Shown here: one piece after another, positions 1-50,039 of the stretch
How positions within the stretch are numbered: the stretch's first letter is position 1
Layout: every line of letters starts with the position of its first letter
Notes under the pieces: model-generated
Told to the model about the DNA's origin: nothing
The model's database searches: none
The model's input: the letters and a program-made list of their open reading frames with translations, nothing else
Translations under genes and position numbers: made by a program
NCBI GenBank assembly: GCA_903920315.1
Contig: CAIXLU010000220.1
Coordinates: forward strand, 1 to 50,039
Reading direction: 5' to 3'
Length of the DNA stretch: 50,039 bases
DNA from: an uncultured Oscillochloris sp.
Lineage (GTDB): Bacteria; Chloroflexota; Chloroflexia; Chloroflexales; Chloroflexaceae

Positions 1-133
1 TGAGTGCTAACGCACTATCGCATGGCCGAAAATTAAGGAGAATCATCTTTACCGCCATCGCTCTCTTGTATTCCATCACATCTTCTGTGGTATCAAGAAA
101 TGTGGTAATGTCATCAACCGATGATGGAAGCAT
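1..133 (-). CDS. Partial transposase-like N-terminus (helix-turn-helix type)
   Basis: An open frame starts at an ATG at 133 and runs leftward off the window. Only 44 residues are visible, beginning MLPSSVDDITTFLDTTEDVM and continuing with EYKRAMAVKMILLNF. The pattern of a short acidic lead followed by a helix rich in Ala, Val and Leu resembles the N-terminus of helix-turn-helix transposases of IS630-like elements common in Chloroflexota. No catalytic residue is inside the window, so family assignment is tentative. Its neighbour on the same strand is a truncated NTPase, which suits a mobile-element-rich edge. Confidence 0.35.
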   Translation of the reverse strand, partial: MLPSSVDDITTFLDTTEDVMEYKRAMAVKMILLNFRPCDSALAL

Positions 134-183
134 GGTCTATCCCTTCGTATCACGGCGGTTTCAGTCACACGAAACAGTATACA

Positions 184-528
184 CTATTTCGCAACTTTCA
201 ACAACCGATGTGAGTTTGCTATAGCGAGTGAGTTCTCCAGGTCAGGCTGGGCACTGTAGAGCGCTGTGAAGGTTGGTCGTCCGTAGAGAGACTCGCCGCT
301 GTATGCGAAGAGGTAGCGCACATGGCGTAGCACCCAGGTCTTCCCAATACCCTTCACACCCCAGTAGTTAATCAGGGGCTCGCGCGTGATCACGTGATCT
401 CGGATGTGCTGCACCTGGTCGCGCACACACCCAAGCTCACGATCACGGTCCACAAAGCGCTTGGTGTCGTAGGGCCGGTGCGTGCTGATATATGTATCGT
501 GCACTTGTGCGAAGGGTGCGGCTGCCAT
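184..528 (-). pseudogene. Truncated P-loop NTPase (Walker A only)
   Basis: The 114-residue product starts at an ATG preceded by a good Shine-Dalgarno (GGGAGAG on the minus strand). Residues near the N-terminus (FVDRDRELGCV) look like the sensor-helix lead-in of STAND/AAA ATPases. They are followed by a complete Walker A motif, GVKGIGKT. The frame then stops about 50 residues later, with no Walker B, sensor or effector domain, so this is almost certainly the 5' stub of a longer ATPase gene. The downstream sequence (1-183) belongs to a different, transposase-like frame, which suggests an insertion or deletion removed the rest. Function of the parent gene cannot be told from this fragment. Confidence 0.5.
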
Positions 529-1314
529 AGCTACTCTCCCAGCCTAGAGGTGACAGGGAAACATACCAGTGTACCAGCCTGAACCGACGAACCGTGGTGC
601 GCCAGGCTGATGACGCCTGAGATCAACTACGCTGATGCAAAGGCATATATACTCTGCAAGGCTGATTCTTAGACGTTCGTGAAGAGACGTTTTTTTTGCA
701 TATTGATGAGGTAAAACGCCTCTTTATAAAATGTCTAGCTTTAACTCGCGCAGAGCATACCACAAAAGGGTCGCTTATAGCGGCAAGAATAACACAGCCG
801 AGCCTTGCTCGCAAGAGCTATTATATCACTATAGGGCGTGTCGTAATGAAAGCGTTGTTGAATATGACCTGAAATATGTCTATATTTTATTAAGAACACA
901 TCCGTTGCGACGCTGAATCGCGGAGGGTTGTCAGATAGCTGTCGATCACTTCGTTCACGGGAAGCTCCTGTCGCACTCAATCCTGTCAACAGTGACAAGA
1001 TTGGAACGTGATCATTGCGACTTATCGGCAAGGGAACTATAGCACGCGGAAGGGTAAAAGCAACATCTTATTGGCAGCGAAAGCGCTGTTTTCTCTGGTT
1101 TCGTTGCCAGTAATTATTGTGACTTAAAGCATAACTTTGCTGCGACTAACAGCATAACTTTGCCGCAACCGTAGGTCTAAAGGAGACATTTCGGCTCTTA
1201 TTGTCAATAAAGGCTATTCCGATTTATGGAACGACCGCATCACAAAGCGGTAAAGTCAAAACAGTACATAATTTCGTATTAATCACGTTAAGCTCTTTCT
1301 AAAGCGCTAAATGG
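529..1314. other. Intergenic stretch without a recognisable gene
   Basis: About 790 bases of lower-GC sequence with only short overlapping frames of no recognisable content. The one visible structure is a direct repeat, AGCATAACTTTGC, at 1128-1140 and 1151-1163 (period 23). This may be a transposon end or a protein-binding repeat. No tRNA, rRNA or clear promoter was recognised. Confidence 0.5.
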
Positions 1315-1619
1315 TGGTACTTTACGCGAAGGTTCGAACGGTTTTATGCGGTAAAACGGACCTCTGTTCAAACCTTGAGGTAAAGAAATTTACCTCAAGG
1401 TTCGAACAGAAAGTGGAACCTCTGAGTGAATTCGGCATTAGGAAGCGATTCTGGCTTTGCTGGGGCCGATAATCGACTGACTGCCATCACCCGTCCTCCA
1501 CCGCTTTGGGAAGCCAACGAGTGAAAAGCGGCGACTAACTGGAGGCCCGTTATTCGAAGATTGAGGTAAATGTTCGAGGATTGAGGTAAAAAGTGTTCGA
1601 ACCTTCGCGTAAAGTACCA
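1315..1619. mobile_element. MITE-like element with 25-bp terminal inverted repeats
   Basis: Positions 1315-1339 and 1595-1619 are perfect 25-bp inverted repeats (outer end TGGTACTTTACGCGAAGG). They are flanked by the 5-bp direct repeat AATGG at 1310-1314 and 1620-1624, as expected for a target-site duplication. The 305-bp interior has no gene. Inside both ends are further copies of a motif containing TTGAGGTAAA (around 1374, 1561 and 1581) and an inverted pair at about 1372-1402. The element is therefore non-autonomous and would need a transposase in trans. Its insertion point coincides with the left end of the next element. Confidence 0.7.
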
Positions 1620-1622
1620 AAT

Positions 1623-2004
1623 GGGGTCTGCGGAACATTGGAACAGAAAACGCAATAAGCGAAATCATGTAGAAAACCTCGGATGTAAGGCATAGGTTCC
1701 TGCGAGAATGACCCTTCTCGCAGGAATGAAGCCCTTACGGTCGCATCGTGACGCCTTGCACTCCGTCGGCGGATTCACCGCCAGCAGAGGATTATCACAG
1801 GAATGAGGCAAGAATACCGTGCCACCACCTCGGATGCTTACCCACGTCCTGCGGGAAATGACTTGCTTGTGACCATAAGCGGGATGAAGGAGCCAGTAGG
1901 GAAGGCGCATTGGCGTGGCACACCCAGATCGACCTGAATTTCGACAGTGCATCCCTACACGTTCTCGCTTATTGCGTTTTCTGTTCCAATGTTCCGCAGA
2001 CCCC
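1623..2004. mobile_element. Miniature element with 40-bp Tn3-like inverted repeats
   Basis: Positions 1623-1662 and 1965-2004 are perfect 40-bp inverted repeats whose outer end begins GGGGTCTG and contains TTGGAACAGAAAAC. From knowledge of the family, the Tn3 38-bp terminal repeat also begins GGGGTCTG and contains TGGAACGAAAAC. The 302-bp interior has no transposase but carries a perfect 12-bp stem hairpin at 1697-1726 with a 6-base loop. This fits a Tn3-derived inverted-repeat miniature element. No 5-bp target duplication is visible: the flanks differ, even after removing the nested MITE. Confidence 0.6.
1697..1726. repeat. Perfect 12-bp hairpin inside the miniature element
   Basis: TTCCTGCGAGAA at 1697-1708 pairs with its exact complement at 1715-1726 across a 6-base loop. 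A short outer pairing (GTAAGG near 1685 with CCTTAC near 1735) could extend the structure. There is no U-tract, so it is more likely a structural or recombination feature than a terminator. Confidence 0.5.
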
Positions 2005-2571
2005 TATTGGGACGCCGCTGGCTGGCAGTGGCGTACCGAGAATAAGGTTAACCAGCCCACGTGTTGGAGCGATCCTCAATGGAACAGTGCCAATCAACCC
2101 GTGGTCTGTGTGACGTGGTATGAGGCGATGGCCTACACGCGCTGACTGAGTGAGCAGACCGGCCAGGCATTTAGTTTGCCGACCGAGGCCGAATGGGAGA
2201 AGGCGTCACGGGGGACGGATGGGCGGATCTACCCGTGGGGCAATACGTGGGAGGCCAACCGAGCCAACAGCGAGGATGCCGGCTTCCAGAAGACCGTACC
2301 CGTCGGCCAGTACCCCAGTGGGGTCAGCCCTTACGACGCGCTGGATATGGCCGGGAATGTCTGGGAATGGACGCAGAGCGTGTACATCCCTTATCCGTAC
2401 AACCCAGCCGATGGGCGTGAGGATCTGAGTAACCCAGCAGGAAAAAACTTTACACTGCGCGGTGGCGCCTGGCTCACTCTACCGATCAACCTGCGCGCGG
2501 CCTACCGTCGCTGCCAAACGCCCGACTTCCACTATCTTTACGTTGGTTTTCGGCTTGCCCGGCACCTCTAA
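1999..2571 (+). pseudogene. FGE/SUMF1-like sulfatase-modifying domain protein, broken
   Basis: The frame encodes the C-terminal two thirds of a formylglycine-generating-enzyme-like (FGE-sulfatase, SUMF1/EgtB) domain. Diagnostic stretches are DPYWDAAG, NQPVVCVTWYEAMAY, LPTEAEWEKASRG, YPWGN, DMAGNVWEW, LRGGAW and YVGFRLAR. A TGA codon at 2143-2145 interrupts the frame where the family normally has Trp (CRWLSE-like context), so a TGG-to-TGA transition is likely. The 5' end is missing because the sequence runs into the 40-bp inverted repeat of the miniature element. In Chloroflexota such domains are often fused behind NTPases or peptidases, but no partner remains here. Not expected to be functional. 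Confidence 0.8.
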
Positions 2572-2920
2572 GGTATAAAGATCTTATCGAGTGTTCTGTG
2601 TCCTATATTTCGGCATCAGTACCGTCATTTTGTTACGGTAGTCTCGGATAGTGCAGGATCGCGAAAGATACGATGTGAGGGGGTAAACACGAACGCGAAT
2701 CCGCGAAAGGCTAAGCGAACGCAGCGAGAGAATTGCGTTTTTCTAGTAGGCAGATAGCGTTTTGGTTCCGCCAGGGAGTGCAGGCAATCTGACGGCCAAT
2801 ATCTCGGCGGGCAGTCGTCCGCATTCCTTGGTCGCAGGCGACACTGCTGGATACTGAAGGCTTCGGCTTACCACAACGCATGCCGCTGTCGTGACATACC
2901 GCACGAGAGGGACTCCGGCG
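2572..2920. other. Intergenic region upstream of the SH3-like membrane gene
   Basis: About 350 bases with no convincing gene. It probably holds the promoter of the gene starting at 2921, but no strong -35/-10 pair stands out. A Shine-Dalgarno-like GAGAGGGA lies about 10 bases before the ATG at 2921. Confidence 0.4.
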
Positions 2921-4456
2921 ATGGGAACCCAACTCTCGTCAGAACAGATCAGCCAACTCGCACCGCTACTGGGGAGTCTGGCGCGACTGATCGCTGGGCA
3001 TGGGGAGATTGCCGATGAACAGCTTCAACTGCTCCTTGCTGTCACCGACCTCGATTCACATCCGGTAGCGCTCGTCGAGATCAAGCTTTGGTCACGCCTG
3101 CTGTCCCGAGCGCAGATAGCACCAAGCCCAGCCCTACGACAGACCATCGTTGAGTCGCTCTTGATGTGTGGCCTGCCCGAAGCCAGCGTATTGCTCGCCG
3201 TCGCCACCGTGGTAGGTAGCGGGACAGATGCGATTCAGACCACGGCGGCATCACCCGCCCGCCTTCAGGCAAGTGTGACCCATCTGGATTTTGGCATTTT
3301 GCGTCCTGGACAGGGAGCAGTACTGGATCTGGAAGTGCAGGGCGGCCCTGGACACGTGATCGTCGAGAGCGACCAGATCCAGGTAACGCCACCACAATTT
3401 GGGACCGGATCAACCCGCCTGTGGGTGGAACTGCGCCCACTGACAAGCGGATTGATCTGGACAACGATCAAACTGGTGACGGCGGGGGAGACGCGGGAGG
3501 TGCCGGTCACCGCACAGTGGCAGGATGGGGATACGGCCCCGGCGAAACTCCTGCTGAATCCGCTCATCCAGTCGCCCCAACCTAGTGCTGCCACACCGCC
3601 CCCGCAGCAAAATCCACGCCAGCCACAGCCCCTTACCCAGCAACCACCCCCGCCAGCCACAGTCGTACCCCAACCCGCTAGGCAGTTGATGCTGGAGGTG
3701 CCGGTCGTGCCGATCATGCCACCAGCATCGGTACTGGTGCCACCACCAGCGCGTTTCAGCACATGGATGTTCTTGCTGATTCCCTTGCTGATCATCCTTG
3801 TCGTGGGAAACTTCCTGATCAACGGGATGATTCAACAAGCGCGTCAGGCACAGGAGGAGAGTCAGATGGCGACAGCAATGGTACATCAGGCTACGGCTGA
3901 CGCTCAAGCCGTGACCAGGACGGCTAGTGAGCGCCAAACGACTCTTACAGTCGCCGCCACAACCGCAACAGAATTAGCCCAATTGACCGAGACCGCCCTC
4001 GCCCAAGCCGCAACCGAGACCGCTCTCACCCAAGCCGCAACCGAGACCGCCCTCGCCCAATTGACCGAGACCGCCCAAGCTGCAATCGAGACTGCCCTCG
4101 CCCAAGCTGCAATCGAGACCGCCCTCGCCCAAGCCGCAACCGAGACCGCCCTCGCCCACACCGCAGTCGAGGCTACCACGGTAGCAAGTGAACATCCCAC
4201 TGTTATTATCACGACATTCAGCACTGTACTCCCAAATGGCGGGCATCTGTACAGGTTGCCAAGCCGTGATCCAGGCATGGCACTTGGCCTTATCTGGCCA
4301 GGTGACGAGGTTCTGTGTTTGGGAGAAGAGTTTGAAAATGGTAACGGCAGGTGGATATACGTCCGAGTTGTAAAGGCGTCTCTTGATCGTGGGAGTGGAG
4401 GCGTGCCAGAAGGCACAGAGGGTTATGCACGGGCAACCCTCATCTCTACGCCCTAA
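2921..4456 (+). CDS. Single-pass membrane protein with Pro-rich, repeat and SH3-like regions
   Basis: A 511-residue protein. The start at 2921 is preferred over an upstream GTG because of the GAGAGGGA ribosome-binding site. Layout: a cytosolic helical and beta-rich N-terminal half to about residue 210, a Pro/Gln-rich linker (about 215-280), one hydrophobic helix (FLLIPLLIILVVGNFLI, about residues 287-303), a coiled-coil-like Ala/Thr/Glu repeat (about 345-415; repeats of ETALAQAAT) and a C-terminal beta domain resembling bacterial SH3 folds (YRLPSRDPG, GDEVLCLG, GRWIYVRVV). It converges on the kinase gene and overlaps its end by 4 bases. Its place beside kinase, PP2C and VWA genes suggests a membrane component of the same signalling system, but its binding partner is unknown. 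Confidence 0.75.
   Translation: MGTQLSSEQISQLAPLLGSLARLIAGHGEIADEQLQLLLAVTDLDSHPVALVEIKLWSRLLSRAQIAPSPALRQTIVESLLMCGLPEASVLLAVATVVGSGTDAIQTTAASPARLQASVTHLDFGILRPGQGAVLDLEVQGGPGHVIVESDQIQVTPPQFGTGSTRLWVELRPLTSGLIWTTIKLVTAGETREVPVTAQWQDGDTAPAKLLLNPLIQSPQPSAATPPPQQNPRQPQPLTQQPPPPATVVPQPARQLMLEVPVVPIMPPASVLVPPPARFSTWMFLLIPLLIILVVGNFLINGMIQQARQAQEESQMATAMVHQATADAQAVTRTASERQTTLTVAATTATELAQLTETALAQAATETALTQAATETALAQLTETAQAAIETALAQAAIETALAQAATETALAHTAVEATTVASEHPTVIITTFSTVLPNGGHLYRLPSRDPGMALGLIWPGDEVLCLGEEFENGNGRWIYVRVVKASLDRGSGGVPEGTEGYARATLISTP
3973..4165. repeat. Tandem Ala/Thr/Glu-coding repeats
   Basis: Degenerate tandem units of 24-30 bases (core GAGACCGCCCTCGCCCAA) encode repeats such as ETALAQAA inside the membrane protein at 2921-4456. 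Units differ by a few substitutions (GCAACC against GCAATC), so the repeat is in frame and evolving. Unit count may vary between strains. Confidence 0.75.
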
Positions 4457-6957
4457 CCTGCATGCTTCAGAAACGCCCACACCCACAGCAGCGCGACAAC
4501 ACAGACACTAAGGATGGCCCACTTCAGCACCTTACGGGTGTTTGCACCAAGCGGAGCCAACCCCGACACCATCTGCGTCAGCGCGAACCCGGTAATGACG
4601 CTGCTGATCGCCCCGGCAAACACCATCCCCTCTACAGCAGTGCTGAAAGCCCACGCCAACGCCCACCCCACTACGCTTGCCAGCACCCACTGACCGGCGT
4701 TGCCGATCTGCCGCCGCAGGCCCAGCCATTGCGTAAAACCAAGGCCCAAACCAATAATGGCTCCTCGTACTGCACTCAAGAGCAGCGCTTGGCTTGTGCG
4801 TGGCAGATTGTAGTTATACATCAGATGCTGCAGTTCATCACCCCATTGCAACTCAGCGCTGTTGGCGGCAAACAGGCCCACCACCAACCCAATGGCACTC
4901 GCTGCGATCCACCACTTGGCTGGTTGGAGATGGCGGCGCAGGCTTACCCACTGCGTCAGCCCAAGCACACTGCCCAACGCGGCCCAACTTGCCCCGAAGG
5001 GCAGCACGCTCGTATGCGGGAGTGGGATACCTATGAGAACAAAGAGACACGAGAACCTGTCTAGGTCTGCGGAGGTAATGGTGGGAAGTGAGTTGGTTAA
5101 AAAGAAGTTGCCCTCGCCGTAACCGTGGGTGATAAAGGAAACGAGACTACTCCCGGTCACTAATCCCACCCCCCAGCCCACTGCACCCGCCAATAACCAC
5201 CATGTCCAGAGTACTAGCGCGGTGAACCGGGAGACCGTGGGGCGTGTCTGCGCCGTGATGGGCTGGAGCAACAGTAGTGGCAGTGCAATGCCGGTGAGTA
5301 GGAGGTAGGAGAGCAGTTGTACTGGCATGAAATTGGAGGGTAGATTCTGCTGACTTAGCCACAACCCGATACCGCCGAAAATTGCATTTACCGCAATCCA
5401 CCAACCCGCCCGCCGTACACTGCGCTGCAACACCAGCCATTGTGCTGTACCTATCACTAAAAAGCTGATGACCCAGGGTAGCCCAGCACCTAGCATCCAG
5501 CCTGTCGCCGTTGCGGGCACCCACCAACCCGCGTCACGGATGACAGGGCGACGACGCAAAACCAACCACTGACCGACGCCGATCACTATACCGAGGATTC
5601 CACGTTCAATAGAGCATGCCAGAACAAGAGGCAACCAATATATATGCGAATCGGGTGGGAAAATAGTTCTTAAGTTTTTAGCCCAGATCATACTCACCAC
5701 CGTCGCCACCATCCACAGGCTCATCAGCTTCCAGTCGAACTGAGCCAGTGCTGCACGTGTACGTGCCAGTGAGGAGGGTGGGGCTGGGGACACAAATGGC
5801 GGTCTAGGCTGCGGAATCTGCACGTGCTGGGGAAGTCTCCCGCCGCCTCCAGGTGGAAGCACCTGTGGCCCCGCCGTACTCGCACGCTGGCCGACGAGTG
5901 GTAATGGAGGCAACGCCGTCTGGGGCTTTAGGACGACCGTTGTGCCGGTTGCGGCCTTTGGTGCTACCTGTCGGGATGCCACCGCACACCAGGGGCAGTC
6001 GCGCTGGTGCTGCCCGTAATAGTGGGTCTGGTTGCGCCGACACTGCACCAGCGCTTTGTTCGCCGTCGTAAGCGCCTGCTCCCACTCGGCGGGGTTAGGG
6101 CGGCGATACGGGTTATGGTGGCCCTCCTCGAAGCAGCGCCGCATGAGGTCGGCCACGGCGGGGTGCAGCATATCAAAGGCGACTTCCGGCGGCGGCTGAA
6201 CTTTGGGTGAAGGTGAACGGCCATGAGGGAACAATCCCTGCGCGATCTTCTCCCTTACTTCGGTAAGCGGTGGCTCACTACCGACCCAACGTGCCCGAAA
6301 GGGGTGATTGCCCTCCATCAACAGTTGAAAAATCAGCACCGCCAACCCAAAATAGTCATGCTCAACGGTGCGTGTCACGGTTTTCAGGTTCTTGCCCTGA
6401 AGTTCTGGGGGGGTATACTCTGGTTTTCCCACCGGGCAAGGGTAGTGCTGCACCTGAAATGAGTCGGTGTCAATTATCGTAATTAGCGCGGTGCGAAAGA
6501 CCAAAATATTGCTCTCGTTGAGGTCGCCGATCACATAGCGTCGCGTATGGATGGCATTCACCGTCAGCGCCAAATTGATGGCCGTACGGTGGAGGTAATG
6601 CCAGGGAAAGATACCAAAGGCGTGCGCCCGCTCAGTGGGGTTGTAGGCTCCTAGCAGAATTTTGGCATCCTTCACCGCTGGCATGACATATCCAGCGAAA
6701 CTGCCTCCACTAGCATAGAGTCGCTCACGGGGCCAAGCAATCGAGATATGGGGTGGGTTCATGCTCTGGCAGGGGTCAACCGGCGGGTTTGCGACCATCA
6801 AACCCAACTTCCGGTCGTGTTCGCTCGTCGGCGTATGGTAGATTTTCGCCACCAGATCGCTGCGCCCCTGGATGGCAAAAACCTCCGCCTCGCCGCCGCC
6901 GCCAATCCGATTGCCAGTCTGCACCGTCACCCCACGCGAATCACGGTAGGTCGGCAT
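4453..6957 (-). CDS. Protein kinase of the TerY-P type with multi-pass membrane tail
   Basis: An 834-residue protein. Residues 1-310 form a protein-kinase fold: glycine loop about 18-27 (IGGGGEAEVF), Lys38 (VAKIY), catalytic loop D145-N150 (GDLNESN) and a DTD metal motif around 161-163 in place of DFG. A Cys cluster (CRRNQTHYYGQHQRDCPWC pattern) after the kinase probably binds zinc. A Pro-rich linker leads to about 10 hydrophobic segments carrying at least four copies of a motif QWLxLRR...A.WW. YegI-like kinases of this kind belong with PP2C and VWA proteins in the TerY-P triad. The start overlaps the PP2C stop by 17 bases, so the two are co-transcribed. Predicted inner-membrane serine/threonine kinase; substrate unknown. 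Confidence 0.85.
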   Translation of the reverse strand: MPTYRDSRGVTVQTGNRIGGGGEAEVFAIQGRSDLVAKIYHTPTSEHDRKLGLMVANPPVDPCQSMNPPHISIAWPRERLYASGGSFAGYVMPAVKDAKILLGAYNPTERAHAFGIFPWHYLHRTAINLALTVNAIHTRRYVIGDLNESNILVFRTALITIIDTDSFQVQHYPCPVGKPEYTPPELQGKNLKTVTRTVEHDYFGLAVLIFQLLMEGNHPFRARWVGSEPPLTEVREKIAQGLFPHGRSPSPKVQPPPEVAFDMLHPAVADLMRRCFEEGHHNPYRRPNPAEWEQALTTANKALVQCRRNQTHYYGQHQRDCPWCAVASRQVAPKAATGTTVVLKPQTALPPLPLVGQRASTAGPQVLPPGGGGRLPQHVQIPQPRPPFVSPAPPSSLARTRAALAQFDWKLMSLWMVATVVSMIWAKNLRTIFPPDSHIYWLPLVLACSIERGILGIVIGVGQWLVLRRRPVIRDAGWWVPATATGWMLGAGLPWVISFLVIGTAQWLVLQRSVRRAGWWIAVNAIFGGIGLWLSQQNLPSNFMPVQLLSYLLLTGIALPLLLLQPITAQTRPTVSRFTALVLWTWWLLAGAVGWGVGLVTGSSLVSFITHGYGEGNFFLTNSLPTITSADLDRFSCLFVLIGIPLPHTSVLPFGASWAALGSVLGLTQWVSLRRHLQPAKWWIAASAIGLVVGLFAANSAELQWGDELQHLMYNYNLPRTSQALLLSAVRGAIIGLGLGFTQWLGLRRQIGNAGQWVLASVVGWALAWAFSTAVEGMVFAGAISSVITGFALTQMVSGLAPLGANTRKVLKWAILSVCVVALLWVWAFLKHAG

Positions 6958-7774
6958 GGCTTTGCTCTTCGGTTGTTGACGTGGCTAGTTCCGTAGGCGT
7001 AACTGGCGCGGCGACGGATCGGGGACGCGCCGCGATGACGAGGGTCTTATCGTCCTCGGTGCGGCTGCTCACACGCTCCGAGGTGAGGAAGGCGACGAGT
7101 TGTGTCTCAGCCGTTGCTTGGTCAGTGAAATCAGAGGCAAACGCAAAGAGCGGATCAAAGAAGCGCGGGTAGGGTTCGAGTTCCGGCAACGCGAGGGCAA
7201 GGCGTAACAATCCGTCGGTGGTGAGGGCAATGGCCTGAATTGGCCCCGTATATACCGCAAGCTCCAGGTGATCGAGCGCGTGTGGCAGGAAATAGGTGGT
7301 GTTCACATATTCACCGCGTTGCGGGCGCACAGCGGTGAAGAGCCTCCCATCGGCAGATTGGACGACCGCGCACCCGTCGCCGAGGTGCCCCAGCACCAGC
7401 CACGCCTCCGTCAATACGGCAACGGTAAGCGTGGTGGCGAAGAGCCGAGGGGAAACCTGCGCGGTCGCCGCCAGTTCGTTCAGTGCCGTATGTGCGGTGG
7501 CAAAGGCACTTGTCATCACCGCCCGCCAAGCCGCTTCATCGGCGGGCGATTGCGCATCAAGGGCGGTTGCGAGCGTGTCCAGGGCTTGCTCAACCACGCA
7601 GCGCGACCCTTCCTGCGAACGTGCCGCCGAACCTGCCCCGTCAGCTACAGCAAGCAGCACCGTGCCATCAGACATGATTCGGGAAAGTTGCGCATCCTGA
7701 CAAGGCAAATCAGCCTCCAAATGTGAAACTCCCTGCGCCGCTGCGCCCACGACCCGCCATGTCAACGTCTGCAT
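6941..7774 (-). CDS. PP2C-family protein phosphatase (TerY-P type)
   Basis: A 277-residue cytosolic PP2C fold. Metal-binding motifs are all visible: VADGAGSA near residue 46, HLGDGCAV, LTTDGLLRLA and a C-terminal EDDKTLVI. The ATG at 7774 is chosen over a GTG at 7780 because it sits at better distance from the AGGAAG ribosome-binding sequence. Its 3' end overlaps the kinase start, so phosphatase and kinase are translationally coupled. Within TerY-P systems the phosphatase is thought to reverse phosphorylation by the partner kinase. A hairpin terminator candidate at 7798-7825 lies between this gene and the upstream VWA gene. Confidence 0.9.
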   Translation of the reverse strand: MQTLTWRVVGAAAQGVSHLEADLPCQDAQLSRIMSDGTVLLAVADGAGSAARSQEGSRCVVEQALDTLATALDAQSPADEAAWRAVMTSAFATAHTALNELAATAQVSPRLFATTLTVAVLTEAWLVLGHLGDGCAVVQSADGRLFTAVRPQRGEYVNTTYFLPHALDHLELAVYTGPIQAIALTTDGLLRLALALPELEPYPRFFDPLFAFASDFTDQATAETQLVAFLTSERVSSRTEDDKTLVIAARPRSVAAPVTPTELATSTTEEQSHADLP

Positions 7775-7797
7775 GTACACTTCTTCCTCTCAAATGT

Positions 7798-7825
7798 GTA
7801 GAGACGCAAAAGCTTGCGTCTCTAC
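7798..7825. terminator. Perfect 12-bp hairpin, possible terminator or dispersed repeat
   Basis: GTAGAGACGCAA at 7798-7809 pairs perfectly with 7814-7825 across a 4-base loop, between the VWA gene (ending 7873) and the PP2C gene. No clear U-tract follows. The sequence resembles the short GAGACGCAA palindromes dispersed in some phototroph genomes, so it may be a repeat rather than a terminator. Confidence 0.45.
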
Positions 7826-7872
7826 CGTGAGCTGCGATCTAAAATCCACAATCTAAAATCTGCGACCTTGGC

Positions 7873-8589
7873 TCAAATTCCAATCTGCGCCCAACCAACG
7901 GCGGGCAGGGCCACCTGCTGTCCGGGTTGCGACTGGGACACCGCCGAAAGGCTGTTCGAGAGCCACTGGAAGAGATCGCGGAAGGCCAACCCCTTTAATT
8001 TAAGCGGTTGGTTACGCTTGCAGAAGCGGGCCAGTGTCTGCATATCAGCGCCTTCCACCCCAACGGCGAAGAAGTTCAGCCCCTTGCGTCCCTCTTCCTC
8101 TTGCACCTGTACCGCCGCCGTCTCCCAACCGGAATCGGTTGGCGCACCATCGGTGATCATAAAGACCCAGGGGCGAAAATAGTCAATTTCCTTCTGCTGA
8201 TAGATCTGCTTACGTTCACGCAACAACGGCAACATCTGGCGCACTGCGCTACCCATCGGCGTATCGCCCCGCGCCGTCAGGGGTGGCGCAGTAAACTGAT
8301 CCATCGTCACAAAGGCTTGGTGGGCGTCAAATGGCAGGCTAGTCGCACCACCACCACGCCCACTCACCACCGTCGGCGTGTCACCAAAGGTAATGACGGC
8401 GACCTCGACGCGCAGGGAAGCCAACCGATCCGCCTTGAGGGTCTGCTCAAAGACACGTAAGCCTTCATTTAACTCAGCGATGGGCGAACCTGACATCGAG
8501 CGGGAAATGTCGAGCAGCAGAATGACCGGGCATCGCGGTTCGGGATTGTTGCCGGGGAATTCAACCTGTTCGAGTGGATTGTAGGTCAT
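7873..8589 (-). CDS. TerY-like VWA-domain protein with intact MIDAS
   Basis: A 238-residue single-domain von Willebrand A protein. The metal-ion-dependent adhesion site is complete: D27-x-S29-x-S31 (LLDISRSMSG), a Thr in ARGDTPMGSAV and an Asp in MITDGAPTDSGW. The N-terminal PEPRCPVILLLD and the spacing match TerY proteins of the TerY-P triad. The start at 8589 follows an AAGAGAG ribosome-binding sequence. It lies upstream of PP2C and kinase genes on the same strand and is the likely metal-binding adaptor of that set. A paralogue with a lost MIDAS lies just upstream. Confidence 0.9.
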   Translation of the reverse strand: MTYNPLEQVEFPGNNPEPRCPVILLLDISRSMSGSPIAELNEGLRVFEQTLKADRLASLRVEVAVITFGDTPTVVSGRGGGATSLPFDAHQAFVTMDQFTAPPLTARGDTPMGSAVRQMLPLLRERKQIYQQKEIDYFRPWVFMITDGAPTDSGWETAAVQVQEEEGRKGLNFFAVGVEGADMQTLARFCKRNQPLKLKGLAFRDLFQWLSNSLSAVSQSQPGQQVALPAVGWAQIGI

Positions 8590-8682
8590 AAATTTCTCTC
8601 TTCCCTTGATCAATACGCATGGGTTCGTAGCTACGTTACCATGTGCGCCAATGCGACATAAACTGCTACGGCAATCTCACAT

Positions 8683-9432
8683 CTAAAGAGGCGTAAGGCC
8701 GGTTGCTAACCGGAGACAACCCGGCAAGGTCAGCGTTGCCGAAGTATCCCAACTAGTCGAAACCGCCGCCAGACTTGCCGAAATCCAGCGGAACAGGTCA
8801 CTGAAGGCCAGTCGCTCAAGAGCCAACGGCATATCCGTAAAGCAGGCCAGCGCCTGCATATCTGCGCCGCTCACTCCAATCGCATAAAACAGAACCCCTT
8901 GGTGATTCAGCGTCGCACGGATCTGGGCCGCCGCAGTCTCCCAACCGGGATCACTTGGCTGCCCACCACTGATCAACAGCATCCATGGCTTGAAATAATC
9001 AACTCCATTTTGCAGATAAATTACCTGACGGTCGCGGAGTAATCGCAGGCCCAACGCAACAGCGGGACCAATGCAACTCGTTCCACCCGCCTTCAGCGTC
9101 GGCGGGCGAAACGCTGCGGCGGTGACAAAGGCCCGGTGCGCCGGTTCGGCGTTAGGCGGCACCTCGTCGCGTTGCGTTTTCCATATCTGTACCCGCTCGC
9201 CAAAGGTGATCAGCGCGAGTTCAACGCGAAGCGATGCCACACTATCGCCCTTGAGCGCTTGGTCAAAGGCGTGGAGTCCGGCATTCAGTTCCGCCATCGG
9301 CTGTCCCGCCATCGTCTGTGCGGTATCGAGCAGCAGCACCACCGGACAGCGCGGTTCAGGGTTGTCCATAAACTCAATCAAATCAATAGGTTGTCTAGCG
9401 TTGGTGGATTCAGCGTTGAGATCAAATGACAT
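8683..9432 (-). CDS. TerY-like VWA paralogue with degenerate MIDAS
   Basis: A 249-residue VWA protein clearly paralogous to the one at 7873-8589 (shared PEPRCPV.LLLD, MAELN.GL..F.Q.LK, W..AA.Q). The MIDAS residues have decayed: D36-T-A-Q-T40 replaces DxSxS, and ISGGQPSD replaces ITDGAPTD. Metal binding is therefore unlikely, yet the frame is intact and the ribosome-binding site GAGGAGAAG is excellent, which argues for selection on a non-catalytic scaffold or decoy role. The two VWA proteins may form a heterodimer. Transcription probably starts in the 9433-9700 region. Confidence 0.85.
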   Translation of the reverse strand: MSFDLNAESTNARQPIDLIEFMDNPEPRCPVVLLLDTAQTMAGQPMAELNAGLHAFDQALKGDSVASLRVELALITFGERVQIWKTQRDEVPPNAEPAHRAFVTAAAFRPPTLKAGGTSCIGPAVALGLRLLRDRQVIYLQNGVDYFKPWMLLISGGQPSDPGWETAAAQIRATLNHQGVLFYAIGVSGADMQALACFTDMPLALERLAFSDLFRWISASLAAVSTSWDTSATLTLPGCLRLATGLTPL

Positions 9433-9512
9433 GGCTTCTCCTCGTAAAGACTATAACCAATAGTAGGAGTTCTCGGCGGTAATAGTTTTAGCTTAGTCAA
9501 AATATCATTTTA

Positions 9513-9640
9513 TGCAATACCGCAGAAGTAACGCTGTGAGACCTGTCACACAGAGCGAAGCAAAGCGTCCCGACCGCGATATGGGCGGCAGGGACGCTTC
9601 GCTTCGCTCAGCGTGACAGCGTTACTTATGCGCTACTGCC
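9513..9640. repeat. Large imperfect palindrome (REP/MITE-like)
   Basis: Inner arms around 9552-9571 and 9590-9610 (AGCGAAGCAAAGCGTCCC against GGGACGCTTCGCTTCGCT) pair with few mismatches. Outer arms (AGTAACGCTGT near 9527 and ACAGCGTTACT near 9616) extend the palindrome to about 125 bases. It lies between divergent genes and has no coding content. Likely a dispersed repetitive extragenic palindrome. Confidence 0.6.
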
Positions 9641-9670
9641 TTAATCCTATTGTATAACCGCCTTAATTGT

Positions 9671-9703
9671 GTTGCAAATAGTACGTATCAATACGTTTGC
9701 AAC
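9671..9703. promoter_or_regulatory. Palindromic operator candidate upstream of the HTH gene
   Basis: GTTGCAAA at 9671-9678 pairs with TTTGCAAC at 9696-9703, with an inner pair ACGTAT/ATACGT at 9683-9688 and 9691-9696. It lies about 80 bases upstream of a small helix-turn-helix gene and about 240 bases upstream of the divergent VWA gene, a position suited to controlling both. Confidence 0.45.
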
Positions 9704-9781
9704 AAGTGCTACAAATGATTTTCGAGGCTCGTTATACATGTGACATCTGTGTCAAGCAGTGTGCCCAGGAGTACCACTACT

Positions 9782-9994
9782 ATGGAAGCGCATCCCCCCC
9801 TTCCCAATGTCCTGACTGTCAACGAGATCGCTAGCTACATGCGCGTCAGCAAAACAACGATCTGCCGGTGGTGTAGCAGCGGTAAACTCCGCGCATTTCG
9901 GATTGGTCGTTCGTGGCGTGTGCAGCGCACCGATCTTGAGGCTCACATCCAGAACACATTTGTATGTCATTCTGAACCAACCATAGCAACTTAG
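9782..9994 (+). CDS. Excisionase-family helix-turn-helix DNA-binding protein
   Basis: A 70-residue protein with a MerR/excisionase-type winged HTH (HTH_17 family): LTVNEIASYMRVSKTTICRW, then GKLRAFRIGRSWRV. This is the standard helix-turn-helix followed by a short beta wing. The ATG at 9782 is preferred over a GTG at 9740 because an AGGAG lies 10 bases upstream and the extra residues are Ser/Thr-rich. It stands 85 bases before the FHA operon and just after a palindrome, so it may be the local repressor or activator. A role as phage excisionase is less likely, with no adjacent integrase. Confidence 0.8.
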   Translation: MEAHPPLPNVLTVNEIASYMRVSKTTICRWCSSGKLRAFRIGRSWRVQRTDLEAHIQNTFVCHSEPTIAT

Positions 9995-10078
9995 ATTAGA
10001 TAATGCTTTCCGTCGGCAGTTATGTAAATATGGTCGCTGCCAGATACGTCAATACATAGCTGCGTAGGAGAGGATCTG

Positions 10079-10990
10079 ATGCTCATTCGTATAACCGGCT
10101 TATTCTGGCTACTCACCGGCATCATCGGTGCGGGCATGTCCACCCTCTGGATGCTGCTGGGAGATCGCCTGTTCACCGCAATGCCAAGCACCTTAGTCAT
10201 GCTCGCAAGCCTAGTGAGTTCGCTTCTCTGGGGAAAGGCTGTGTTGCCCCCACCTTATGGGGCACAGATGATGCTTCTCCTTGGTGGAGTGCTGATTGTC
10301 CTTGGCATCCGGCTGATCATAGGGGTACCCGGCACCCGCCTCGTAGCGACCCTCTTGCATATGACGGGCGCAGTCATCCTGATCAGCGTGGCATATCTCG
10401 TTATGACAACCCCAATCTCACTTGATCCTCGTCTACGTTTCGGAACTGTCACATCGCTCGGGATTGCAACACTGAGCCTTCTTTCTACGACTCCGGCCCT
10501 CTATCGTCAGTACCTCGACCGTAGCGCCCAAAACTGGAAACCGGGTGTGCAGTGCCCGCTCTGCGGGCGCACGATAGCCGCCCCAGGCCAGTGCCCAACC
10601 CATGATCGTCCGATCCCCTACCCGCGATTGGTAGATGAGGTATTGCAGAAGGTATACCCCATTCCCCACTCTAGGCCCGCCGTTGTCGGGCGAGGGAGCA
10701 ATGCTGATATCTGGCTTGATGAGGCTGCTGATGAGCGATACCGGCGCATCTCGCGCCAACATATTCGCATTGAGTACAGCCCGCAGCAGCAGGAGTATCG
10801 CGTAACAGCCCTGCCAGACACCGGAGGAGTCAGCATCGCCGCGCAACCGCTCGGGGTGGGGCAAACTAGGGTTCTCACACCCGATTCTGAGATTATGCTT
10901 GCCGATGTGCGCTTCGTGTTTCAGATACGCTCACTTCTGCAAATCGAGGTGGATGAGAGACCGGAGGACGTGCGCTATGCGCTGGATTAA
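10079..10990 (+). CDS. Four-helix membrane protein with zinc ribbon and FHA domain
   Basis: A 303-residue protein opening the plus-strand operon, with GGAGAGG before the ATG. Residues 1-140 hold four hydrophobic helices. A short Cys pair set (CPLCGRTIAAPGQC) follows at about 159-172. Residues about 200-290 are a forkhead-associated domain: VVGRGSNADIWLD and RRISRQHIRIEY give the phosphothreonine-binding Arg, Ser and His. FHA domains bind phosphothreonine, so this is the likely reader of the kinases encoded nearby. The last 14 bases overlap the next gene. The FHA domain is predicted to face the cytosol. Confidence 0.85.
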   Translation: MLIRITGLFWLLTGIIGAGMSTLWMLLGDRLFTAMPSTLVMLASLVSSLLWGKAVLPPPYGAQMMLLLGGVLIVLGIRLIIGVPGTRLVATLLHMTGAVILISVAYLVMTTPISLDPRLRFGTVTSLGIATLSLLSTTPALYRQYLDRSAQNWKPGVQCPLCGRTIAAPGQCPTHDRPIPYPRLVDEVLQKVYPIPHSRPAVVGRGSNADIWLDEAADERYRRISRQHIRIEYSPQQQEYRVTALPDTGGVSIAAQPLGVGQTRVLTPDSEIMLADVRFVFQIRSLLQIEVDERPEDVRYALD

Positions 10991-11999
10991 CTATCTCGGC
11001 ATGCTCATTTTGTTAGCTGCACTGCTTGCATGGGAACCTACCTCAGCCCAAGCTAGCCAACTCCCGCTTCAGGATGCCGTACAACAGGGACTAGTTCGCA
11101 TCAAACAGATCGTTGGAACTAGTACCAGCGGTTTCGACTATGCGCAACCGATGGTTCGTATCACCCTGATAAGTACCAGCGACACAAGGGTTACGGTGAC
11201 ACTCCCTCCAGGATCACTCCTACAACCGACGTCTGATGGGTCGCCGATGGTCGCCCTGGGTTTCGATCCACCAGAACAAACTCTCGATCCTCAGACTAGC
11301 CTTGATGCTAACGTCATTGCCTTCACTATGATAGTGGCACTACATACATCCCGTAAGCAGACATTTACGCTATCTAAAATCACATCTGACACGAAAATGC
11401 TCGTCCTGTTGCGCGTGATCAGCGATGAGCATACATACTTTGACACCAACCTCGCACCGCAGATCGCTGTCTGGCGTATCGCAAGTGGTGAGAATTGCAA
11501 AGCCACCGATGCACGAGTTACAGCAACATTCGGCGTTGCTCTGGGCTGCACGAGCCCTGAAGCTGCTGATGTAGAATCCATGATCCGTCGCGCTGCGTCA
11601 CCTGATACCACGTCTGGCGTGTCGACCACGGATACCGCCATTGGTTCCACTCCTGTAATTTCTCAGGTTCCAGTCAGTAGTCCAGAAGTGTCTTCAACAA
11701 CAATGATCGTCTTCGGCACACTGATGGGGGTTGTGGCAATCACATTCGTTGTCTTGATCCGACAACGTCAACTGGGGTATCAGAGGATAGAGCCTGCCCA
11801 ACGTCACTTGGCATCACCCAATCTGATCCAGAGTACTTCGGAGACACAATCTCTTCCGCCGCACGCAGCGGCACAACTACAGCCAGACGTCGAGCCACAT
11901 TGGATCAGATACCGCCTTGATGCACCCACGATACGGGTTGATACTCCATCTCCCATCGGTGGGCAAAAACCCGATACATCGTCGTTGGAGGTACTATGA
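10977..11999 (+). CDS. Exported protein with C-terminal membrane anchor, unknown function
   Basis: A 340-residue protein. The start at 10977 lies inside the FHA gene end (ATGCGCTGGATTAA). A signal peptide (LGMLILLAALLAW, cleavage likely after TSAQA) leads into a beta-rich extracellular region (to about 235). A transmembrane helix (MIVFGTLMGVVAITFVVLI) near residue 250 and a cytosolic tail of about 75 residues follow. No known domain was recognised. Overlap with the next gene is ATGA. Position between an FHA reader and a VWA protein suggests an envelope component of the same complex. Confidence 0.75.
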   Translation: MRWINYLGMLILLAALLAWEPTSAQASQLPLQDAVQQGLVRIKQIVGTSTSGFDYAQPMVRITLISTSDTRVTVTLPPGSLLQPTSDGSPMVALGFDPPEQTLDPQTSLDANVIAFTMIVALHTSRKQTFTLSKITSDTKMLVLLRVISDEHTYFDTNLAPQIAVWRIASGENCKATDARVTATFGVALGCTSPEAADVESMIRRAASPDTTSGVSTTDTAIGSTPVISQVPVSSPEVSSTTMIVFGTLMGVVAITFVVLIRQRQLGYQRIEPAQRHLASPNLIQSTSETQSLPPHAAAQLQPDVEPHWIRYRLDAPTIRVDTPSPIGGQKPDTSSLEVL

Positions 12000-14296
12000 A
12001 CCGTTATCTTCGCCGTCTCCTGCTGCACGTTACACTGCTCGCCGAGATAATGAGTATTGTCATTGTCGGCAGCACTGTATCGGCTGCCCCGAAACCGATC
12101 TTACCTACCCAGCGCATCGATCAGGCACGCAGTCTCGATCTTGTACTGCTTGTGGACGAGTCAGGAAGTGCTTGGAACTACACGGATCCCGATTCTGGAT
12201 CGGACTTGCCACCCTTCCGTATCCGTGCCGCCCAACTGCTTGTTAATATGCTCGCCGTTGAGCAGGGTGTGTCCAGACCCAGCCATCGTGTCGCAGTCTA
12301 TTTTTTCGGATCGAGCGTCGCCGAAGTTGTCCCTCTCCAGCCGGTTACCGGAAATGCCAATACCATCACCAATCAGATCTATGCCGAACACTACCGCTTG
12401 GGTAATTTACTCTGGACCGATACGGCAACGGCATTTGAAACCGCTAGAACCGTGTTGAACAGCATCCCCGCAGATCCAACCCGGCGGTCGGTCGTGGTGA
12501 TGATCACCGATGGGAAACCCGAGACGGAGAGCGCCAACACACAGTCGGGAGACCAGACGCCAGCAGGCCAAGCACTGCCAGGGTATCTCCAGCGTAACAC
12601 AGCGGCGATCCAGTCACTCAGCGGAGTGCCGAATAGTGCCGGCATCTGCCCCGCGATCACTGATGCGCGACCTGTGTATCTGCTGGCTGTTAATATCTCC
12701 TCCACTGACACGACCCCCGTACCAACAGAGGAGTTTTCTGGTTATTGGTCACAGTCCAATCTCGTGGGCAGCCAGTATAGACCTGTGGTCAACTTCGCCG
12801 CCCTCAGTGGACAGATTTCATTGTTGGTAGCCGAGTTGCTCTGTGCCGTCGGCGAGGCTCCCCGTCCCCCGGTGTCTCTGCCAACCCATTATCTACTTGA
12901 TGTACGCGAGAACTATGCCAGCGTGATGTTTACCATTATGAAGTCGGATAGTAATACACATACCACGATTACTCCTCCCGGCGGGCAGCCGCTACAATCG
13001 GACACGCCCGGTGTACAGATTGAAACCGCCTCAACGAACGAGGTCTGGAGCCTCAAACGCAATGAGTTTGGCAGCCAATGGGCAGGTATTTGGGATGTAA
13101 AGGTTGAGGGTGCAGGATGGGTGCAGTTTGACTTTCTCAAGTTCAGTGACAACTATACAGTGGCTCTACTACAGCCTCAGGGAGATCTGCATCCGGCGGG
13201 AAAACCACTTAATGTGGCGGCGTGGATTGTTGATGCGACGGGCCAACGCTATACCCAGCCAGTTCAGAACTTCAAGCTAACTGTTGGTCTGACCACTGAT
13301 GATGGCACCCTGACCCAGAATATGCTCTCCATGCAGCCAGACGTTAATGGCAACTACCAGGCCCGCATCGAAGAGCCGAAGCCCGGTCGTTACACCCTCA
13401 ACCTACGGGCCGATCTGGACAGTCGCCAGAACGCGATGCTCTCCCCAGCCCGCACTATCGCCGTAGAGAAACTGCCCTGGATGGTACTGCACGAGCCTGC
13501 CGATGGAATGATCCTAGAGGCCGGACACCCCTTTACAGTGACCGTCAGCGCCCAGGCTATGGGTACTGGCGATGATACGCCGAAACCGATTGACGGTATT
13601 CAGGCCCGCCGTACCAGCATTTCAGCAGAACTAGCACCGGTCGGGTTGAGCACACTCGGGGCACCGACACCCCTGGAGGCGCAATCGGGTGGTGCAGGCG
13701 TAACACACACGGGTGTGCTGCCTGGATCATCCACCCCCGGCAACTACAATCTTGTGCTGCGCCTCACGTACCCGTTCGCCGACCGTACCTACGACGAGGT
13801 AATCACGCGTACTTTGCGCTTCCAGACTCCTGTCGTATCGCCCACAGGTATCCTAACCACCACCGTAACGCCTCCGCCCCCTTGCCCCCCAGAATGCCCT
13901 CCGCCCCCTTGCCCCCCAGAATGTTCTCCGAAGCCCTGGTGGCTCATCCTGTTGGGTGCCCTCGCCTTGATTGGCCTTGCTGGATGGTGGTGGTGGTGGA
14001 TGAGCTATAACAAGCCTCTGAGCGGGTATCTCGACACGCCGGGGGGCCAACAGAATCTGCGTGGGCGGCGCTTCCCCTACGTCCTGTTTGATGCGAATGG
14101 GATGCCACAGGGTCGCCTCATCTTTTCGCGTATTCCCGCCACTGGCCATACACTGGCTTGGGTCGCACGCCTGAAGCGCGCTGCCCCTCCCCTTGTAATT
14201 CAAGGCCAAGTAAAAGTACAGGGTGACGTATCGAATCCGCTCCAGAGAGGCGACACGATTGTGTTTGACGGACAGACAACAACCTATTACTCGTAA
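11996..14296 (+). CDS. Exported VWA-domain protein with C-terminal anchor
   Basis: A 766-residue protein starting within ATGA and preceded by GGAGG. An N-terminal signal peptide (LLLHVTLLAEIMSIVIVG) is followed by a VWA domain (about 45-300) with MIDAS residues DESGS and VVMITDGKPE. Beta-sandwich repeats fill the middle. A Pro/Cys linker with a 27-base tandem duplication (PPPPCPPEC twice, bases about 13873-13930) precedes a transmembrane helix (WWLILLGALALIGLAGWWWW). The cytosolic tail of about 100 residues looks like a small beta domain (VFDGQTTTYYS end). This is a cell-surface sensor or adhesion protein linked to the tubulin-like genes downstream. Confidence 0.85.
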   Translation: MNRYLRRLLLHVTLLAEIMSIVIVGSTVSAAPKPILPTQRIDQARSLDLVLLVDESGSAWNYTDPDSGSDLPPFRIRAAQLLVNMLAVEQGVSRPSHRVAVYFFGSSVAEVVPLQPVTGNANTITNQIYAEHYRLGNLLWTDTATAFETARTVLNSIPADPTRRSVVVMITDGKPETESANTQSGDQTPAGQALPGYLQRNTAAIQSLSGVPNSAGICPAITDARPVYLLAVNISSTDTTPVPTEEFSGYWSQSNLVGSQYRPVVNFAALSGQISLLVAELLCAVGEAPRPPVSLPTHYLLDVRENYASVMFTIMKSDSNTHTTITPPGGQPLQSDTPGVQIETASTNEVWSLKRNEFGSQWAGIWDVKVEGAGWVQFDFLKFSDNYTVALLQPQGDLHPAGKPLNVAAWIVDATGQRYTQPVQNFKLTVGLTTDDGTLTQNMLSMQPDVNGNYQARIEEPKPGRYTLNLRADLDSRQNAMLSPARTIAVEKLPWMVLHEPADGMILEAGHPFTVTVSAQAMGTGDDTPKPIDGIQARRTSISAELAPVGLSTLGAPTPLEAQSGGAGVTHTGVLPGSSTPGNYNLVLRLTYPFADRTYDEVITRTLRFQTPVVSPTGILTTTVTPPPPCPPECPPPPCPPECSPKPWWLILLGALALIGLAGWWWWWMSYNKPLSGYLDTPGGQQNLRGRRFPYVLFDANGMPQGRLIFSRIPATGHTLAWVARLKRAAPPLVIQGQVKVQGDVSNPLQRGDTIVFDGQTTTYYS

Positions 14297-14306
14297 GGAA
14301 CACCCC

Positions 14307-17072
14307 ATGACAGTACTGAATTCACCCCCGCCGGTTCCTGATCAGCCGAACCGCCCGCGCCAGATACGGCCAACCCTGATCGTAGGGCTGGGCGGCACCG
14401 GGAAAGAGGTTTTGGTGCGGGTGAAAGCGCGCTTCCTTGAAACCTTTGGCCCCGAGATCTTCCAATTGATCAAACTGGTGGCCCTCGACACCGACCCCAG
14501 GAGACTCGCGGTGCCAGCGACCAGCGGAGCCACGACTAGCCTTAATCACAACACCGAGTTCCTCAATATTGGCAATGTGCCTACTGTGGGGATACTTCAG
14601 GATCTTGATACCTCTTATCCTCACATCAAAGTGTGGTTACCCTCCAACTTACCTAGAGAGGCGATCACTGATGGGGCAAAGATGATCCGACCCCTTGGGC
14701 GCTTGGCCTTCTTCTTCCACTTCCGCAGGATCCACGACTTTCTCCAGACGCAGATTAACGCATTGGCGAATATCCATAACCCTATCCAAGACCCACAGAT
14801 AATGCGAGAAGATGTAGCCGTGATGAACACCAATATTATCTTGGTTTCAAGTATCTGTGGTGGCACTGGCAGTGGCATTTTTCTCGACACGGCCTACTTG
14901 CTTCGCCATCTCTGCGGCCAAAATATTAGCTTGACAGGCATCCTTGCTCTGCCCCGAGTCTTCGCAATGGTTGCCGACGATCGGATCAAGGCGAATGCCT
15001 TCGCTGCGCTACGTGAGCTCGACCAGTTCACTGGGGGGACGATTAACCAAGCCTTCGATGTCGAGTACATAGATGGGAATCGGGTTCGCAATGGTGCCAG
15101 ACCGTTTGATTTCTGCTACCTGGTGGATGGCAAGAACGAACAGTGGCGCACACTGACCGGCATGAATCAGTTTGCCCCCCTGATAGCCGAGAGTATTTTT
15201 ATGCAGGTTAGCTCCCAAATGGGCAATGAGATGGTCTCGTCCCGCGATAATGTCTTCTTCAGGAACGTCCCTGACAAAGACGGTATATTGCATATGGCCG
15301 CCTTCAGCGGGTTGGGTATGGCCAGTCTACATTTTCCGGCGGCGGCGATTATTGATGTCTGTGGTCGCCGCTTTGCGGCCCGTCTGATTACTCAGGGGTT
15401 GTTAGCCAAACAGCCGAGCGAGGAACTGATCAATGGCGAGCTTGATAAGCTCCAAAACCTGCTGCAACTCCACGCCGATCAGATGCTTGCCGCAGTGGCC
15501 CGCGACGACCAGGGGAAGCCGCTCGCGCTTAACCTTGGGAGGGCAGGTCTCAGCCTGGCACTGCTCGAAACTTTGAATAAGAACGAGTTGCTAGTCCAGA
15601 TCGCGGGTCGGGCCCAGCGTCTCGACGCCGAAGTGTTAAACGACAGCCTGCGCAAGCAGATCGACCGCAACTTCAAGGCCATGGAAGTCAGCTTGAGTAC
15701 CCAACTCGACAAATCACTCGCCCTCTTGCTCGACAAAGACCTCACCGGCGGTCTGCTGCTGATCAAGCCCCTGCTTGATGCGCTACGCGGTAACCTCAGC
15801 CAGAGCCTGGCCCAACTCGACCTCCAGCGTAAAGATCAGCAGGTTTCGCTGGATCACAGCGAGCAACCGATCATCGCTGCTCGCCAGCACCTCGACCAAG
15901 TGTTGAATGCCTTTATTGATCCAGGTGGCCGCCGTCGCAAAGCTGCGATCAACGCACTGATCGACGCACACCGCCAGCAGTTTCAGCAGCACTTTGAGTT
16001 GATGCAGAAGGACTGCGTGATGAGTGTCTTAGCTACACTGATCAGAGCGGTTGAGCAGCACCTGCGCGACAATGAAACCCTCATTGACCGTCTGCGAGTC
16101 GCTGCCGAAAAGTTTGATCGCGAGGATCAGGAGAAGGTTCGCCAGTGGGATACGCTCCAGGATGGGTTCAAGCAGGTCATCACCAATGTCAACGACATCG
16201 AAACTTTCTACCAGGAGTATGTGCGAGATGTTGGTCAGCAGTTGCGTGTGCTGGTGGAGCCAAAAACCGCAGGGCCGATCCACACCTGGACTGATCGATA
16301 CCCCTCTTACGAGCAAATAAGAACAAAAGTACTTGACTTTGCCTGCAGCGTATTCGCGCCCATTGCCAGACGTCGGCTCGAAGATGAAGTAATGAGTAAG
16401 CGCGAACAAGTCGAACCGAACGCACGGCTCGAAACGATCATCGGCGCGGCAACACCGTTCTGGAGCGTGTTGATGACCCGTATGCCGAACGGAGGCAACA
16501 ATATCATCGATCTCAACGTGATCGGAGTCGAGGATATGGAGCGCACTGAATACAGGCATCGCTTGATCGAACGTGGCACGGCGGGAACCACCACGCTCGA
16601 TCCGCACCGGATCACAGTACTACGCACCAAGCACGGTGTACCGATTTATGCACTCGACGAGTACGACAACTACCAGGAAGTCTACAACCGCTATATAGCG
16701 AAAGGGGAAGTGCCACTGCACATCATGCACATACCCGACGAGAAGAAGCCCCGCTGCACCTTTGCCCTCGCCCAAGCCCTCGGGTTGATCGTCGAGAAAG
16801 GCGTAGAATATGAGGTGCAATCTGTCGGCGTTGCGCCGATCCCGCTGGGCAAGGGGCTGCCGGCGGCGGTGCTACAGTTCATTGGCGATGCCCACTTGGT
16901 CGTTGACGTCGAAAAGTTGGCAGAGGCAAAGATCGCGAGCATTGGCAAGATCTCCGCCAAGCAGATGATCGACACCTACACAGCCCTGCCGCTCCCGAAC
17001 GACACGGCCCGCCAGACGCTCCAGCAGACACTCAACAAGTTGGTTCTTGAATATCGCCAAAGTTACCTGTAA
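14307..17072 (+). CDS. Tubulin-like GTPase family protein (Tubulin_2)
   Basis: A 921-residue protein. The N-terminal 380 residues show the tubulin/FtsZ nucleotide-binding layout: PTLIVGLGGTGKEVLVRVK near residue 22 (T1 loop), ALDTDPRRL (T2/T3) and the signature CGGTGSGIFLD at residues 184-194 (T4 loop, GGTGSG at 185-190). This matches Pfam Tubulin_2, large tubulin-like proteins of bacteria with no assigned polymer role. The C-terminal half is predicted helical with coiled-coil stretches. The ATG at 14307 follows AAGGA, 10 bases after the VWA stop. It heads the cytosolic part of the operon and probably forms a nucleotide-dependent scaffold beneath the membrane VWA and FHA proteins. GTPase activity is not proven. 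Confidence 0.9.
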   Translation: MTVLNSPPPVPDQPNRPRQIRPTLIVGLGGTGKEVLVRVKARFLETFGPEIFQLIKLVALDTDPRRLAVPATSGATTSLNHNTEFLNIGNVPTVGILQDLDTSYPHIKVWLPSNLPREAITDGAKMIRPLGRLAFFFHFRRIHDFLQTQINALANIHNPIQDPQIMREDVAVMNTNIILVSSICGGTGSGIFLDTAYLLRHLCGQNISLTGILALPRVFAMVADDRIKANAFAALRELDQFTGGTINQAFDVEYIDGNRVRNGARPFDFCYLVDGKNEQWRTLTGMNQFAPLIAESIFMQVSSQMGNEMVSSRDNVFFRNVPDKDGILHMAAFSGLGMASLHFPAAAIIDVCGRRFAARLITQGLLAKQPSEELINGELDKLQNLLQLHADQMLAAVARDDQGKPLALNLGRAGLSLALLETLNKNELLVQIAGRAQRLDAEVLNDSLRKQIDRNFKAMEVSLSTQLDKSLALLLDKDLTGGLLLIKPLLDALRGNLSQSLAQLDLQRKDQQVSLDHSEQPIIAARQHLDQVLNAFIDPGGRRRKAAINALIDAHRQQFQQHFELMQKDCVMSVLATLIRAVEQHLRDNETLIDRLRVAAEKFDREDQEKVRQWDTLQDGFKQVITNVNDIETFYQEYVRDVGQQLRVLVEPKTAGPIHTWTDRYPSYEQIRTKVLDFACSVFAPIARRRLEDEVMSKREQVEPNARLETIIGAATPFWSVLMTRMPNGGNNIIDLNVIGVEDMERTEYRHRLIERGTAGTTTLDPHRITVLRTKHGVPIYALDEYDNYQEVYNRYIAKGEVPLHIMHIPDEKKPRCTFALAQALGLIVEKGVEYEVQSVGVAPIPLGKGLPAAVLQFIGDAHLVVDVEKLAEAKIASIGKISAKQMIDTYTALPLPNDTARQTLQQTLNKLVLEYRQSYL

Positions 17073-17162
17073 CTACCCGCGCCGGTCTGGTGGCGATCCG
17101 GCTTCTGCGATAAGACAGGTCTAACCGCGACCCGCCACACCTGTAGGCTCGGGGGAATTGCG

Positions 17163-19949
17163 ATGAATGTACGACGCGCCCTAATCATTGGGCTTGGGGC
17201 TGCTTCGCTTACGGCACTACGCCAACTGGGCGAGCAACTCACCGACCATGGACTCGAACCTTTACCCGTGGTGTGCCGCGTGCTGATCGCCCGCAGTGGC
17301 GATCAGCACAGCCTGCCGCCTGGGGTGCTCCTGATCGAAATTCCGCCCGGCGGGCAGGTGCAGACGAGTCCCGAACTGCGCGACGCCATCGCACCGCTGA
17401 TCGCCGAGTTGCTCCAGGGTGAACATATCTGGGCGCTACAGCAGCGCGGCGTACATGTGCAGGCCCAGCTTCCAATCGAACTGATCATCGTCGGGAACCT
17501 TGCCGATGAGCTGGTTGCCCAATCCATTCTTGATCTGGCGCGACTCGTCTACCCGCTGATTGATGAACACCAGGCTCCAGCCCAATCGCTCGCCGCAGCG
17601 CTGTTTCTCGTCATCCCCTGGCTGAGTCAGATGGGACAAGCAAAAGAGACGCAGCAGCAGATGATGTATGACCAGCTCATCGCACTCAATGCCTATCTCC
17701 GGATCGGGCAGGACGGAGGACTCTTCCTAGAGGCATCCGAGCGTGCGGTCAGGCATGTCTACCTGATCGAGCAGGCGAATATGGCCGCACAGGCGGTACC
17801 CAATCACGACAGCCTATTCTGCATGATTGGTGGCTGGCTCTTGTCCTACCTGACCGATGGCTTGCCGCTGAACGATGCCAACGTTGCCAACGGCAATGCA
17901 CCGGCGGCCTTTCGCTCCCTCGGTTACGCCAGCATCTCTGTCCCGCTGCGCCCGCTGGCGGCAATCCTCAGTGATTGGTTCATCACCAGGGCCTTCAGTG
18001 ACTACCTACTGGCCACCCCGGGGACTGCCCACAAACCCGGCCAGGATCCAAAGCCGCAGCAGGATGAGATTAACGCAGAGTTACAAGACCAGGCTCGCAA
18101 CAAGTGGATCGAGGCTGGGCTGACCCATGACCGACTTAAGAGCGATCTGTTGACCCACATTGACCCGGCGCTTAGCGCACTCAGGCCCGACACGTATCGC
18201 AACACGCCCTTTCATCACTACCGTGAAATCGAGCAACGCCTGATCGGCGACTATAGCCGCATACTCGACAAGGAGATGCCAAGGCGTAGCGAGCGCTACG
18301 CCCAGAACCATCGCGCCATCCTTAAGCGCGCCGAGGTCAGCCTGGATAAGATCCGTACCCACTACTTCGACACTTACGAACTGGGGGTGCGCGCACCAGT
18401 GCGTACTGCTATCGTTATCTTCGACCGCATCGCGACCGAAATGAAGCGGCGTGGCGAGGAGCAACGGGAGGAAATCGTCCGACTTGAGAAAGAGATCAAC
18501 GCGGGCGAGCGCACGATCATTGCTGAACGTGAACGATTCTGGGACACCGCTCAGAACCTCGGCAGACCGCCGTTCATCTTCCCCACTATCGCGATGCTGA
18601 CAATCCTGGTTGTAGTCTCCTATCTTGCCTGGATCATGTGGACCCACCTGGGACAGCCAACGCTGACCGTTGCCTATCTGATAAGCATACTAGCGACCAT
18701 GGCTGCGGGGTTCATCATTACACTCCGACGAGTCGAGCGCCAGAAGTTCCAGATGATTGAGTCCTATGCTGATCGGCTAAAGTTGCTAGTACAGCAGCAC
18801 GAGGCTCGCGCTATGCGCATACTCTACGCTGATCTCATGCACATGACCCAAACATTTCACACCGACATCGAACGCTTCAAACAACACCTTCAGGGGCAAC
18901 TCGCCCGTCCGGTAGACGAGAAACGCGCACCGTCCGCTGTCACCGAGCTATCCGAGTTGGAGCGACAGATAGATCCGCAGTTATTAGAGCAGATGTGTAA
19001 AGTGCCTTGTGCAACGCTAGGAGTCTCGCTCTTGCGGAAGGAGGATCTGGGCACCTGGTACCACGAGATCTTCACTGCTATCGACTGGGATCTCCGCGAC
19101 TTTTTCGCCCGGCAGAAACTGTTGTCGGGATGGTACCACGACTGGGCCTTGTCCGGACACACTCCGCAGCCGACACTAAGAGTCGCCCTCGAACGCTGGG
19201 TACATGAGGAGAATCCCGATAAGCTGCCGCGCCTGTGGCATGAACCGATCAGTCGCTACCTAGGAGCCTATGCACGCCAAGAGCAACAAGGAATCATCGA
19301 GCAGTTATACAAAACCGCGCACATCTACAGCCGTCTGAACATTATCAACCAAGATAGGCTCCCCCAGGTTATCATTCGCATCGGTGAGCAAGATCAGCTC
19401 TATGTCAAGGAACTCTTTCAGGAGATCGGAGGCGACCCGCTATTCTGGGGCGAAACTACCCAGCCATTGCATGTATCCGCACTCTCGGTACTGAACAACC
19501 TGCCGCTTGATGCCTTTCAGATTGGGTGGGATCTCGCTCCTCCCGGCCCTCACGATGCCCGTATCAACACCCGTCTCAGCATCAGTAGTATCGTCGCTCT
19601 TGCCATCGCCACAGGTGTACTGCAATACAACACAAATAGGGACGAGCTTGGCTACAACAGGATCATCCAGATTCACGATCCAACGCAAACCACGGCATTT
19701 ATAAATCTCGGCACTTCATACACAAGTGTTGTAACTCGGCTAGGAATGCCGAGCCAGCGCGAGCATTTCAAAACGATTAGCGACATGCTCGTGGCGAAAC
19801 TTGACAGTCTGACTGCGAATGATCCTCACCACAATGCCCTGTGCCAGATCCTCAACACCTACCTAGGTAGATCCGTCGATTCTGCTGAGCGCCCACCGCT
19901 CACAATCTACCTCAGGGCTCTTCTGGCACGAGCCAACGGCGGCAGCTAA
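17163..19949 (+). CDS. Degenerate tubulin-like membrane paralogue
   Basis: A 928-residue protein with a similar start to the upstream tubulin (ALIIGLGAASLTALRQL against LIVGLGGTGKEVLVRV), but the glycine-rich T1 loop is altered and no GGTGSG motif is found. An N-terminal Rossmann-like region (IELIIVGNLADELVAQSILD, LFLVIPWLSQ) is followed by helical coiled-coil sequence. Two transmembrane helices lie near residues 480-520 (IAMLTILVVVSYLAWIMW and a second hydrophobic stretch), with a long helical C-terminal part. It is probably a nucleotide-binding-dead partner that ties the tubulin-like protein to the membrane. The 90-base gap before it holds no clear terminator, so it remains in the operon. 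It overlaps the kinase start by one base (TAATG). Confidence 0.7.
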   Translation: MNVRRALIIGLGAASLTALRQLGEQLTDHGLEPLPVVCRVLIARSGDQHSLPPGVLLIEIPPGGQVQTSPELRDAIAPLIAELLQGEHIWALQQRGVHVQAQLPIELIIVGNLADELVAQSILDLARLVYPLIDEHQAPAQSLAAALFLVIPWLSQMGQAKETQQQMMYDQLIALNAYLRIGQDGGLFLEASERAVRHVYLIEQANMAAQAVPNHDSLFCMIGGWLLSYLTDGLPLNDANVANGNAPAAFRSLGYASISVPLRPLAAILSDWFITRAFSDYLLATPGTAHKPGQDPKPQQDEINAELQDQARNKWIEAGLTHDRLKSDLLTHIDPALSALRPDTYRNTPFHHYREIEQRLIGDYSRILDKEMPRRSERYAQNHRAILKRAEVSLDKIRTHYFDTYELGVRAPVRTAIVIFDRIATEMKRRGEEQREEIVRLEKEINAGERTIIAERERFWDTAQNLGRPPFIFPTIAMLTILVVVSYLAWIMWTHLGQPTLTVAYLISILATMAAGFIITLRRVERQKFQMIESYADRLKLLVQQHEARAMRILYADLMHMTQTFHTDIERFKQHLQGQLARPVDEKRAPSAVTELSELERQIDPQLLEQMCKVPCATLGVSLLRKEDLGTWYHEIFTAIDWDLRDFFARQKLLSGWYHDWALSGHTPQPTLRVALERWVHEENPDKLPRLWHEPISRYLGAYARQEQQGIIEQLYKTAHIYSRLNIINQDRLPQVIIRIGEQDQLYVKELFQEIGGDPLFWGETTQPLHVSALSVLNNLPLDAFQIGWDLAPPGPHDARINTRLSISSIVALAIATGVLQYNTNRDELGYNRIIQIHDPTQTTAFINLGTSYTSVVTRLGMPSQREHFKTISDMLVAKLDSLTANDPHHNALCQILNTYLGRSVDSAERPPLTIYLRALLARANGGS

Positions 19950-20908
19950 TGCAGCGGGCGGTGGCATCATCAGTAACAGGAGCAGGCAGGCACCTCCAGA
20001 GCCCAATCCGGAGCTATATTATTGCCCGGTTACTTGCTGAAGGTTCTTTTGGGCGGATCTTCCTTGGCGAATGCGATGGCCTCCATGTGGCGATTAAGGA
20101 GACAAAAGAGCCGATTACTGTCGCCTTGATGGACTTCGCTCACGAAGTAGTGGCCCTCCGTAGTCTTACCCACCGTGCGCTACCACAGATGCTCGACTCC
20201 TTCATCGTTGACAACTACGGCTATATCGTGATCGAGTACATTAACGGCATGTCACTTTCTGCCTATGTTGATGCGATTGGTAACGACCTGCCAGAGTCAA
20301 CATTGCTAGACCTAATTGAGCCTGTGGTTGATGCCCTCAACGTGATGCAGCACTGGATGCCGCCCATTTTGCATTACGATATCAAGCCTGATAATATCCA
20401 GATTGATGCAGCAGGCCAGGCATATCTCATTGACTTTGGCTCGATCGGGGTGGGCGGCGCACAGCGCGCTCTAACGAGATCGATCTACTCGCCCCTTGAA
20501 CAACTGGATGGTCGAGTAGTTGATCAGCGCGGACAGCTTTACTCCCTGGGAGCAACCCTCTATGCTGTCTTGACAGGTAGCCTACCCCCATCAGCAAGGC
20601 AGCGCGACCCATGTGGCTCCGATATTGCTCTGCTTCTGACAGCACGACGCCCCGACATCTCCACACGCCTTGCCGCGATCATCGTGCGCTTGATGCACCC
20701 TGACCTGGTCTATCGTTACCAGGGTGTGTCCGAACTCCAGCGCGACATGACCCTGCTTCGTACGGGTACGCCAGCCCTCGCGATCCGACCGCAGAACACG
20801 CAGCTTGTATGGCTCGAAGTCAGCCTGGCGATGGGTGCAGCCATCCTCTGCCTCGTACTCGTGGCATTAGCGCTTGTGATCTGGTTTACAAATAGAGGAT
20901 TGTGTTAG
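19949..20908 (+). CDS. Serine/threonine kinase with C-terminal membrane anchor
   Basis: A 319-residue Hanks-type kinase. Glycine loop EGSFGRIFLG (about 31-40), Lys50 (VAIKE), Glu66 (HEVVALRSL), catalytic loop HYDIKPDN (D144, N149) and DFG (162-164) are all present, so it should be active. The Tyr in HYD makes it a non-RD kinase. A single transmembrane helix near the C-terminus (AILCLVLVALALVIWF) places the kinase domain in the cytosol. It closes the FHA-VWA-tubulin operon; its natural reader would be the FHA protein and its eraser the PP2C protein at 6941-7774. Confidence 0.9.
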   Translation: MQRAVASSVTGAGRHLQSPIRSYIIARLLAEGSFGRIFLGECDGLHVAIKETKEPITVALMDFAHEVVALRSLTHRALPQMLDSFIVDNYGYIVIEYINGMSLSAYVDAIGNDLPESTLLDLIEPVVDALNVMQHWMPPILHYDIKPDNIQIDAAGQAYLIDFGSIGVGGAQRALTRSIYSPLEQLDGRVVDQRGQLYSLGATLYAVLTGSLPPSARQRDPCGSDIALLLTARRPDISTRLAAIIVRLMHPDLVYRYQGVSELQRDMTLLRTGTPALAIRPQNTQLVWLEVSLAMGAAILCLVLVALALVIWFTNRGLC

Positions 20909-21151
20909 TTAAAATTGCCGATGGCCTTGCGCTGCGGTCGAAGATTCAGCGCACTGCAAAGCTCTTTTCGTTACTCCGCATTCTGACGCGAAAAAAAGAA
21001 CTAGCCCAACGCCAACTACATACGGTAGCGTAAGATCTTACAAAATTCTCACCTGCGACAATCACAGCAACATTTCTATGACGTGTGAGATTTTGATGTG
21101 TTTGTTGCCTGGAAAAGGTGAAATCCTCTTCAAATTGTGCCGACCGCTATA

Positions 21152-21201
21152 CGGGTACAGCCGAGATACGTGTAAAAACGTGAAGTAAGCGATTCCGTGT
21201 A
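21152..21201 (+). repeat. Left 50-bp terminal inverted repeat of the Tn3-family element
   Basis: It begins CGGGTACAGCCGAGATACG and is the exact reverse complement of 25298-25347. It is longer than the usual 38 bp of the family. The transposase stop codon lies at 21204, three bases inside. Confidence 0.95.
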
Positions 21202-21203
21202 AG

Positions 21204-24200
21204 TCAGATACTGCTGTTCGATGGAGGGGTCGAGTTCGTTGGCAACACCCAGCCCGCGATGGGCGCAAAGTCAGGAGGGTCGCGCTCTGAAAGGATGTAC
21301 TCACCGAATCGCTTGATGTGTCTGGTGATGTAGGGGCTGAGGGTGGCCACATCTTCCGGGCGCACTATTACGCCCTCGGCGATCAGGCCCTGGAGGATGA
21401 CCGTCATATCGTAGACATTATGCAGGATGACGGCATTTGCCAGCACGTCCGTGTATTTTACCGCCTTCTCCGATTCCTCTGGGTCACGGTCGCGGAGTAT
21501 GCCTACGTTGCCAAAGCTCAACCACGCGCAGAAGCCGTTGTACGCCTCCACCTTATTCGTACTCGCCGTGATCTCGATCTGCAAGGGCTGATCGGAGATG
21601 TAGCGAAGCAGGAAGAGTGTGCGGATGACCCTCCCAAGCTCGCGGAATACGTGATACAGTCGGTTCTTGCGGCTCTCGTTCCCCAATCGGCGCAAGATCG
21701 CCTCGGAGGATATCTTTCCTGCACGGATGGACAGAACCACCTGGACGAGATCCTGCCAGTGGCGGGTGATCAGGTTCCAGTCAATTGCCCCACCAAAGAG
21801 CGGCTCGATGTGTGCATAGGTTGTTGAGGCGTCGGCCTTGTAGAAGATAAGATCCTTCCCGTTGCGGATGCGCGGGAGCAGCTCGATGCCCAGCAGGTGG
21901 GTCAGTGCGAAGACCGGTGTGGACTGACCCTGTGTATCGGCGTGGACACGGCGGGGGCGCACCTCGGACTGGTTTTGCAGCAGGCCCTCAATGATATAGA
22001 TGGCCTCCCAGACCCCGCAGGGGATGAAGTGGCTGAAGATTGCGATGTAGTTGTCGGCGACATGGTGATACGCAATCCCGCCGCGCATCCGATAGCGAAA
22101 GTGGAATTCCGCCATCGGATTATTGTCCACAAGGGGCCGCATGGTTCCGTCGGCGGCGACACTCTGCCCCTGCCCCCACAGGCGTGGCACGGTAAGCGGG
22201 TGGTAGACATTGATGATGTCGGCCTGTGCCGCATTTAGTTTGGCGCTGGTGACATGGCGCTGGTTCAGATAGGAGAGGCGGTGCGCGCTGATTGCGTCGC
22301 GCATATGCCGGGCCGCCTGGGTTGGCCCCAGGTTTGTCCCATAGGCGAAGAGCAGCCGCGCATAGTCCGCTGTTGGCGTGATGAGTTTGGGTTCAGTTCC
22401 TGCCGGCGGCCCCAGATGGCGTGTGCAGGTCGTCCACGCATTGACGGTCGTGATGATGTCGAGCAGGTGGCGATCCGGAAGCCGGGCGATCACGAGGCGT
22501 TCTCATGCGAGAGCGGTGGGCGCAATGGTGCGGCGGGGTGGGCGCTTGAGGATGGGTTCCCCATTCGCCAGGATCGTCACCTGGCTATCGGCAGGGATCT
22601 GCTGGTCGACCAGTGCTGCCGCATCGGCAAGCCGTTGGTGGAGATCGCGCACAAACGCGGTCGCGGTTGCGGGTATGCCCATCTCCTGTGCCCAGGCAGC
22701 GACATGGGGCGCACAGTCGTCCCAAGGAAGCAATTGCGTCCGGGTGTCGGGGTAGAGGGTGGTGCCGACCACCGCGATGTCGCCGGAGCGCAGGTCAGCA
22801 GCGAGATAGACGAAGACGCATGCCTCCAGATGCTGGCGCACCAGCATGCGTTCGCCGTGGTGTCGGGTGATAATGAGGCGTTGCCATGCCTCGGATGCGA
22901 AGGTCAGATCCAGCGTGGCCGGGAGAGGGATCACGCGTCCTTTCCGCTGATGGTTGGCGCGCAGCACGTCGAGGGCCGCGATCAGGGATGTGTCCTGGCT
23001 CGTCGAGATAAAGGTCAGCGCCTCCAGGAACTGAAAGCACACACTCCGATGACTGACATACGCCTGCCAGATGAGCGGCAGGTGATTGTTGCTCGTATAG
23101 GCGCGCATCGTGGCACAGCGGTCGTGGAGTACCGCCGACCCGCCCGCTCCGTCCAGTACACTTCCCACCTGGACGGCGAGATCATCGGGAAGCGGCACAG
23201 TCGCGTGCAGCTCCAAGACGGATTGGAATGTCGCAAGGAGCTGATCCACCGTGGACTGGTGTTCCCGCTGGAGTCGCTCCAGTTCCATCCGTGCGGTGCG
23301 CTGGAATGCGGTTACACGCGTGAGGAACATGGTCACGACGGCATCACGGGTCTGGGCTTGGGCGTGATGGACGAGGCAGACCGTCAGGAGGAGGGTACGG
23401 GGTTCCGCGAGGGCACGGACTTCGCCCGCATCGAGGGCGTGCGCTTCCGCCGCGAGGAACTGTATTTTGCGCAACGCAACGCCTTCGAGCACGAGGGATA
23501 GGTTGCCGAGACTCTCCCGCCAGGTCAACTGTGTGAGGAGATCCGCAAAGTGATGATGGGTTGCCCGCTCCGCAGTCTGTTTGAGATCGTTCCATGGCGT
23601 GAAGGGGCGGTCGGGCACAGGCGTCAGGAGTGCAAGGAGGCGTGCAACCTCGGTGTCCCCGAGCCTGCTGCGCACCAGCGCGGCGAGACGTGCCTGAGAC
23701 ACGGCACGCACACGACGGGCCATGCGGTCGAGCGTGCTAAACGCCGGTAGTTCCATACGCTGGGCCGTGAGCACATCGAGTACCACATTGATCAGGTCAA
23801 CCGGGGCATCAGAGACCGTGGCGGCATCGCGCATGGCGAGCAGGGCACGATGGCGAACCACACGACGGGCACTGATCATGCCCAGGCGCTCCCGAATACG
23901 CGGAATATAGGTCTTGATGGAGCGCCGTGAGACTCCAAAGATCGAGACGGTTTCAGAAATCGCGAGGGCCACCCGTACATGTGAGATGATGCGTGTCGGT
24001 ACGTCCGCGATCACGGGGAAATAGCCCAGATGCTGGACAGCCTTGAGCAAGACCGCGCAGCAGAGCATGCCCGCCGGGCGGCGCGTAATGGTTGCCAACC
24101 ACGTTTGTTCCTCGGCCGTCACGGTATAGTGGTTGGCCAACTCAAGACGGGAAGGGGGACGCCGATAGTAGGGGTATGCCGTGCGATCAATCGCGGCCAT
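21204..24200 (-). pseudogene. tnpA: Tn3-family transposase (TnpA), split by an in-frame TGA
   Basis: The two frames 22503-24200 and 21204-22502 are in the same reading frame, separated only by the TGA at 22503-22505. The N-terminal part (565 residues) has the Tn3 N-terminal DUF4158-type region (EEQTWLATITRRPAGMLCC, LGYFPVIADVP). The C-terminal part has the DDE_Tnp_Tn3 domain (QSVAADGTMRPL with catalytic Asp, RRVHADTQGQSTPVFAL with the second Asp, and a Glu-rich helix SSEAILRRLGNESRKN). Read through, the protein is about 998 residues, normal for the family. The context ALA-stop-ERLVIARLP suggests a CGA (Arg) to TGA transition at a CpG. The element is probably not self-mobile unless complemented. 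Confidence 0.9.
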
Positions 24201-24240
24201 GCGGGTGGCCTTTCGTCAGGACACACGGGCAGGAGGAGCC

Positions 24241-24336
24241 TATCTGCTATGCTCGTATAGCAGACATACCAGCTCCGCATCCGGGCCGATCATGTCTGCT
24301 AAGGGGCACACGAACGGGAGAAATCCATGTCTGCTA
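24241..24336. promoter_or_regulatory. Tn4430-like internal recombination (IRS) site
   Basis: Four copies of a 9-bp recombinase motif TGTCTGCTA lie between the divergent genes. Two are inverted around an 8-bp core (TATCTGCTA at 24241-24249 and TAGCAGACA at 24258-24266). Two are direct (24293-24301 and 24328-24336). This is the IR1-IR2-DR1-DR2 plan of TnpI-recombination sites. The last copy overlaps the tnpI start codon (ATG at 24327), so recombinase binding should also repress its own gene. Confidence 0.85.
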
Positions 24337-25286
24337 AGGAATCCGAGCAAACGAAGCCTGCGAAACGGAGTCCCATGCCAATACTGTCGGACACCGGACA
24401 GGCGGCGTGGGATGCCTATGCCACTGCGCTGCGCATCACCACGGATACCAGCCCGGTGACGGTACGCAACTACCTCAGCGATCTGCGACAGTTTATCGCC
24501 TGGGCCGAGGCCGAATGGACGGTCGGACAGGATGCGACCGTGAGCTTTACGCCGACATGTCTGACCCCCCCGCTGCTCACGCGCTACCGCAGCACCCTCC
24601 AGCATACGCGCCGACTCACACCGGCCTCGATCAACCGTGCCTTGGTCAGTCTCAAGCGCTATAGCGCCTGGTTGCTGGCCGAATGTGTCCTCTCCCGCGA
24701 TCCCGTCGCTCCGGTCAAGCTTATTCCCGAAACCGCCCGCGCCCCCCGACACCTGGACGACACCGAGGAAGAGGCGTTGCTCGCCGCAGTGACGGCGCAC
24801 GGCAGCACCCGTGACCAGACGCTCATCACGCTGATGCTGCACACCGGCCTGCGCGCCCGCGAGGTCTGTGCCCTACGCCGACGCGATGTGACGGTGGGGA
24901 AGCGCAGCGGCATCCTGCGGGTCTACGGCAAGCGCAACAAGTATCGTGAGGTGCCGCTCAACGCAACGGCGCGGGCGGTGCTCGCCCCGCACCTCGCCGC
25001 GATCAGCGACACGGATGCCCCCGTATTTCCCTCACACAAAACCGGGGAACCGCTTACGGCGCGTGGGCTGGGCTATCTCATTGCCAAATACGCGGCGTTG
25101 GCACGGATTCCTGACCTCAGTCCCCACGACCTGCGGCATCGCTTTGGTTACCGCATGGCCTCCCACGTCCCGCTGCATCGCCTCGCCCAGATCATGGGCC
25201 ACGACTCGCTAGACACCACCATGCGCTACATCCACGGAACCGCCCGTGATCTCCAGAACGAGGTCGAGAAGATTGCCTGGGAGTAG
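24327..25286 (+). CDS. tnpI: TnpI-type tyrosine recombinase (cointegrate resolvase)
   Basis: A 319-residue tyrosine recombinase of XerC/D type. The N-terminal SAM-like core-binding domain spans about 25-130. The catalytic domain shows TGLRAREVCALR (Arg I), the beta-hairpin Lys region (YGKRNKYREVPL), SPHDLRHRFGYRMA (HxxR), IMGHDSLDTTMRYIH (His III and nucleophile Tyr). It is divergent from the transposase with the IRS site between, as in Tn4430, and resolves cointegrates. It seems intact although the transposase is broken. Confidence 0.9.
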   Translation: MSAKESEQTKPAKRSPMPILSDTGQAAWDAYATALRITTDTSPVTVRNYLSDLRQFIAWAEAEWTVGQDATVSFTPTCLTPPLLTRYRSTLQHTRRLTPASINRALVSLKRYSAWLLAECVLSRDPVAPVKLIPETARAPRHLDDTEEEALLAAVTAHGSTRDQTLITLMLHTGLRAREVCALRRRDVTVGKRSGILRVYGKRNKYREVPLNATARAVLAPHLAAISDTDAPVFPSHKTGEPLTARGLGYLIAKYAALARIPDLSPHDLRHRFGYRMASHVPLHRLAQIMGHDSLDTTMRYIHGTARDLQNEVEKIAWE

Positions 25287-25297
25287 CATGTAGGCGC

Positions 25298-25347
25298 TAC
25301 ACGGAATCGCTTACTTCACGTTTTTACACGTATCTCGGCTGTACCCG
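25298..25347 (-). repeat. Right 50-bp terminal inverted repeat of the Tn3-family element
   Basis: Exact reverse complement of the left end. Its outer boundary lies only 33 bases upstream of the cas6 start codon, so any cas6 promoter must use transposon-end sequence or lie within these few bases. Confidence 0.95.
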
Positions 25348-25379
25348 ACATCCGCCGCCATATGCTCCAGAAGGCCGTT

Positions 25380-26360
25380 ATGAGCGAACCTCTTTCCCTG
25401 CCCGATCTGCCCCTGCTGCGCACCCGGCTCACCTACCGCATGCATGCCGATGCCCCGATGCCTGCCTACAAGGGTGGCATGCTGCGCGGCGGCTTTGGCT
25501 ACGCCTTCCAGCGTGAGACCTGCCCGTCGCCCTGTTGGGACAAGGCCGACGCCTGCGCGCAGCCGGTGATCTGCCCCTACCGCTGGGTCTTCGAGACCCC
25601 CCGACCTGCCGGAGTCGAGCAATTGCACAATCTGCAAGACGTGCCGCGGCCCTTCGTGATCGACCTCCCGAACGACCAGCGCACCCTGGTGGAGTCCGGC
25701 GACAGCATGGAGTTCGGGCTGACTCTGATCGGTCGCGGGATCGACTACCTGCCCTTTTTCCTCTTCGGCTTCGCACGCTTGGGTGAGATCGGGCTAGGCG
25801 TGCGCCGGGCGACGGCGATGGTCGAGCGGGTGATCGCGCTGGAGAACTGGGGGCACAGCGGCCCGACGCTCTACGCCGACGGGCGCTACCAGAGCAGCAC
25901 CGCCCCACTGCCGCAGATCACGATGGCAGACATTGTCGTACGCGCAGCGACGCTGCCGGGCGACCTGCGGATCACCCTGCGCACCCCGCTGCGGGTGAAG
26001 TCGCACGGTGCCTACCTGACCCAGATCGACGTACCAGCGCTGGTGCGGGCGGCCTGCTGGCGACTGTTGGCCCTGGCGACCTTTCATGGTGCGGGGCCGT
26101 GGGATGCCGACTACCGGCCCGTGGTGGCAAATGCCGAGGCGGTGCGGGTTACGGAGGCCGAGGTGCGCTGGGAGGAGTGGGATCGCCACTCCGACCACGG
26201 CGGGGCGCCGCAGCGCATGCAGCTTGGCGGCATCGTTGGGCGGGCGCTGCTGCGCGACGTGCCCGAGGCGGTGCGGGTGGCGCTCCTCGTGGGTAGCTTG
26301 GTTCATGTCGGCAAATCGTGTGTCTTTGGCCACGGCAATTACCGGCTTGATCCGGTGTAG
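25380..26360 (+). CDS. cas6: Cas6-family CRISPR RNA endonuclease
   Basis: A 326-residue protein. Start at 25380 is preferred over 25362 because AGAAGG lies just upstream. Family marks: N-terminal PAYKGGMLRGGFGYAF, a Cys set (CPSPCWDKADACAQPVICPYRW), FLFGFARLGEIGLGVRRA in the first RAMP fold, then the C-terminal glycine-rich loop VGSLVHVGKSCVFGHGNYRL typical of the Cas6 C-terminal domain (PF10040). Cas6 cuts pre-crRNA at the repeat. It is convergent with the rest of the locus, 400 bases away, and directly abuts the Tn3-family element. No CRISPR array is visible, so its substrate must lie elsewhere. Confidence 0.85.
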   Translation: MSEPLSLPDLPLLRTRLTYRMHADAPMPAYKGGMLRGGFGYAFQRETCPSPCWDKADACAQPVICPYRWVFETPRPAGVEQLHNLQDVPRPFVIDLPNDQRTLVESGDSMEFGLTLIGRGIDYLPFFLFGFARLGEIGLGVRRATAMVERVIALENWGHSGPTLYADGRYQSSTAPLPQITMADIVVRAATLPGDLRITLRTPLRVKSHGAYLTQIDVPALVRAACWRLLALATFHGAGPWDADYRPVVANAEAVRVTEAEVRWEEWDRHSDHGGAPQRMQLGGIVGRALLRDVPEAVRVALLVGSLVHVGKSCVFGHGNYRLDPV

Positions 26361-26761
26361 GCGTGAGGAGTTGACCGCCATCATCGTGGTCAGCCATCCA
26401 GATTGGTCGACACCCACAGACAGAGTCTTGCGCCATAGCAATGCGGCGACAGATCTGAACTGAGTGCCTACTATAGGGAATCGCGCCACACGGGCTTCGG
26501 TTTCAAGCGGATCGTGCGCGATCTTGCGATTTCACCGAACTCGATCACGTGATCTTTGCGCAAAATTAGAGTGTCACGATGCGCTTCTGAGCAACGACCA
26601 GGTCTGGGTACCCTTGGCCAAGCGGTTGGATGGATGCCTGCGGTGCTGGCGTGTGCGTGACCTCGGGCGTGCGCACCAACCAGCGGGGCCGGTCATCGAC
26701 TGGTGCTTGTACCGAGCCCGGCAAGCGTAGCCTTGTGCGCATACGCTGTGGTAGTTGGCAA
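26361..26761. other. Non-coding gap between convergent cas6 and the CARF gene
   Basis: About 400 bases without a supported gene, CRISPR repeats or a clear terminator hairpin. One short plus-strand frame around 26467-26557 (RESRHTGFGFKRIVRDLAIS) might be a transposase remnant, but this is weak. Confidence 0.4.
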
Positions 26762-27703
26762 TCAGCTAAGATCAGCGTGTGGGACATCGACGACCCCAGG
26801 ATAGAGCAGCGTGTAGAGTGTCCAGATCACCTCGCCAATTGGTGATCGTTGCAGGCGCTGGGACGCTTGATACTCAAAGAGGTAGGCATCACTCCGCTTC
26901 GGCAAGACAGCAACGGTGTCAATATCTGTCCCCGCCTCACGTAGGAGCGTAATAGGGAGATCATCCCAGACAAAACTCATCGGTAGGGGGGCATAGCGAA
27001 CGAGTTCGCTGCTGCTCTGATAAAGATAAACCATCTCCACCTGCGGGCCATGCGCACGTGAGCCAAGGAGCAGGGCGAGGTCACGCGCAGTGGGTACTAA
27101 GCCCTTGAACCCACTGGTGATGTTAAGCGTGAGCGTATCATTCGGCCCAAGGGCACGATACTCCTCATACACCGCTCGCACATAGTTCCTGAGACCGTTG
27201 CGCACAAAGTTCTGCCGGGTGCTGGCCGGGTCAAGGGTATGCTCATCGGTAATGGAGAGTCCCCTGATTGGGGCAATGTACAGTTGCTCGTGCGCCATAT
27301 GCGGGTAGCCCGACTTCTGCGGGATGGCGTTCTCAGGGTCAACAAATGCCTGTTCGAGCAGGCGGGCGCAAAATTCGCCGCCCCGCGTGTCTGAGCTGAG
27401 CAGCACAAGTCGCGTAATAGGCAGCGGCGGGGCATCATCCGGCCTGCGCTCAGTCAATAACAGGCTCACCGCAGCAATCTCGGCTGGCGACACCATGCGC
27501 TGCTGGCGGGGCTGCATGCTCCGCCCCCAGTTACGTCCCAGACCACGCAGCAGGTCGCGCTGGGCGATCTCAAGTGCCGCTGGTCGTTCGCTGCCTAACG
27601 CCAGATTCTCGGCAATGCGATCGTAGTTCTGAGATTGCACGCTACGGAGCGCCTCGCAGCTCAACGCGCTCACGCCAATGTGGGTGATCAGCGTGTGGCT
27701 CAT
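26762..27703 (-). CDS. CARF-domain protein (APE2256/TIGR02619-like), no effector domain seen
   Basis: A 313-residue protein ending the operon. An N-terminal HTLITHIGVSAL strand-loop, a mid-protein LVLLSSDTRGGEFCARLLEQ and the diagnostic LTLNITSGFKGLVPTARDLALLLG (the NxTxGFK...P motif) mark a CARF Rossmann-like domain of the APE2256 type, which binds cyclic oligoadenylate. The remaining C-terminal residues (about 225-313) show no HEPN (RxxxxH), PD-(D/E)XK or other nuclease motif. Possible roles are a cyclic-nucleotide sensor or ring nuclease. The ATGA overlap with csx19 shows translational coupling. Confidence 0.8.
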   Translation of the reverse strand: MSHTLITHIGVSALSCEALRSVQSQNYDRIAENLALGSERPAALEIAQRDLLRGLGRNWGRSMQPRQQRMVSPAEIAAVSLLLTERRPDDAPPLPITRLVLLSSDTRGGEFCARLLEQAFVDPENAIPQKSGYPHMAHEQLYIAPIRGLSITDEHTLDPASTRQNFVRNGLRNYVRAVYEEYRALGPNDTLTLNITSGFKGLVPTARDLALLLGSRAHGPQVEMVYLYQSSSELVRYAPLPMSFVWDDLPITLLREAGTDIDTVAVLPKRSDAYLFEYQASQRLQRSPIGEVIWTLYTLLYPGVVDVPHADLS

Positions 27704-28314
27704 TGTGCTGCTCCTACCGCTGCGCCGCGTTGAAAGCGGGGGTCGTTAGCAAGTTTGAAATTCCCATCGTAGGCAAGGTAGCGTACAACCAGGCGCTCGG
27801 CGGCAAATGGCTGGCGCTGATCTGGCCAACTGGCACGATACTCCTGTACCTTCAGCGCAGCCCGCGACCCGCTCCAGCTTGCGGGCAGGTAGCTGGCTAG
27901 ACCGGGAATGCGTTCTTCGCGCCAGGCATTGTCGCGGTATTCGCCCCAGAGCATGAGGTTGCGCGAAGGTCCTTCCGGGCGTAACGGCAGGACGCCCTGC
28001 ATGCCAAGCCGCTGATGTTCGTCCGTGTCGGCGATTAATACTGCGTGGAGCGCACCGCTCGCCAGTTGCTCCCAGCGCAGGTCGGCGGCGGGCGTGAACA
28101 GGCGACCGCGCGGCCAGCGCGCTGCGAAATCCCTGACATCTGCGGCCGCAAGGTCGTCGGCGATCAGCAGGCCCGCCTTGCCCGTCTGACGTTCGTCGTC
28201 GCACCACGCATTGAGCGGATCGTCGCCTAGCGTGGTAATCGCCTGTGCGAACCAGCCCGTGATCATAGCGGCATCGATTTGGAGGTAGCCAATCCGGCTT
28301 ATCGTATCGCTCAT
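27700..28314 (-). CDS. csx19: Csx19-like type III-D accessory protein
   Basis: A 204-residue protein. The ATG at 28314 overlaps the upstream stop as ATGA; the longer upstream extension is rejected. The patterns LLIADDLAAADVRDFAARWP, LMLWGEYRDNAWREERIP, a Trp/Tyr-rich tail (EYRASWPDQRQPFAAERLVV) and the size resemble Csx19 (TIGR03984), a marker of subtype III-D with unknown role. Family assignment rests on remembered motifs and synteny with csx10, so moderate confidence. Confidence 0.65.
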   Translation of the reverse strand: MSDTISRIGYLQIDAAMITGWFAQAITTLGDDPLNAWCDDERQTGKAGLLIADDLAAADVRDFAARWPRGRLFTPAADLRWEQLASGALHAVLIADTDEHQRLGMQGVLPLRPEGPSRNLMLWGEYRDNAWREERIPGLASYLPASWSGSRAALKVQEYRASWPDQRQPFAAERLVVRYLAYDGNFKLANDPRFQRGAAVGAAQ

Positions 28315-29384
28315 TGTGGTGCCCCCCCCGCGCCTGTTGGCCAGCCGATGCATACGCCGGGTAAGGTGGCGGCAAACTGTGGCCATGGCGGCGCATCCCA
28401 GTTAGTCTGGTTTTCGCCTTCGGCGGTACGCAGCGCCCACGCCTTGCCAAGCGTCGCGGTCACGGTCTCAACCCGTGTGACCGACAAATCGATCATGGCG
28501 AGCGCTGCATCCTCCTGTAGGCGGTACCTCGTAGCGAGGTCAGACGTGCGCGTGATCTGGCTCAGGCTTGGGATACGGAAGTGATCCGTCTCGGGCGTAT
28601 AGCGTCCATACCACTGCCAGCGCAGCTCGCGTACCGTGAGCTGCACACGCCCCAGGCCGCGTCGGACGCCATAGCCCAATCTGAGATCTTCTGTATCAAT
28701 TGCCGCCAGCAAATGCGCCAGGAGCCCAAGCTGCCAGAGCTCGTAGTTGACTAGGGTCAGGGTGGTGGTGAAACATCCCGCGCTGATCGCCTCATATTGA
28801 AATTTAACATTGTGCGCAGCCGCGCCGCTGTGGCGGTCGATCCCGACCCCATCGCGCACCACAACCCGGGCCTGGCGCTCGTCGGCCAGCCATGCATCGG
28901 CGATTGTCCAGCGCCCACGCAGGGCGCTGTGGCCGAAGCATCGCTCGATTGGCCCGGCCTGGGCGTAGATCTCCGATCCCGAAGGGCTGTGGTCAGCTTT
29001 GCGCTGCGCATCCACCCAGGCACTGGCTACGTTCTCGAAGGGGTCGGCCTGTCGGGCCAGATCTGGCCGCCAGCGCGACAGCAGCAGCTCTGCGCCGTGA
29101 CGCAACAGACCCTTCAGACTGCTCCCTGGCAGATAAAAGCGTGGCCCATCGGCGGTCTGCGTCCAGACGCAGGCCATGTCGAAGGCCTCGTCGGGGTTGT
29201 TGTAGCTCCCGTAGCCACGGCCCTCGCGTCGGCGCGGCTTGTCCGGATCGCGCCGGGCATCTGGGTGGAAGACCAGCCGGTCGCGCTGGCCTGCTTCATG
29301 ATGTCGACCATCTTTGATCAGGAGCGGCGAACGCGGGCGGATCTCTAGCTGCACACGCAGTTCGTTGAAGCGTTGGGCGAACAT
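28311..29384 (-). CDS. Cas7/Csm3-like RAMP protein (long form)
   Basis: A 357-residue RAMP. N-terminal strand LRVQLEIRPRSPLLIKDG, then a long insertion (about residues 25-80) before FYLPGSSLKGLLRHGAELLL, which is the RAMP glycine-rich loop and helix. RCFGHSALRGRWTIADAWL, VVRDGVGIDRHSGAAAHNVKF and LGYGVRRGLGRVQLTV complete the Csm3-like pattern. A C-terminal extension of about 90 residues is unusual. Cas7-type subunits form the backbone along crRNA, and some cut target RNA. Asp residues just before the glycine loop (AFDMACVW) could provide cleavage. It starts directly at the stop of the upstream RAMP gene. Confidence 0.85.
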   Translation of the reverse strand: MFAQRFNELRVQLEIRPRSPLLIKDGRHHEAGQRDRLVFHPDARRDPDKPRRREGRGYGSYNNPDEAFDMACVWTQTADGPRFYLPGSSLKGLLRHGAELLLSRWRPDLARQADPFENVASAWVDAQRKADHSPSGSEIYAQAGPIERCFGHSALRGRWTIADAWLADERQARVVVRDGVGIDRHSGAAAHNVKFQYEAISAGCFTTTLTLVNYELWQLGLLAHLLAAIDTEDLRLGYGVRRGLGRVQLTVRELRWQWYGRYTPETDHFRIPSLSQITRTSDLATRYRLQEDAALAMIDLSVTRVETVTATLGKAWALRTAEGENQTNWDAPPWPQFAATLPGVCIGWPTGAGGAPQ

Positions 29385-30202
29385 TAGTCCACCTCCAGCG
29401 TCCGGCGAGTCCAGCCGTCAGCCTGGGGCGCACCGTAGCGCGCCGCGCCATCAGCGAGCAGGGCGGCCCGCAGCCCTGCGCGATCCAGTTGCAGACGGTA
29501 GACCCGCAGGTCGCGCAGCTCGACCTGGCCCACGCCGCGAGCGAGACGCCCGCCCAGGCTGATCTCACCCTGCTCAAGTAGGCGCAGCGCGAGTGCAAGC
29601 AGCTTCGTCCATGTACTCTCACACGCTGTGGGCATTTCGCAGCGCAGCAGCAGTTCGAAGCACTGCCCGCTGGGCAGCACCTCGAAGTCATACTTCACCT
29701 GCTCGCGCGCCGCGCCGGTGTCGCGGTCAATGCCCACACCGTGGCGCACCTCGCCGGCCAGCACCGGCTCGGGCTTATTCGCGTCACGCTTTGTGGGATA
29801 GAGATCGGGGATGAGCAGCGGTGATGCCCAGAATACCGTGCCGAAGAGCCGCTCGGCAGGGGTGAGCCACGTATCAAGCAGTTCCTGCAAGCGCACCTCC
29901 GATGTGGCCAGGTCGAGCGACTCGATACGCTCTCGGATATTCTTTTCGCGATCCTCATCATCATCGTACAGCTCGCCGAGCCGATCATCCGGGAAGAGCG
30001 CGGGCGCATAGCTATAGACCGCACTCCGCAGTACGCCGCGCAGCGACGAGCCGGGGATGTAAGCCCGTCCGTGGCTATCGCGCACCACCGTGGCGTCGGT
30101 GACGGTCTGGTCGCTGCCGAGGCTGCCGCCGCTGCCGCTGCCAATATGCAGCGCTCCTTTAAGCACGAGCTGGCCAGTGAATGTGTAGCGCGTTAGTTCC
30201 AT
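29384..30202 (-). CDS. Cas7/Csm3-like RAMP protein
   Basis: A 272-residue RAMP close to canonical Csm3: GQLVLKGALHIGSGSG, VTDATVVRDSHGRAYIPGSS and LRGVLRSAVYS, then RLFGTVFWASPLLIPDLY, VRHGVGIDRDTGAAREQVKYD and LGGRLARGVGQVELRDLRV. The Asp of VTDATVVRD aligns with the Csm3 catalytic aspartate (D33 in S. thermophilus Csm3, from family knowledge), so target-RNA cleavage is plausible. The start overlaps the small-subunit gene end by 10 bases. It is one of four RAMP backbone candidates in the operon. Confidence 0.9.
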   Translation of the reverse strand: MELTRYTFTGQLVLKGALHIGSGSGGSLGSDQTVTDATVVRDSHGRAYIPGSSLRGVLRSAVYSYAPALFPDDRLGELYDDDEDREKNIRERIESLDLATSEVRLQELLDTWLTPAERLFGTVFWASPLLIPDLYPTKRDANKPEPVLAGEVRHGVGIDRDTGAAREQVKYDFEVLPSGQCFELLLRCEMPTACESTWTKLLALALRLLEQGEISLGGRLARGVGQVELRDLRVYRLQLDRAGLRAALLADGAARYGAPQADGWTRRTLEVD

Positions 30203-30684
30203 TGAAGCTGCCCCCCTGCCTTTGTGAGCGCCTTGGTAAAGGTTTTACTCTGAGTAAAGATGATGAGCAACTGGAGCAGGCTCTGGGCGCGTAGTAGGCG
30301 CACGTGGTTGAGCCAATCCGTCACTTCGTTATCGGCTAGCCGTAATGGGTCGAGCAACTTCTGTTCATCCGCGCTGGGCCGTGACCCGCTGCCGATCTGG
30401 CTGAGCAGCCAGCCATAGACGGCATACTCTGCGCCCTTGCGGTCGATGCGCTGCTGCAAACGCTTGATCTCCTCGATGCCGTAGGTGAGCCGTGCTGCAT
30501 GATCAAGTCGCTTGGCGTGCCAGGCGAAGCTGTTGGCGATCCCATTGAGCCGATGGTTCGGTAGCTCCATGCCGCCGAGCTGTCCATACAGATTGCTCGC
30601 CATCGTGCTGATCTCTACCCGCAGGGCGGTGAGCAGTTTCGCACGGCGTATCTCCTGCTCGCGCAGCGTATCTTGGTCTACCAT
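30193..30684 (-). CDS. Small helical protein, probable Cas11-like small subunit
   Basis: A 163-residue almost entirely helical protein. The ATG at 30684 sits within the csx10 stop region and follows a very good GGAGGAGG. Helices such as EQEIRRAKLLTALRVEISTM, RLNGIANSFAWHAKRLDHAA and LLRAQSLLQLLIIFTQSKTF have the size and charge of type III small subunits (Csm2/Cmr5/Cas11). No sequence signature is available, so the call rests on size, helicity and its place between csx10 and cas7 genes. Confidence 0.6.
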   Translation of the reverse strand: MVDQDTLREQEIRRAKLLTALRVEISTMASNLYGQLGGMELPNHRLNGIANSFAWHAKRLDHAARLTYGIEEIKRLQQRIDRKGAEYAVYGWLLSQIGSGSRPSADEQKLLDPLRLADNEVTDWLNHVRLLRAQSLLQLLIIFTQSKTFTKALTKAGGQLQWN

Positions 30685-31829
30685 CGACGTTCCTCCTCCG
30701 CCTCGCGATAGTCGTGAAAGGGGTGCAGTAGCCGAACCTGGCCGAAGCCTTCCGCGCAGCGTTCGCCCAGGCTGTGCTCCTCGACCGCGTGCCACCAGGC
30801 AAGCGCCGTCGGCAACTCGTGCGTGGCGACCCCGAACACCCAGACCGAACCCTGGGCCACCGCCAATTGTGGCGGGCGCGGCAGACGGCGGATCTGCTCC
30901 CAGCCGCCGATCCAGTGTGTCGCCTGAAGCGCATACACCAACTCCATCGAGGTAGGCACACGCTGTTGATAGCGACTCAACACCGCGTGCGGATCGGCGC
31001 TGCTACAGGCGAGCAGGTAGTTGTCGCGCAGCAGTGTATCCGACTCGAGTGTCACCGGCAGCAGCCGCTGGCTATGATCGGCCCCAGCCAGCGTGCTGAA
31101 CCGAGTGATCGCCGCGACCAGCGCATGGTCGTCTCGTTCCGGCTCCGGGGCCGACGTCATCTGGCTGATCTCCACAAGCCCAAGCCCCCGCGAACGCCCC
31201 TGGCCAACGGTGATTGTCGGGCGGGCGTCGAGCAGTTTCGCTAGCACGGTTATCAGATGGTCCGGCCCACTGATCGTTGCCCGTAGGCACTGACCAGTTT
31301 CCAGCGCCTCGAAGCTGTAGAGCTGGCCATCGGCGGCCACCCCGCGCGTGATGCCCGCCGCAGGTGCCCGCTCAATTGCGGTGCGGCTGATTAGCCGCCG
31401 CCGAGCCGTAAGAGGTTCCCATCTGCCCTTCCATGTGTCTTCGCAGACGAATGTGTCCCCGACCGGCTCCATATCATCCGGCTCTGCCTCGCGCAAGAGC
31501 TGGGTTAGCAGGTCACTGACACCCTCATCCCCATCCGCGAACCAGCCGCCGCGCTTTTCCGTGGCGGCGCTCTGGGGTACGATCCAGGTGCGCCCGTTTA
31601 GCTGTTGCGGCCATGCGTTGCCAAAGCGTAGCTGCCCCTGCACGAAGATCGCCTGAAAGTGCCCCTCGTCCTGCGTACCGTAATGTTCCCGCCAGAGCCC
31701 AGCAATGCCGCCGCGTAGGACGGTGCCGCTGAGATAGTCTGGCGAGCGGGTTATCTGCCCTGGCGAGGTCGGGCGCTGGGCGATAACCGTTGGCGAGAGG
31801 AGCTGGAGATCGAGCGTGAGCTTGCTCAT
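30678..31829 (-). CDS. csx10: Csx10-like RAMP (Cas5-group) of type III-D
   Basis: A 383-residue RAMP. The ATG at 31829 overlaps the upstream stop (ATGA). N-terminal LTLDLQLLSPTVIAQRPTSP, TRSPDYLSGTVLRGGIAGLW and QGQLRFGNAWPQ match the Csx10 opening (TLDYIPGSTLRGALA-type loop). A second RAMP half ends with TVGQGRSRGLGLVEI. The C-terminal part repeats a glycine-rich loop (CAEGFGQVRLLHPF). Csx10 caps the 5' handle end of the crRNA in III-D complexes and, with csx19, is the main subtype marker here. Confidence 0.8.
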   Translation of the reverse strand: MSKLTLDLQLLSPTVIAQRPTSPGQITRSPDYLSGTVLRGGIAGLWREHYGTQDEGHFQAIFVQGQLRFGNAWPQQLNGRTWIVPQSAATEKRGGWFADGDEGVSDLLTQLLREAEPDDMEPVGDTFVCEDTWKGRWEPLTARRRLISRTAIERAPAAGITRGVAADGQLYSFEALETGQCLRATISGPDHLITVLAKLLDARPTITVGQGRSRGLGLVEISQMTSAPEPERDDHALVAAITRFSTLAGADHSQRLLPVTLESDTLLRDNYLLACSSADPHAVLSRYQQRVPTSMELVYALQATHWIGGWEQIRRLPRPPQLAVAQGSVWVFGVATHELPTALAWWHAVEEHSLGERCAEGFGQVRLLHPFHDYREAEEERRW

Positions 31830-32500
31830 AGCCACTCCTCCAGTACTGTGCGCCACTCAGTGGGCTGGTTATTCAGACGAACATGGTCAATACTGATCTC
31901 GCAGCGCCCGAGACCACGGCCTTTGTGCCCGCCAAGGTGGGTTAGATCACGGGTTGCCGCTAGAAGCAACGCGAGATCGCGCTTTGGCTCCGGCGCACTC
32001 AGCGCGCCGTGGATCGTGCTGCTAAAGACGAGACCGGTCTCTGCCAGCTCAAGCCGAAAGAGGCGCTCGTCGCGGGCGACCCGACGTCCCCGGCTGAGGC
32101 TGACGAAGCTACGCGCCCCTCGCACCAGATAGCCATCCAGCGGGCTGGGGCGGGGTTCGTTTTTCTCCTTATTCTCCTCAGATATCTGGCCCACCAACGC
32201 CGTATCGCTAAGATGTGCATCGGCAACACGCAGATCGCCGAGGCGCTCGGGGCTGCCGAACAGCCGGTCTTCTACCTCAGGGAGATCAAAAATCGCAGCG
32301 AGTCGGCGCAGGTGGTAGCGCAGGCGGCCTTTGAGTGTTGAGCCGGGGAGATAGGGCAAGATGGTGTTGGGATACTGCGGATGCGGACCCTGCACCATCC
32401 GATCATCGAGGATTTGGCCGAGACCAAGGCCAGTACCGATGTGGGCTGCGCTGTGCAGTTCGACCCGCAGCTGCAGATGGAGCGATCGAGCTTCAGTCAT
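31826..32500 (-). CDS. Cas7/Csm3-like RAMP protein (short form)
   Basis: A 224-residue RAMP starting at ATG 32500 (ATGA overlap with cas10; the longer upstream frame is rejected). Motifs: LQLRVELHSAAHIGTGLG, LPYLPGSTLKGRLRYHL, DRLFGSPERLGDLRVADAHL, a basic insertion with SRGRRVARDERLFRLEL, and LGGHKGRGLGRCEISI. The thumb insertion (RSFVSLSRGRRVARD) replaces the usual AIDRxTG. A likely catalytic Asp lies in ILDDRMV. Backbone subunit of the effector complex. Confidence 0.85.
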   Translation of the reverse strand: MTEARSLHLQLRVELHSAAHIGTGLGLGQILDDRMVQGPHPQYPNTILPYLPGSTLKGRLRYHLRRLAAIFDLPEVEDRLFGSPERLGDLRVADAHLSDTALVGQISEENKEKNEPRPSPLDGYLVRGARSFVSLSRGRRVARDERLFRLELAETGLVFSSTIHGALSAPEPKRDLALLLAATRDLTHLGGHKGRGLGRCEISIDHVRLNNQPTEWRTVLEEWL

Positions 32501-34113
32501 TGTGTCTCCCCAGGGGTGAACTCGACAACTTCGAGCAGGTCGAGCAGCGCGGTTCGGAAACGCAACTGGCCACCAGCATATTCCTGCGTAAACGGGAAAT
32601 AGCTGACGCTGTCCAGCTCGTGCAGCGCGTGCAGCAAGACCGTGCGCTCGGCAGCGCGTAGGCGCAGCGACACGGTCAGCACATCGAGTGTGGCCTGCAT
32701 CCGGCTCTCGGCACATGCATTGTAGAGGTCGGTACGTTTGCTCCCACTGAAGTCCGGCATATGGCGCAGGATCTGGGCTTGGCGCAGCAGTGTCTCGGCA
32801 TGGTCACAGCGGTAGGGCCGACGGGTGAACTCTGCCCCGTCATTGCCCTGGTAGCCCTGCTGGCGCAGGAGCTTGATCTGATCAAGCGCGGGGGTCGTGA
32901 CGATCTGAAAGTCGAAGAACCCGATGCCGACGTCACGCTTGGGATCACGCTGGTGCTTGGCGTTTTTGAGCAGCTCACGGGCACGCTCCTGGAGCTGCAC
33001 AATCGGCATGCTGGCGTGGGCGATTACCACCCCAACCGAGGCGCTGAGCGGATGCTCCAGCCGCACCTCGTGGGCGTCAAGATACGAATGTACAAGCGGC
33101 CCGAACTGGGCGCTGATCATGCGCGCAACGCCGAGACCGTGCTCGGCGGTGCAGACCAGCATCACATCGTCGCCGCCTATGGTGATCAGCTCAAACGGCA
33201 GCTCGATGCTCAGCTCAGCCTGACTCTGCCGCGGCCTATGGCGGGATGGGACATGGTTCTGATAAGCGGTGGCTAGGGCCTGAGCGGTCGCCGTCTGGGC
33301 AGCCGTATCCAACGCTTGGCTGAAGCGGTGGTACGCAGCAAAGCCGCCCTTGCGCACGACCTCGCGCAGGGCACTGCCCACGCTATCGCCGTCAAGATGG
33401 ATAAAGGCCACATAGCCGCTGGGGTGTGACTTCGTCCCAATGGTGTTAAGATCCTGGCTCTCCCTCGGTAGTCCTTGCCAGTTCTCCCGCTGCCGCTCTG
33501 GCAGGGCTTGCCGAAAACCCTCCCAGAAGGGGCTGTCTGCCATCGCGCGGCGGAAGTCGAAGCTCAGCTTACGCTTGCGGGCGGTCTCCTCGCTGAGCAC
33601 GAGCAGCTGATCATCAGGGTCGAGCAGCTGCACCTCAGCCGGGTGCAGGCGGTCGCTGTCGCCAAAGCGCAGCAGTCCGCCGCCGGGCAGCGCACGGATC
33701 TGCGGCTTGCTCGCCTTGCGGCGGGCCAGGGCGCGCGCGCCCTGGCGCTGCGCGTCCAGTTCAGCGACAGGGCCGATGCCCTCGATCGATACCGTCACCG
33801 CGCTGAGGGTGGCGCTGCGGGTCTGACGCTGATAGTTGCCCTCCAGATCTTGGCAGAACGCCTGGGCGCGCGCACCGTCGGCAAACAGGATCGCGCCGGC
33901 CCCGCCGGCCGCGTAGATGATCCGCGCCGGCCCCGGTGACTCCCAGGGGGTCAGCCCATACGCGGCAAAGACGGCGCTGGCACATAGCTGCGTCTCGTCG
34001 GTGAGCTGGCGCACCATCTCGCTTGCGCCACGGATCTCCTTGAGCCGCCCGGTGGTAAAGACATAATCTTTAATATGGTCGGCGTCGAAGAGTACCAAGT
34101 GTGATTGGCTCAT
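32497..34113 (-). CDS. cas10: Cas10 large subunit, GGDD palm intact, no HD domain
   Basis: A 538-residue Cas10. A first palm begins at residue 1 (LVLFDADHIKDYVFTTGRL, EIRGASEMVRQL), leaving no space for the usual N-terminal HD nuclease. The second palm has YVAFIHLDGDSVGSAL and ELITIGGDDVMLV, with GGDD at residues 313-316, so cyclic oligoadenylate synthesis is expected. The C-terminal helices resemble the Cas11-like D4 domain. No Cys4 zinc cluster is evident. The TGATG overlap with the upstream RAMP gene couples translation. Presence of GGDD with a CARF gene in the same operon supports signalling; absence of HD removes the usual DNase. Confidence 0.9.
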   Translation of the reverse strand: MSQSHLVLFDADHIKDYVFTTGRLKEIRGASEMVRQLTDETQLCASAVFAAYGLTPWESPGPARIIYAAGGAGAILFADGARAQAFCQDLEGNYQRQTRSATLSAVTVSIEGIGPVAELDAQRQGARALARRKASKPQIRALPGGGLLRFGDSDRLHPAEVQLLDPDDQLLVLSEETARKRKLSFDFRRAMADSPFWEGFRQALPERQRENWQGLPRESQDLNTIGTKSHPSGYVAFIHLDGDSVGSALREVVRKGGFAAYHRFSQALDTAAQTATAQALATAYQNHVPSRHRPRQSQAELSIELPFELITIGGDDVMLVCTAEHGLGVARMISAQFGPLVHSYLDAHEVRLEHPLSASVGVVIAHASMPIVQLQERARELLKNAKHQRDPKRDVGIGFFDFQIVTTPALDQIKLLRQQGYQGNDGAEFTRRPYRCDHAETLLRQAQILRHMPDFSGSKRTDLYNACAESRMQATLDVLTVSLRLRAAERTVLLHALHELDSVSYFPFTQEYAGGQLRFRTALLDLLEVVEFTPGETQ

Positions 34114-35579
34114 CAGGCCGCTCCTTCCATCCGCAGATCGACGGCTACCGGCACTCGCTTTCCGTCCACGTCGGCTCCGATCTCAAGGCGAAAGCTCACG
34201 AGCGGCGGATCGCTCGTATCGAGCTGATCCGAGAGCCGACGCAGCAGCTTGCGCGAGGCGGCGTCGGTGGGCCGGGCCTGATAGATTCGCTCGTCGGCCT
34301 CGTCTTGCACCGATATGCCTACCCCACCGCGCCGATCAAAGCGCCCACGACGACGTTCGCTTGGCAGTTGCAGTTCGGGGGACAATGCAGACGCGGCGAT
34401 GGGATCTGATAATGTGCTTGCCGATGGCCCTCCGGTCACCGAGGGCAACCCCGCTGCGCCAGGGTAGTAGTCGCTCTCGGCGCGGCCCTGGTATTCCCAG
34501 ATGGGATCCTGCGCGGTACGACCGCGCTGGCTGCGGAAGTAATCGAAGTCAGGGTAGACGAAGTTCTCGGTCTGGGGCCAGTGCGCAATGCTCACAAATG
34601 CCGCATGGCTCGCAGCTCCACCTCCGGCGCGTCGCTGCCATTCATCCCGAGCGCGGTCGCGGCGAATCTGCACCTCGGCGCTGCGATCCTCCAGCGTGGA
34701 CTCGCCATAGCTCAGAAAGCGTGCTGGCACGTCGTTCAGCGCAGATTCAATGTGGAGCTGTGTGATCCTGATCTCCAAACTGCCCAGGCCGAGCGGCTTG
34801 CCGTAGCCGAGCTTGTGGGCAGTGCCATGCTCCAGAATCAGGGCGTAGATCAAGCTATCGAGTTCACCCTCGCTCAGCCCGCTAAAGCGCAGGGTTCCGG
34901 TTAAGATACTGCCTATTGGCACAGCTTCCACAACTATTTCGGGCATACGGCGGCGGCGATAGATAGCGAGCGTCTCGCGGAAGTTCTGCTGGTGGTAGTA
35001 GAACTTGCGCCCCAAAATCAGGCGTTTGCCATCGGGGTGAAAGTAGAAGCTCTCGTGGGCCGGCTTAGGTTGGCCGCCGGCCGGGCGCGACACATCCTGA
35101 TGCGCCAAGGTCACGTTACCAGGAAGAGTGAGATCGTCAATCAGCAGCCGTCCGGCACGACCGACATCGAACTGCTGCTTACTCGCGCTGACCATGCCGA
35201 ACAGGGCATCGCTGGGCGTGAACGTCTTGCCCCCGGACAGGTAGTCTTCTGGGATTCGCCCGGCATACCACGCGCGCCGATTGATTATGCCCAGGGTGCT
35301 GTTGGTCAGCGCCTCGTGGACGCCGCGCAGCATGCCTTTGAGCGAGGTGGCGGGGATGCGCGGCTTCCCCCCCAGGTGCGCGAAGCGGTACAGATTGCCG
35401 CTGTTACGCTGATCGGGTTTACCAGGATCGTTATGGATACACAGCGGCGTAAGCACGATGAGCTGAAAGGTAATCCGGCCCGATAGCCCAGCCGCGCTCG
35501 CCAGAGATAGCTTCGCAGCGAGGCTTGTAGGATGTTCTTCGAGCGGTACAAAATCGTAGGGGTTGCGATAGCGCTGCAT
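34113..35579 (-). CDS. TIGR03986-like large RAMP protein
   Basis: A 488-residue RAMP starting at ATG 35579, which overlaps the fusion-gene stop (TAATG). The opening YRNPYDFVPLEEHP and the loop PRIPATSLKGMLRGVHEALT, ALFGMVSA and LGYGKPLGLGSLEIRI fit the TIGR03986 group of CRISPR RAMPs (two-fold, Csm5/Cmr1-sized). A disordered Arg/Ser-rich region sits at about 350-430. In type III complexes such proteins occupy the 3' or head part of the backbone. Exact position here is unknown. Confidence 0.8.
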   Translation of the reverse strand: MQRYRNPYDFVPLEEHPTSLAAKLSLASAAGLSGRITFQLIVLTPLCIHNDPGKPDQRNSGNLYRFAHLGGKPRIPATSLKGMLRGVHEALTNSTLGIINRRAWYAGRIPEDYLSGGKTFTPSDALFGMVSASKQQFDVGRAGRLLIDDLTLPGNVTLAHQDVSRPAGGQPKPAHESFYFHPDGKRLILGRKFYYHQQNFRETLAIYRRRRMPEIVVEAVPIGSILTGTLRFSGLSEGELDSLIYALILEHGTAHKLGYGKPLGLGSLEIRITQLHIESALNDVPARFLSYGESTLEDRSAEVQIRRDRARDEWQRRAGGGAASHAAFVSIAHWPQTENFVYPDFDYFRSQRGRTAQDPIWEYQGRAESDYYPGAAGLPSVTGGPSASTLSDPIAASALSPELQLPSERRRGRFDRRGGVGISVQDEADERIYQARPTDAASRKLLRRLSDQLDTSDPPLVSFRLEIGADVDGKRVPVAVDLRMEGAA

Positions 35580-37558
35580 TAAGCACCTCCCTCCCGAACC
35601 AGAGTCTCGACCCATGGCACCCAGACCTCGCGCACCGCCGCTTTGAACAGTTCATCGAGCCGACCATCGGGAACCTCGACCCGGATCATGCCAGCATCGC
35701 GCCAGTTGCGTGCGGGGGTCGGCGCGAGATCAGGGAGCAGCACGCGGTTGCACTCCACCGCACGTACTGCAGCGGGCAGATCGGCGGTCGTATCAAGCTT
35801 GGCCAGGCGGGCCTGGGCCGAGACGATGCCGCCGGTCAGCGGGCCAGCAACCTGGCTGTAGAGACATGCAAGCCCAGATACCGCGATCCGCACCTGGCCC
35901 TGGCCTTTGCGGGTGCCGCCGCCGATGGCGCTATAGCCGGCGTTAAACTCCTGGATCGTGAGGGCGAGCAGGGCGAGGTGCCAGAGCGCAAAGTTGCTGA
36001 GGCGCAGCCGACATTCGAGTGGTACGGCGGCGGGCACCAACTCCTCAATGAATGGCCCCTCGCCGACCCCGCCGGTCAGGCGGTCGATGGCCACATGGCT
36101 GCGGCGCTGAGGATCTACGCGTGCAGGCTGCGCGTTAGCCACATAGCTGCGGGGCTGAGGATCTACTGGTTCAGGTTTAGGCTCCGCGTCGCTGAGGGTC
36201 AGCAGACCGGCGTGAACCGTGGTTCCAAAGAGCTGGCTGGCCGCCGAGAGCAACGTGTAGATCTGTCCTGGGGCGATCTGTTCAGGTGTATACTGGTGCT
36301 GCTCCGCCCACAGTTGGTGGCCCTGCGGATCAGCGGTGTAGCCCTCACGGCGCAGCACCTGGATCTCTTCTAAAACATTCTGGTATTCATCGCACTCACG
36401 CAGCGGCGCGAGAGCGGCATAGCGATCAGCAAGCCCTTTCTGTCGTAGCGCCTCAGTGTATCGCTGCTGGGCGCTCTGATCGGTCGGTCGAGCCTGGAGG
36501 TACTGCTCATACAAGGGGATCGCCGCTGTCCAGTCTTCAAGGTTATAGGCGCGATCAGCAGCGCGGAGCAATTGATCTGGTGTGGATGCAGAACGAGATC
36601 GACCGTTAGGTGGCGGCGGCGGCGGCGGGGGAGGCAGTCTACACAGATCATTGAATGATTGGCCGCAATACCTCATCGCAAGATCATTCAGGGTGCGAAT
36701 GATCTTGTAGTAGTCATTGCGTAACGTTTCGGTGCTGCCATAGAACGCCTGTTCACGCTTGTTATCCCTCATGCGCTCCTCAAGCGTATCGAGATCTGGC
36801 AAGAGGGTCGGCTGTTGCACCTGAAGACCATCTCGTAAAGCTTTCAAGCCACGCATCGTATCCATTTCGCTGACCTCTGGTACACCAGGAAACGGTGGCG
36901 TCACTGGCGGCGGCGGCGTAGGAGCAGACGGCGAGTAGACTTGCGTCCATGAGACGCCTAACAGTTTATCATCCCAGATTGGTTCGAGTTCGGCAATATC
37001 AAGCGCCGCTCCAGCCGCACCAGCATCATCCTTACGGATGATCACCACGCCGACGACACAACCGTTCTCATCGACGACTGGGCCACCGCTATTGCCCTTC
37101 TCTAGTCGCTCGGTTCCTCCCAGCGTAGTGAGAGTCCATGTTTGCATCTCTTGATCGTCGTTGTCGAAGCGGCTTGACCCGGTGGATAGTCGGGCGGCGA
37201 CCTTGTGAGACTGGATTGGGTTATCATCATCGAAGCTGAAGCATCCGAACACATCCACCTTGGCACCGTCAACCGCACGCCCCGCTCGTAGCGGCTGTAG
37301 CTGATCCTGACCGGTAAGGTCAGTAAAGAGCAATACAGCTAGATCGCGACCATCACGTTCGCCAATACATTGTGCGGCTGGCGGCTGTTTGCGCACGCGC
37401 ACGCCTGGTAGTTTGGTGCCATCAGCAGCGGAGATGACATGCGCAGCGGTCACCACGAGTACACGACCAGCCTCACGCCACAAGACAAAGCCCGTGCCAA
37501 CGAGCTTGCCACCACTAGTACGGATGGGGACAACTGGTGCCGCTCGCGAGGTCGTCAT
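35579..37558 (-). CDS. Trypsin-like protease - TPR - RAMP fusion protein
   Basis: A 659-residue single frame. Residues 1-205 are a trypsin/HtrA-like protease with complete triad H40 (VVTAAHVIS), D72 (GRDLAVLLF) and S157 (KGNSGGPVV). After a Pro linker, about 230-308 is a helical segment (LPDLDTLEERMRDN, FYGSTETLRNDY, QSFNDLC) like effector-associated domains. A poly-Pro stretch and a TPR motif (AYNLEDWTAAIPLYEQYLQA, about 325-385) follow. Residues about 440-659 match the C-terminal half of Csm3-like RAMPs: ASQLFGTTVHAGLLTLSDAE, VAIDRLTGGVGEGPFIEE and IGGGTRKGQGQVRI. The N-terminal RAMP half, with its glycine loop and catalytic Asp, is missing. It is the first intact gene of the type III operon and follows the Trypco1-like gene by one base. 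It has no signal peptide, so it acts in the cytosol. Protease control by target-RNA binding is inference. Confidence 0.85.
   Translation of the reverse strand: MTTSRAAPVVPIRTSGGKLVGTGFVLWREAGRVLVVTAAHVISAADGTKLPGVRVRKQPPAAQCIGERDGRDLAVLLFTDLTGQDQLQPLRAGRAVDGAKVDVFGCFSFDDDNPIQSHKVAARLSTGSSRFDNDDQEMQTWTLTTLGGTERLEKGNSGGPVVDENGCVVGVVIIRKDDAGAAGAALDIAELEPIWDDKLLGVSWTQVYSPSAPTPPPPVTPPFPGVPEVSEMDTMRGLKALRDGLQVQQPTLLPDLDTLEERMRDNKREQAFYGSTETLRNDYYKIIRTLNDLAMRYCGQSFNDLCRLPPPPPPPPPNGRSRSASTPDQLLRAADRAYNLEDWTAAIPLYEQYLQARPTDQSAQQRYTEALRQKGLADRYAALAPLRECDEYQNVLEEIQVLRREGYTADPQGHQLWAEQHQYTPEQIAPGQIYTLLSAASQLFGTTVHAGLLTLSDAEPKPEPVDPQPRSYVANAQPARVDPQRRSHVAIDRLTGGVGEGPFIEELVPAAVPLECRLRLSNFALWHLALLALTIQEFNAGYSAIGGGTRKGQGQVRIAVSGLACLYSQVAGPLTGGIVSAQARLAKLDTTADLPAAVRAVECNRVLLPDLAPTPARNWRDAGMIRVEVPDGRLDELFKAAVREVWVPWVETLVREGGA
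36090..36166. repeat. 48-bp-period tandem duplication in the RAMP thumb
   Basis: Two near-identical 29-base copies (36090-36118 and 36138-36166) encode VDPQPRSYVA and VDPQRRSHVA on the minus strand. The second lies in the segment leading into the RAMP thumb motif AIDRLTGG. In frame, so protein length changes by 16 residues per unit. Confidence 0.8.
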
Positions 37559-37559
37559 C

Positions 37560-37883
37560 TCACGCCTTCGGCTTCAGAGTTAGCTTCACCACCATATTCG
37601 CACCGGCGGTGCCACGGGCGATAAAGACATTCCCCTCGGTCTCAAAGCTCAGTCCAAGCTCGATCTCGGCCTGCTCAACCTGCATGTCGGCGCTCAGCTC
37701 GTGCCACGCCTCAAGCACCGGGCGGGCCGCATTGACCAGCAGCGGTTTCACGCGGTCGACCGTGTCGGAGAAGCGCTCGTCAATCCGGCGGGCGTCGGAG
37801 GCTGCGATCTGCTACTCCTGTCCGAGCTTGGCCTCGACTTCGATCATGGTGCCGTCATTAAGCTTGATCAGTTGGCTGGGCAT
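37560..37883 (-). pseudogene. Trypco1-like (trypsin-co-occurring) gene with in-frame amber codon
   Basis: From ATG 37883 (ribosome-binding GAGAGGAAC) the frame reads MPSQLIKLNDGTMIEVEAKL, then a TAG codon at 37812-37814, then continues unbroken with IAASDARRIDERFSDTVDRV, an Ala/Val helix, EQAEIELGLSFETEG, VFIARGTAGANMVVKLTLK. Length is 107 codons. The pattern (N-terminal strand, central helix, EVEFGL-like strand, C-terminal VTLT strand) matches Trypco1/CU044_2847, a small domain known beside trypsin-like proteases in bacterial conflict systems. The stop of this gene is one base before the protease-RAMP start. A CAG-to-TAG transition is the simplest cause. Readthrough or reinitiation at a later start (37751) would give a truncated product. 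Confidence 0.75.
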
Positions 37884-38027
37884 GGTTCACGTTCCTCTCA
37901 CATATCACGAAAATCGTCGTTCTTGCCGGGGGAATGTCAGGGGTGAAGGCCCAAGGGGGTAGGAGCCAATGCCAGATGCCGGAATGCAGAGATGCAAGCC
38001 TATCTGGTAGCGATCCTCGACAGAGGG
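37884..38027. promoter_or_regulatory. Probable leader of the type III operon
   Basis: Only 144 bases lie between the first gene of the operon and an IS element. The operon promoter must lie here or in the IS end. No CRISPR-like repeat and no clear consensus promoter is visible. Confidence 0.35.
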
Positions 38028-39104
38028 TAGGACTTACGCAGTTGCCCGCTTGTGCGCCATTCCGGCCTGCGGGAAGCCAGCCAAGACCGCGCTGGGGTTG
38101 GTCAAAAACTGTCGGATGGCAGGACGGATGATGTCCATCTTGGTGGTAAAGCGCGATGCGCCGGCTTCAAGCTCGTGCCAAATCAGGCGCAAGTAGCAGC
38201 GAAGGTCCCAGCCAATATGAGTGCGTTGCGCCCGCTCGCCGCGCGCCATGCAGCGTTCAATCCCACAAAATTGCGTGATATCGCGGTGATAGGTCTCAAT
38301 CGCCCATGCCTGGCGAGCGGTCGTCGCCCGCAGATCCATCGACATCAGCAGATCACTCGTCGCCCAGTACTCCGTGCCACCGTTTGGGGTGTCGATCCGG
38401 AACACCAGGATAAAGCCATAGCCTTTGAGATGGACGCGGCTCCCCGCATTGTGAATGTCACAATCAGCGAGTTGTCGATTCCCGGTTCCGTCCGGATTCA
38501 CCAGGCGGTTTGCCTTCAATGGGGTTTGCCAATGCCACCCGAGGCTTCGGACATATGTGAGGTTTGCCAATCCGCTATACCAACTATCAAAACACGTGTA
38601 GCGTGGGGTGAAACCGCGCTCCTTTGCGGTTTGGAGCATCGCACGAAAATGGTCATTCTTGGTCAGTCCATCAGTAGGCGCATCACACAGGCGATAATCG
38701 CATGGGACGGCGTGTGTGTCGTCACTCCAGACGAGGCTCACCAGGTTGATGCCGGACACGACTTTGCGGTGTGTGCCTGACCAGTGCCGATGCACCCGTG
38801 CGATCATGTGTGCATACGGTTTATCCAAGGTGCTATCGTCGATGATCAATAGCCCACGGGTGCGATCCACAAGCAATTCCGCTTCCTGCCATAGCGGCGT
38901 CGTGTCCGGTTCGAGCCGATACAACAGCCGATTCAGCGCATCGTGGGCCGCCGGCGCTGGCCCCTCCGGGTGGTCTCGTGCCCCCTCGGTACACGAGACC
39001 ACCCGGGGCGCAGCGAGCAGGAAGTTGATATAGTCGAGATCCGTCACCTTGGGTTCGTTCATCGCCTCATCTTACCGCAGGTGAGGCCAACTGCGTAAGT
39101 CCTA
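38028..39104. mobile_element. IS4/IS701-like insertion sequence
   Basis: A 1077-bp element with perfect 17-bp terminal inverted repeats (TAGGACTTACGCAGTTG at 38028-38044 and its complement at 39088-39104) containing one transposase gene. The immediate flanks (CAGAGGG on the left, ATTGGAA on the right) are not repeats of each other, so no target duplication is seen. It separates the type III operon leader from an integrase stub. Confidence 0.85.
38034..39062 (-). CDS. DDE transposase (IS4 superfamily, IS701-like)
   Basis: A 342-residue transposase. Asp residues lie in LLIIDDSTLDKP (first D) and YTCFDSWYSGLAN (second D). The Glu is in WAIETYHRDITQFCGIERCM, which has the YREK-like signature spacing of the IS4 group. 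Full length for the family and within good terminal repeats, so possibly active. It is transcribed in the same direction as the CRISPR operon, so read-through could add to its expression. Confidence 0.85.
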   Translation of the reverse strand: MNEPKVTDLDYINFLLAAPRVVSCTEGARDHPEGPAPAAHDALNRLLYRLEPDTTPLWQEAELLVDRTRGLLIIDDSTLDKPYAHMIARVHRHWSGTHRKVVSGINLVSLVWSDDTHAVPCDYRLCDAPTDGLTKNDHFRAMLQTAKERGFTPRYTCFDSWYSGLANLTYVRSLGWHWQTPLKANRLVNPDGTGNRQLADCDIHNAGSRVHLKGYGFILVFRIDTPNGGTEYWATSDLLMSMDLRATTARQAWAIETYHRDITQFCGIERCMARGERAQRTHIGWDLRCYLRLIWHELEAGASRFTTKMDIIRPAIRQFLTNPSAVLAGFPQAGMAHKRATA

Positions 39105-39106
39105 AT

Positions 39107-39337
39107 TGGAACACGCTCTGCACCGGCGCGGGCCTCCTCGACCCCGACGGCACACCGCGCTACACGATTCACCAACTTCGCCACACGGCGGCCACCGAGC
39201 TGCTGGAGGAGGGCCATAAGATCGAAGTGGTGCAGCGCCGCCTGGGACACAAGGACATTCGCACGACGATGGGCTACGCCGAGGTCAACGATGCGGCGCT
39301 GCGGGCCGCGCTGGAGGGTGGGCCGCACCACCGATGA
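39107..39337 (+). pseudogene. 3' fragment of a tyrosine recombinase/integrase gene
   Basis: Open from the IS end at 39104 with no start codon. Its 76 residues hold the C-terminal catalytic motifs: YTIHQLRHTAATELLEEG (HxLRH), VVQRRLGHKDIRTTMGYAEV (LGH and nucleophile Tyr). The upstream part is missing and is not found left of the IS, so the IS either truncated the gene or joined a later deletion. It is different in sequence from the TnpI at 24327. Confidence 0.85.
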
Positions 39338-39421
39338 CGACGCAGGCACGACAAGAAAACGGGGAACGCGCTCAGGCGAACCTCCTCCTGGAGTGGTTTG
39401 AGCCATAGGAGAACAACTCAG

Positions 39422-39673
39422 ATGAAGCTCGTTGATGTGACCGCTCTCATCGTTCTGGAGACGTATCGTGTGCGCGTGACGTTCTCTGACACGACCACGA
39501 AGGAGATAGATCGGGAGCCGTACCTGAGCGGCCCGATCTTCCTGCCCGTGCGCGAACCTGCCTTTTTTCGTCAGGCTCTCATCAGCGACGGGGCGATTTC
39601 GTGGCCAAACGGGGCCGACCTCGACACCCAGGTGCTTCGGTATGGCCTGACGCCCGCAGCGTGGGAGTCGTGA
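39422..39673 (+). CDS. DUF2442-like small protein
   Basis: An 83-residue protein with AGGAGAA eight bases before the ATG. The pattern YRVRVTFSDTTTKEIDREPYL, then FFRQALISDGAISWPNGADLD, is typical of DUF2442 (NMB0513-like fold), often the partner of DUF4160 in toxin-antitoxin-like pairs. No DUF4160 gene is present. The last 14 residues (VLRYGLTPAAWES) are repeated at the end of an unrelated gene at 43428-43832. Confidence 0.7.
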   Translation: MKLVDVTALIVLETYRVRVTFSDTTTKEIDREPYLSGPIFLPVREPAFFRQALISDGAISWPNGADLDTQVLRYGLTPAAWES

Positions 39674-39717
39674 TCGTGAGGTGAGGCTTTCCATCGCCGT
39701 CACCGCTGACACCAGGA

Positions 39718-39760
39718 AACAAGCGCAGCGAGCTGGACTGTCCAGCTCGCTGCGCTTGTT
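39718..39760. terminator. Strong bidirectional hairpin terminator
   Basis: A perfect 20-bp stem (39718-39737 with 39741-39760) and a 3-base loop. It is followed by a TTTTCTT run on the plus strand and preceded on the minus strand by a matching run. It sits between the convergent DUF2442 and nucleotidyltransferase genes. Confidence 0.8.
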
Positions 39761-39787
39761 TTCTTGCCCAGGCCGGTACGGTGACTC

Positions 39788-40627
39788 CTACACGCCCGCA
39801 TCGGCGTATACGTCCGCAAAGACATCGGCAAGGTTCAGGATGGTTGCCCACTGGCGCAGGTACCGCAGGTCGAGCTGGCCAGCTTGTGTTTGCAGGACGC
39901 CGATAACATCTGTGCGCTGATGGTTCGAGACCCTATTCCCCAGCACATACCAGTGCAGTTTGAGCAGGATAATATCCTCTGCGGTGGGGAGACAATACGG
40001 ACGAGGCGCATCCGGCGCAATCGGGAGATAGGCAACCCGCGCAAAGACCGATTTCGTAAATAGTGTGAGCGGCGGGACAAACACGTCAATCTTTACCGCT
40101 CCATGCATGGGAATAAGATTAAATGAGCTATGATTACTGATCGCACTACGTATGGACTCGGCATCAAGATAGTAATACGGCGTAAGCCGCTGCACAAACA
40201 GCGATACATCACGTCGAGTCATCTGCACCGCAATATCCACATCCATCGTTGCGCGGGGAATGCCATACGTGATGCTGGCGACCGACCCTCCGATATAGTA
40301 GGCGAGATCACGTTCTTCGAGGACATCAATGACCGGGGTAATGGCATCATAGAGCGTTCCTTGCATTGATTTCTCTCCCGTAGGCAGTGGCCAGGAACGC
40401 ACCTGCGCCGCGATGGCGCTTCCATAGAGCCGCCCTAGCAGGATGAACTGCGCTTCCTGAGCATCAATCTCTGGGCGCTGCCGACGAATGACCCACAACG
40501 CTTGCGCGAGCGCCCGCCGACTCAGATCGCAGGCGGCGGCGAGGCGTTCTGCGGGTGACATCGCCCGAATATTGTCTACGTAGCGTTGGTGCGCCGCCTG
40601 ACTAGTATCGTGGGTAAAACTCTTCAT
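39788..40627 (-). CDS. Nucleotidyltransferase-domain protein with N-terminal extension
   Basis: A 279-residue protein. Residues about 85-279 form a nucleotidyltransferase fold of the AbiEii/DUF6036-like kind: YYIGGSVASITYGIPRATMD (G-S motif) and DVDIAVQM (metal Asp pair), then VKIDVFVPPL and CLPTAEDIILLKLHWY. The first 85 residues (AAHQRYVDNIRAMSPAERLA to EAQFILLGRLYGSAIAA) resemble short proteins that usually stand alone upstream of such genes, so this may be a natural fusion. Such proteins act as AbiE-type toxins or as antitoxin-like partners. No partner gene is adjacent. Confidence 0.75.
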   Translation of the reverse strand: MKSFTHDTSQAAHQRYVDNIRAMSPAERLAAACDLSRRALAQALWVIRRQRPEIDAQEAQFILLGRLYGSAIAAQVRSWPLPTGEKSMQGTLYDAITPVIDVLEERDLAYYIGGSVASITYGIPRATMDVDIAVQMTRRDVSLFVQRLTPYYYLDAESIRSAISNHSSFNLIPMHGAVKIDVFVPPLTLFTKSVFARVAYLPIAPDAPRPYCLPTAEDIILLKLHWYVLGNRVSNHQRTDVIGVLQTQAGQLDLRYLRQWATILNLADVFADVYADAGV

Positions 40628-40849
40628 GACTTCCTCAGTGACACTCCGCAGGGGCTAAAGCCCCACGGCTTCTCGTGAGCCATCCGTTCGTGATTTTCGA
40701 TGGGCGTACATGGTGCGTGCGCCCGCATCACGCGCATGCAATCTCAATCTTCGGTTCGTCGGATGTGCGAGTCACCCTTCAGGGCGGGAAGCCCAGCAGC
40801 TTTAGCGCTGGGAGGAACGCCCTATGCTTTAGCCCGCTTTAGCGCACAT

Positions 40850-40878
40850 TTGCGCAGACGTTTGATACGTGGTATACT
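40850..40878 (+). promoter_or_regulatory. tnpB promoter candidate (leaderless start)
   Basis: TTGCGC at 40850-40855 and TATACT at 40873-40878 are separated by 17 bases. The GTG start of tnpB follows the -10 box by only six bases, so the transcript would start at or next to the start codon. Confidence 0.55.
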
Positions 40879-40884
40879 CACATA

Positions 40885-41973
40885 GTGAAACTTACCGCAC
40901 AACTGAAACTCCTTCCGACGCCGGAGCAAGCCGATGCACTCAGACGCACACTGGAAGCGGCAAACGCGGCGTGTGACTACATCAGCCGCATTGCCTGGGA
41001 CACGCATACCTTTGGTAAGTTCGACTTGCAGAAGATCTGCTATGACGTGGTACGCGAGACCTTCGGGCTGGCTGCGCAGATGACGATCCGTGTGCTGGGA
41101 AAAGTAGGGGACGCCTACAAACTCGATCAGCGGGTGTGTCGGACATTCCGACCGCATGGGGCCATCTCCTACGACAACCGTATCCTGTCGTATGCACTGC
41201 CGGATTCCTCTGTCTCGATCTGGACGCTGGATGGGCGACAAGCCATCCCCTTCGTGTGTGGTGAGCGGCAGCGGCAGTTGCTTGCCACCCAGCATGGAGA
41301 AACCGACCTCGCCTCCATCCGTGGCGAGTGGTTTCTGTTCGCGGTGTGTGAGGTCGAGGAGCCGACGCCTACGGATGTTGAAGGCGTGCTGGGCATTGAC
41401 ATGGGCGTGACGAACATCGCCGTCGATAGCGACGGGAAAATCCACTCGGGCAAGGCGATCACGAACGTGCGCTATCGGCATCGGAGCCTGCGAAAGAAAC
41501 TCCAACGTAAGCGCACCCACGGCGCACGCCGCCGCTTGAAGAAGCTGGCGGGACAGGAATACCGCTTTGCAACCTGGGTGAACCATAACCTCTCGAAACG
41601 GATTGTTGCGAAGGCCAAACGCACAAAGCGAGCAATTGCCGTCGAAGATTTGACGCACATTCGCACGCGGGTGAGGGCTAAACGGTCGCAGTGCGCAACA
41701 CTCCATAGCTGGGCCTTCGCCCAACTGCAGGCCTTTATCGCCTATAAGGCGGCACTGGCGGGCGTTCGCGTCCATGCGGTTGATCCTCGAAATACCTCTC
41801 CCTGTCCGAACTGCGGGTGTATCGCCAAGGCGAACCGCAAGACCCAGGCTTCCTTTGTGTGCACACGCTGCGGACTCGCTGGTCATGCAGATGTGATCGC
41901 TGCCGGGAATATTTCCGGCAGGGCACCCGTAAGTGTGCCGCACTACCCGGATGCCGACTCGTCGGTAGACTAG
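40885..41973 (+). CDS. tnpB: TnpB RNA-guided nuclease (IS605 OrfB)
   Basis: A 362-residue TnpB starting at GTG. RuvC residues are intact: D172 (LGIDMGVTNIA), E254 (AIAVEDLTHI), D336 (GHADVIAAGNIS). A Cys4 zinc finger (CPNCGC and CTRCGL) lies between the last two. The N-terminal wedge-like start KLTAQLKLLPTPEQADALRR and an Arg/Lys-rich bridge (YRHRSLRKKLQRKRTHGARR) are normal. TnpB cuts DNA guided by an omega RNA made from the element right end. It is expected to be active. It is slightly short but within family range. Confidence 0.9.
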   Translation: MKLTAQLKLLPTPEQADALRRTLEAANAACDYISRIAWDTHTFGKFDLQKICYDVVRETFGLAAQMTIRVLGKVGDAYKLDQRVCRTFRPHGAISYDNRILSYALPDSSVSIWTLDGRQAIPFVCGERQRQLLATQHGETDLASIRGEWFLFAVCEVEEPTPTDVEGVLGIDMGVTNIAVDSDGKIHSGKAITNVRYRHRSLRKKLQRKRTHGARRRLKKLAGQEYRFATWVNHNLSKRIVAKAKRTKRAIAVEDLTHIRTRVRAKRSQCATLHSWAFAQLQAFIAYKAALAGVRVHAVDPRNTSPCPNCGCIAKANRKTQASFVCTRCGLAGHADVIAAGNISGRAPVSVPHYPDADSSVD

Positions 41974-41980
41974 GGTAAAG

Positions 41981-42001
41981 CCCAAGAGCTTTAGCCTTGG
42001 G
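41981..42001 (+). ncRNA. Right-end hairpin of the TnpB element (omega RNA 3' part)
   Basis: CCCAAG-AGCTTTAGC-CTTGGG forms a 6-bp stem with a 9-base loop just after the tnpB stop. The second IS605-type element at the window's right edge has the same loop with a covarying stem pair, which supports a conserved RNA structure. The full omega RNA probably begins inside the tnpB 3' end. Confidence 0.65.
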
Positions 42002-42151
42002 TTACTTACTGTGTTGCTCCTTCTGCTGGGCCTCCAACTCGCGCACAACGAGCCGATCAAGTGCGGCGAGCATAGACTCACCCGTAAGCGCAGCCAGTAA
42101 ACGTAGCTTCTGGTAGGTGGACATCCAGACTTTGATCGTTCGGTATTCCAT
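42002..42151 (-). CDS. Small ribbon-helix-helix-like protein
   Basis: A 49-residue protein, MEYRTIKVWMSTYQKLRLLA then LTGESMLAALDRLVVRELE. The basic strand followed by two helices fits ribbon-helix-helix DNA-binding proteins (antitoxin or IS-associated regulators). Start at 42151 is chosen because upstream residues look non-coding. A 10-bp inverted repeat spans the start codon. It is convergent with and immediately after the TnpB element. It could be part of a TnpB-linked regulator or an orphan antitoxin. Confidence 0.6.
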   Translation of the reverse strand: MEYRTIKVWMSTYQKLRLLAALTGESMLAALDRLVVRELEAQQKEQHSK

Positions 42152-42179
42152 AGGAGTAATTTTACAACAATTACTCCTA
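42151..42179. promoter_or_regulatory. Operator-like inverted repeat at the RHH gene start
   Basis: TAGGAGTAAT at 42151-42160 pairs with ATTACTCCTA at 42170-42179 over 9 bases. It covers the translation start and ribosome-binding region, fitting autoregulation by the ribbon-helix-helix product. Confidence 0.55.
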
Positions 42180-42197
42180 GAACGCAAGTGCATAACA

Positions 42198-42245
42198 CAG
42201 AACATCGCACGCAATGAAGGGACTATCATTGCGTGCGATGTTCTG
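42198..42245. repeat. Perfect 20-bp inverted repeat
   Basis: CAGAACATCGCACGCAATGA at 42198-42217 is the exact complement of 42226-42245, with an 8-base spacer. No T-run follows, so it is not a classic terminator. It may be a small mobile-element end or a binding site. Confidence 0.75.
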
Positions 42246-42280
42246 GCTAAAGCCAGCGAGAAACCCGCCGCACCGCTCGG

Positions 42281-42912
42281 CTAAAGCATGGCGGCGTACG
42301 GCGGGTTTAATCGGTCAATTGCGGGGTCAATCGTCAGCAGGGTGCGGTGTGTCCCGCCCACCTGCCCCCGTCCATCCCGAACCTGTATCCACTGCCCATC
42401 GGTGGAGCGGCCAAGCAGAGCGACCGTCTCGCTCGCGTGGAGTTGGTCGAGGACGGCGGCCTGAAGCGCGGGGGCGGCCCGCACATTGCCTCCATTGAAG
42501 ACGGCGGCGACCGGCTCCGCGCTCGGCGGGGTCAGCGTCGGCGGGGCCAGCACGAGCGTGGTTCCCATCAGCGTAGGGACGGGCTGGCTGGCCCGTGCGC
42601 CCACTGCCGATGTCGCCTGCGACGAGGAGTCGCCAGTCGCAAACGCCCAGGTCACGAGGATGCAGTTGAGCAGGATGCCCGCGTAGACGATGGCCCCCGT
42701 GTGGCGACGGGCGGCTCGCACCCGCAGCGGGTCGGCGCGGAGCGCGGTGGCCCGTGCGATCTGCGCCGCCAGGATGTCGCTGTCCCAATCTTCCAGGGGC
42801 CGGGAAGCGCCTCTGCCCATTGGTACAGGGCGAGGATGCCGCCGAGGGCGACGATGATGACGATCCCAATGCCGCCTTCTTCTACGAAACCCTTTGTTCT
42901 ACGTCGTGCCAT
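42281..42912 (-). pseudogene. Membrane protein with SH3b domain, apparent frameshift
   Basis: Two overlapping frames appear to be one gene. Frame A starts at ATG 42912: MARRRTKGFVEEGGIGIVII, then a hydrophobic helix and YQWAEALPGPWKI. Frame B (to 42281) gives LEDWDSDILAAQIARATALR, a second hydrophobic helix (TGAIVYAGILLNCILVTWAF), a Pro/Thr linker and a bacterial SH3 domain (NVRAAPALQAAVLDQLHASE, LLGRSTDGQWIQVRDGRGQ). The overlap around 42780-42830 suggests a single-base indel. If instead two genes exist, frame B starts at 42820. An inverted repeat (42261-42270 with 42299-42308) spans the stop codon and may end transcription. Confidence 0.5.
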
Positions 42913-42942
42913 GCCGGAGTTCCTTGTTGTCGTCGAACTCCA

Positions 42943-43269
42943 TCATACCAGCACCACTTCGCTCAGAATGCGGGTAGCGATACGGGGGCGCAGCGCCGTC
43001 TTCACCGCCAGATCGACCGTGATCGGGAGCAAGGCGCTAAGATCGTCTTTCAGCGCCACCAGCGTGAAGAGGCTCGGCGTCTCGCTGAACGCCACCAGCA
43101 CATCCAGGTCGCTCTCTGGGCGCTGCTCGTTGCGGACATACGAGCCAAAGACGCCCAACTCGGTGATGTGGTAGCGGGCGGCCAGATCGGCACGGTGCGT
43201 GCGTAAGCGATCACTATAGGTGTTCACCGGCCACGCTTGCGGCGGTGTGGTTCGCGTCACGGTGGTCAT
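42943..43269 (-). CDS. MntA-like nucleotidyltransferase
   Basis: A 108-residue minimal nucleotidyltransferase: ELGVFGSYVRNEQRPESDLD with GSxxR and the Asp pair DLDVLV, and a third Asp in ITVDLAVK. In HEPN-MNT systems such proteins are antitoxins that AMPylate the HEPN toxin. No HEPN gene is adjacent on either side, so it is an orphan. Confidence 0.85.
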   Translation of the reverse strand: MTTVTRTTPPQAWPVNTYSDRLRTHRADLAARYHITELGVFGSYVRNEQRPESDLDVLVAFSETPSLFTLVALKDDLSALLPITVDLAVKTALRPRIATRILSEVVLV

Positions 43270-43427
43270 TCATCCCTCCTGTACTTTTGTCGCAATGGCC
43301 TCGTCGGGTTATGCAGAGCGGGAGCGCAGGAACGTGCAGCCAGCGGGCGTGAGTCCTACGTGACAGTCGCCATTAAGTGATTTCATCGCACGCACCGCTA
43401 TACTCACAACGGGAATGATTCGCCGCG

Positions 43428-43832
43428 ATGAACGAAAGCGCACACGACATGACCGAGCGTATCCCTTGTACCACACTACAGGCGTGGCTGACCTCCGCTG
43501 ATCTCGCGCAGAATCCCCCCCCGCCACTGCTCGTGGATCACGTCTCGGGCTGCGCCCGCTGCCGTAGCGTCCTGCTGCTGATCGTCGTTGACCTGCGGGA
43601 TGCGCCGCTGACGATGGTAGAAACGACGTGTGACCACTGCATGGACGATCTTGCCGCCTCCCTCGACATGGAGCGCGATGCGGGGATCGCGCAGGCGATC
43701 CGCGCCTACCCGCACGTCTGGTGGCATCTCTGGATCTGCGAGGAGTGCGCTATGACCTGCCAGATCGTCCGGGATACCCGTGACACCCCGGTGCTTCGGT
43801 ATGGCCTGACCCCGGCAGCGTGGGAATCGTGA
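43428..43832 (+). CDS. Cysteine-rich small protein, possible zinc-binding regulator
   Basis: A 134-residue protein with paired cysteines and histidines: HVSGCARC, TTCDHCMDDL, WICEECAMTC. This resembles anti-sigma-factor-type zinc-binding or duplicated zinc-ribbon regions. No transmembrane segment is clear. The C-terminal 14 residues (VLRYGLTPAAWES after DTP) duplicate the tail of the DUF2442-like gene 4 kb upstream, so the gene end appears to be chimeric. Function unknown. Confidence 0.6.
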   Translation: MNESAHDMTERIPCTTLQAWLTSADLAQNPPPPLLVDHVSGCARCRSVLLLIVVDLRDAPLTMVETTCDHCMDDLAASLDMERDAGIAQAIRAYPHVWWHLWICEECAMTCQIVRDTRDTPVLRYGLTPAAWES

Positions 43833-44081
43833 TCATGACGTAATCCTCTCCATACATGCCCATTTGCGGATCGCTATGCTATACTTCACGTTACGAGATA
43901 ACAAAACCCACCCGTATGCCGCCAAGCTGTGAGTGGGTTCTGTCGCATCATATTCGTTTCTGCTGTGCCTGGCCATTGTAGCGCCCCCGTGCGTCCCTCG
44001 CAAGGTGCGTTGTAGACCGGCACCGTGACATGTGCCGACGCTGCTGCGTCCTGCACCCCTGTATAGCCGGAAAGTATCTCT

Positions 44082-45818
44082 GTGACAACCCCCACCGCCA
44101 ACGCTGGCCTGATCTGGGCTATTGCCGAACTGCTCCGTGGCGACTATAAGCAGTCCGACTACGGCAAGATCATTCTACCTTTTACGCTGCTGCGCCGTCT
44201 CGATGGGGTACTCGCGCCGACTAAGGGTGCCGTGCGGGTCGAACTGGCCACGCGCAAGGATAGCGGCCTCGATGTGGGACTCTTCTTGTCCAGGGCGGCG
44301 GGCCACAGCTTTTTCAACGCCTCAAAGTTCGATTTCCCGACGCTCCTGGGCGACGCGAATGGCATTCGGGCCAACCTGCTCGATTATGTGGCCGGTTTCA
44401 GCCCGAACGTGCGCGACATCTTCGAGCGCTACGAGTTCGAGAAGTTGCTCGCCAAGCTTGATAGCGCCAACCTGCTCTACCAGATCGTCAGCCGCTTCGC
44501 GAGTATTGACCTCAGCCCGGCGACGGTCTCTAACGAGAGCATGGGCATGATGTTCGAGGAGCTGATTCGCCGCTTCGCCGAGCTGTCGAACGAGACCGCC
44601 GGGGAACACTTCACGCCGCGTGAGGTGATCCGGCTGATGGTGAACCTGCTCTTTATCGCCGATGACGATGCGCTGAGCAAGCCCGGTGTGGTGCGCAGCA
44701 TCTATGACCCGGCGGCAGGGACGGGCGGCATGCTCGCGGTGGCGGAAGAGCATCTGCGGGCGATGAATCCCCAGGCCCGGTTGAGCATCTTCGGCCAGGA
44801 ACTGAACGAGGAGAGCTACGCGATCTGCAAGGCCGATATGCTGATCAAGGGCTACGAGGTCGAGCGGATTATTTGCGGGAATACGCTCGCGCACGATGGC
44901 CACACTGGGCAGCGCTTCGACTATATGCTCTCCAATCCACCCTTCGGCGTGGAGTGGAAGAAGGTTGAGACGGCGGTGCGTGCCGAACACGTCACGCAGG
45001 GCCACAACGGGCGATTCGGGCCGGGCCTGCCGCGTGTCTCGGACGGAAGCCTGCTCTTTCTGATGCACCTGCTGAGCAAGATGCGCCCGGCCAAGGATGG
45101 CGGCAGCCGGGTGGCGATTGTCCTCAACGGCTCGCCGCTCTTCACCGGCGGCGCGGGCAGCGGCGAGAGTGAGATCCGCCGCTGGGTGATCGAGAATGAC
45201 TGGTTGGAGGCGATTGTCGCTCTGCCCACGGACATGTTCTACAACACGGGTATCGCCACCTACATCTGGGTGTTGAGCAACCACAAGACACCCGAGCGCA
45301 CGGGCACGATTCAGATGATCAACGCGGCGACCTTCTTTCAGAAGATGCGCAAGAGCCTGGGCAGCAAGCGCAAGGAGCTGGGCGAGGCCGACATCGAGCG
45401 GATCGTGCAGCTCTACGGGGCTTTTGAGAACGGCGAATATAGCAAAATCTTCGCCAACGACGACTTTGGCTACCGCACGATCACGGTTGAGCGCCCGCTG
45501 TATGACGCCAAAGGCAAGCCGGAGCGCGACCGCAAGGGCCAGCCCAAGCCCGACGCCAGCCTGCGCGATACGGAGAACGTGCCGCTGCGCGAGGACGTAT
45601 CGGCCTACGTGGCCCGCGAGGTGCTGCCGCACGTACCCGACGCCTGGGTGGATGAGGAGAAGACCAAGGTGGGCTACGAGATTCCCTTCACCCGCCACTT
45701 CTACACCTATACCCCGCCCCGCCCGCTCGATGCCATTGACGCCGACCTCCAGCGTCTCGGCGCGGAGATTACCGAGTTGCTCAATGCAATGGTGAAGCCG
45801 GGCGAAGTGGTGCCATAG
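44082..45818 (+). CDS. hsdM: Type I restriction-modification DNA methyltransferase (HsdM)
   Basis: A 578-residue N6-adenine methyltransferase starting at GTG 44082. The N-terminal HsdM_N helical domain ([20 protein letters not shown] and LLRRLDGVL) precedes the catalytic domain with S-adenosylmethionine motif DPAAGTGG (residues 209-216) and NPPF (residues 285-288). The C-terminal region runs to about 560. With HsdS (47964-49292) it makes the modification complex. No HsdR is present in the window; it may lie beyond the right edge or be lost. The 248-base upstream region holds an inverted repeat (AACCCAC with GTGGGTT near 43905-43940). Confidence 0.95.
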
Positions 45819-45855
45819 CCCGGCCTCGGTCGTGGCCCAACAAAGGAATGGCCCT

Positions 45856-47310
45856 ATGCTGACGCGCTTGGAAGTGGACGGGTTCAAAAATCTGATGGGC
45901 GTGCGCGTGGATTTCGGGCCGCTGACCTGTATTGCGGGGCCGAACAGCGTTGGCAAATCGAATCTCTTTGATGCGATTCGCTTACTTGCGTTGCTTGCTG
46001 ACCATACGCTCGTTGAGTCCGCGCTGCGTGTGCGCGACGGCGATCTTGAAACCAGTGATCTGCGCGATCTGTTTTATCGGACGACCCCACACGGGGAACC
46101 CGCCGAAACCGAGCTACGCTTTCGGATTGCCGCCGAGATGATCGTTGACCCGCAGGTACGCGATGATGTCGGTCGTGCTGCCGAGGTGACTTCGACCTTT
46201 CTGCGCTACGAGGTGCAGATCGGGTATGCGCCGCCTGATCAACGCGGCACACTCGGTCGCCTCATCCTGCTGTCGGAGACGCTCGATTACATCACGGAGG
46301 GCGATGCACCTGGGCGGCTCCGGTTCCCGCATAGCGCGAAGTTCTTCCGGGCAGCGGTCATCAAGAATAAGCGCAAAACCCCGTCGGGCTTTATTTCGAC
46401 CCGCCAGGCTGCTGACGGCCAGACCGAGATTATGGTGCATCAAGACGGCGGTTCGCGTGGCCCCGGCCAGATTGCCCCCGCCGCAAGCGCACCAAAAACG
46501 ATTGTTGGCACCTCCAACACCTCCGCGACCCCGACGATCCTTGCGGCCCGCCGTGAGATGCAGAACTGGCGCTTTCTGGCCCTGGAGCCGTCGGCTATGC
46601 GGCGCGCTGACCGCTTTCAGACGCCGCCAGGGATTACTGGCGCAGGAGGACATCTGCCTGCGACTCTCTATCGTCTGGCGACCGGCGTGCAGCGTGTCGG
46701 GGGTGATGCGGCGGATGTCTATGCCCGCGTCGCGAATCGTCTGACCCGCCTCGTTCCGATCAGTTCGCTTGCGGTTGAGGTGGATGATGTGCGCCAGATG
46801 TTGACGATTGTGGCACAAGAGCGGAGCGGTGTACGTCTTCCTGCTGCGGCGCTATCTGATGGTACGCTGCGATTCCTGGCGCTGGCCGTGCTGGTGGCTG
46901 ACACGGAAACACGCGGGCTGATCTGCATCGAGGAGCCAGAGAACGGCATCCATCCGGCGCGGATGGGCGAGATGACGGAACTGCTCCAGGCGTTGGCAGT
47001 CGATCAGACGACGGCACCCGATGCGGAAAACCCGCTCCGCCAGGTCATTGGTGCGACCCATTCCCCGGTCTTTGTGCAGCTCCAACGACCTGATGACCTG
47101 CTCTTTGCCCAGGAGGTTCGTATCCGGGATCAGTCCGGCGCGGTGCGCCGCACCGTCCGGTTTCGCCCGCTTGAGGGTACATGGCGTGTCCATCAGGCCG
47201 AATCGGCGGTGAGTCTGAGCGCGATCATTGACTATCTGGCCGCGCCGGAAAATGCGCAACTCCACCTGCCTGCCCTGGATCTCGCCGCCTTGACCGAAAG
47301 GCAGGCGTAG
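45856..47310 (+). CDS. AAA ATPase of the OLD/SMC-like kind
   Basis: A 484-residue ATPase. ATG 45856 follows AAAGGA. Walker A is GPNSVGKS (28-35). The signature-like LSDGTLRFLALAVLVA and Walker B LICIEEPENGIHP follow near residue 350, then a switch-His region GATHSPVFVQ. This is the AAA_15/AAA_21 group that pairs with TOPRIM nucleases. It ends exactly before the next gene (stop and ATG adjacent), so the pair is coupled. It sits inside the hsdM-hsdS operon and is likely a defence ATPase. Confidence 0.85.
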   Translation: MLTRLEVDGFKNLMGVRVDFGPLTCIAGPNSVGKSNLFDAIRLLALLADHTLVESALRVRDGDLETSDLRDLFYRTTPHGEPAETELRFRIAAEMIVDPQVRDDVGRAAEVTSTFLRYEVQIGYAPPDQRGTLGRLILLSETLDYITEGDAPGRLRFPHSAKFFRAAVIKNKRKTPSGFISTRQAADGQTEIMVHQDGGSRGPGQIAPAASAPKTIVGTSNTSATPTILAARREMQNWRFLALEPSAMRRADRFQTPPGITGAGGHLPATLYRLATGVQRVGGDAADVYARVANRLTRLVPISSLAVEVDDVRQMLTIVAQERSGVRLPAAALSDGTLRFLALAVLVADTETRGLICIEEPENGIHPARMGEMTELLQALAVDQTTAPDAENPLRQVIGATHSPVFVQLQRPDDLLFAQEVRIRDQSGAVRRTVRFRPLEGTWRVHQAESAVSLSAIIDYLAAPENAQLHLPALDLAALTERQA

Positions 47311-47967
47311 ATGCAGGTGCAGTTTCTGCTGATCGGTGAGGGCACAACCGAAACGGGTTTGCTGGAACACTTGACAAACCTGTGCATTGCGGCAGGCGCG
47401 ACGGAGGCGAGCGGAACGGTGCCCGCCTTTGAACGTTATGCGGTTCCCGTTGGCCACGACCTCGGGGCACGGCTACGAGCAGCGCGACACCTGTTGCCAG
47501 AGGCGAATCTCTATTTTGTGCATCGGGATGCCGACCAGGACGATCCGGCACCACGCTATGCTGAGATTGTCCAGGCGGTGGCCACGCACGCGCTGACGCC
47601 GCGCTGGGTGGCGCTGGTGCCGATCCACGAGACGGAGGCATGGTTGCTGACTGATGAGGCAACGATTCGGCGGGTGGCGGGGAGACCCAATGGCCACGCC
47701 CCGCTCAACCTGCCGCCGCTGAACCGAATTGAGCAAACCCGTCGCCCCAAGGAACGCTTGGAGGCGGCGCTGCTGGCGGCGGCCCAGCCGCTCAGTGGCA
47801 AACGCCAAGTGCAGTTTAAGCAGGATTTCGGGCATCAGCGCAGGCAGTTGTTGGAAGCGTTGCCGGTTGGTAGCCCACTCGATCAGCTTGCGGCCTGGTG
47901 CCGCCTGCGCGATGATACCGCCGCCGCGATTGCCGCCCTATCCGCAGATCAGGAGGCCCAGCGATGA
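47311..47967 (+). CDS. DUF4276 TOPRIM-like protein
   Basis: A 218-residue protein with the TOPRIM pattern: EGTTE (residues 10-14, metal Glu) and a DxD-type stretch HRDADQDD (about 71-78), then HETEAWLLTDE, typical of DUF4276. Such proteins are partners of the ATPase upstream, comparable in plan with the AriA-AriB pair of PARIS or with split OLD nucleases. It overlaps hsdS by 4 bases. Nuclease activity is inferred. Confidence 0.8.
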   Translation: MQVQFLLIGEGTTETGLLEHLTNLCIAAGATEASGTVPAFERYAVPVGHDLGARLRAARHLLPEANLYFVHRDADQDDPAPRYAEIVQAVATHALTPRWVALVPIHETEAWLLTDEATIRRVAGRPNGHAPLNLPPLNRIEQTRRPKERLEAALLAAAQPLSGKRQVQFKQDFGHQRRQLLEALPVGSPLDQLAAWCRLRDDTAAAIAALSADQEAQR

Positions 47968-49292
47968 CCTTCCTACGTTACCCGGCATACAAGGACTCGG
48001 GCGTTGCGTGGCTGGGGGAGATTCCGGCGCATTGGAGTGTATCGCGCATAAAAAACGCGATTGCAGATGCTCGAAATGGCGTGTGGGGTGATGAGCCTTC
48101 AGAGGAAAATTCGATTCTCTGTGTTCGGGTTGCTGACTTTAATCGGCAGAATTTCACTGTAAGTCTCGACAATCGCACCTATCGAGGTGTAGCAGAAAAA
48201 GATCGAGAAGGTCGCTTGCTTCAGCGCAACGACTTGCTCCTCGAAAAGTCGGGAGGTGGCGAAAATCAACCAGTAGGTTTCGTCGTCATTTATGAGTATG
48301 ACGAGCCAGCCGTGTCTTCTAACTTTGTCGCACGGCTTGCGCTCAAGGCTTCCTCACATCCACGATACTTCCTCTACTGCTTTGCCAAACTCTACAGCGA
48401 ACGAGTCAATATCCGCTCTATCAAGCAGAATACTGGCATCCAAAACCTTGATGCCGGACAGTATTTCGATGAACCGATAACTTTCCCCCCCCTCCCCGAA
48501 CAACACACCATCGCCGCATTCCTCGACACCGAGACCGCACGGATTGACACATTGGTCGCCAAGCAGGTGTCGCTGATCACCACGCTCCAGGAGAAGCGCC
48601 GGGCGCTAATCAGCCATGTGGTGACGAAGGGACTTGACCCCGCCGCGCCGATGAAGGACAGCGGCGTGCCGTGGCTGGGGGAGGTACCGAAGCATTGGGA
48701 GGTGACACACCTTAAACGCATCGCACGTATCCGATATGGCCTTGGTCAACCACCTCGTGAACATGATCAAGGTGTACCGCTGATTCGTGCAACTAACATT
48801 GATGCCGGAAAAATTACCGAGTGTGATCTCGTATTAGTTGATCCAACCGATGTCCCAGAAAGCAAGGACGCCTTTTTGACGGCAGGCGAGATTATTGTTG
48901 TACGAAGCGGAGCCTATACGGGAGACTCTTCCATTATCCCTTCAGCATACGAAGGTGCCGTGGCTGGCTACGATATGGTTGTGACCGTTGTTCGTGCAAT
49001 TCCACAATTTGTGGCTTGGTCATTTCTTGGAACATCCGTTGCGTACCAGTTTGATATAGCAAAACTTCGGGCTGCCCAACCGCATCTCAATGCGGAGGAA
49101 TTAGGAGAAACATGGGTAGTTTTACCAACCACTACAGAGCAACATGCTATTGTCACCCATATCGAGAAAGAAACATCCCACATCGACACCCTGATCGCCA
49201 AGGCGCAGGAGATGATCGCCGTGCTGCGCGAGCATCGCACGGCGCTGGTGGCGGCGGCGGTCACAGGACAGATTGACGTGCGGGGGGTATAG
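47964..49292 (+). CDS. hsdS: Type I restriction specificity subunit (HsdS)
   Basis: A 442-residue specificity subunit with two target recognition domains. Each half begins with a repeated sequence (DSGVAWLGEIPAHWSV and DSGVPWLGEVPKHWEV) and ends in a conserved helix (LPEQHTIAAFLDTETARIDT and TTEQHAIVTHIEKETSHIDT). Bipartite DNA recognition is expected. It starts in an ATGA overlap with the TOPRIM gene. Lower-GC recognition domains (about 48080-48480 and 48700-49100) against GC-rich helices are the usual mark of domain shuffling. Confidence 0.95.
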   Translation: MTFLRYPAYKDSGVAWLGEIPAHWSVSRIKNAIADARNGVWGDEPSEENSILCVRVADFNRQNFTVSLDNRTYRGVAEKDREGRLLQRNDLLLEKSGGGENQPVGFVVIYEYDEPAVSSNFVARLALKASSHPRYFLYCFAKLYSERVNIRSIKQNTGIQNLDAGQYFDEPITFPPLPEQHTIAAFLDTETARIDTLVAKQVSLITTLQEKRRALISHVVTKGLDPAAPMKDSGVPWLGEVPKHWEVTHLKRIARIRYGLGQPPREHDQGVPLIRATNIDAGKITECDLVLVDPTDVPESKDAFLTAGEIIVVRSGAYTGDSSIIPSAYEGAVAGYDMVVTVVRAIPQFVAWSFLGTSVAYQFDIAKLRAAQPHLNAEELGETWVVLPTTTEQHAIVTHIEKETSHIDTLIAKAQEMIAVLREHRTALVAAAVTGQIDVRGV

Positions 49293-49332
49293 AATAGGGG
49301 ATAGGCCGTAACGTGTGCCAAAGGAGGTAACG

Positions 49333-49620
49333 ATGAGCATCACGAGCGAACCGACGCTTGACCAGACCCTGGCCCTGGCCCGTCGGCTTTCCCCGCAAGA
49401 CCGCGCCACGCTGATTGGTCGGCTGGCCCAAGAGCTAGTCGCGCCCGCCGCGCCGCCGCAGACGGCCACGGGTGACGCCTGGGCGCGATGGGCCGCACTG
49501 CGCGAGGAGATCGGGCGCATGTACCCCAACGCCCACCTGGGCGAGCAGTTGGAGCGCGACCGGCGCGAGCGTGATGAGGCGCTGTGCGGCATCCGAGAGG
49601 CAGACAATGTACACCCTTGA
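49333..49620 (+). CDS. Small antitoxin-like protein upstream of a vapC fragment
   Basis: A 95-residue protein with a strong AAGGAGGT before the ATG. The central LDQTLALARRLSPQDRATLI and acidic/basic C-terminal part (LEQLERDRRERDEAL-like) fit the antitoxins that precede PIN-domain toxins in many Chloroflexota and cyanobacteria. Its stop overlaps the PIN gene start (ATG at 49607), the usual coupling in VapBC-like pairs. Confidence 0.65.
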   Translation: MSITSEPTLDQTLALARRLSPQDRATLIGRLAQELVAPAAPPQTATGDAWARWAALREEIGRMYPNAHLGEQLERDRRERDEALCGIREADNVHP

Positions 49621-49676
49621 CGCCAGCATCTTCGTGCGCAGCCTCAACCCGCGTGCGGGGGTACGCGGCGGGGATG
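49607..49676 (+). pseudogene. VapC-like PIN toxin gene, cut by an IS200/IS605 element
   Basis: Starts MYTLDASIFVRSLNPR, the standard first strand of PIN toxins with the first catalytic Asp (LDAS). After about 20 residues the frame runs into the conserved right end of an IS605-type element. The rest of the toxin is not in the window. Confidence 0.7.
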
Positions 49677-49683
49677 TGAAATA

Positions 49684-49704
49684 CCCACGGCTAAAGCTCG
49701 TGGG
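49684..49704 (-). ncRNA. Right-end hairpin of the second TnpB element
   Basis: On the minus strand CCCACG-AGCTTTAGC-CGTGGG, a 6-bp stem with the same 9-base loop as the hairpin at 41981-42001. One stem pair differs with compensation. Confidence 0.65.
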
Positions 49705-49713
49705 CTTCCTGCT

Positions 49714-50039
49714 TCATCGACCCGTGCCAACCGTTCCGATGGGGCTTACCGAGTCTCCACAGGCGTTTTGTGTCTCGGCGTCTCCCGCCGCGACCCTCAG
49801 CTTAAACAGGCGCAAGCCCTCATGGTCGATATTCCGTGCGGCGTTCAGATCGCGGTCGTGATGGACACCACATGGACATGTCCAGACCCGATCCGCCAAG
49901 GTCAGGTCCGCATTGACCAACCCGCACGCGCCACAGGTTTTGGACGAGGGAAAGAAGCGCCCGATCGCAACCACATGGGTATCGTTCCGGTCGGCCTTAT
50001 ACTCCAGCATCGACCGGAACATACCCCATCCCGCGTCAA
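49714..50039 (-). CDS. tnpB: TnpB (IS605 OrfB), C-terminal part, runs off the window
   Basis: The frame is open to the window edge: [18 protein letters not shown], then zinc finger TCGACG and WTCPCG, then the last RuvC Asp in [14 protein letters not shown]-terminal tail of about 45 residues follows. It is distinct in sequence from the TnpB at 40885 (different zinc-finger context and tail), so the two are not recent copies. Confidence 0.9.

Follow-up and report, generated by a model that had tools for sequence, protein, structure and literature searches.

The closest described counterparts of the locus analysed here are the FtsZl1 operons, whose basic gene partnership was predicted in 2010 by Makarova and Koonin, with membrane remodelling as the proposed role (PMC2875224). 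In those operons, as in ours, a Tubulin_2 gene lies beside genes for membrane or secreted VWA proteins, kinases and lineage-specific membrane proteins, and coexists with an ordinary FtsZ, which in the present genome is encoded elsewhere. The 2010 study did not find the T6-H7 region or the C-terminal tubulin domain, and trees of the tubulin family have omitted FtsZl1 proteins because that domain went unrecognised (PMC9871819, PMC2875224). One reviewer of the 2010 study queried how an FtsZ-like protein in the cytosol could act together with VWA proteins at the surface (PMC2875224).

Two further themes were set out in eLife in 2020 (PMC7159879): the DO-GTPase/GAP1-N2 systems, which share with our locus coiled-coil proteins that have a tubulin domain (in Firmicutes, two genes) and an extracellular VWA protein with membrane helices, and, separately, a kinase with a zinc ribbon accompanied by PP2C and vWA proteins. 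That account calls the two themes non-overlapping. The TerY-P triad, for which PMC11090510 cites Anantharaman 2012 and Gao 2020, shares with our locus a TerY-like VWA protein, a PP2C phosphatase and a kinase with a zinc-ribbon-like stretch, and type III-A CoCoNuTs, again like our locus, have a duplicated VWA with one degenerate copy (PMC11090510). Experimental comparisons come from Synechocystis, where disruption of sll0445, which encodes a Tubulin_2 domain, impairs phototaxis, and where Sll0445 associates with pilus assembly proteins; the partners given for Sll0445-Sll0447 include proteins annotated as FtsA-like and DivIC-like as well as pilus and photosystem proteins, with neither FHA nor PP2C reported among them (PMC9880817). 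In Sulfolobus, the FHA and VWA proteins ArnA and ArnB are phosphorylated by kinases and form a complex promoted by phosphorylation, but the ArnA-ArnB-ArnC/D system as described acts on archaellum gene expression, with no tubulin reported (PMC13286277), and its likeness to our locus can be taken as a functional analogy only.

The window, a 50,039-nucleotide stretch from an uncultured Oscillochloris sp., holds the two supposedly non-overlapping themes side by side. It departs from the DO-GTPase/GAP1-N2 systems in having an FHA gene and no DO-GTPase match, and from the TerY-P triad in that kinase B runs on into several membrane helices, a companion gene A is present and a restriction system is absent. 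Its FHA protein, PP2C phosphatase and membrane-anchored second tubulin without a GTP loop appear to go unmentioned in the 2010 FtsZl1 account (PMC2875224). Nonetheless, the biology of the locus cannot be called undescribed, as the initial annotation had it: operons of VWA, Tubulin_2 and kinase genes were described in 2010 (PMC2875224), and the tubulin/vWA and kinase/PP2C/vWA themes in 2020 (PMC7159879).

Two modules meeting at a divergent intergenic region

Between 2921 and 20908, the open reading frames and Pfam matches give two kinases, one PP2C, three VWA proteins, one FHA protein and one clear Tubulin_2 protein (Table 1). The inventory first proposed for this stretch thus proved real, including its second tubulin-like protein, J, which is recognised by profile comparison and predicted fold. 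The tight overlaps proposed alongside it hold for C/B and F/G (17 bp each), G/H (4 bp) and J/K (1 bp), but H-I and I-J are separated by gaps of 10 and 90 bp, and E-D and D-C by gaps of about 92-93 bp.

Table 1. Genes and sequence features of the cluster, with positions in the window.
Feature	Position	Strand	Description
A	2921..4456	+	membrane protein, cytosolic N-terminal part, distal C-terminal domain; TerY-P companion
B	4453..6957	-	kinase of TerY-P type; CPWC stretch resembling a zinc ribbon, followed by several membrane helices
C	6941..7780	-	PP2C phosphatase; PP2C_2 2.5e-47
D	7873..8589	-	TerY-like VWA, MIDAS DxSxS intact (DISRS); VWA 9.2e-8
E	8683..9432	-	second TerY-like VWA, first MIDAS motif degenerate (DTAQT); VWA 4.1e-5
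HTH_17 protein	9740..9994	+	excisionase-type DNA-binding protein within divergent intergenic region; HTH_17 5.3e-16
F	10079..10990	+	four membrane helices, CxxC zinc-ribbon-like stretch, cytosolic FHA; FHA 9.3e-7
G	10974..11999	+	membrane protein, extracellular part and cytosolic tail
H	11996..14296	+	N-terminal signal/TM, extracellular VWA (DESGS), TM near residue 640; VWA_2 1.8e-9
I	14307..17072	+	Tubulin_2/FtsZl1, GTP loops intact; PF13809 1.2e-61, 209.4 bits (cut-off 27)
GTP-binding (T4) loop of I	14859..14876	+	GGTGSG, invariant in alignment A3 (14 sequences)
J	17163..19949	+	membrane-anchored tubulin-like protein without GTP loop
T4-equivalent stretch of J	17496..17516	+	NLADELV replaces GGTGSG loop; alignments of I, J and the J of L018
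Two transmembrane helices of J	18567..18722	+	inside helical insertion; hydropathy helices from residues 469 and 500
K	19949..20908	+	Ser/Thr kinase, Pkinase 1e-21; one C-terminal membrane helix (hydropathy)

Two operons diverge across 9433-10078, and the stretch is two modules rather than a demonstrated single system: on the left (2921-9432) a TerY-P triad with companion gene A, on the right (10079-20908) a Tubulin_2/FtsZl1 operon with kinase and VWA genes. The best explanation, and one that we modestly favour as a whole, is that the modules are inherited separately and meet at a divergent promoter region, where the HTH_17 protein is, by its sequence, a candidate regulator.

In the left module, a TerY-like VWA gene adjoins PP2C and kinase genes, as in the TerY-P triad. 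Kinase B falls below the Pfam cut-off (Pkinase 2.6e-6, 27.5 bits against 31.7), yet matches the triad kinases of eight other loci (L159-L163 and L165-L167) at phmmer values of about 1e-13 to 8e-66; its active-site residues were read by eye, and the Cys/His-containing stretch that follows the kinase domain and ends in CPWC has no Pfam zinc-ribbon match. The two VWA proteins D and E are 47% identical, and D aligns with nine other TerY-like proteins (alignment A4). Protein A has no Pfam match, and its C-terminal domain looks SH3-like by eye. Its homologues adjoin other TerY-P genes, at 61% identity over 213 aa and 80% over 79 aa in one locus (L166) and as two copies at 54-57% in another (L167). 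We read the left module as a TerY-P phospho-switch that brings both a kinase and a phosphatase of its own and is probably independent of the right one.

The initial annotation had instead joined the TerY-P triad to the Tubulin_2 protein, and an integrated system, in which the triad phosphorylates and dephosphorylates a tubulin complex, would fit the divergent arrangement around a common intergenic region with its HTH_17 gene. A kinase and a PP2C do lie inside the tubulin operon of one relative, G318, and its near twin (loci L018 and L065), but those of L018 seem to belong to another subfamily (C matches at E 4e-4; B is unmatched), and homologues of B, C, D and E are absent from all 127 other Tubulin_2 loci (40+11+76, two of the 76 being re-fetched stretches). 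Conversely, nine stretches carrying a left-module VWA gene lack Tubulin_2, and companion A accompanies TerY-P genes elsewhere. In a draw of 400 genomes, both halves occur in 12, and on one contig only in the window. Raw co-occurrence does exceed chance, Tubulin_2 being present in 12 of 23 TerY genomes as against 34 of the 377 others (Fisher 7e-7). Two bacterial families account for this, however: once the listed f17 and f43 genomes and the window genome are set aside, the count is 2/12 (p = 0.27). Overall, we regard the integrated system as quite improbable, and return to separately inherited modules.

As to the surroundings, type III CRISPR genes, an integrase and a Tn3 transposase lie to the right of the cluster within the window. 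The span from 2.6 to 43.9 kb is unmatched in 60 kb of a 65-kb contig of the same genus that carries the right flank. A simple island insertion was considered and rejected: the flanking matches to that contig are not colinear in order or orientation, and therefore no empty site is claimed.

Two tubulin-like proteins and a predicted split core

Protein I, directly downstream of VWA gene H, is predicted from its sequence to bind GTP. Its nucleotide loop, CGGTGSG, agrees with the GGGTG(S/T)G of the family, except that the first G is a C here. Its AF2 model (pLDDT 82) matches CetZ (3zid_B) with Z 28.0 and rmsd 3.2 over 298 residues, spanning residues 20..801 of the model, BtubAB with Z 25.0 and FtsZ with Z about 23. 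The predicted core is thus held in common with CetZ, BtubA/B and FtsZ, while a huge helical insertion inside that core, at roughly residues 370-730 of the model, sets it apart from all three. From sequence by itself the core escaped detection: hhalign of alignment A3 or A2 against 11 FtsZ sequences returned short loops only, at a probability under 3%, and hmmsearch with either alignment left the PDB tubulins unmatched.

Protein J matches no Pfam family, PF13809 included, though its homologue in L018 does match PF13809 (1e-16), and its family can be aligned with that of I from one end to the other (hhalign E 5.5e-55, 796 columns). The J model is weak: its pLDDT is 55.8, and large parts of the insertion, together with some of the C-terminal domain, fall under 50. 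It nevertheless matches CetZ (3zid_A) with Z 17.7 over 284 residues, while Foldseek with the same model gave no match under E 1e-3. By predicted fold on this weak model, and by profile relation to I, J belongs to the tubulin superfamily. The GTP loop is lost, GLGAAS replacing GLGGTG in addition to the T4 change in Table 1, and the model places predicted helices at residues 472-496 and 499-580.

In both I and J, then, the match between CetZ and the predicted tubulin core continues on the far side of a large helical insertion. A core split in this way would explain why the C-terminal half was missed in 2010 and, if true, would return FtsZl1 proteins to the tubulin family trees. The membrane-anchored partner J and its predicted shape look new.

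A proposed membrane-bound tubulin partnership and its relatives

The closest relatives keep the order FHA, VWA-TM, Tubulin_2, membrane Tubulin_2-like protein, plus kinases, with a PP2C in two of them. Loci L018 and L065 each encode a PP2C, a kinase, several FHA domains, a VWA, Tubulin_2 and a second Tubulin_2-like protein; L064 has two FHA domains, a VWA, both tubulins and kinases. The proposal that FHA, VWA and kinase genes accompany Tubulin_2 is thus borne out in our operon and in these three loci. Over about 270 aa, protein F shares 25-26% identity with the proteins in the equivalent position in L018 and L065. G, which has no Pfam match, is replaced there by a membrane protein with two FHA domains, to which it bears no significant sequence match. 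The homologues of H (1.6e-40 in L018, 1.1e-36 in L065) end in an FHA domain, whereas in the cytosolic tail of about 95 residues that ends H itself no FHA was detected.

Among 40 Chloroflexota stretches, the gene before Tubulin_2 encodes a VWA protein in 27 of 36 cases, and the gene after it is Tubulin_2-like in 19/37, encodes mid-protein membrane helices in 17/37 and does one or the other in 24/37; a recognised tubulin-like next gene is missing in 18/37. These counts rest on crude longest-ORF calls and depend on the calls and on contig ends. Next-door partners similar to J recur in Chloroflexota and some cyanobacteria. In favour of a lasting partnership, the second copies group separately from the first ones (27 of 29 in one set, with SH-aLRT 97), and a 55-row set did not reject a single origin (p-AU 0.53). 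FHA occurs in only 1 of the 40 stretches surveyed and in 2 of the 11 named loci from Chloroflexota, and the phospho-reader is therefore not a fixed part. An alignment-based search of genome contigs found at least 482 relatives, of which the best 80 were kept, while protein I alone found none in such contigs. A phage or viral origin was considered and rejected: viral contigs yielded no relatives, and phages one unannotated 'Bacteriophage sp.' record.

Gene order, domains, relatives, the lost GTP loop of J and its hydrophobic, membrane-type helices are observed; function is inferred. Most likely, though we hold this with only modest conviction, F-K form a membrane-bound FtsZl1 (Tubulin_2) complex, a tubulin scaffold anchored in the membrane, controlled by phosphorylation and coupled to a VWA sensor at the surface. 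In the models, a long helical insertion interrupts the tubulin cores of I and J, and that of J is predicted to cross the membrane twice, so that J would hold its tubulin head on a membrane stalk. GTP-bound I would assemble on or with the J heads, a GTPase with a non-binding partner. H may sense something outside in a metal-dependent manner; K may phosphorylate a cytosolic tail, be it of H, of G or of the tubulins; and F, through its FHA domain, may bind the site phosphorylated by K, so that assembly under the membrane would be switched by phosphorylation. An opposing phosphatase for K would be supplied from elsewhere, perhaps by C, and the output is probably the organisation of a cell-surface or motility structure. 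Such a membrane-anchored tubulin partner, as modelled, would offer a direct and testable answer to the question raised by the 2010 reviewer.

Whether J acts together with I bears on this scaffold. J might instead be a stand-alone membrane adaptor that has kept the ancestral fold and neither pairs nor co-assembles with I. Loss of the GTP loop would fit this, as would the long branches and rapid change of the second copies. Adjacency and gene order persist across Chloroflexota and several cyanobacteria, however, and J is conserved end to end with the I family, and we consider the stand-alone adaptor somewhat unlikely. Taken jointly, the evidence tentatively suggests a possible two-subunit membrane tubulin in Chloroflexota and some cyanobacteria, in which a GTP-binding FtsZl1 protein pairs with a G-loop-less partner whose head sits on a stalk crossing the membrane twice; the FtsZl1-family core would be complete but split by the stalk, and in the window lineage readout and switching would fall to an FHA adaptor together with a kinase and a VWA sensor at the surface. 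We put this combined reading a little short of even.

Evidence bearing on a role in defence

The tubulin-like assembly under the membrane could also act against invaders, as a conflict system of the DO-GTPase/GAP1-N2 kind, since tubulin and vWA operons were classed as conflict systems in 2020 (PMC7159879). Tubulin_2 is patchily distributed, occurring in 8 of 61 relatives and in 46 of 400 Chloroflexota; on Thermaceae plasmids, vWA, Tubulin_2 and an unknown gene lie next to genes for BrxL, a helicase and a methyltransferase; and the CRISPR, integrase and transposase genes to the right of our cluster would be in keeping with such a role. Against it, the DO-GTPase models PF19993 and PF19975, both in the library and matched in L069, are unmatched in A-K. 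A-K also gave no GAP1-type Pfam match, in a library that may lack a GAP1 model. BrxL, seen in L013 and L014, is absent among A-K and the flanking genes scanned. Tubulin_2 neighbours look mostly housekeeping. In a small test, limited to the first 25 families listed for each set, strong PADLOC matches among those listed were CRISPR genes and one mad3 for 60 neighbour proteins (of 110 drawn from 210), while 60 control proteins (of 110 drawn from 193) gave BrxA, CARF, mad3 and kinase-like matches, with no visible excess among neighbours. The Synechocystis mutant phenotype, moreover, concerns motility and photosynthesis (PMC9880817). All in all, a defence role appears unlikely to us, and the membrane-anchored scaffold remains the preferred reading of F-K. 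Run on A-E, H, I and J, PADLOC reported no system and weak kinase and PP2C matches to B and C only, while K matched generic kinases.

Gene content and the relation of the two modules

The window is one entire contig of a 5.5-Mb assembly (716 contigs, 96% complete), assigned to the Chloroflexota on the strength of named relatives, and ORF listing and Pfam searches recover every gene named in the initial annotation (see table). A small HTH_17 gene sits in the gap separating the left operon, a TerY-P triad, from the right operon with its Tubulin_2 gene, and G+C is 0.55-0.59 across 2.5-22.5 kb versus 0.60-0.64 over most of the window rightward. An intact and degenerate VWA pair, similar to D and E, is reported for type III-A CoCoNuTs (PMC11090510).

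Features of the window and of related loci in other genomes
Feature	Sequence	Coordinates	Strand	Description
Left operon	window		minus	E and D (VWA), then C (PP2C), then B (kinase with long membrane part)
A	window	2921-4456		convergent with left operon
E	window	8683-9432	minus	VWA, second TerY-like copy; DxSxS motif lost
Right operon	window		plus	F, G, H, I, J, K, in that order
F	window		plus	four membrane helices and FHA
G	window		plus	membrane protein
H	window		plus	VWA with membrane anchor
I	window		plus	Tubulin_2
J	window		plus	large, no Pfam match
K	window		plus	kinase with membrane anchor
FGE-sulfatase-like gene	window	2176-2571		C-terminal piece
Segment matched in another genome	window	2340-2622		78% identity to two sites in a same-genus genome
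Two adjoining ORFs	window	21204-24200; 24327-25286		Tn3-family transposase DDE domain and DUF4158 part; adjoined by a phage-type integrase
Cas6-like gene	window	25362-26360
Type III CRISPR genes	window	26762-37558		several RAMPs (one fused with a trypsin-like domain), Cas10/Cmr2 palm domain, Cas_APE2256
Plasmid loci, Thermus oshimai and Allomeiothermus silvanus	L013; L014	16828-18363; 17980-19467		vWA, Tubulin_2, unknown gene
DO-GTPase gene	L069	14245-15324		immediately 3' of a Tubulin_2 pair
PP2C and kinase, TerY-P-like	L168	2-3567		adjoining a Card1-like nuclease gene

The initial annotation had joined both halves in a single signalling system; its observation of the genes is confirmed, and its interpretation is supported in part only, the joining being the part not supported. 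Homologues of B, C, D or E (E 1e-3) occur in none of 127 other Tubulin_2 loci (40 stretches from the survey, 11 loci of named Chloroflexota, and 76 others that include two re-fetched stretches). A homologue of D is present in 10 of 61 related genomes, and Tubulin_2 was found in none of the nine D-homologue stretches examined: the full set of VWA, PP2C and kinase genes lies in seven, in an eighth an ORF of no assigned family stands between VWA and kinase, and the last is cut by a contig end. Homologues of A adjoin two of these TerY-P loci. Among 400 genomes drawn from the phylum, 46 carry Tubulin_2 (43 over the cut-off), 23 a TerY-like VWA (E up to 1e-20) and 12 both (Fisher 7e-7), with a shared contig only in the window, a count that distant linkage on one chromosome could escape given the fragmented state of the drawn genomes. 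Once the window genome and the members of two bacterial families are set aside, co-occurrence is 2/12 and not significant (p = 0.27). Because of these neighbourhood and co-occurrence results, the left and right halves are for now best treated as independent. The TerY-P-like genes of L168 share a genome, on a different contig, with L064, the closest Tubulin_2 relative of the window.

The Tubulin_2 protein and its membrane partner

The AlphaFold model of I is good (pLDDT 82.3) and aligns with CetZ (Z 28.0, rmsd 3.2, 298/342 residues) from model residue 20 to 801. Some 300 aligned residues spread over such a span mean, on this model, that a helix block is inserted within the tubulin core, probably at about residues 370-730 as inferred from strand and helix order rather than a residue-level alignment. 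A 2010 study found neither the T6-H7 part nor a C-terminal tubulin domain in the FtsZl1/Tubulin_2 family (PMC2875224), and a 2023 study put the family aside, noting absent FtsZ_C or Tubulin_C domains (PMC9871819); the models of I and J suggest that both parts exist in the family, but split. Elsewhere, the Tubulin_2 proteins encoded by L032 and L033 are giants (3513 and 2263 residues), and one 3518-residue frame in genome G023 holds two Tubulin_2 matches.

For J, the tubulin-like protein encoded after I, the counterpart in the related locus L018 matches PF13809 (1e-16). When the J-type alignment is compared with the I-type one, the match extends over their full length (hhalign E 5.5e-55, 796 columns). 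The GGTGSG loop was found in none of the 15 J-type proteins aligned, J having NLADELV at the position of ICGGTGSG in I. Two membrane helices are predicted at residues 469-520, and most counterparts have similar predicted helices mid-protein. The model of J is weak (pLDDT 55.8); its top Foldseek matches are TubZ (E 2.6e-3, probability 1.00) and its top VIA-align match is CetZ (Z 17.7, rmsd 4.5, 284 residues).

Second copies, defined by position plus either a Tubulin_2 match or mid-protein membrane helices, cluster when 67 domains are placed in a tree (27 of 29, SH-aLRT 97; L021 and L031 fall outside), on which the label changes 3 times versus a shuffled mean of 22. With 12 rows omitted, a single clade of second copies is not rejected (p-AU 0.53). 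Long-branch attraction is a real risk, because the second copies have long branches; the grouping is independently supported by the membrane helices that they share and by their loss of the loop.

The core of the right module is an operon type already known. What sets it apart is that the arrangement includes FHA and that a pseudo-GTPase tubulin serves as membrane partner, and both merit experiment. In the open-access main-text passages covered of papers from 2010, 2020, 2021 and 2023, we found no description of a membrane-anchored, loop-less tubulin partner, of a split tubulin core, or of a Tubulin_2 operon bearing FHA or PP2C; the paper of 2020 reports Firmicutes with two tubulin genes having coiled coils (PMC7159879).

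Relatives of the right module and the defence alternative

Among the best 80 of at least 482 relatives, those closest to I by tblastn all belong to the Chloroflexota: L064 (43%, in the N-terminal region), L065 (38%) and L066 (36%). L018, nearly a twin of L065 (95% in Tubulin_2), runs DnaJ-FHA, PP2C, kinase, four-helix FHA protein, two-FHA protein, VWA-TM-FHA, Tubulin_2 and membrane Tubulin_2-like protein, and L064 opens at its contig start with two FHA domains, followed by VWA and both tubulins, with several kinases downstream. FHA and kinase matches are absent from the available stretches of L066 and L067. Given the relatives' gene content, and the low counts in 40 survey stretches (FHA 1, PP2C 1, kinase 6) and 11 named loci (FHA 2, PP2C 1, kinase 2), phospho-signalling genes accompany the window's closest relatives, not Tubulin_2 loci in general. 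A VWA gene directly upstream of Tubulin_2 is a general feature (27/36 survey stretches, 9/11 named loci).

That the right module is instead a defence or conflict system is a rival reading, one favoured by the classing of tubulin-vWA operons as conflict systems (PMC7159879), by BrxL adjoining a Tubulin_2 operon on two Thermaceae plasmids, and by the type III CRISPR genes within the window; however, none of A-K has a DO-GTPase match, and a small neighbour-gene test gave no visible excess of defence genes. On the two plasmids, BrxL and helicase/nuclease or methyltransferase genes lie downstream of the trio, possibly a BREX-related tubulin system; the main text of a BREX survey makes no mention of tubulin or FtsZ (PMC12839542). 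L069 links Tubulin_2-pair operons to DO-GTPase systems.

A proposed role at the cell surface

From the genes, domains, order and motif loss observed in the right module, and from its predicted folds and membrane helices, a mechanism can be proposed. H would sense the outside through its VWA domain, K would phosphorylate partner proteins, the FHA domain of F would bind the phosphosites, and J would anchor I-GTP assemblies on a stalk. A surface or motility role would fit two published leads: normal phototaxis in Synechocystis depends on the Tubulin_2 gene sll0445, whose product associates with proteins of pilus assembly (PMC9880817), and in Sulfolobus phosphorylation promotes the complex of an FHA-VWA pair (PMC13286277). 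A methanogen operon up under motion (PMC12008871) combines VWA genes with a tubulin-like gene that bears a CetZ annotation and may be an FtsZl1 member. A role of the right-module tubulins in cell division is unlikely, because ordinary FtsZ is present at two loci in the window genome and in all 17 genomes searched.

Follow-up and report, generated by a model that had tools for sequence, protein, structure and literature searches.

An amber-interrupted Trypco1 gene heading a type III-D-like CRISPR operon in an uncultured Oscillochloris, with Trypco1-trypsin relatives in other Chloroflexales type III loci

Introduction

Trypco1 was named from the VMAP ternary conflict systems (eLife 2020, PMC7159879); in these and related systems a small gene adjoins the gene of a trypsin-like peptidase, which carries sensor or adaptor domains that vary between systems. 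Proteases are also associated with CRISPR effectors. In the type III-E Craspase, formed by Cas7-11 and TPR-CHAT, a protease and TPRs are tied to a Cas7 effector (PMC9729208, PMC10028731), and in CRISPR-Lon/CalpL (SAVED-Lon) and the SAVED-CHAT protease cascade, as cited in PMC10910872 and PMC12799240, a protease fused to the cyclic-nucleotide-sensing SAVED lies beside type III CRISPR. Trypsin pairs are known from other defence systems, as the nuclease-protease pairs of Hachiman, AVAST, Lamassu and DRT, where the partner is an MBL nuclease rather than Trypco1 (PMC12799240). The 2025 CRISPR classification places caspase and Lon proteases among the type III effectors, and its main text is without trypsin (PMC12669027). 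A search of the open literature, with most subscription papers outside its reach, returned no report of a trypsin with SAVED or CARF, or of a trypsin-SAVED protein with Trypco1, in type III loci, and we found no experiments on any Trypco1 in the literature.

Here we describe a Trypco1 gene in a window of 50,039 nucleotides, the whole of one contig (C220) in the 716-contig, 5.5 Mb draft genome of an uncultured Oscillochloris sp., a filamentous bacterium of the Chloroflexales. The gene pair in this window shares its layout with the VMAP systems, but its partner, as at the sister loci, is a type III CRISPR operon, a link that the accessible parts of PMC7159879 do not describe. The window departs from Craspase in that its protease is a trypsin and not a caspase-like CHAT, is covalently joined to half of a Cas7, and belongs to a III-D-like operon that encodes several subunits, Cas10 among them. 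Two of the relatives (L007, L009) resemble CRISPR-Lon/CalpL and SAVED-CHAT in having a SAVED-protease beside type III CRISPR, and differ from those systems in their trypsin-like protease and Trypco1 partner; the window copy differs further in being without SAVED.

Results

The Trypco1 frame runs on the minus strand from an ATG at 37883 to a TGA at 37560, comprises 107 codons plus the TGA, and is preceded by a ribosome-binding site, GAGGAA, that was rated good (Table 1). With the amber codon read as X, residues 7-103 of 107 matched the Pfam profile PF19493 at 47.2 bits, against a curated cut-off of 24.6 bits, so that the match is well beyond chance. A sequence-only reading had proposed a full-length, domain-like Trypco1 frame, flawed only by a TAG at codon 24, that lies one base upstream of a protease-RAMP gene and is paired with a trypsin-like protease. 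The profile search on the read-through protein confirmed the identity (E 3.5e-12), the frame and its stop were seen as described, a single base separates the Trypco1 TGA from the ATG of the trypsin-fusion gene, and the latter matched both Trypsin_2 (2.8e-12) and RAMPs (8.2e-11). With a profile score above the cut-off and an adjoining trypsin-like peptidase gene, but without an intact open frame, the gene is a broken member of PF19493. Its structure model had a low confidence, with a pLDDT of 62, and matched no fold, and a profile search of solved structures with Trypco1 gave no match. In this low-confidence model the amber codon separates the second predicted strand from the long helix, and the truncated stub of 23 residues would hold the first two predicted strands only.

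Table 1. Coordinates of features in the window, with the evidence for each.
Feature	Coordinates	Strand	Evidence
Tn3-family transposon	21152-25347		perfect 50-nt terminal inverted repeats, tyrosine integrase, transposase
Cas6	25362..26360	+	PF10040 1.8e-10
CARF protein	26762..27703	-	PF09651 1.1e-9; PADLOC CARF_RelE 4.3e-16
Csx19	27700..28386	-	TIGR03984 1.4e-6; PADLOC Csx19 1.1e-10
Cas7-like RAMP	28311..29384	-	PF03787 2.1e-19
Csx7/Csm3-like Cas7	29384..30202	-	PF03787 5.4e-22; TIGR02581 2.8e-26
Small protein at the place of Cas11	30193..30795	-	position only; no family match
Csx10 (Cas5 of type III-D)	30678..31856	-	TIGR02674 1.4e-23
Cas7-like RAMP, true start probably near 32500	31826..32716	-	PF03787 1.3e-15
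Cas10 with GGDD motif	32497..34113	-	PF22335 8e-20; PADLOC Cas10 4.6e-60
Cas7-like TIGR03986 protein	34113..35615	-	TIGR03986 6.5e-43
Trypsin / EAD-like / poly-Pro / TPR / half-Cas7 fusion, 659 aa	35579..37558	-	Trypsin_2 2.8e-12, RAMPs 8.2e-11, weak TPR
Cas7 C-terminal half, N-terminal half missing	35588..36307	-	alignment to L086, L087, L088 Cas7
TPR helices	36434..36580	-	weak Pfam TPR; pLDDT >80, mostly >90
Adaptor (EAD-like) segment	36638..36865	-	BLAST to L090, L092 proteins, 41-50%
Trypsin-like domain; presumed triad H40, D72, S157 (GNSGGP)	37025..37510	-	PF13365 2.8e-12; residues from sequence
Trypco1 gene, amber-interrupted	37560..37883	-	PF19493 E 3.5e-12; 55-60% identity to intact relatives
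In-frame TAG, codon 24	37812..37814	-	read from sequence; relatives Q, R, Q, E there
Shine-Dalgarno-like GAGGAA of Trypco1	37892..37897	-	read from sequence
IS701-family element	38028..39104	-	NF049921 3.5e-102; terminal inverted repeats; 145 bp upstream of Trypco1

The TAG is the sole internal stop of the frame, and of all the Trypco1 frames compared, and reflects one substitution and no indel. None of the other Trypco1 frames (40 matches among 400 genomes of the phylum; 22 aligned relatives) has a stop at this position, which is variable among relatives (Q, R, Q or E), with CAG in two of them. The Trypco1 of L033 was flagged for a second internal TAG, which proved to be the natural end of that gene. 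Beyond the amber codon, the window copy is identical to its relatives at 44-50 of 79 positions, compared to 39-45 of 81-84 for the intact copy L010, and is thus no less conserved, indicating that the stop is either young or an error. A whole-genome search identified 47 tRNAs, none of them with anticodon CTA or otherwise reading UAG; because the genome is about 96% complete, a missed tRNA of this kind is possible but unlikely. TAG terminates 12 of the 34 large open reading frames of the window, which argues that it has not been reassigned, and we found no in-frame restart codon with Shine-Dalgarno support after the amber. The amber itself is an ordinary stop mutation.

Downstream of Trypco1, the operon encodes on the minus strand the trypsin fusion, the TIGR03986 Cas7, Cas10, a RAMP, Csx10, a small protein, the Csx7/Csm3-like Cas7, a second RAMP, Csx19 and the CARF protein. 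A single operon that combines Cas10, Csx10 and Csx19 with multiple Cas7-like subunits, as seen here, is the mark of type III-D; some single matches fall below the curated NCBIfam cut-offs, and we therefore use the label III-D-like. Three genomes from this family (L086, L087, L088) have their genes in identical order between the first Cas7 and CARF, and comparison with these showed that the Cas7 set of the window is incomplete, its first Cas7 being without the N-terminal half. No Trypco1 or trypsin gene was found within 9.7 kb upstream of the L086 operon, and in L087 and L088 cas6 lies upstream of the first Cas7, with the contig ending soon after. The window contains no CRISPR array; the contig ends, and an array may lie elsewhere.

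The RAMP part of the trypsin fusion covers positions 67-189 only of PF03787, a truncation that the sequence-only reading had missed. Alignment with the full first Cas7 of L086-L088 shows that the fusion has lost the stretch up to about residue 417, the SSLKG(V/A)LR region included, and has other sequence in its place, and the structure model of the TPR and half-Cas7 parts is good for the TPRs only. A search for a complete copy of the missing half elsewhere found none, the best match being a paralog on contig C105 (33%), a scan of the genome contigs with the whole fusion protein gave no match, and no second copy of the architecture was detected among 82 genomes of the order. The simplest account would be that a deletion fused cas7 to a Trypco1-trypsin gene pair lying upstream of it. 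By Pfam, the L090 and L092 proteins that match the EAD-like segment are CHAT and NACHT proteins. In L090 (G003:C367), the genes for a CHAT protein and a NACHT protein that bear this segment are neighbours, which suggests a homotypic adaptor, one that is unmatched by the Pfam EAD models here.

The neighbourhood as a whole looks disturbed. The Tn3-family transposon directly adjoins cas6, and its transposase frame (21204-24200) has a single in-frame stop, a TGA at 22503-22505; the genome contains no second copy of the element for comparison. No matching target duplication was seen at the flanks of the IS701-family element. This second single nonsense codon, together with an IS701 element that is without a matching target duplication, suggests that the neighbourhood is under rearrangement. 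The half Cas7, the transposase nonsense and the proximity of IS701 to Trypco1 make up this disturbed picture, and the first two, along with a Trypco1-trypsin remnant in G045 (below), can be regarded as signs of local decay.

The nearest Trypco1 relatives, only 55-60% identical to the window copy, occur in G000:C105, G002 (Candidatus Oscillochloris fontis, a species placed in the same genus), G012 and G021, and together with the window copy form one Chloroflexales clade (support 96/86). In G000:C105, G002 and G021 the Trypco1-trypsin pair has type III cas genes as its neighbours, and the contig of G012 is too short to judge; every clade member with enough flanking DNA sits in a type III CRISPR locus with an adjoining trypsin. 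The locus is III-B in G002 and III-D-like elsewhere. In C105, G012 and G002 the trypsin next to Trypco1 is fused to SAVED (E 8e-18, 1e-16 and 6e-14), a domain present on the protease in L007, L008 and L009 and absent from the window fusion. G021 has trypsin and SAVED in successive broken frames on a contig with 1.7-fold coverage, and G045 retains a decayed Trypco1-trypsin remnant beside a III-D-like operon. At the latter locus (L094, G045:C1 from 606000), a CRISPR array of about 98 repeats is followed by the remnant and then by the operon.

Outside the Chloroflexales, 19 Trypco1 loci of the same type, mostly cyanobacterial, contained no cas genes within at most 10 kb on each side (less on short contigs), and RAMP genes were present elsewhere in 13 of the 18 genomes concerned. 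No cas genes were found near 20 other Chloroflexota Trypco1 loci; both searches relied on profiles made from this study's own Cas proteins, and very divergent ones could escape them. Trypsin fusion partners at these non-CRISPR loci include GUN4, TIR plus EAD7, GAF, iSTAND, NACHT and VMAP-C, indicating that Trypco1-trypsin is a transferable module in which the sensor can be swapped. The attachment of this unit to type III CRISPR in the Chloroflexales is a strong lead and not proof, because the loci are few and share one ancestor. The tie of the Trypco1-trypsin class to CRISPR, which the sequence-only reading had drawn from the window operon, thus recurs in other type III loci, and the SAVED-fused relatives demonstrate it more clearly than the window fusion does.

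Two further observations concern the loci of these relatives. Directly after the III-D cas genes, L007 (4761-5912) and L010 (4604-5359) each have a second trypsin-like gene without a Trypco1, so that two different trypsins occur within one CRISPR locus. In L009, the region 10907-14242 beside the III-B Trypco1-trypsin-SAVED locus encodes cas2, cas1, an apparent reverse transcriptase and an RNase H-like gene.

Discussion

The window holds a true Trypco1 gene heading a two-gene Trypco1-trypsin module of a III-D-like operon. We consider it probable that this gene is silenced by a recent nonsense mutation at codon 24, and that the module in intact relatives works through a SAVED-gated trypsin chain. 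The sequences show the domains, the gene order, the stop and the recurrence in other type III loci, and from these we infer the loss of function, the signalling chain and the part played by Trypco1. The amber codon would leave a 23-residue stub and a non-functional Trypco1, and expression of the protease coupled to it might fall as well. On the other hand, the operon is otherwise undamaged and the catalytic residues of the protease persist, suggesting that the module may still work without Trypco1.

Type III Cas10 proteins make cyclic oligoadenylates, and cyclic nucleotides are the ligands of SAVED domains, as established for other SAVED proteins. The simplest view of a trypsin-SAVED protein next to cas10 is therefore that of a protease gated by a signal, which points to a trypsin under the control of cyclic oligonucleotides among the type III accessories. 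In the Chloroflexales type III loci, Cas10 would make cyclic oligoadenylate, the fused SAVED would bind it and activate the trypsin, and the activated trypsin would then cut target proteins. To our knowledge Trypco1 is non-enzymatic. In the intact relatives it would most likely be a non-enzymatic partner (regulator, adaptor or substrate) of the sensor-activated trypsin, and it probably holds, guides or is cut by the adjoining protease. In the window protein, the sensor position is occupied by the EAD-like segment, the TPRs and half of a Cas7.

These intact relatives matter more than the amber codon. In green filamentous bacteria, type III CRISPR systems that are paired with Trypco1 and a signal-sensing trypsin appear to have been little noticed. 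If true, Trypco1-trypsin-SAVED beside III-B and III-D-like loci would extend the type III protease effectors, of which caspase and Lon have been named so far (PMC12669027), to serine proteases, and would offer a system of defined trigger in which to test the role of Trypco1.

The sequence-only reading had left three options for the amber codon. A recent knock-out fits best, and we regard a null mutation as the most likely of the three, followed by a sequencing or assembly error, which is possible and less likely, and then by regulated readthrough, which is unsupported. A base-calling or assembly error, with the Trypco1 gene intact, is the alternative to which we give most room, while still considering it unlikely. 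The draft is in 716 contigs, the two relatives with CAG at the site are one base from TAG, the frame past the stop is fully conserved, and two stops within one contig would also suit a poorly covered contig. However, the break in Trypco1 involves only one substitution and no indel, and the second single nonsense codon in the contig, along with the half Cas7, points to a biological disturbance. Consensus errors that create stop codons are also rare in general.

The window trypsin is strongly diverged, its branch measuring 4.62 changes per column, compared to 0.55 for its Trypco1. A long trypsin branch with a short Trypco1 branch suggests that the protease has changed its setting. Being so diverged and without SAVED, it either now acts through the Cas7 half or belongs to a failing module; the loss of Trypco1 fits both. 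We regard as doubtful the proposal that the fusion is functional, with the trypsin tethered through the EAD-like segment and TPRs to the III-D effector as an RNA-guided serine protease in need of no diffusible signal, and with Trypco1, the partner of an older SAVED-gated version, discarded by nonsense. It is likewise improbable that the loss of Trypco1 was selected, a separate partner having become unneeded or harmful once the protease was fused to Cas7 and had lost its usual sensor. The branch lengths and the EAD-like segment, of which no second copy was found in the genome, are consistent with such selection, but the long branch may also reflect a different origin or relaxed constraint, and the half Cas7 may not fold. 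It is highly improbable that readthrough at the TAG, whether regulated or leaky, meters Trypco1: although the frame is open and conserved past the stop and several residues are tolerated at the position, neither a UAG-reading tRNA among the 47 nor a conserved stop at the site among the relatives compared, the hallmarks of programmed recoding, was found, and TAG is a common stop here. We therefore retain the recent null mutation as the preferred reading.

The remainder of the window has features of its own. Two direct copies of a 72-nt sequence (39623-39694 and 43782-43853) are 86% identical and lie about 4.2 kb apart, flanking genes that gave no family matches. Further along, at 44082-49292, the window encodes type I restriction-modification HsdM and HsdS, interrupted by genes for an AAA ATPase and a DUF4276 protein, and this region constitutes a defence island.
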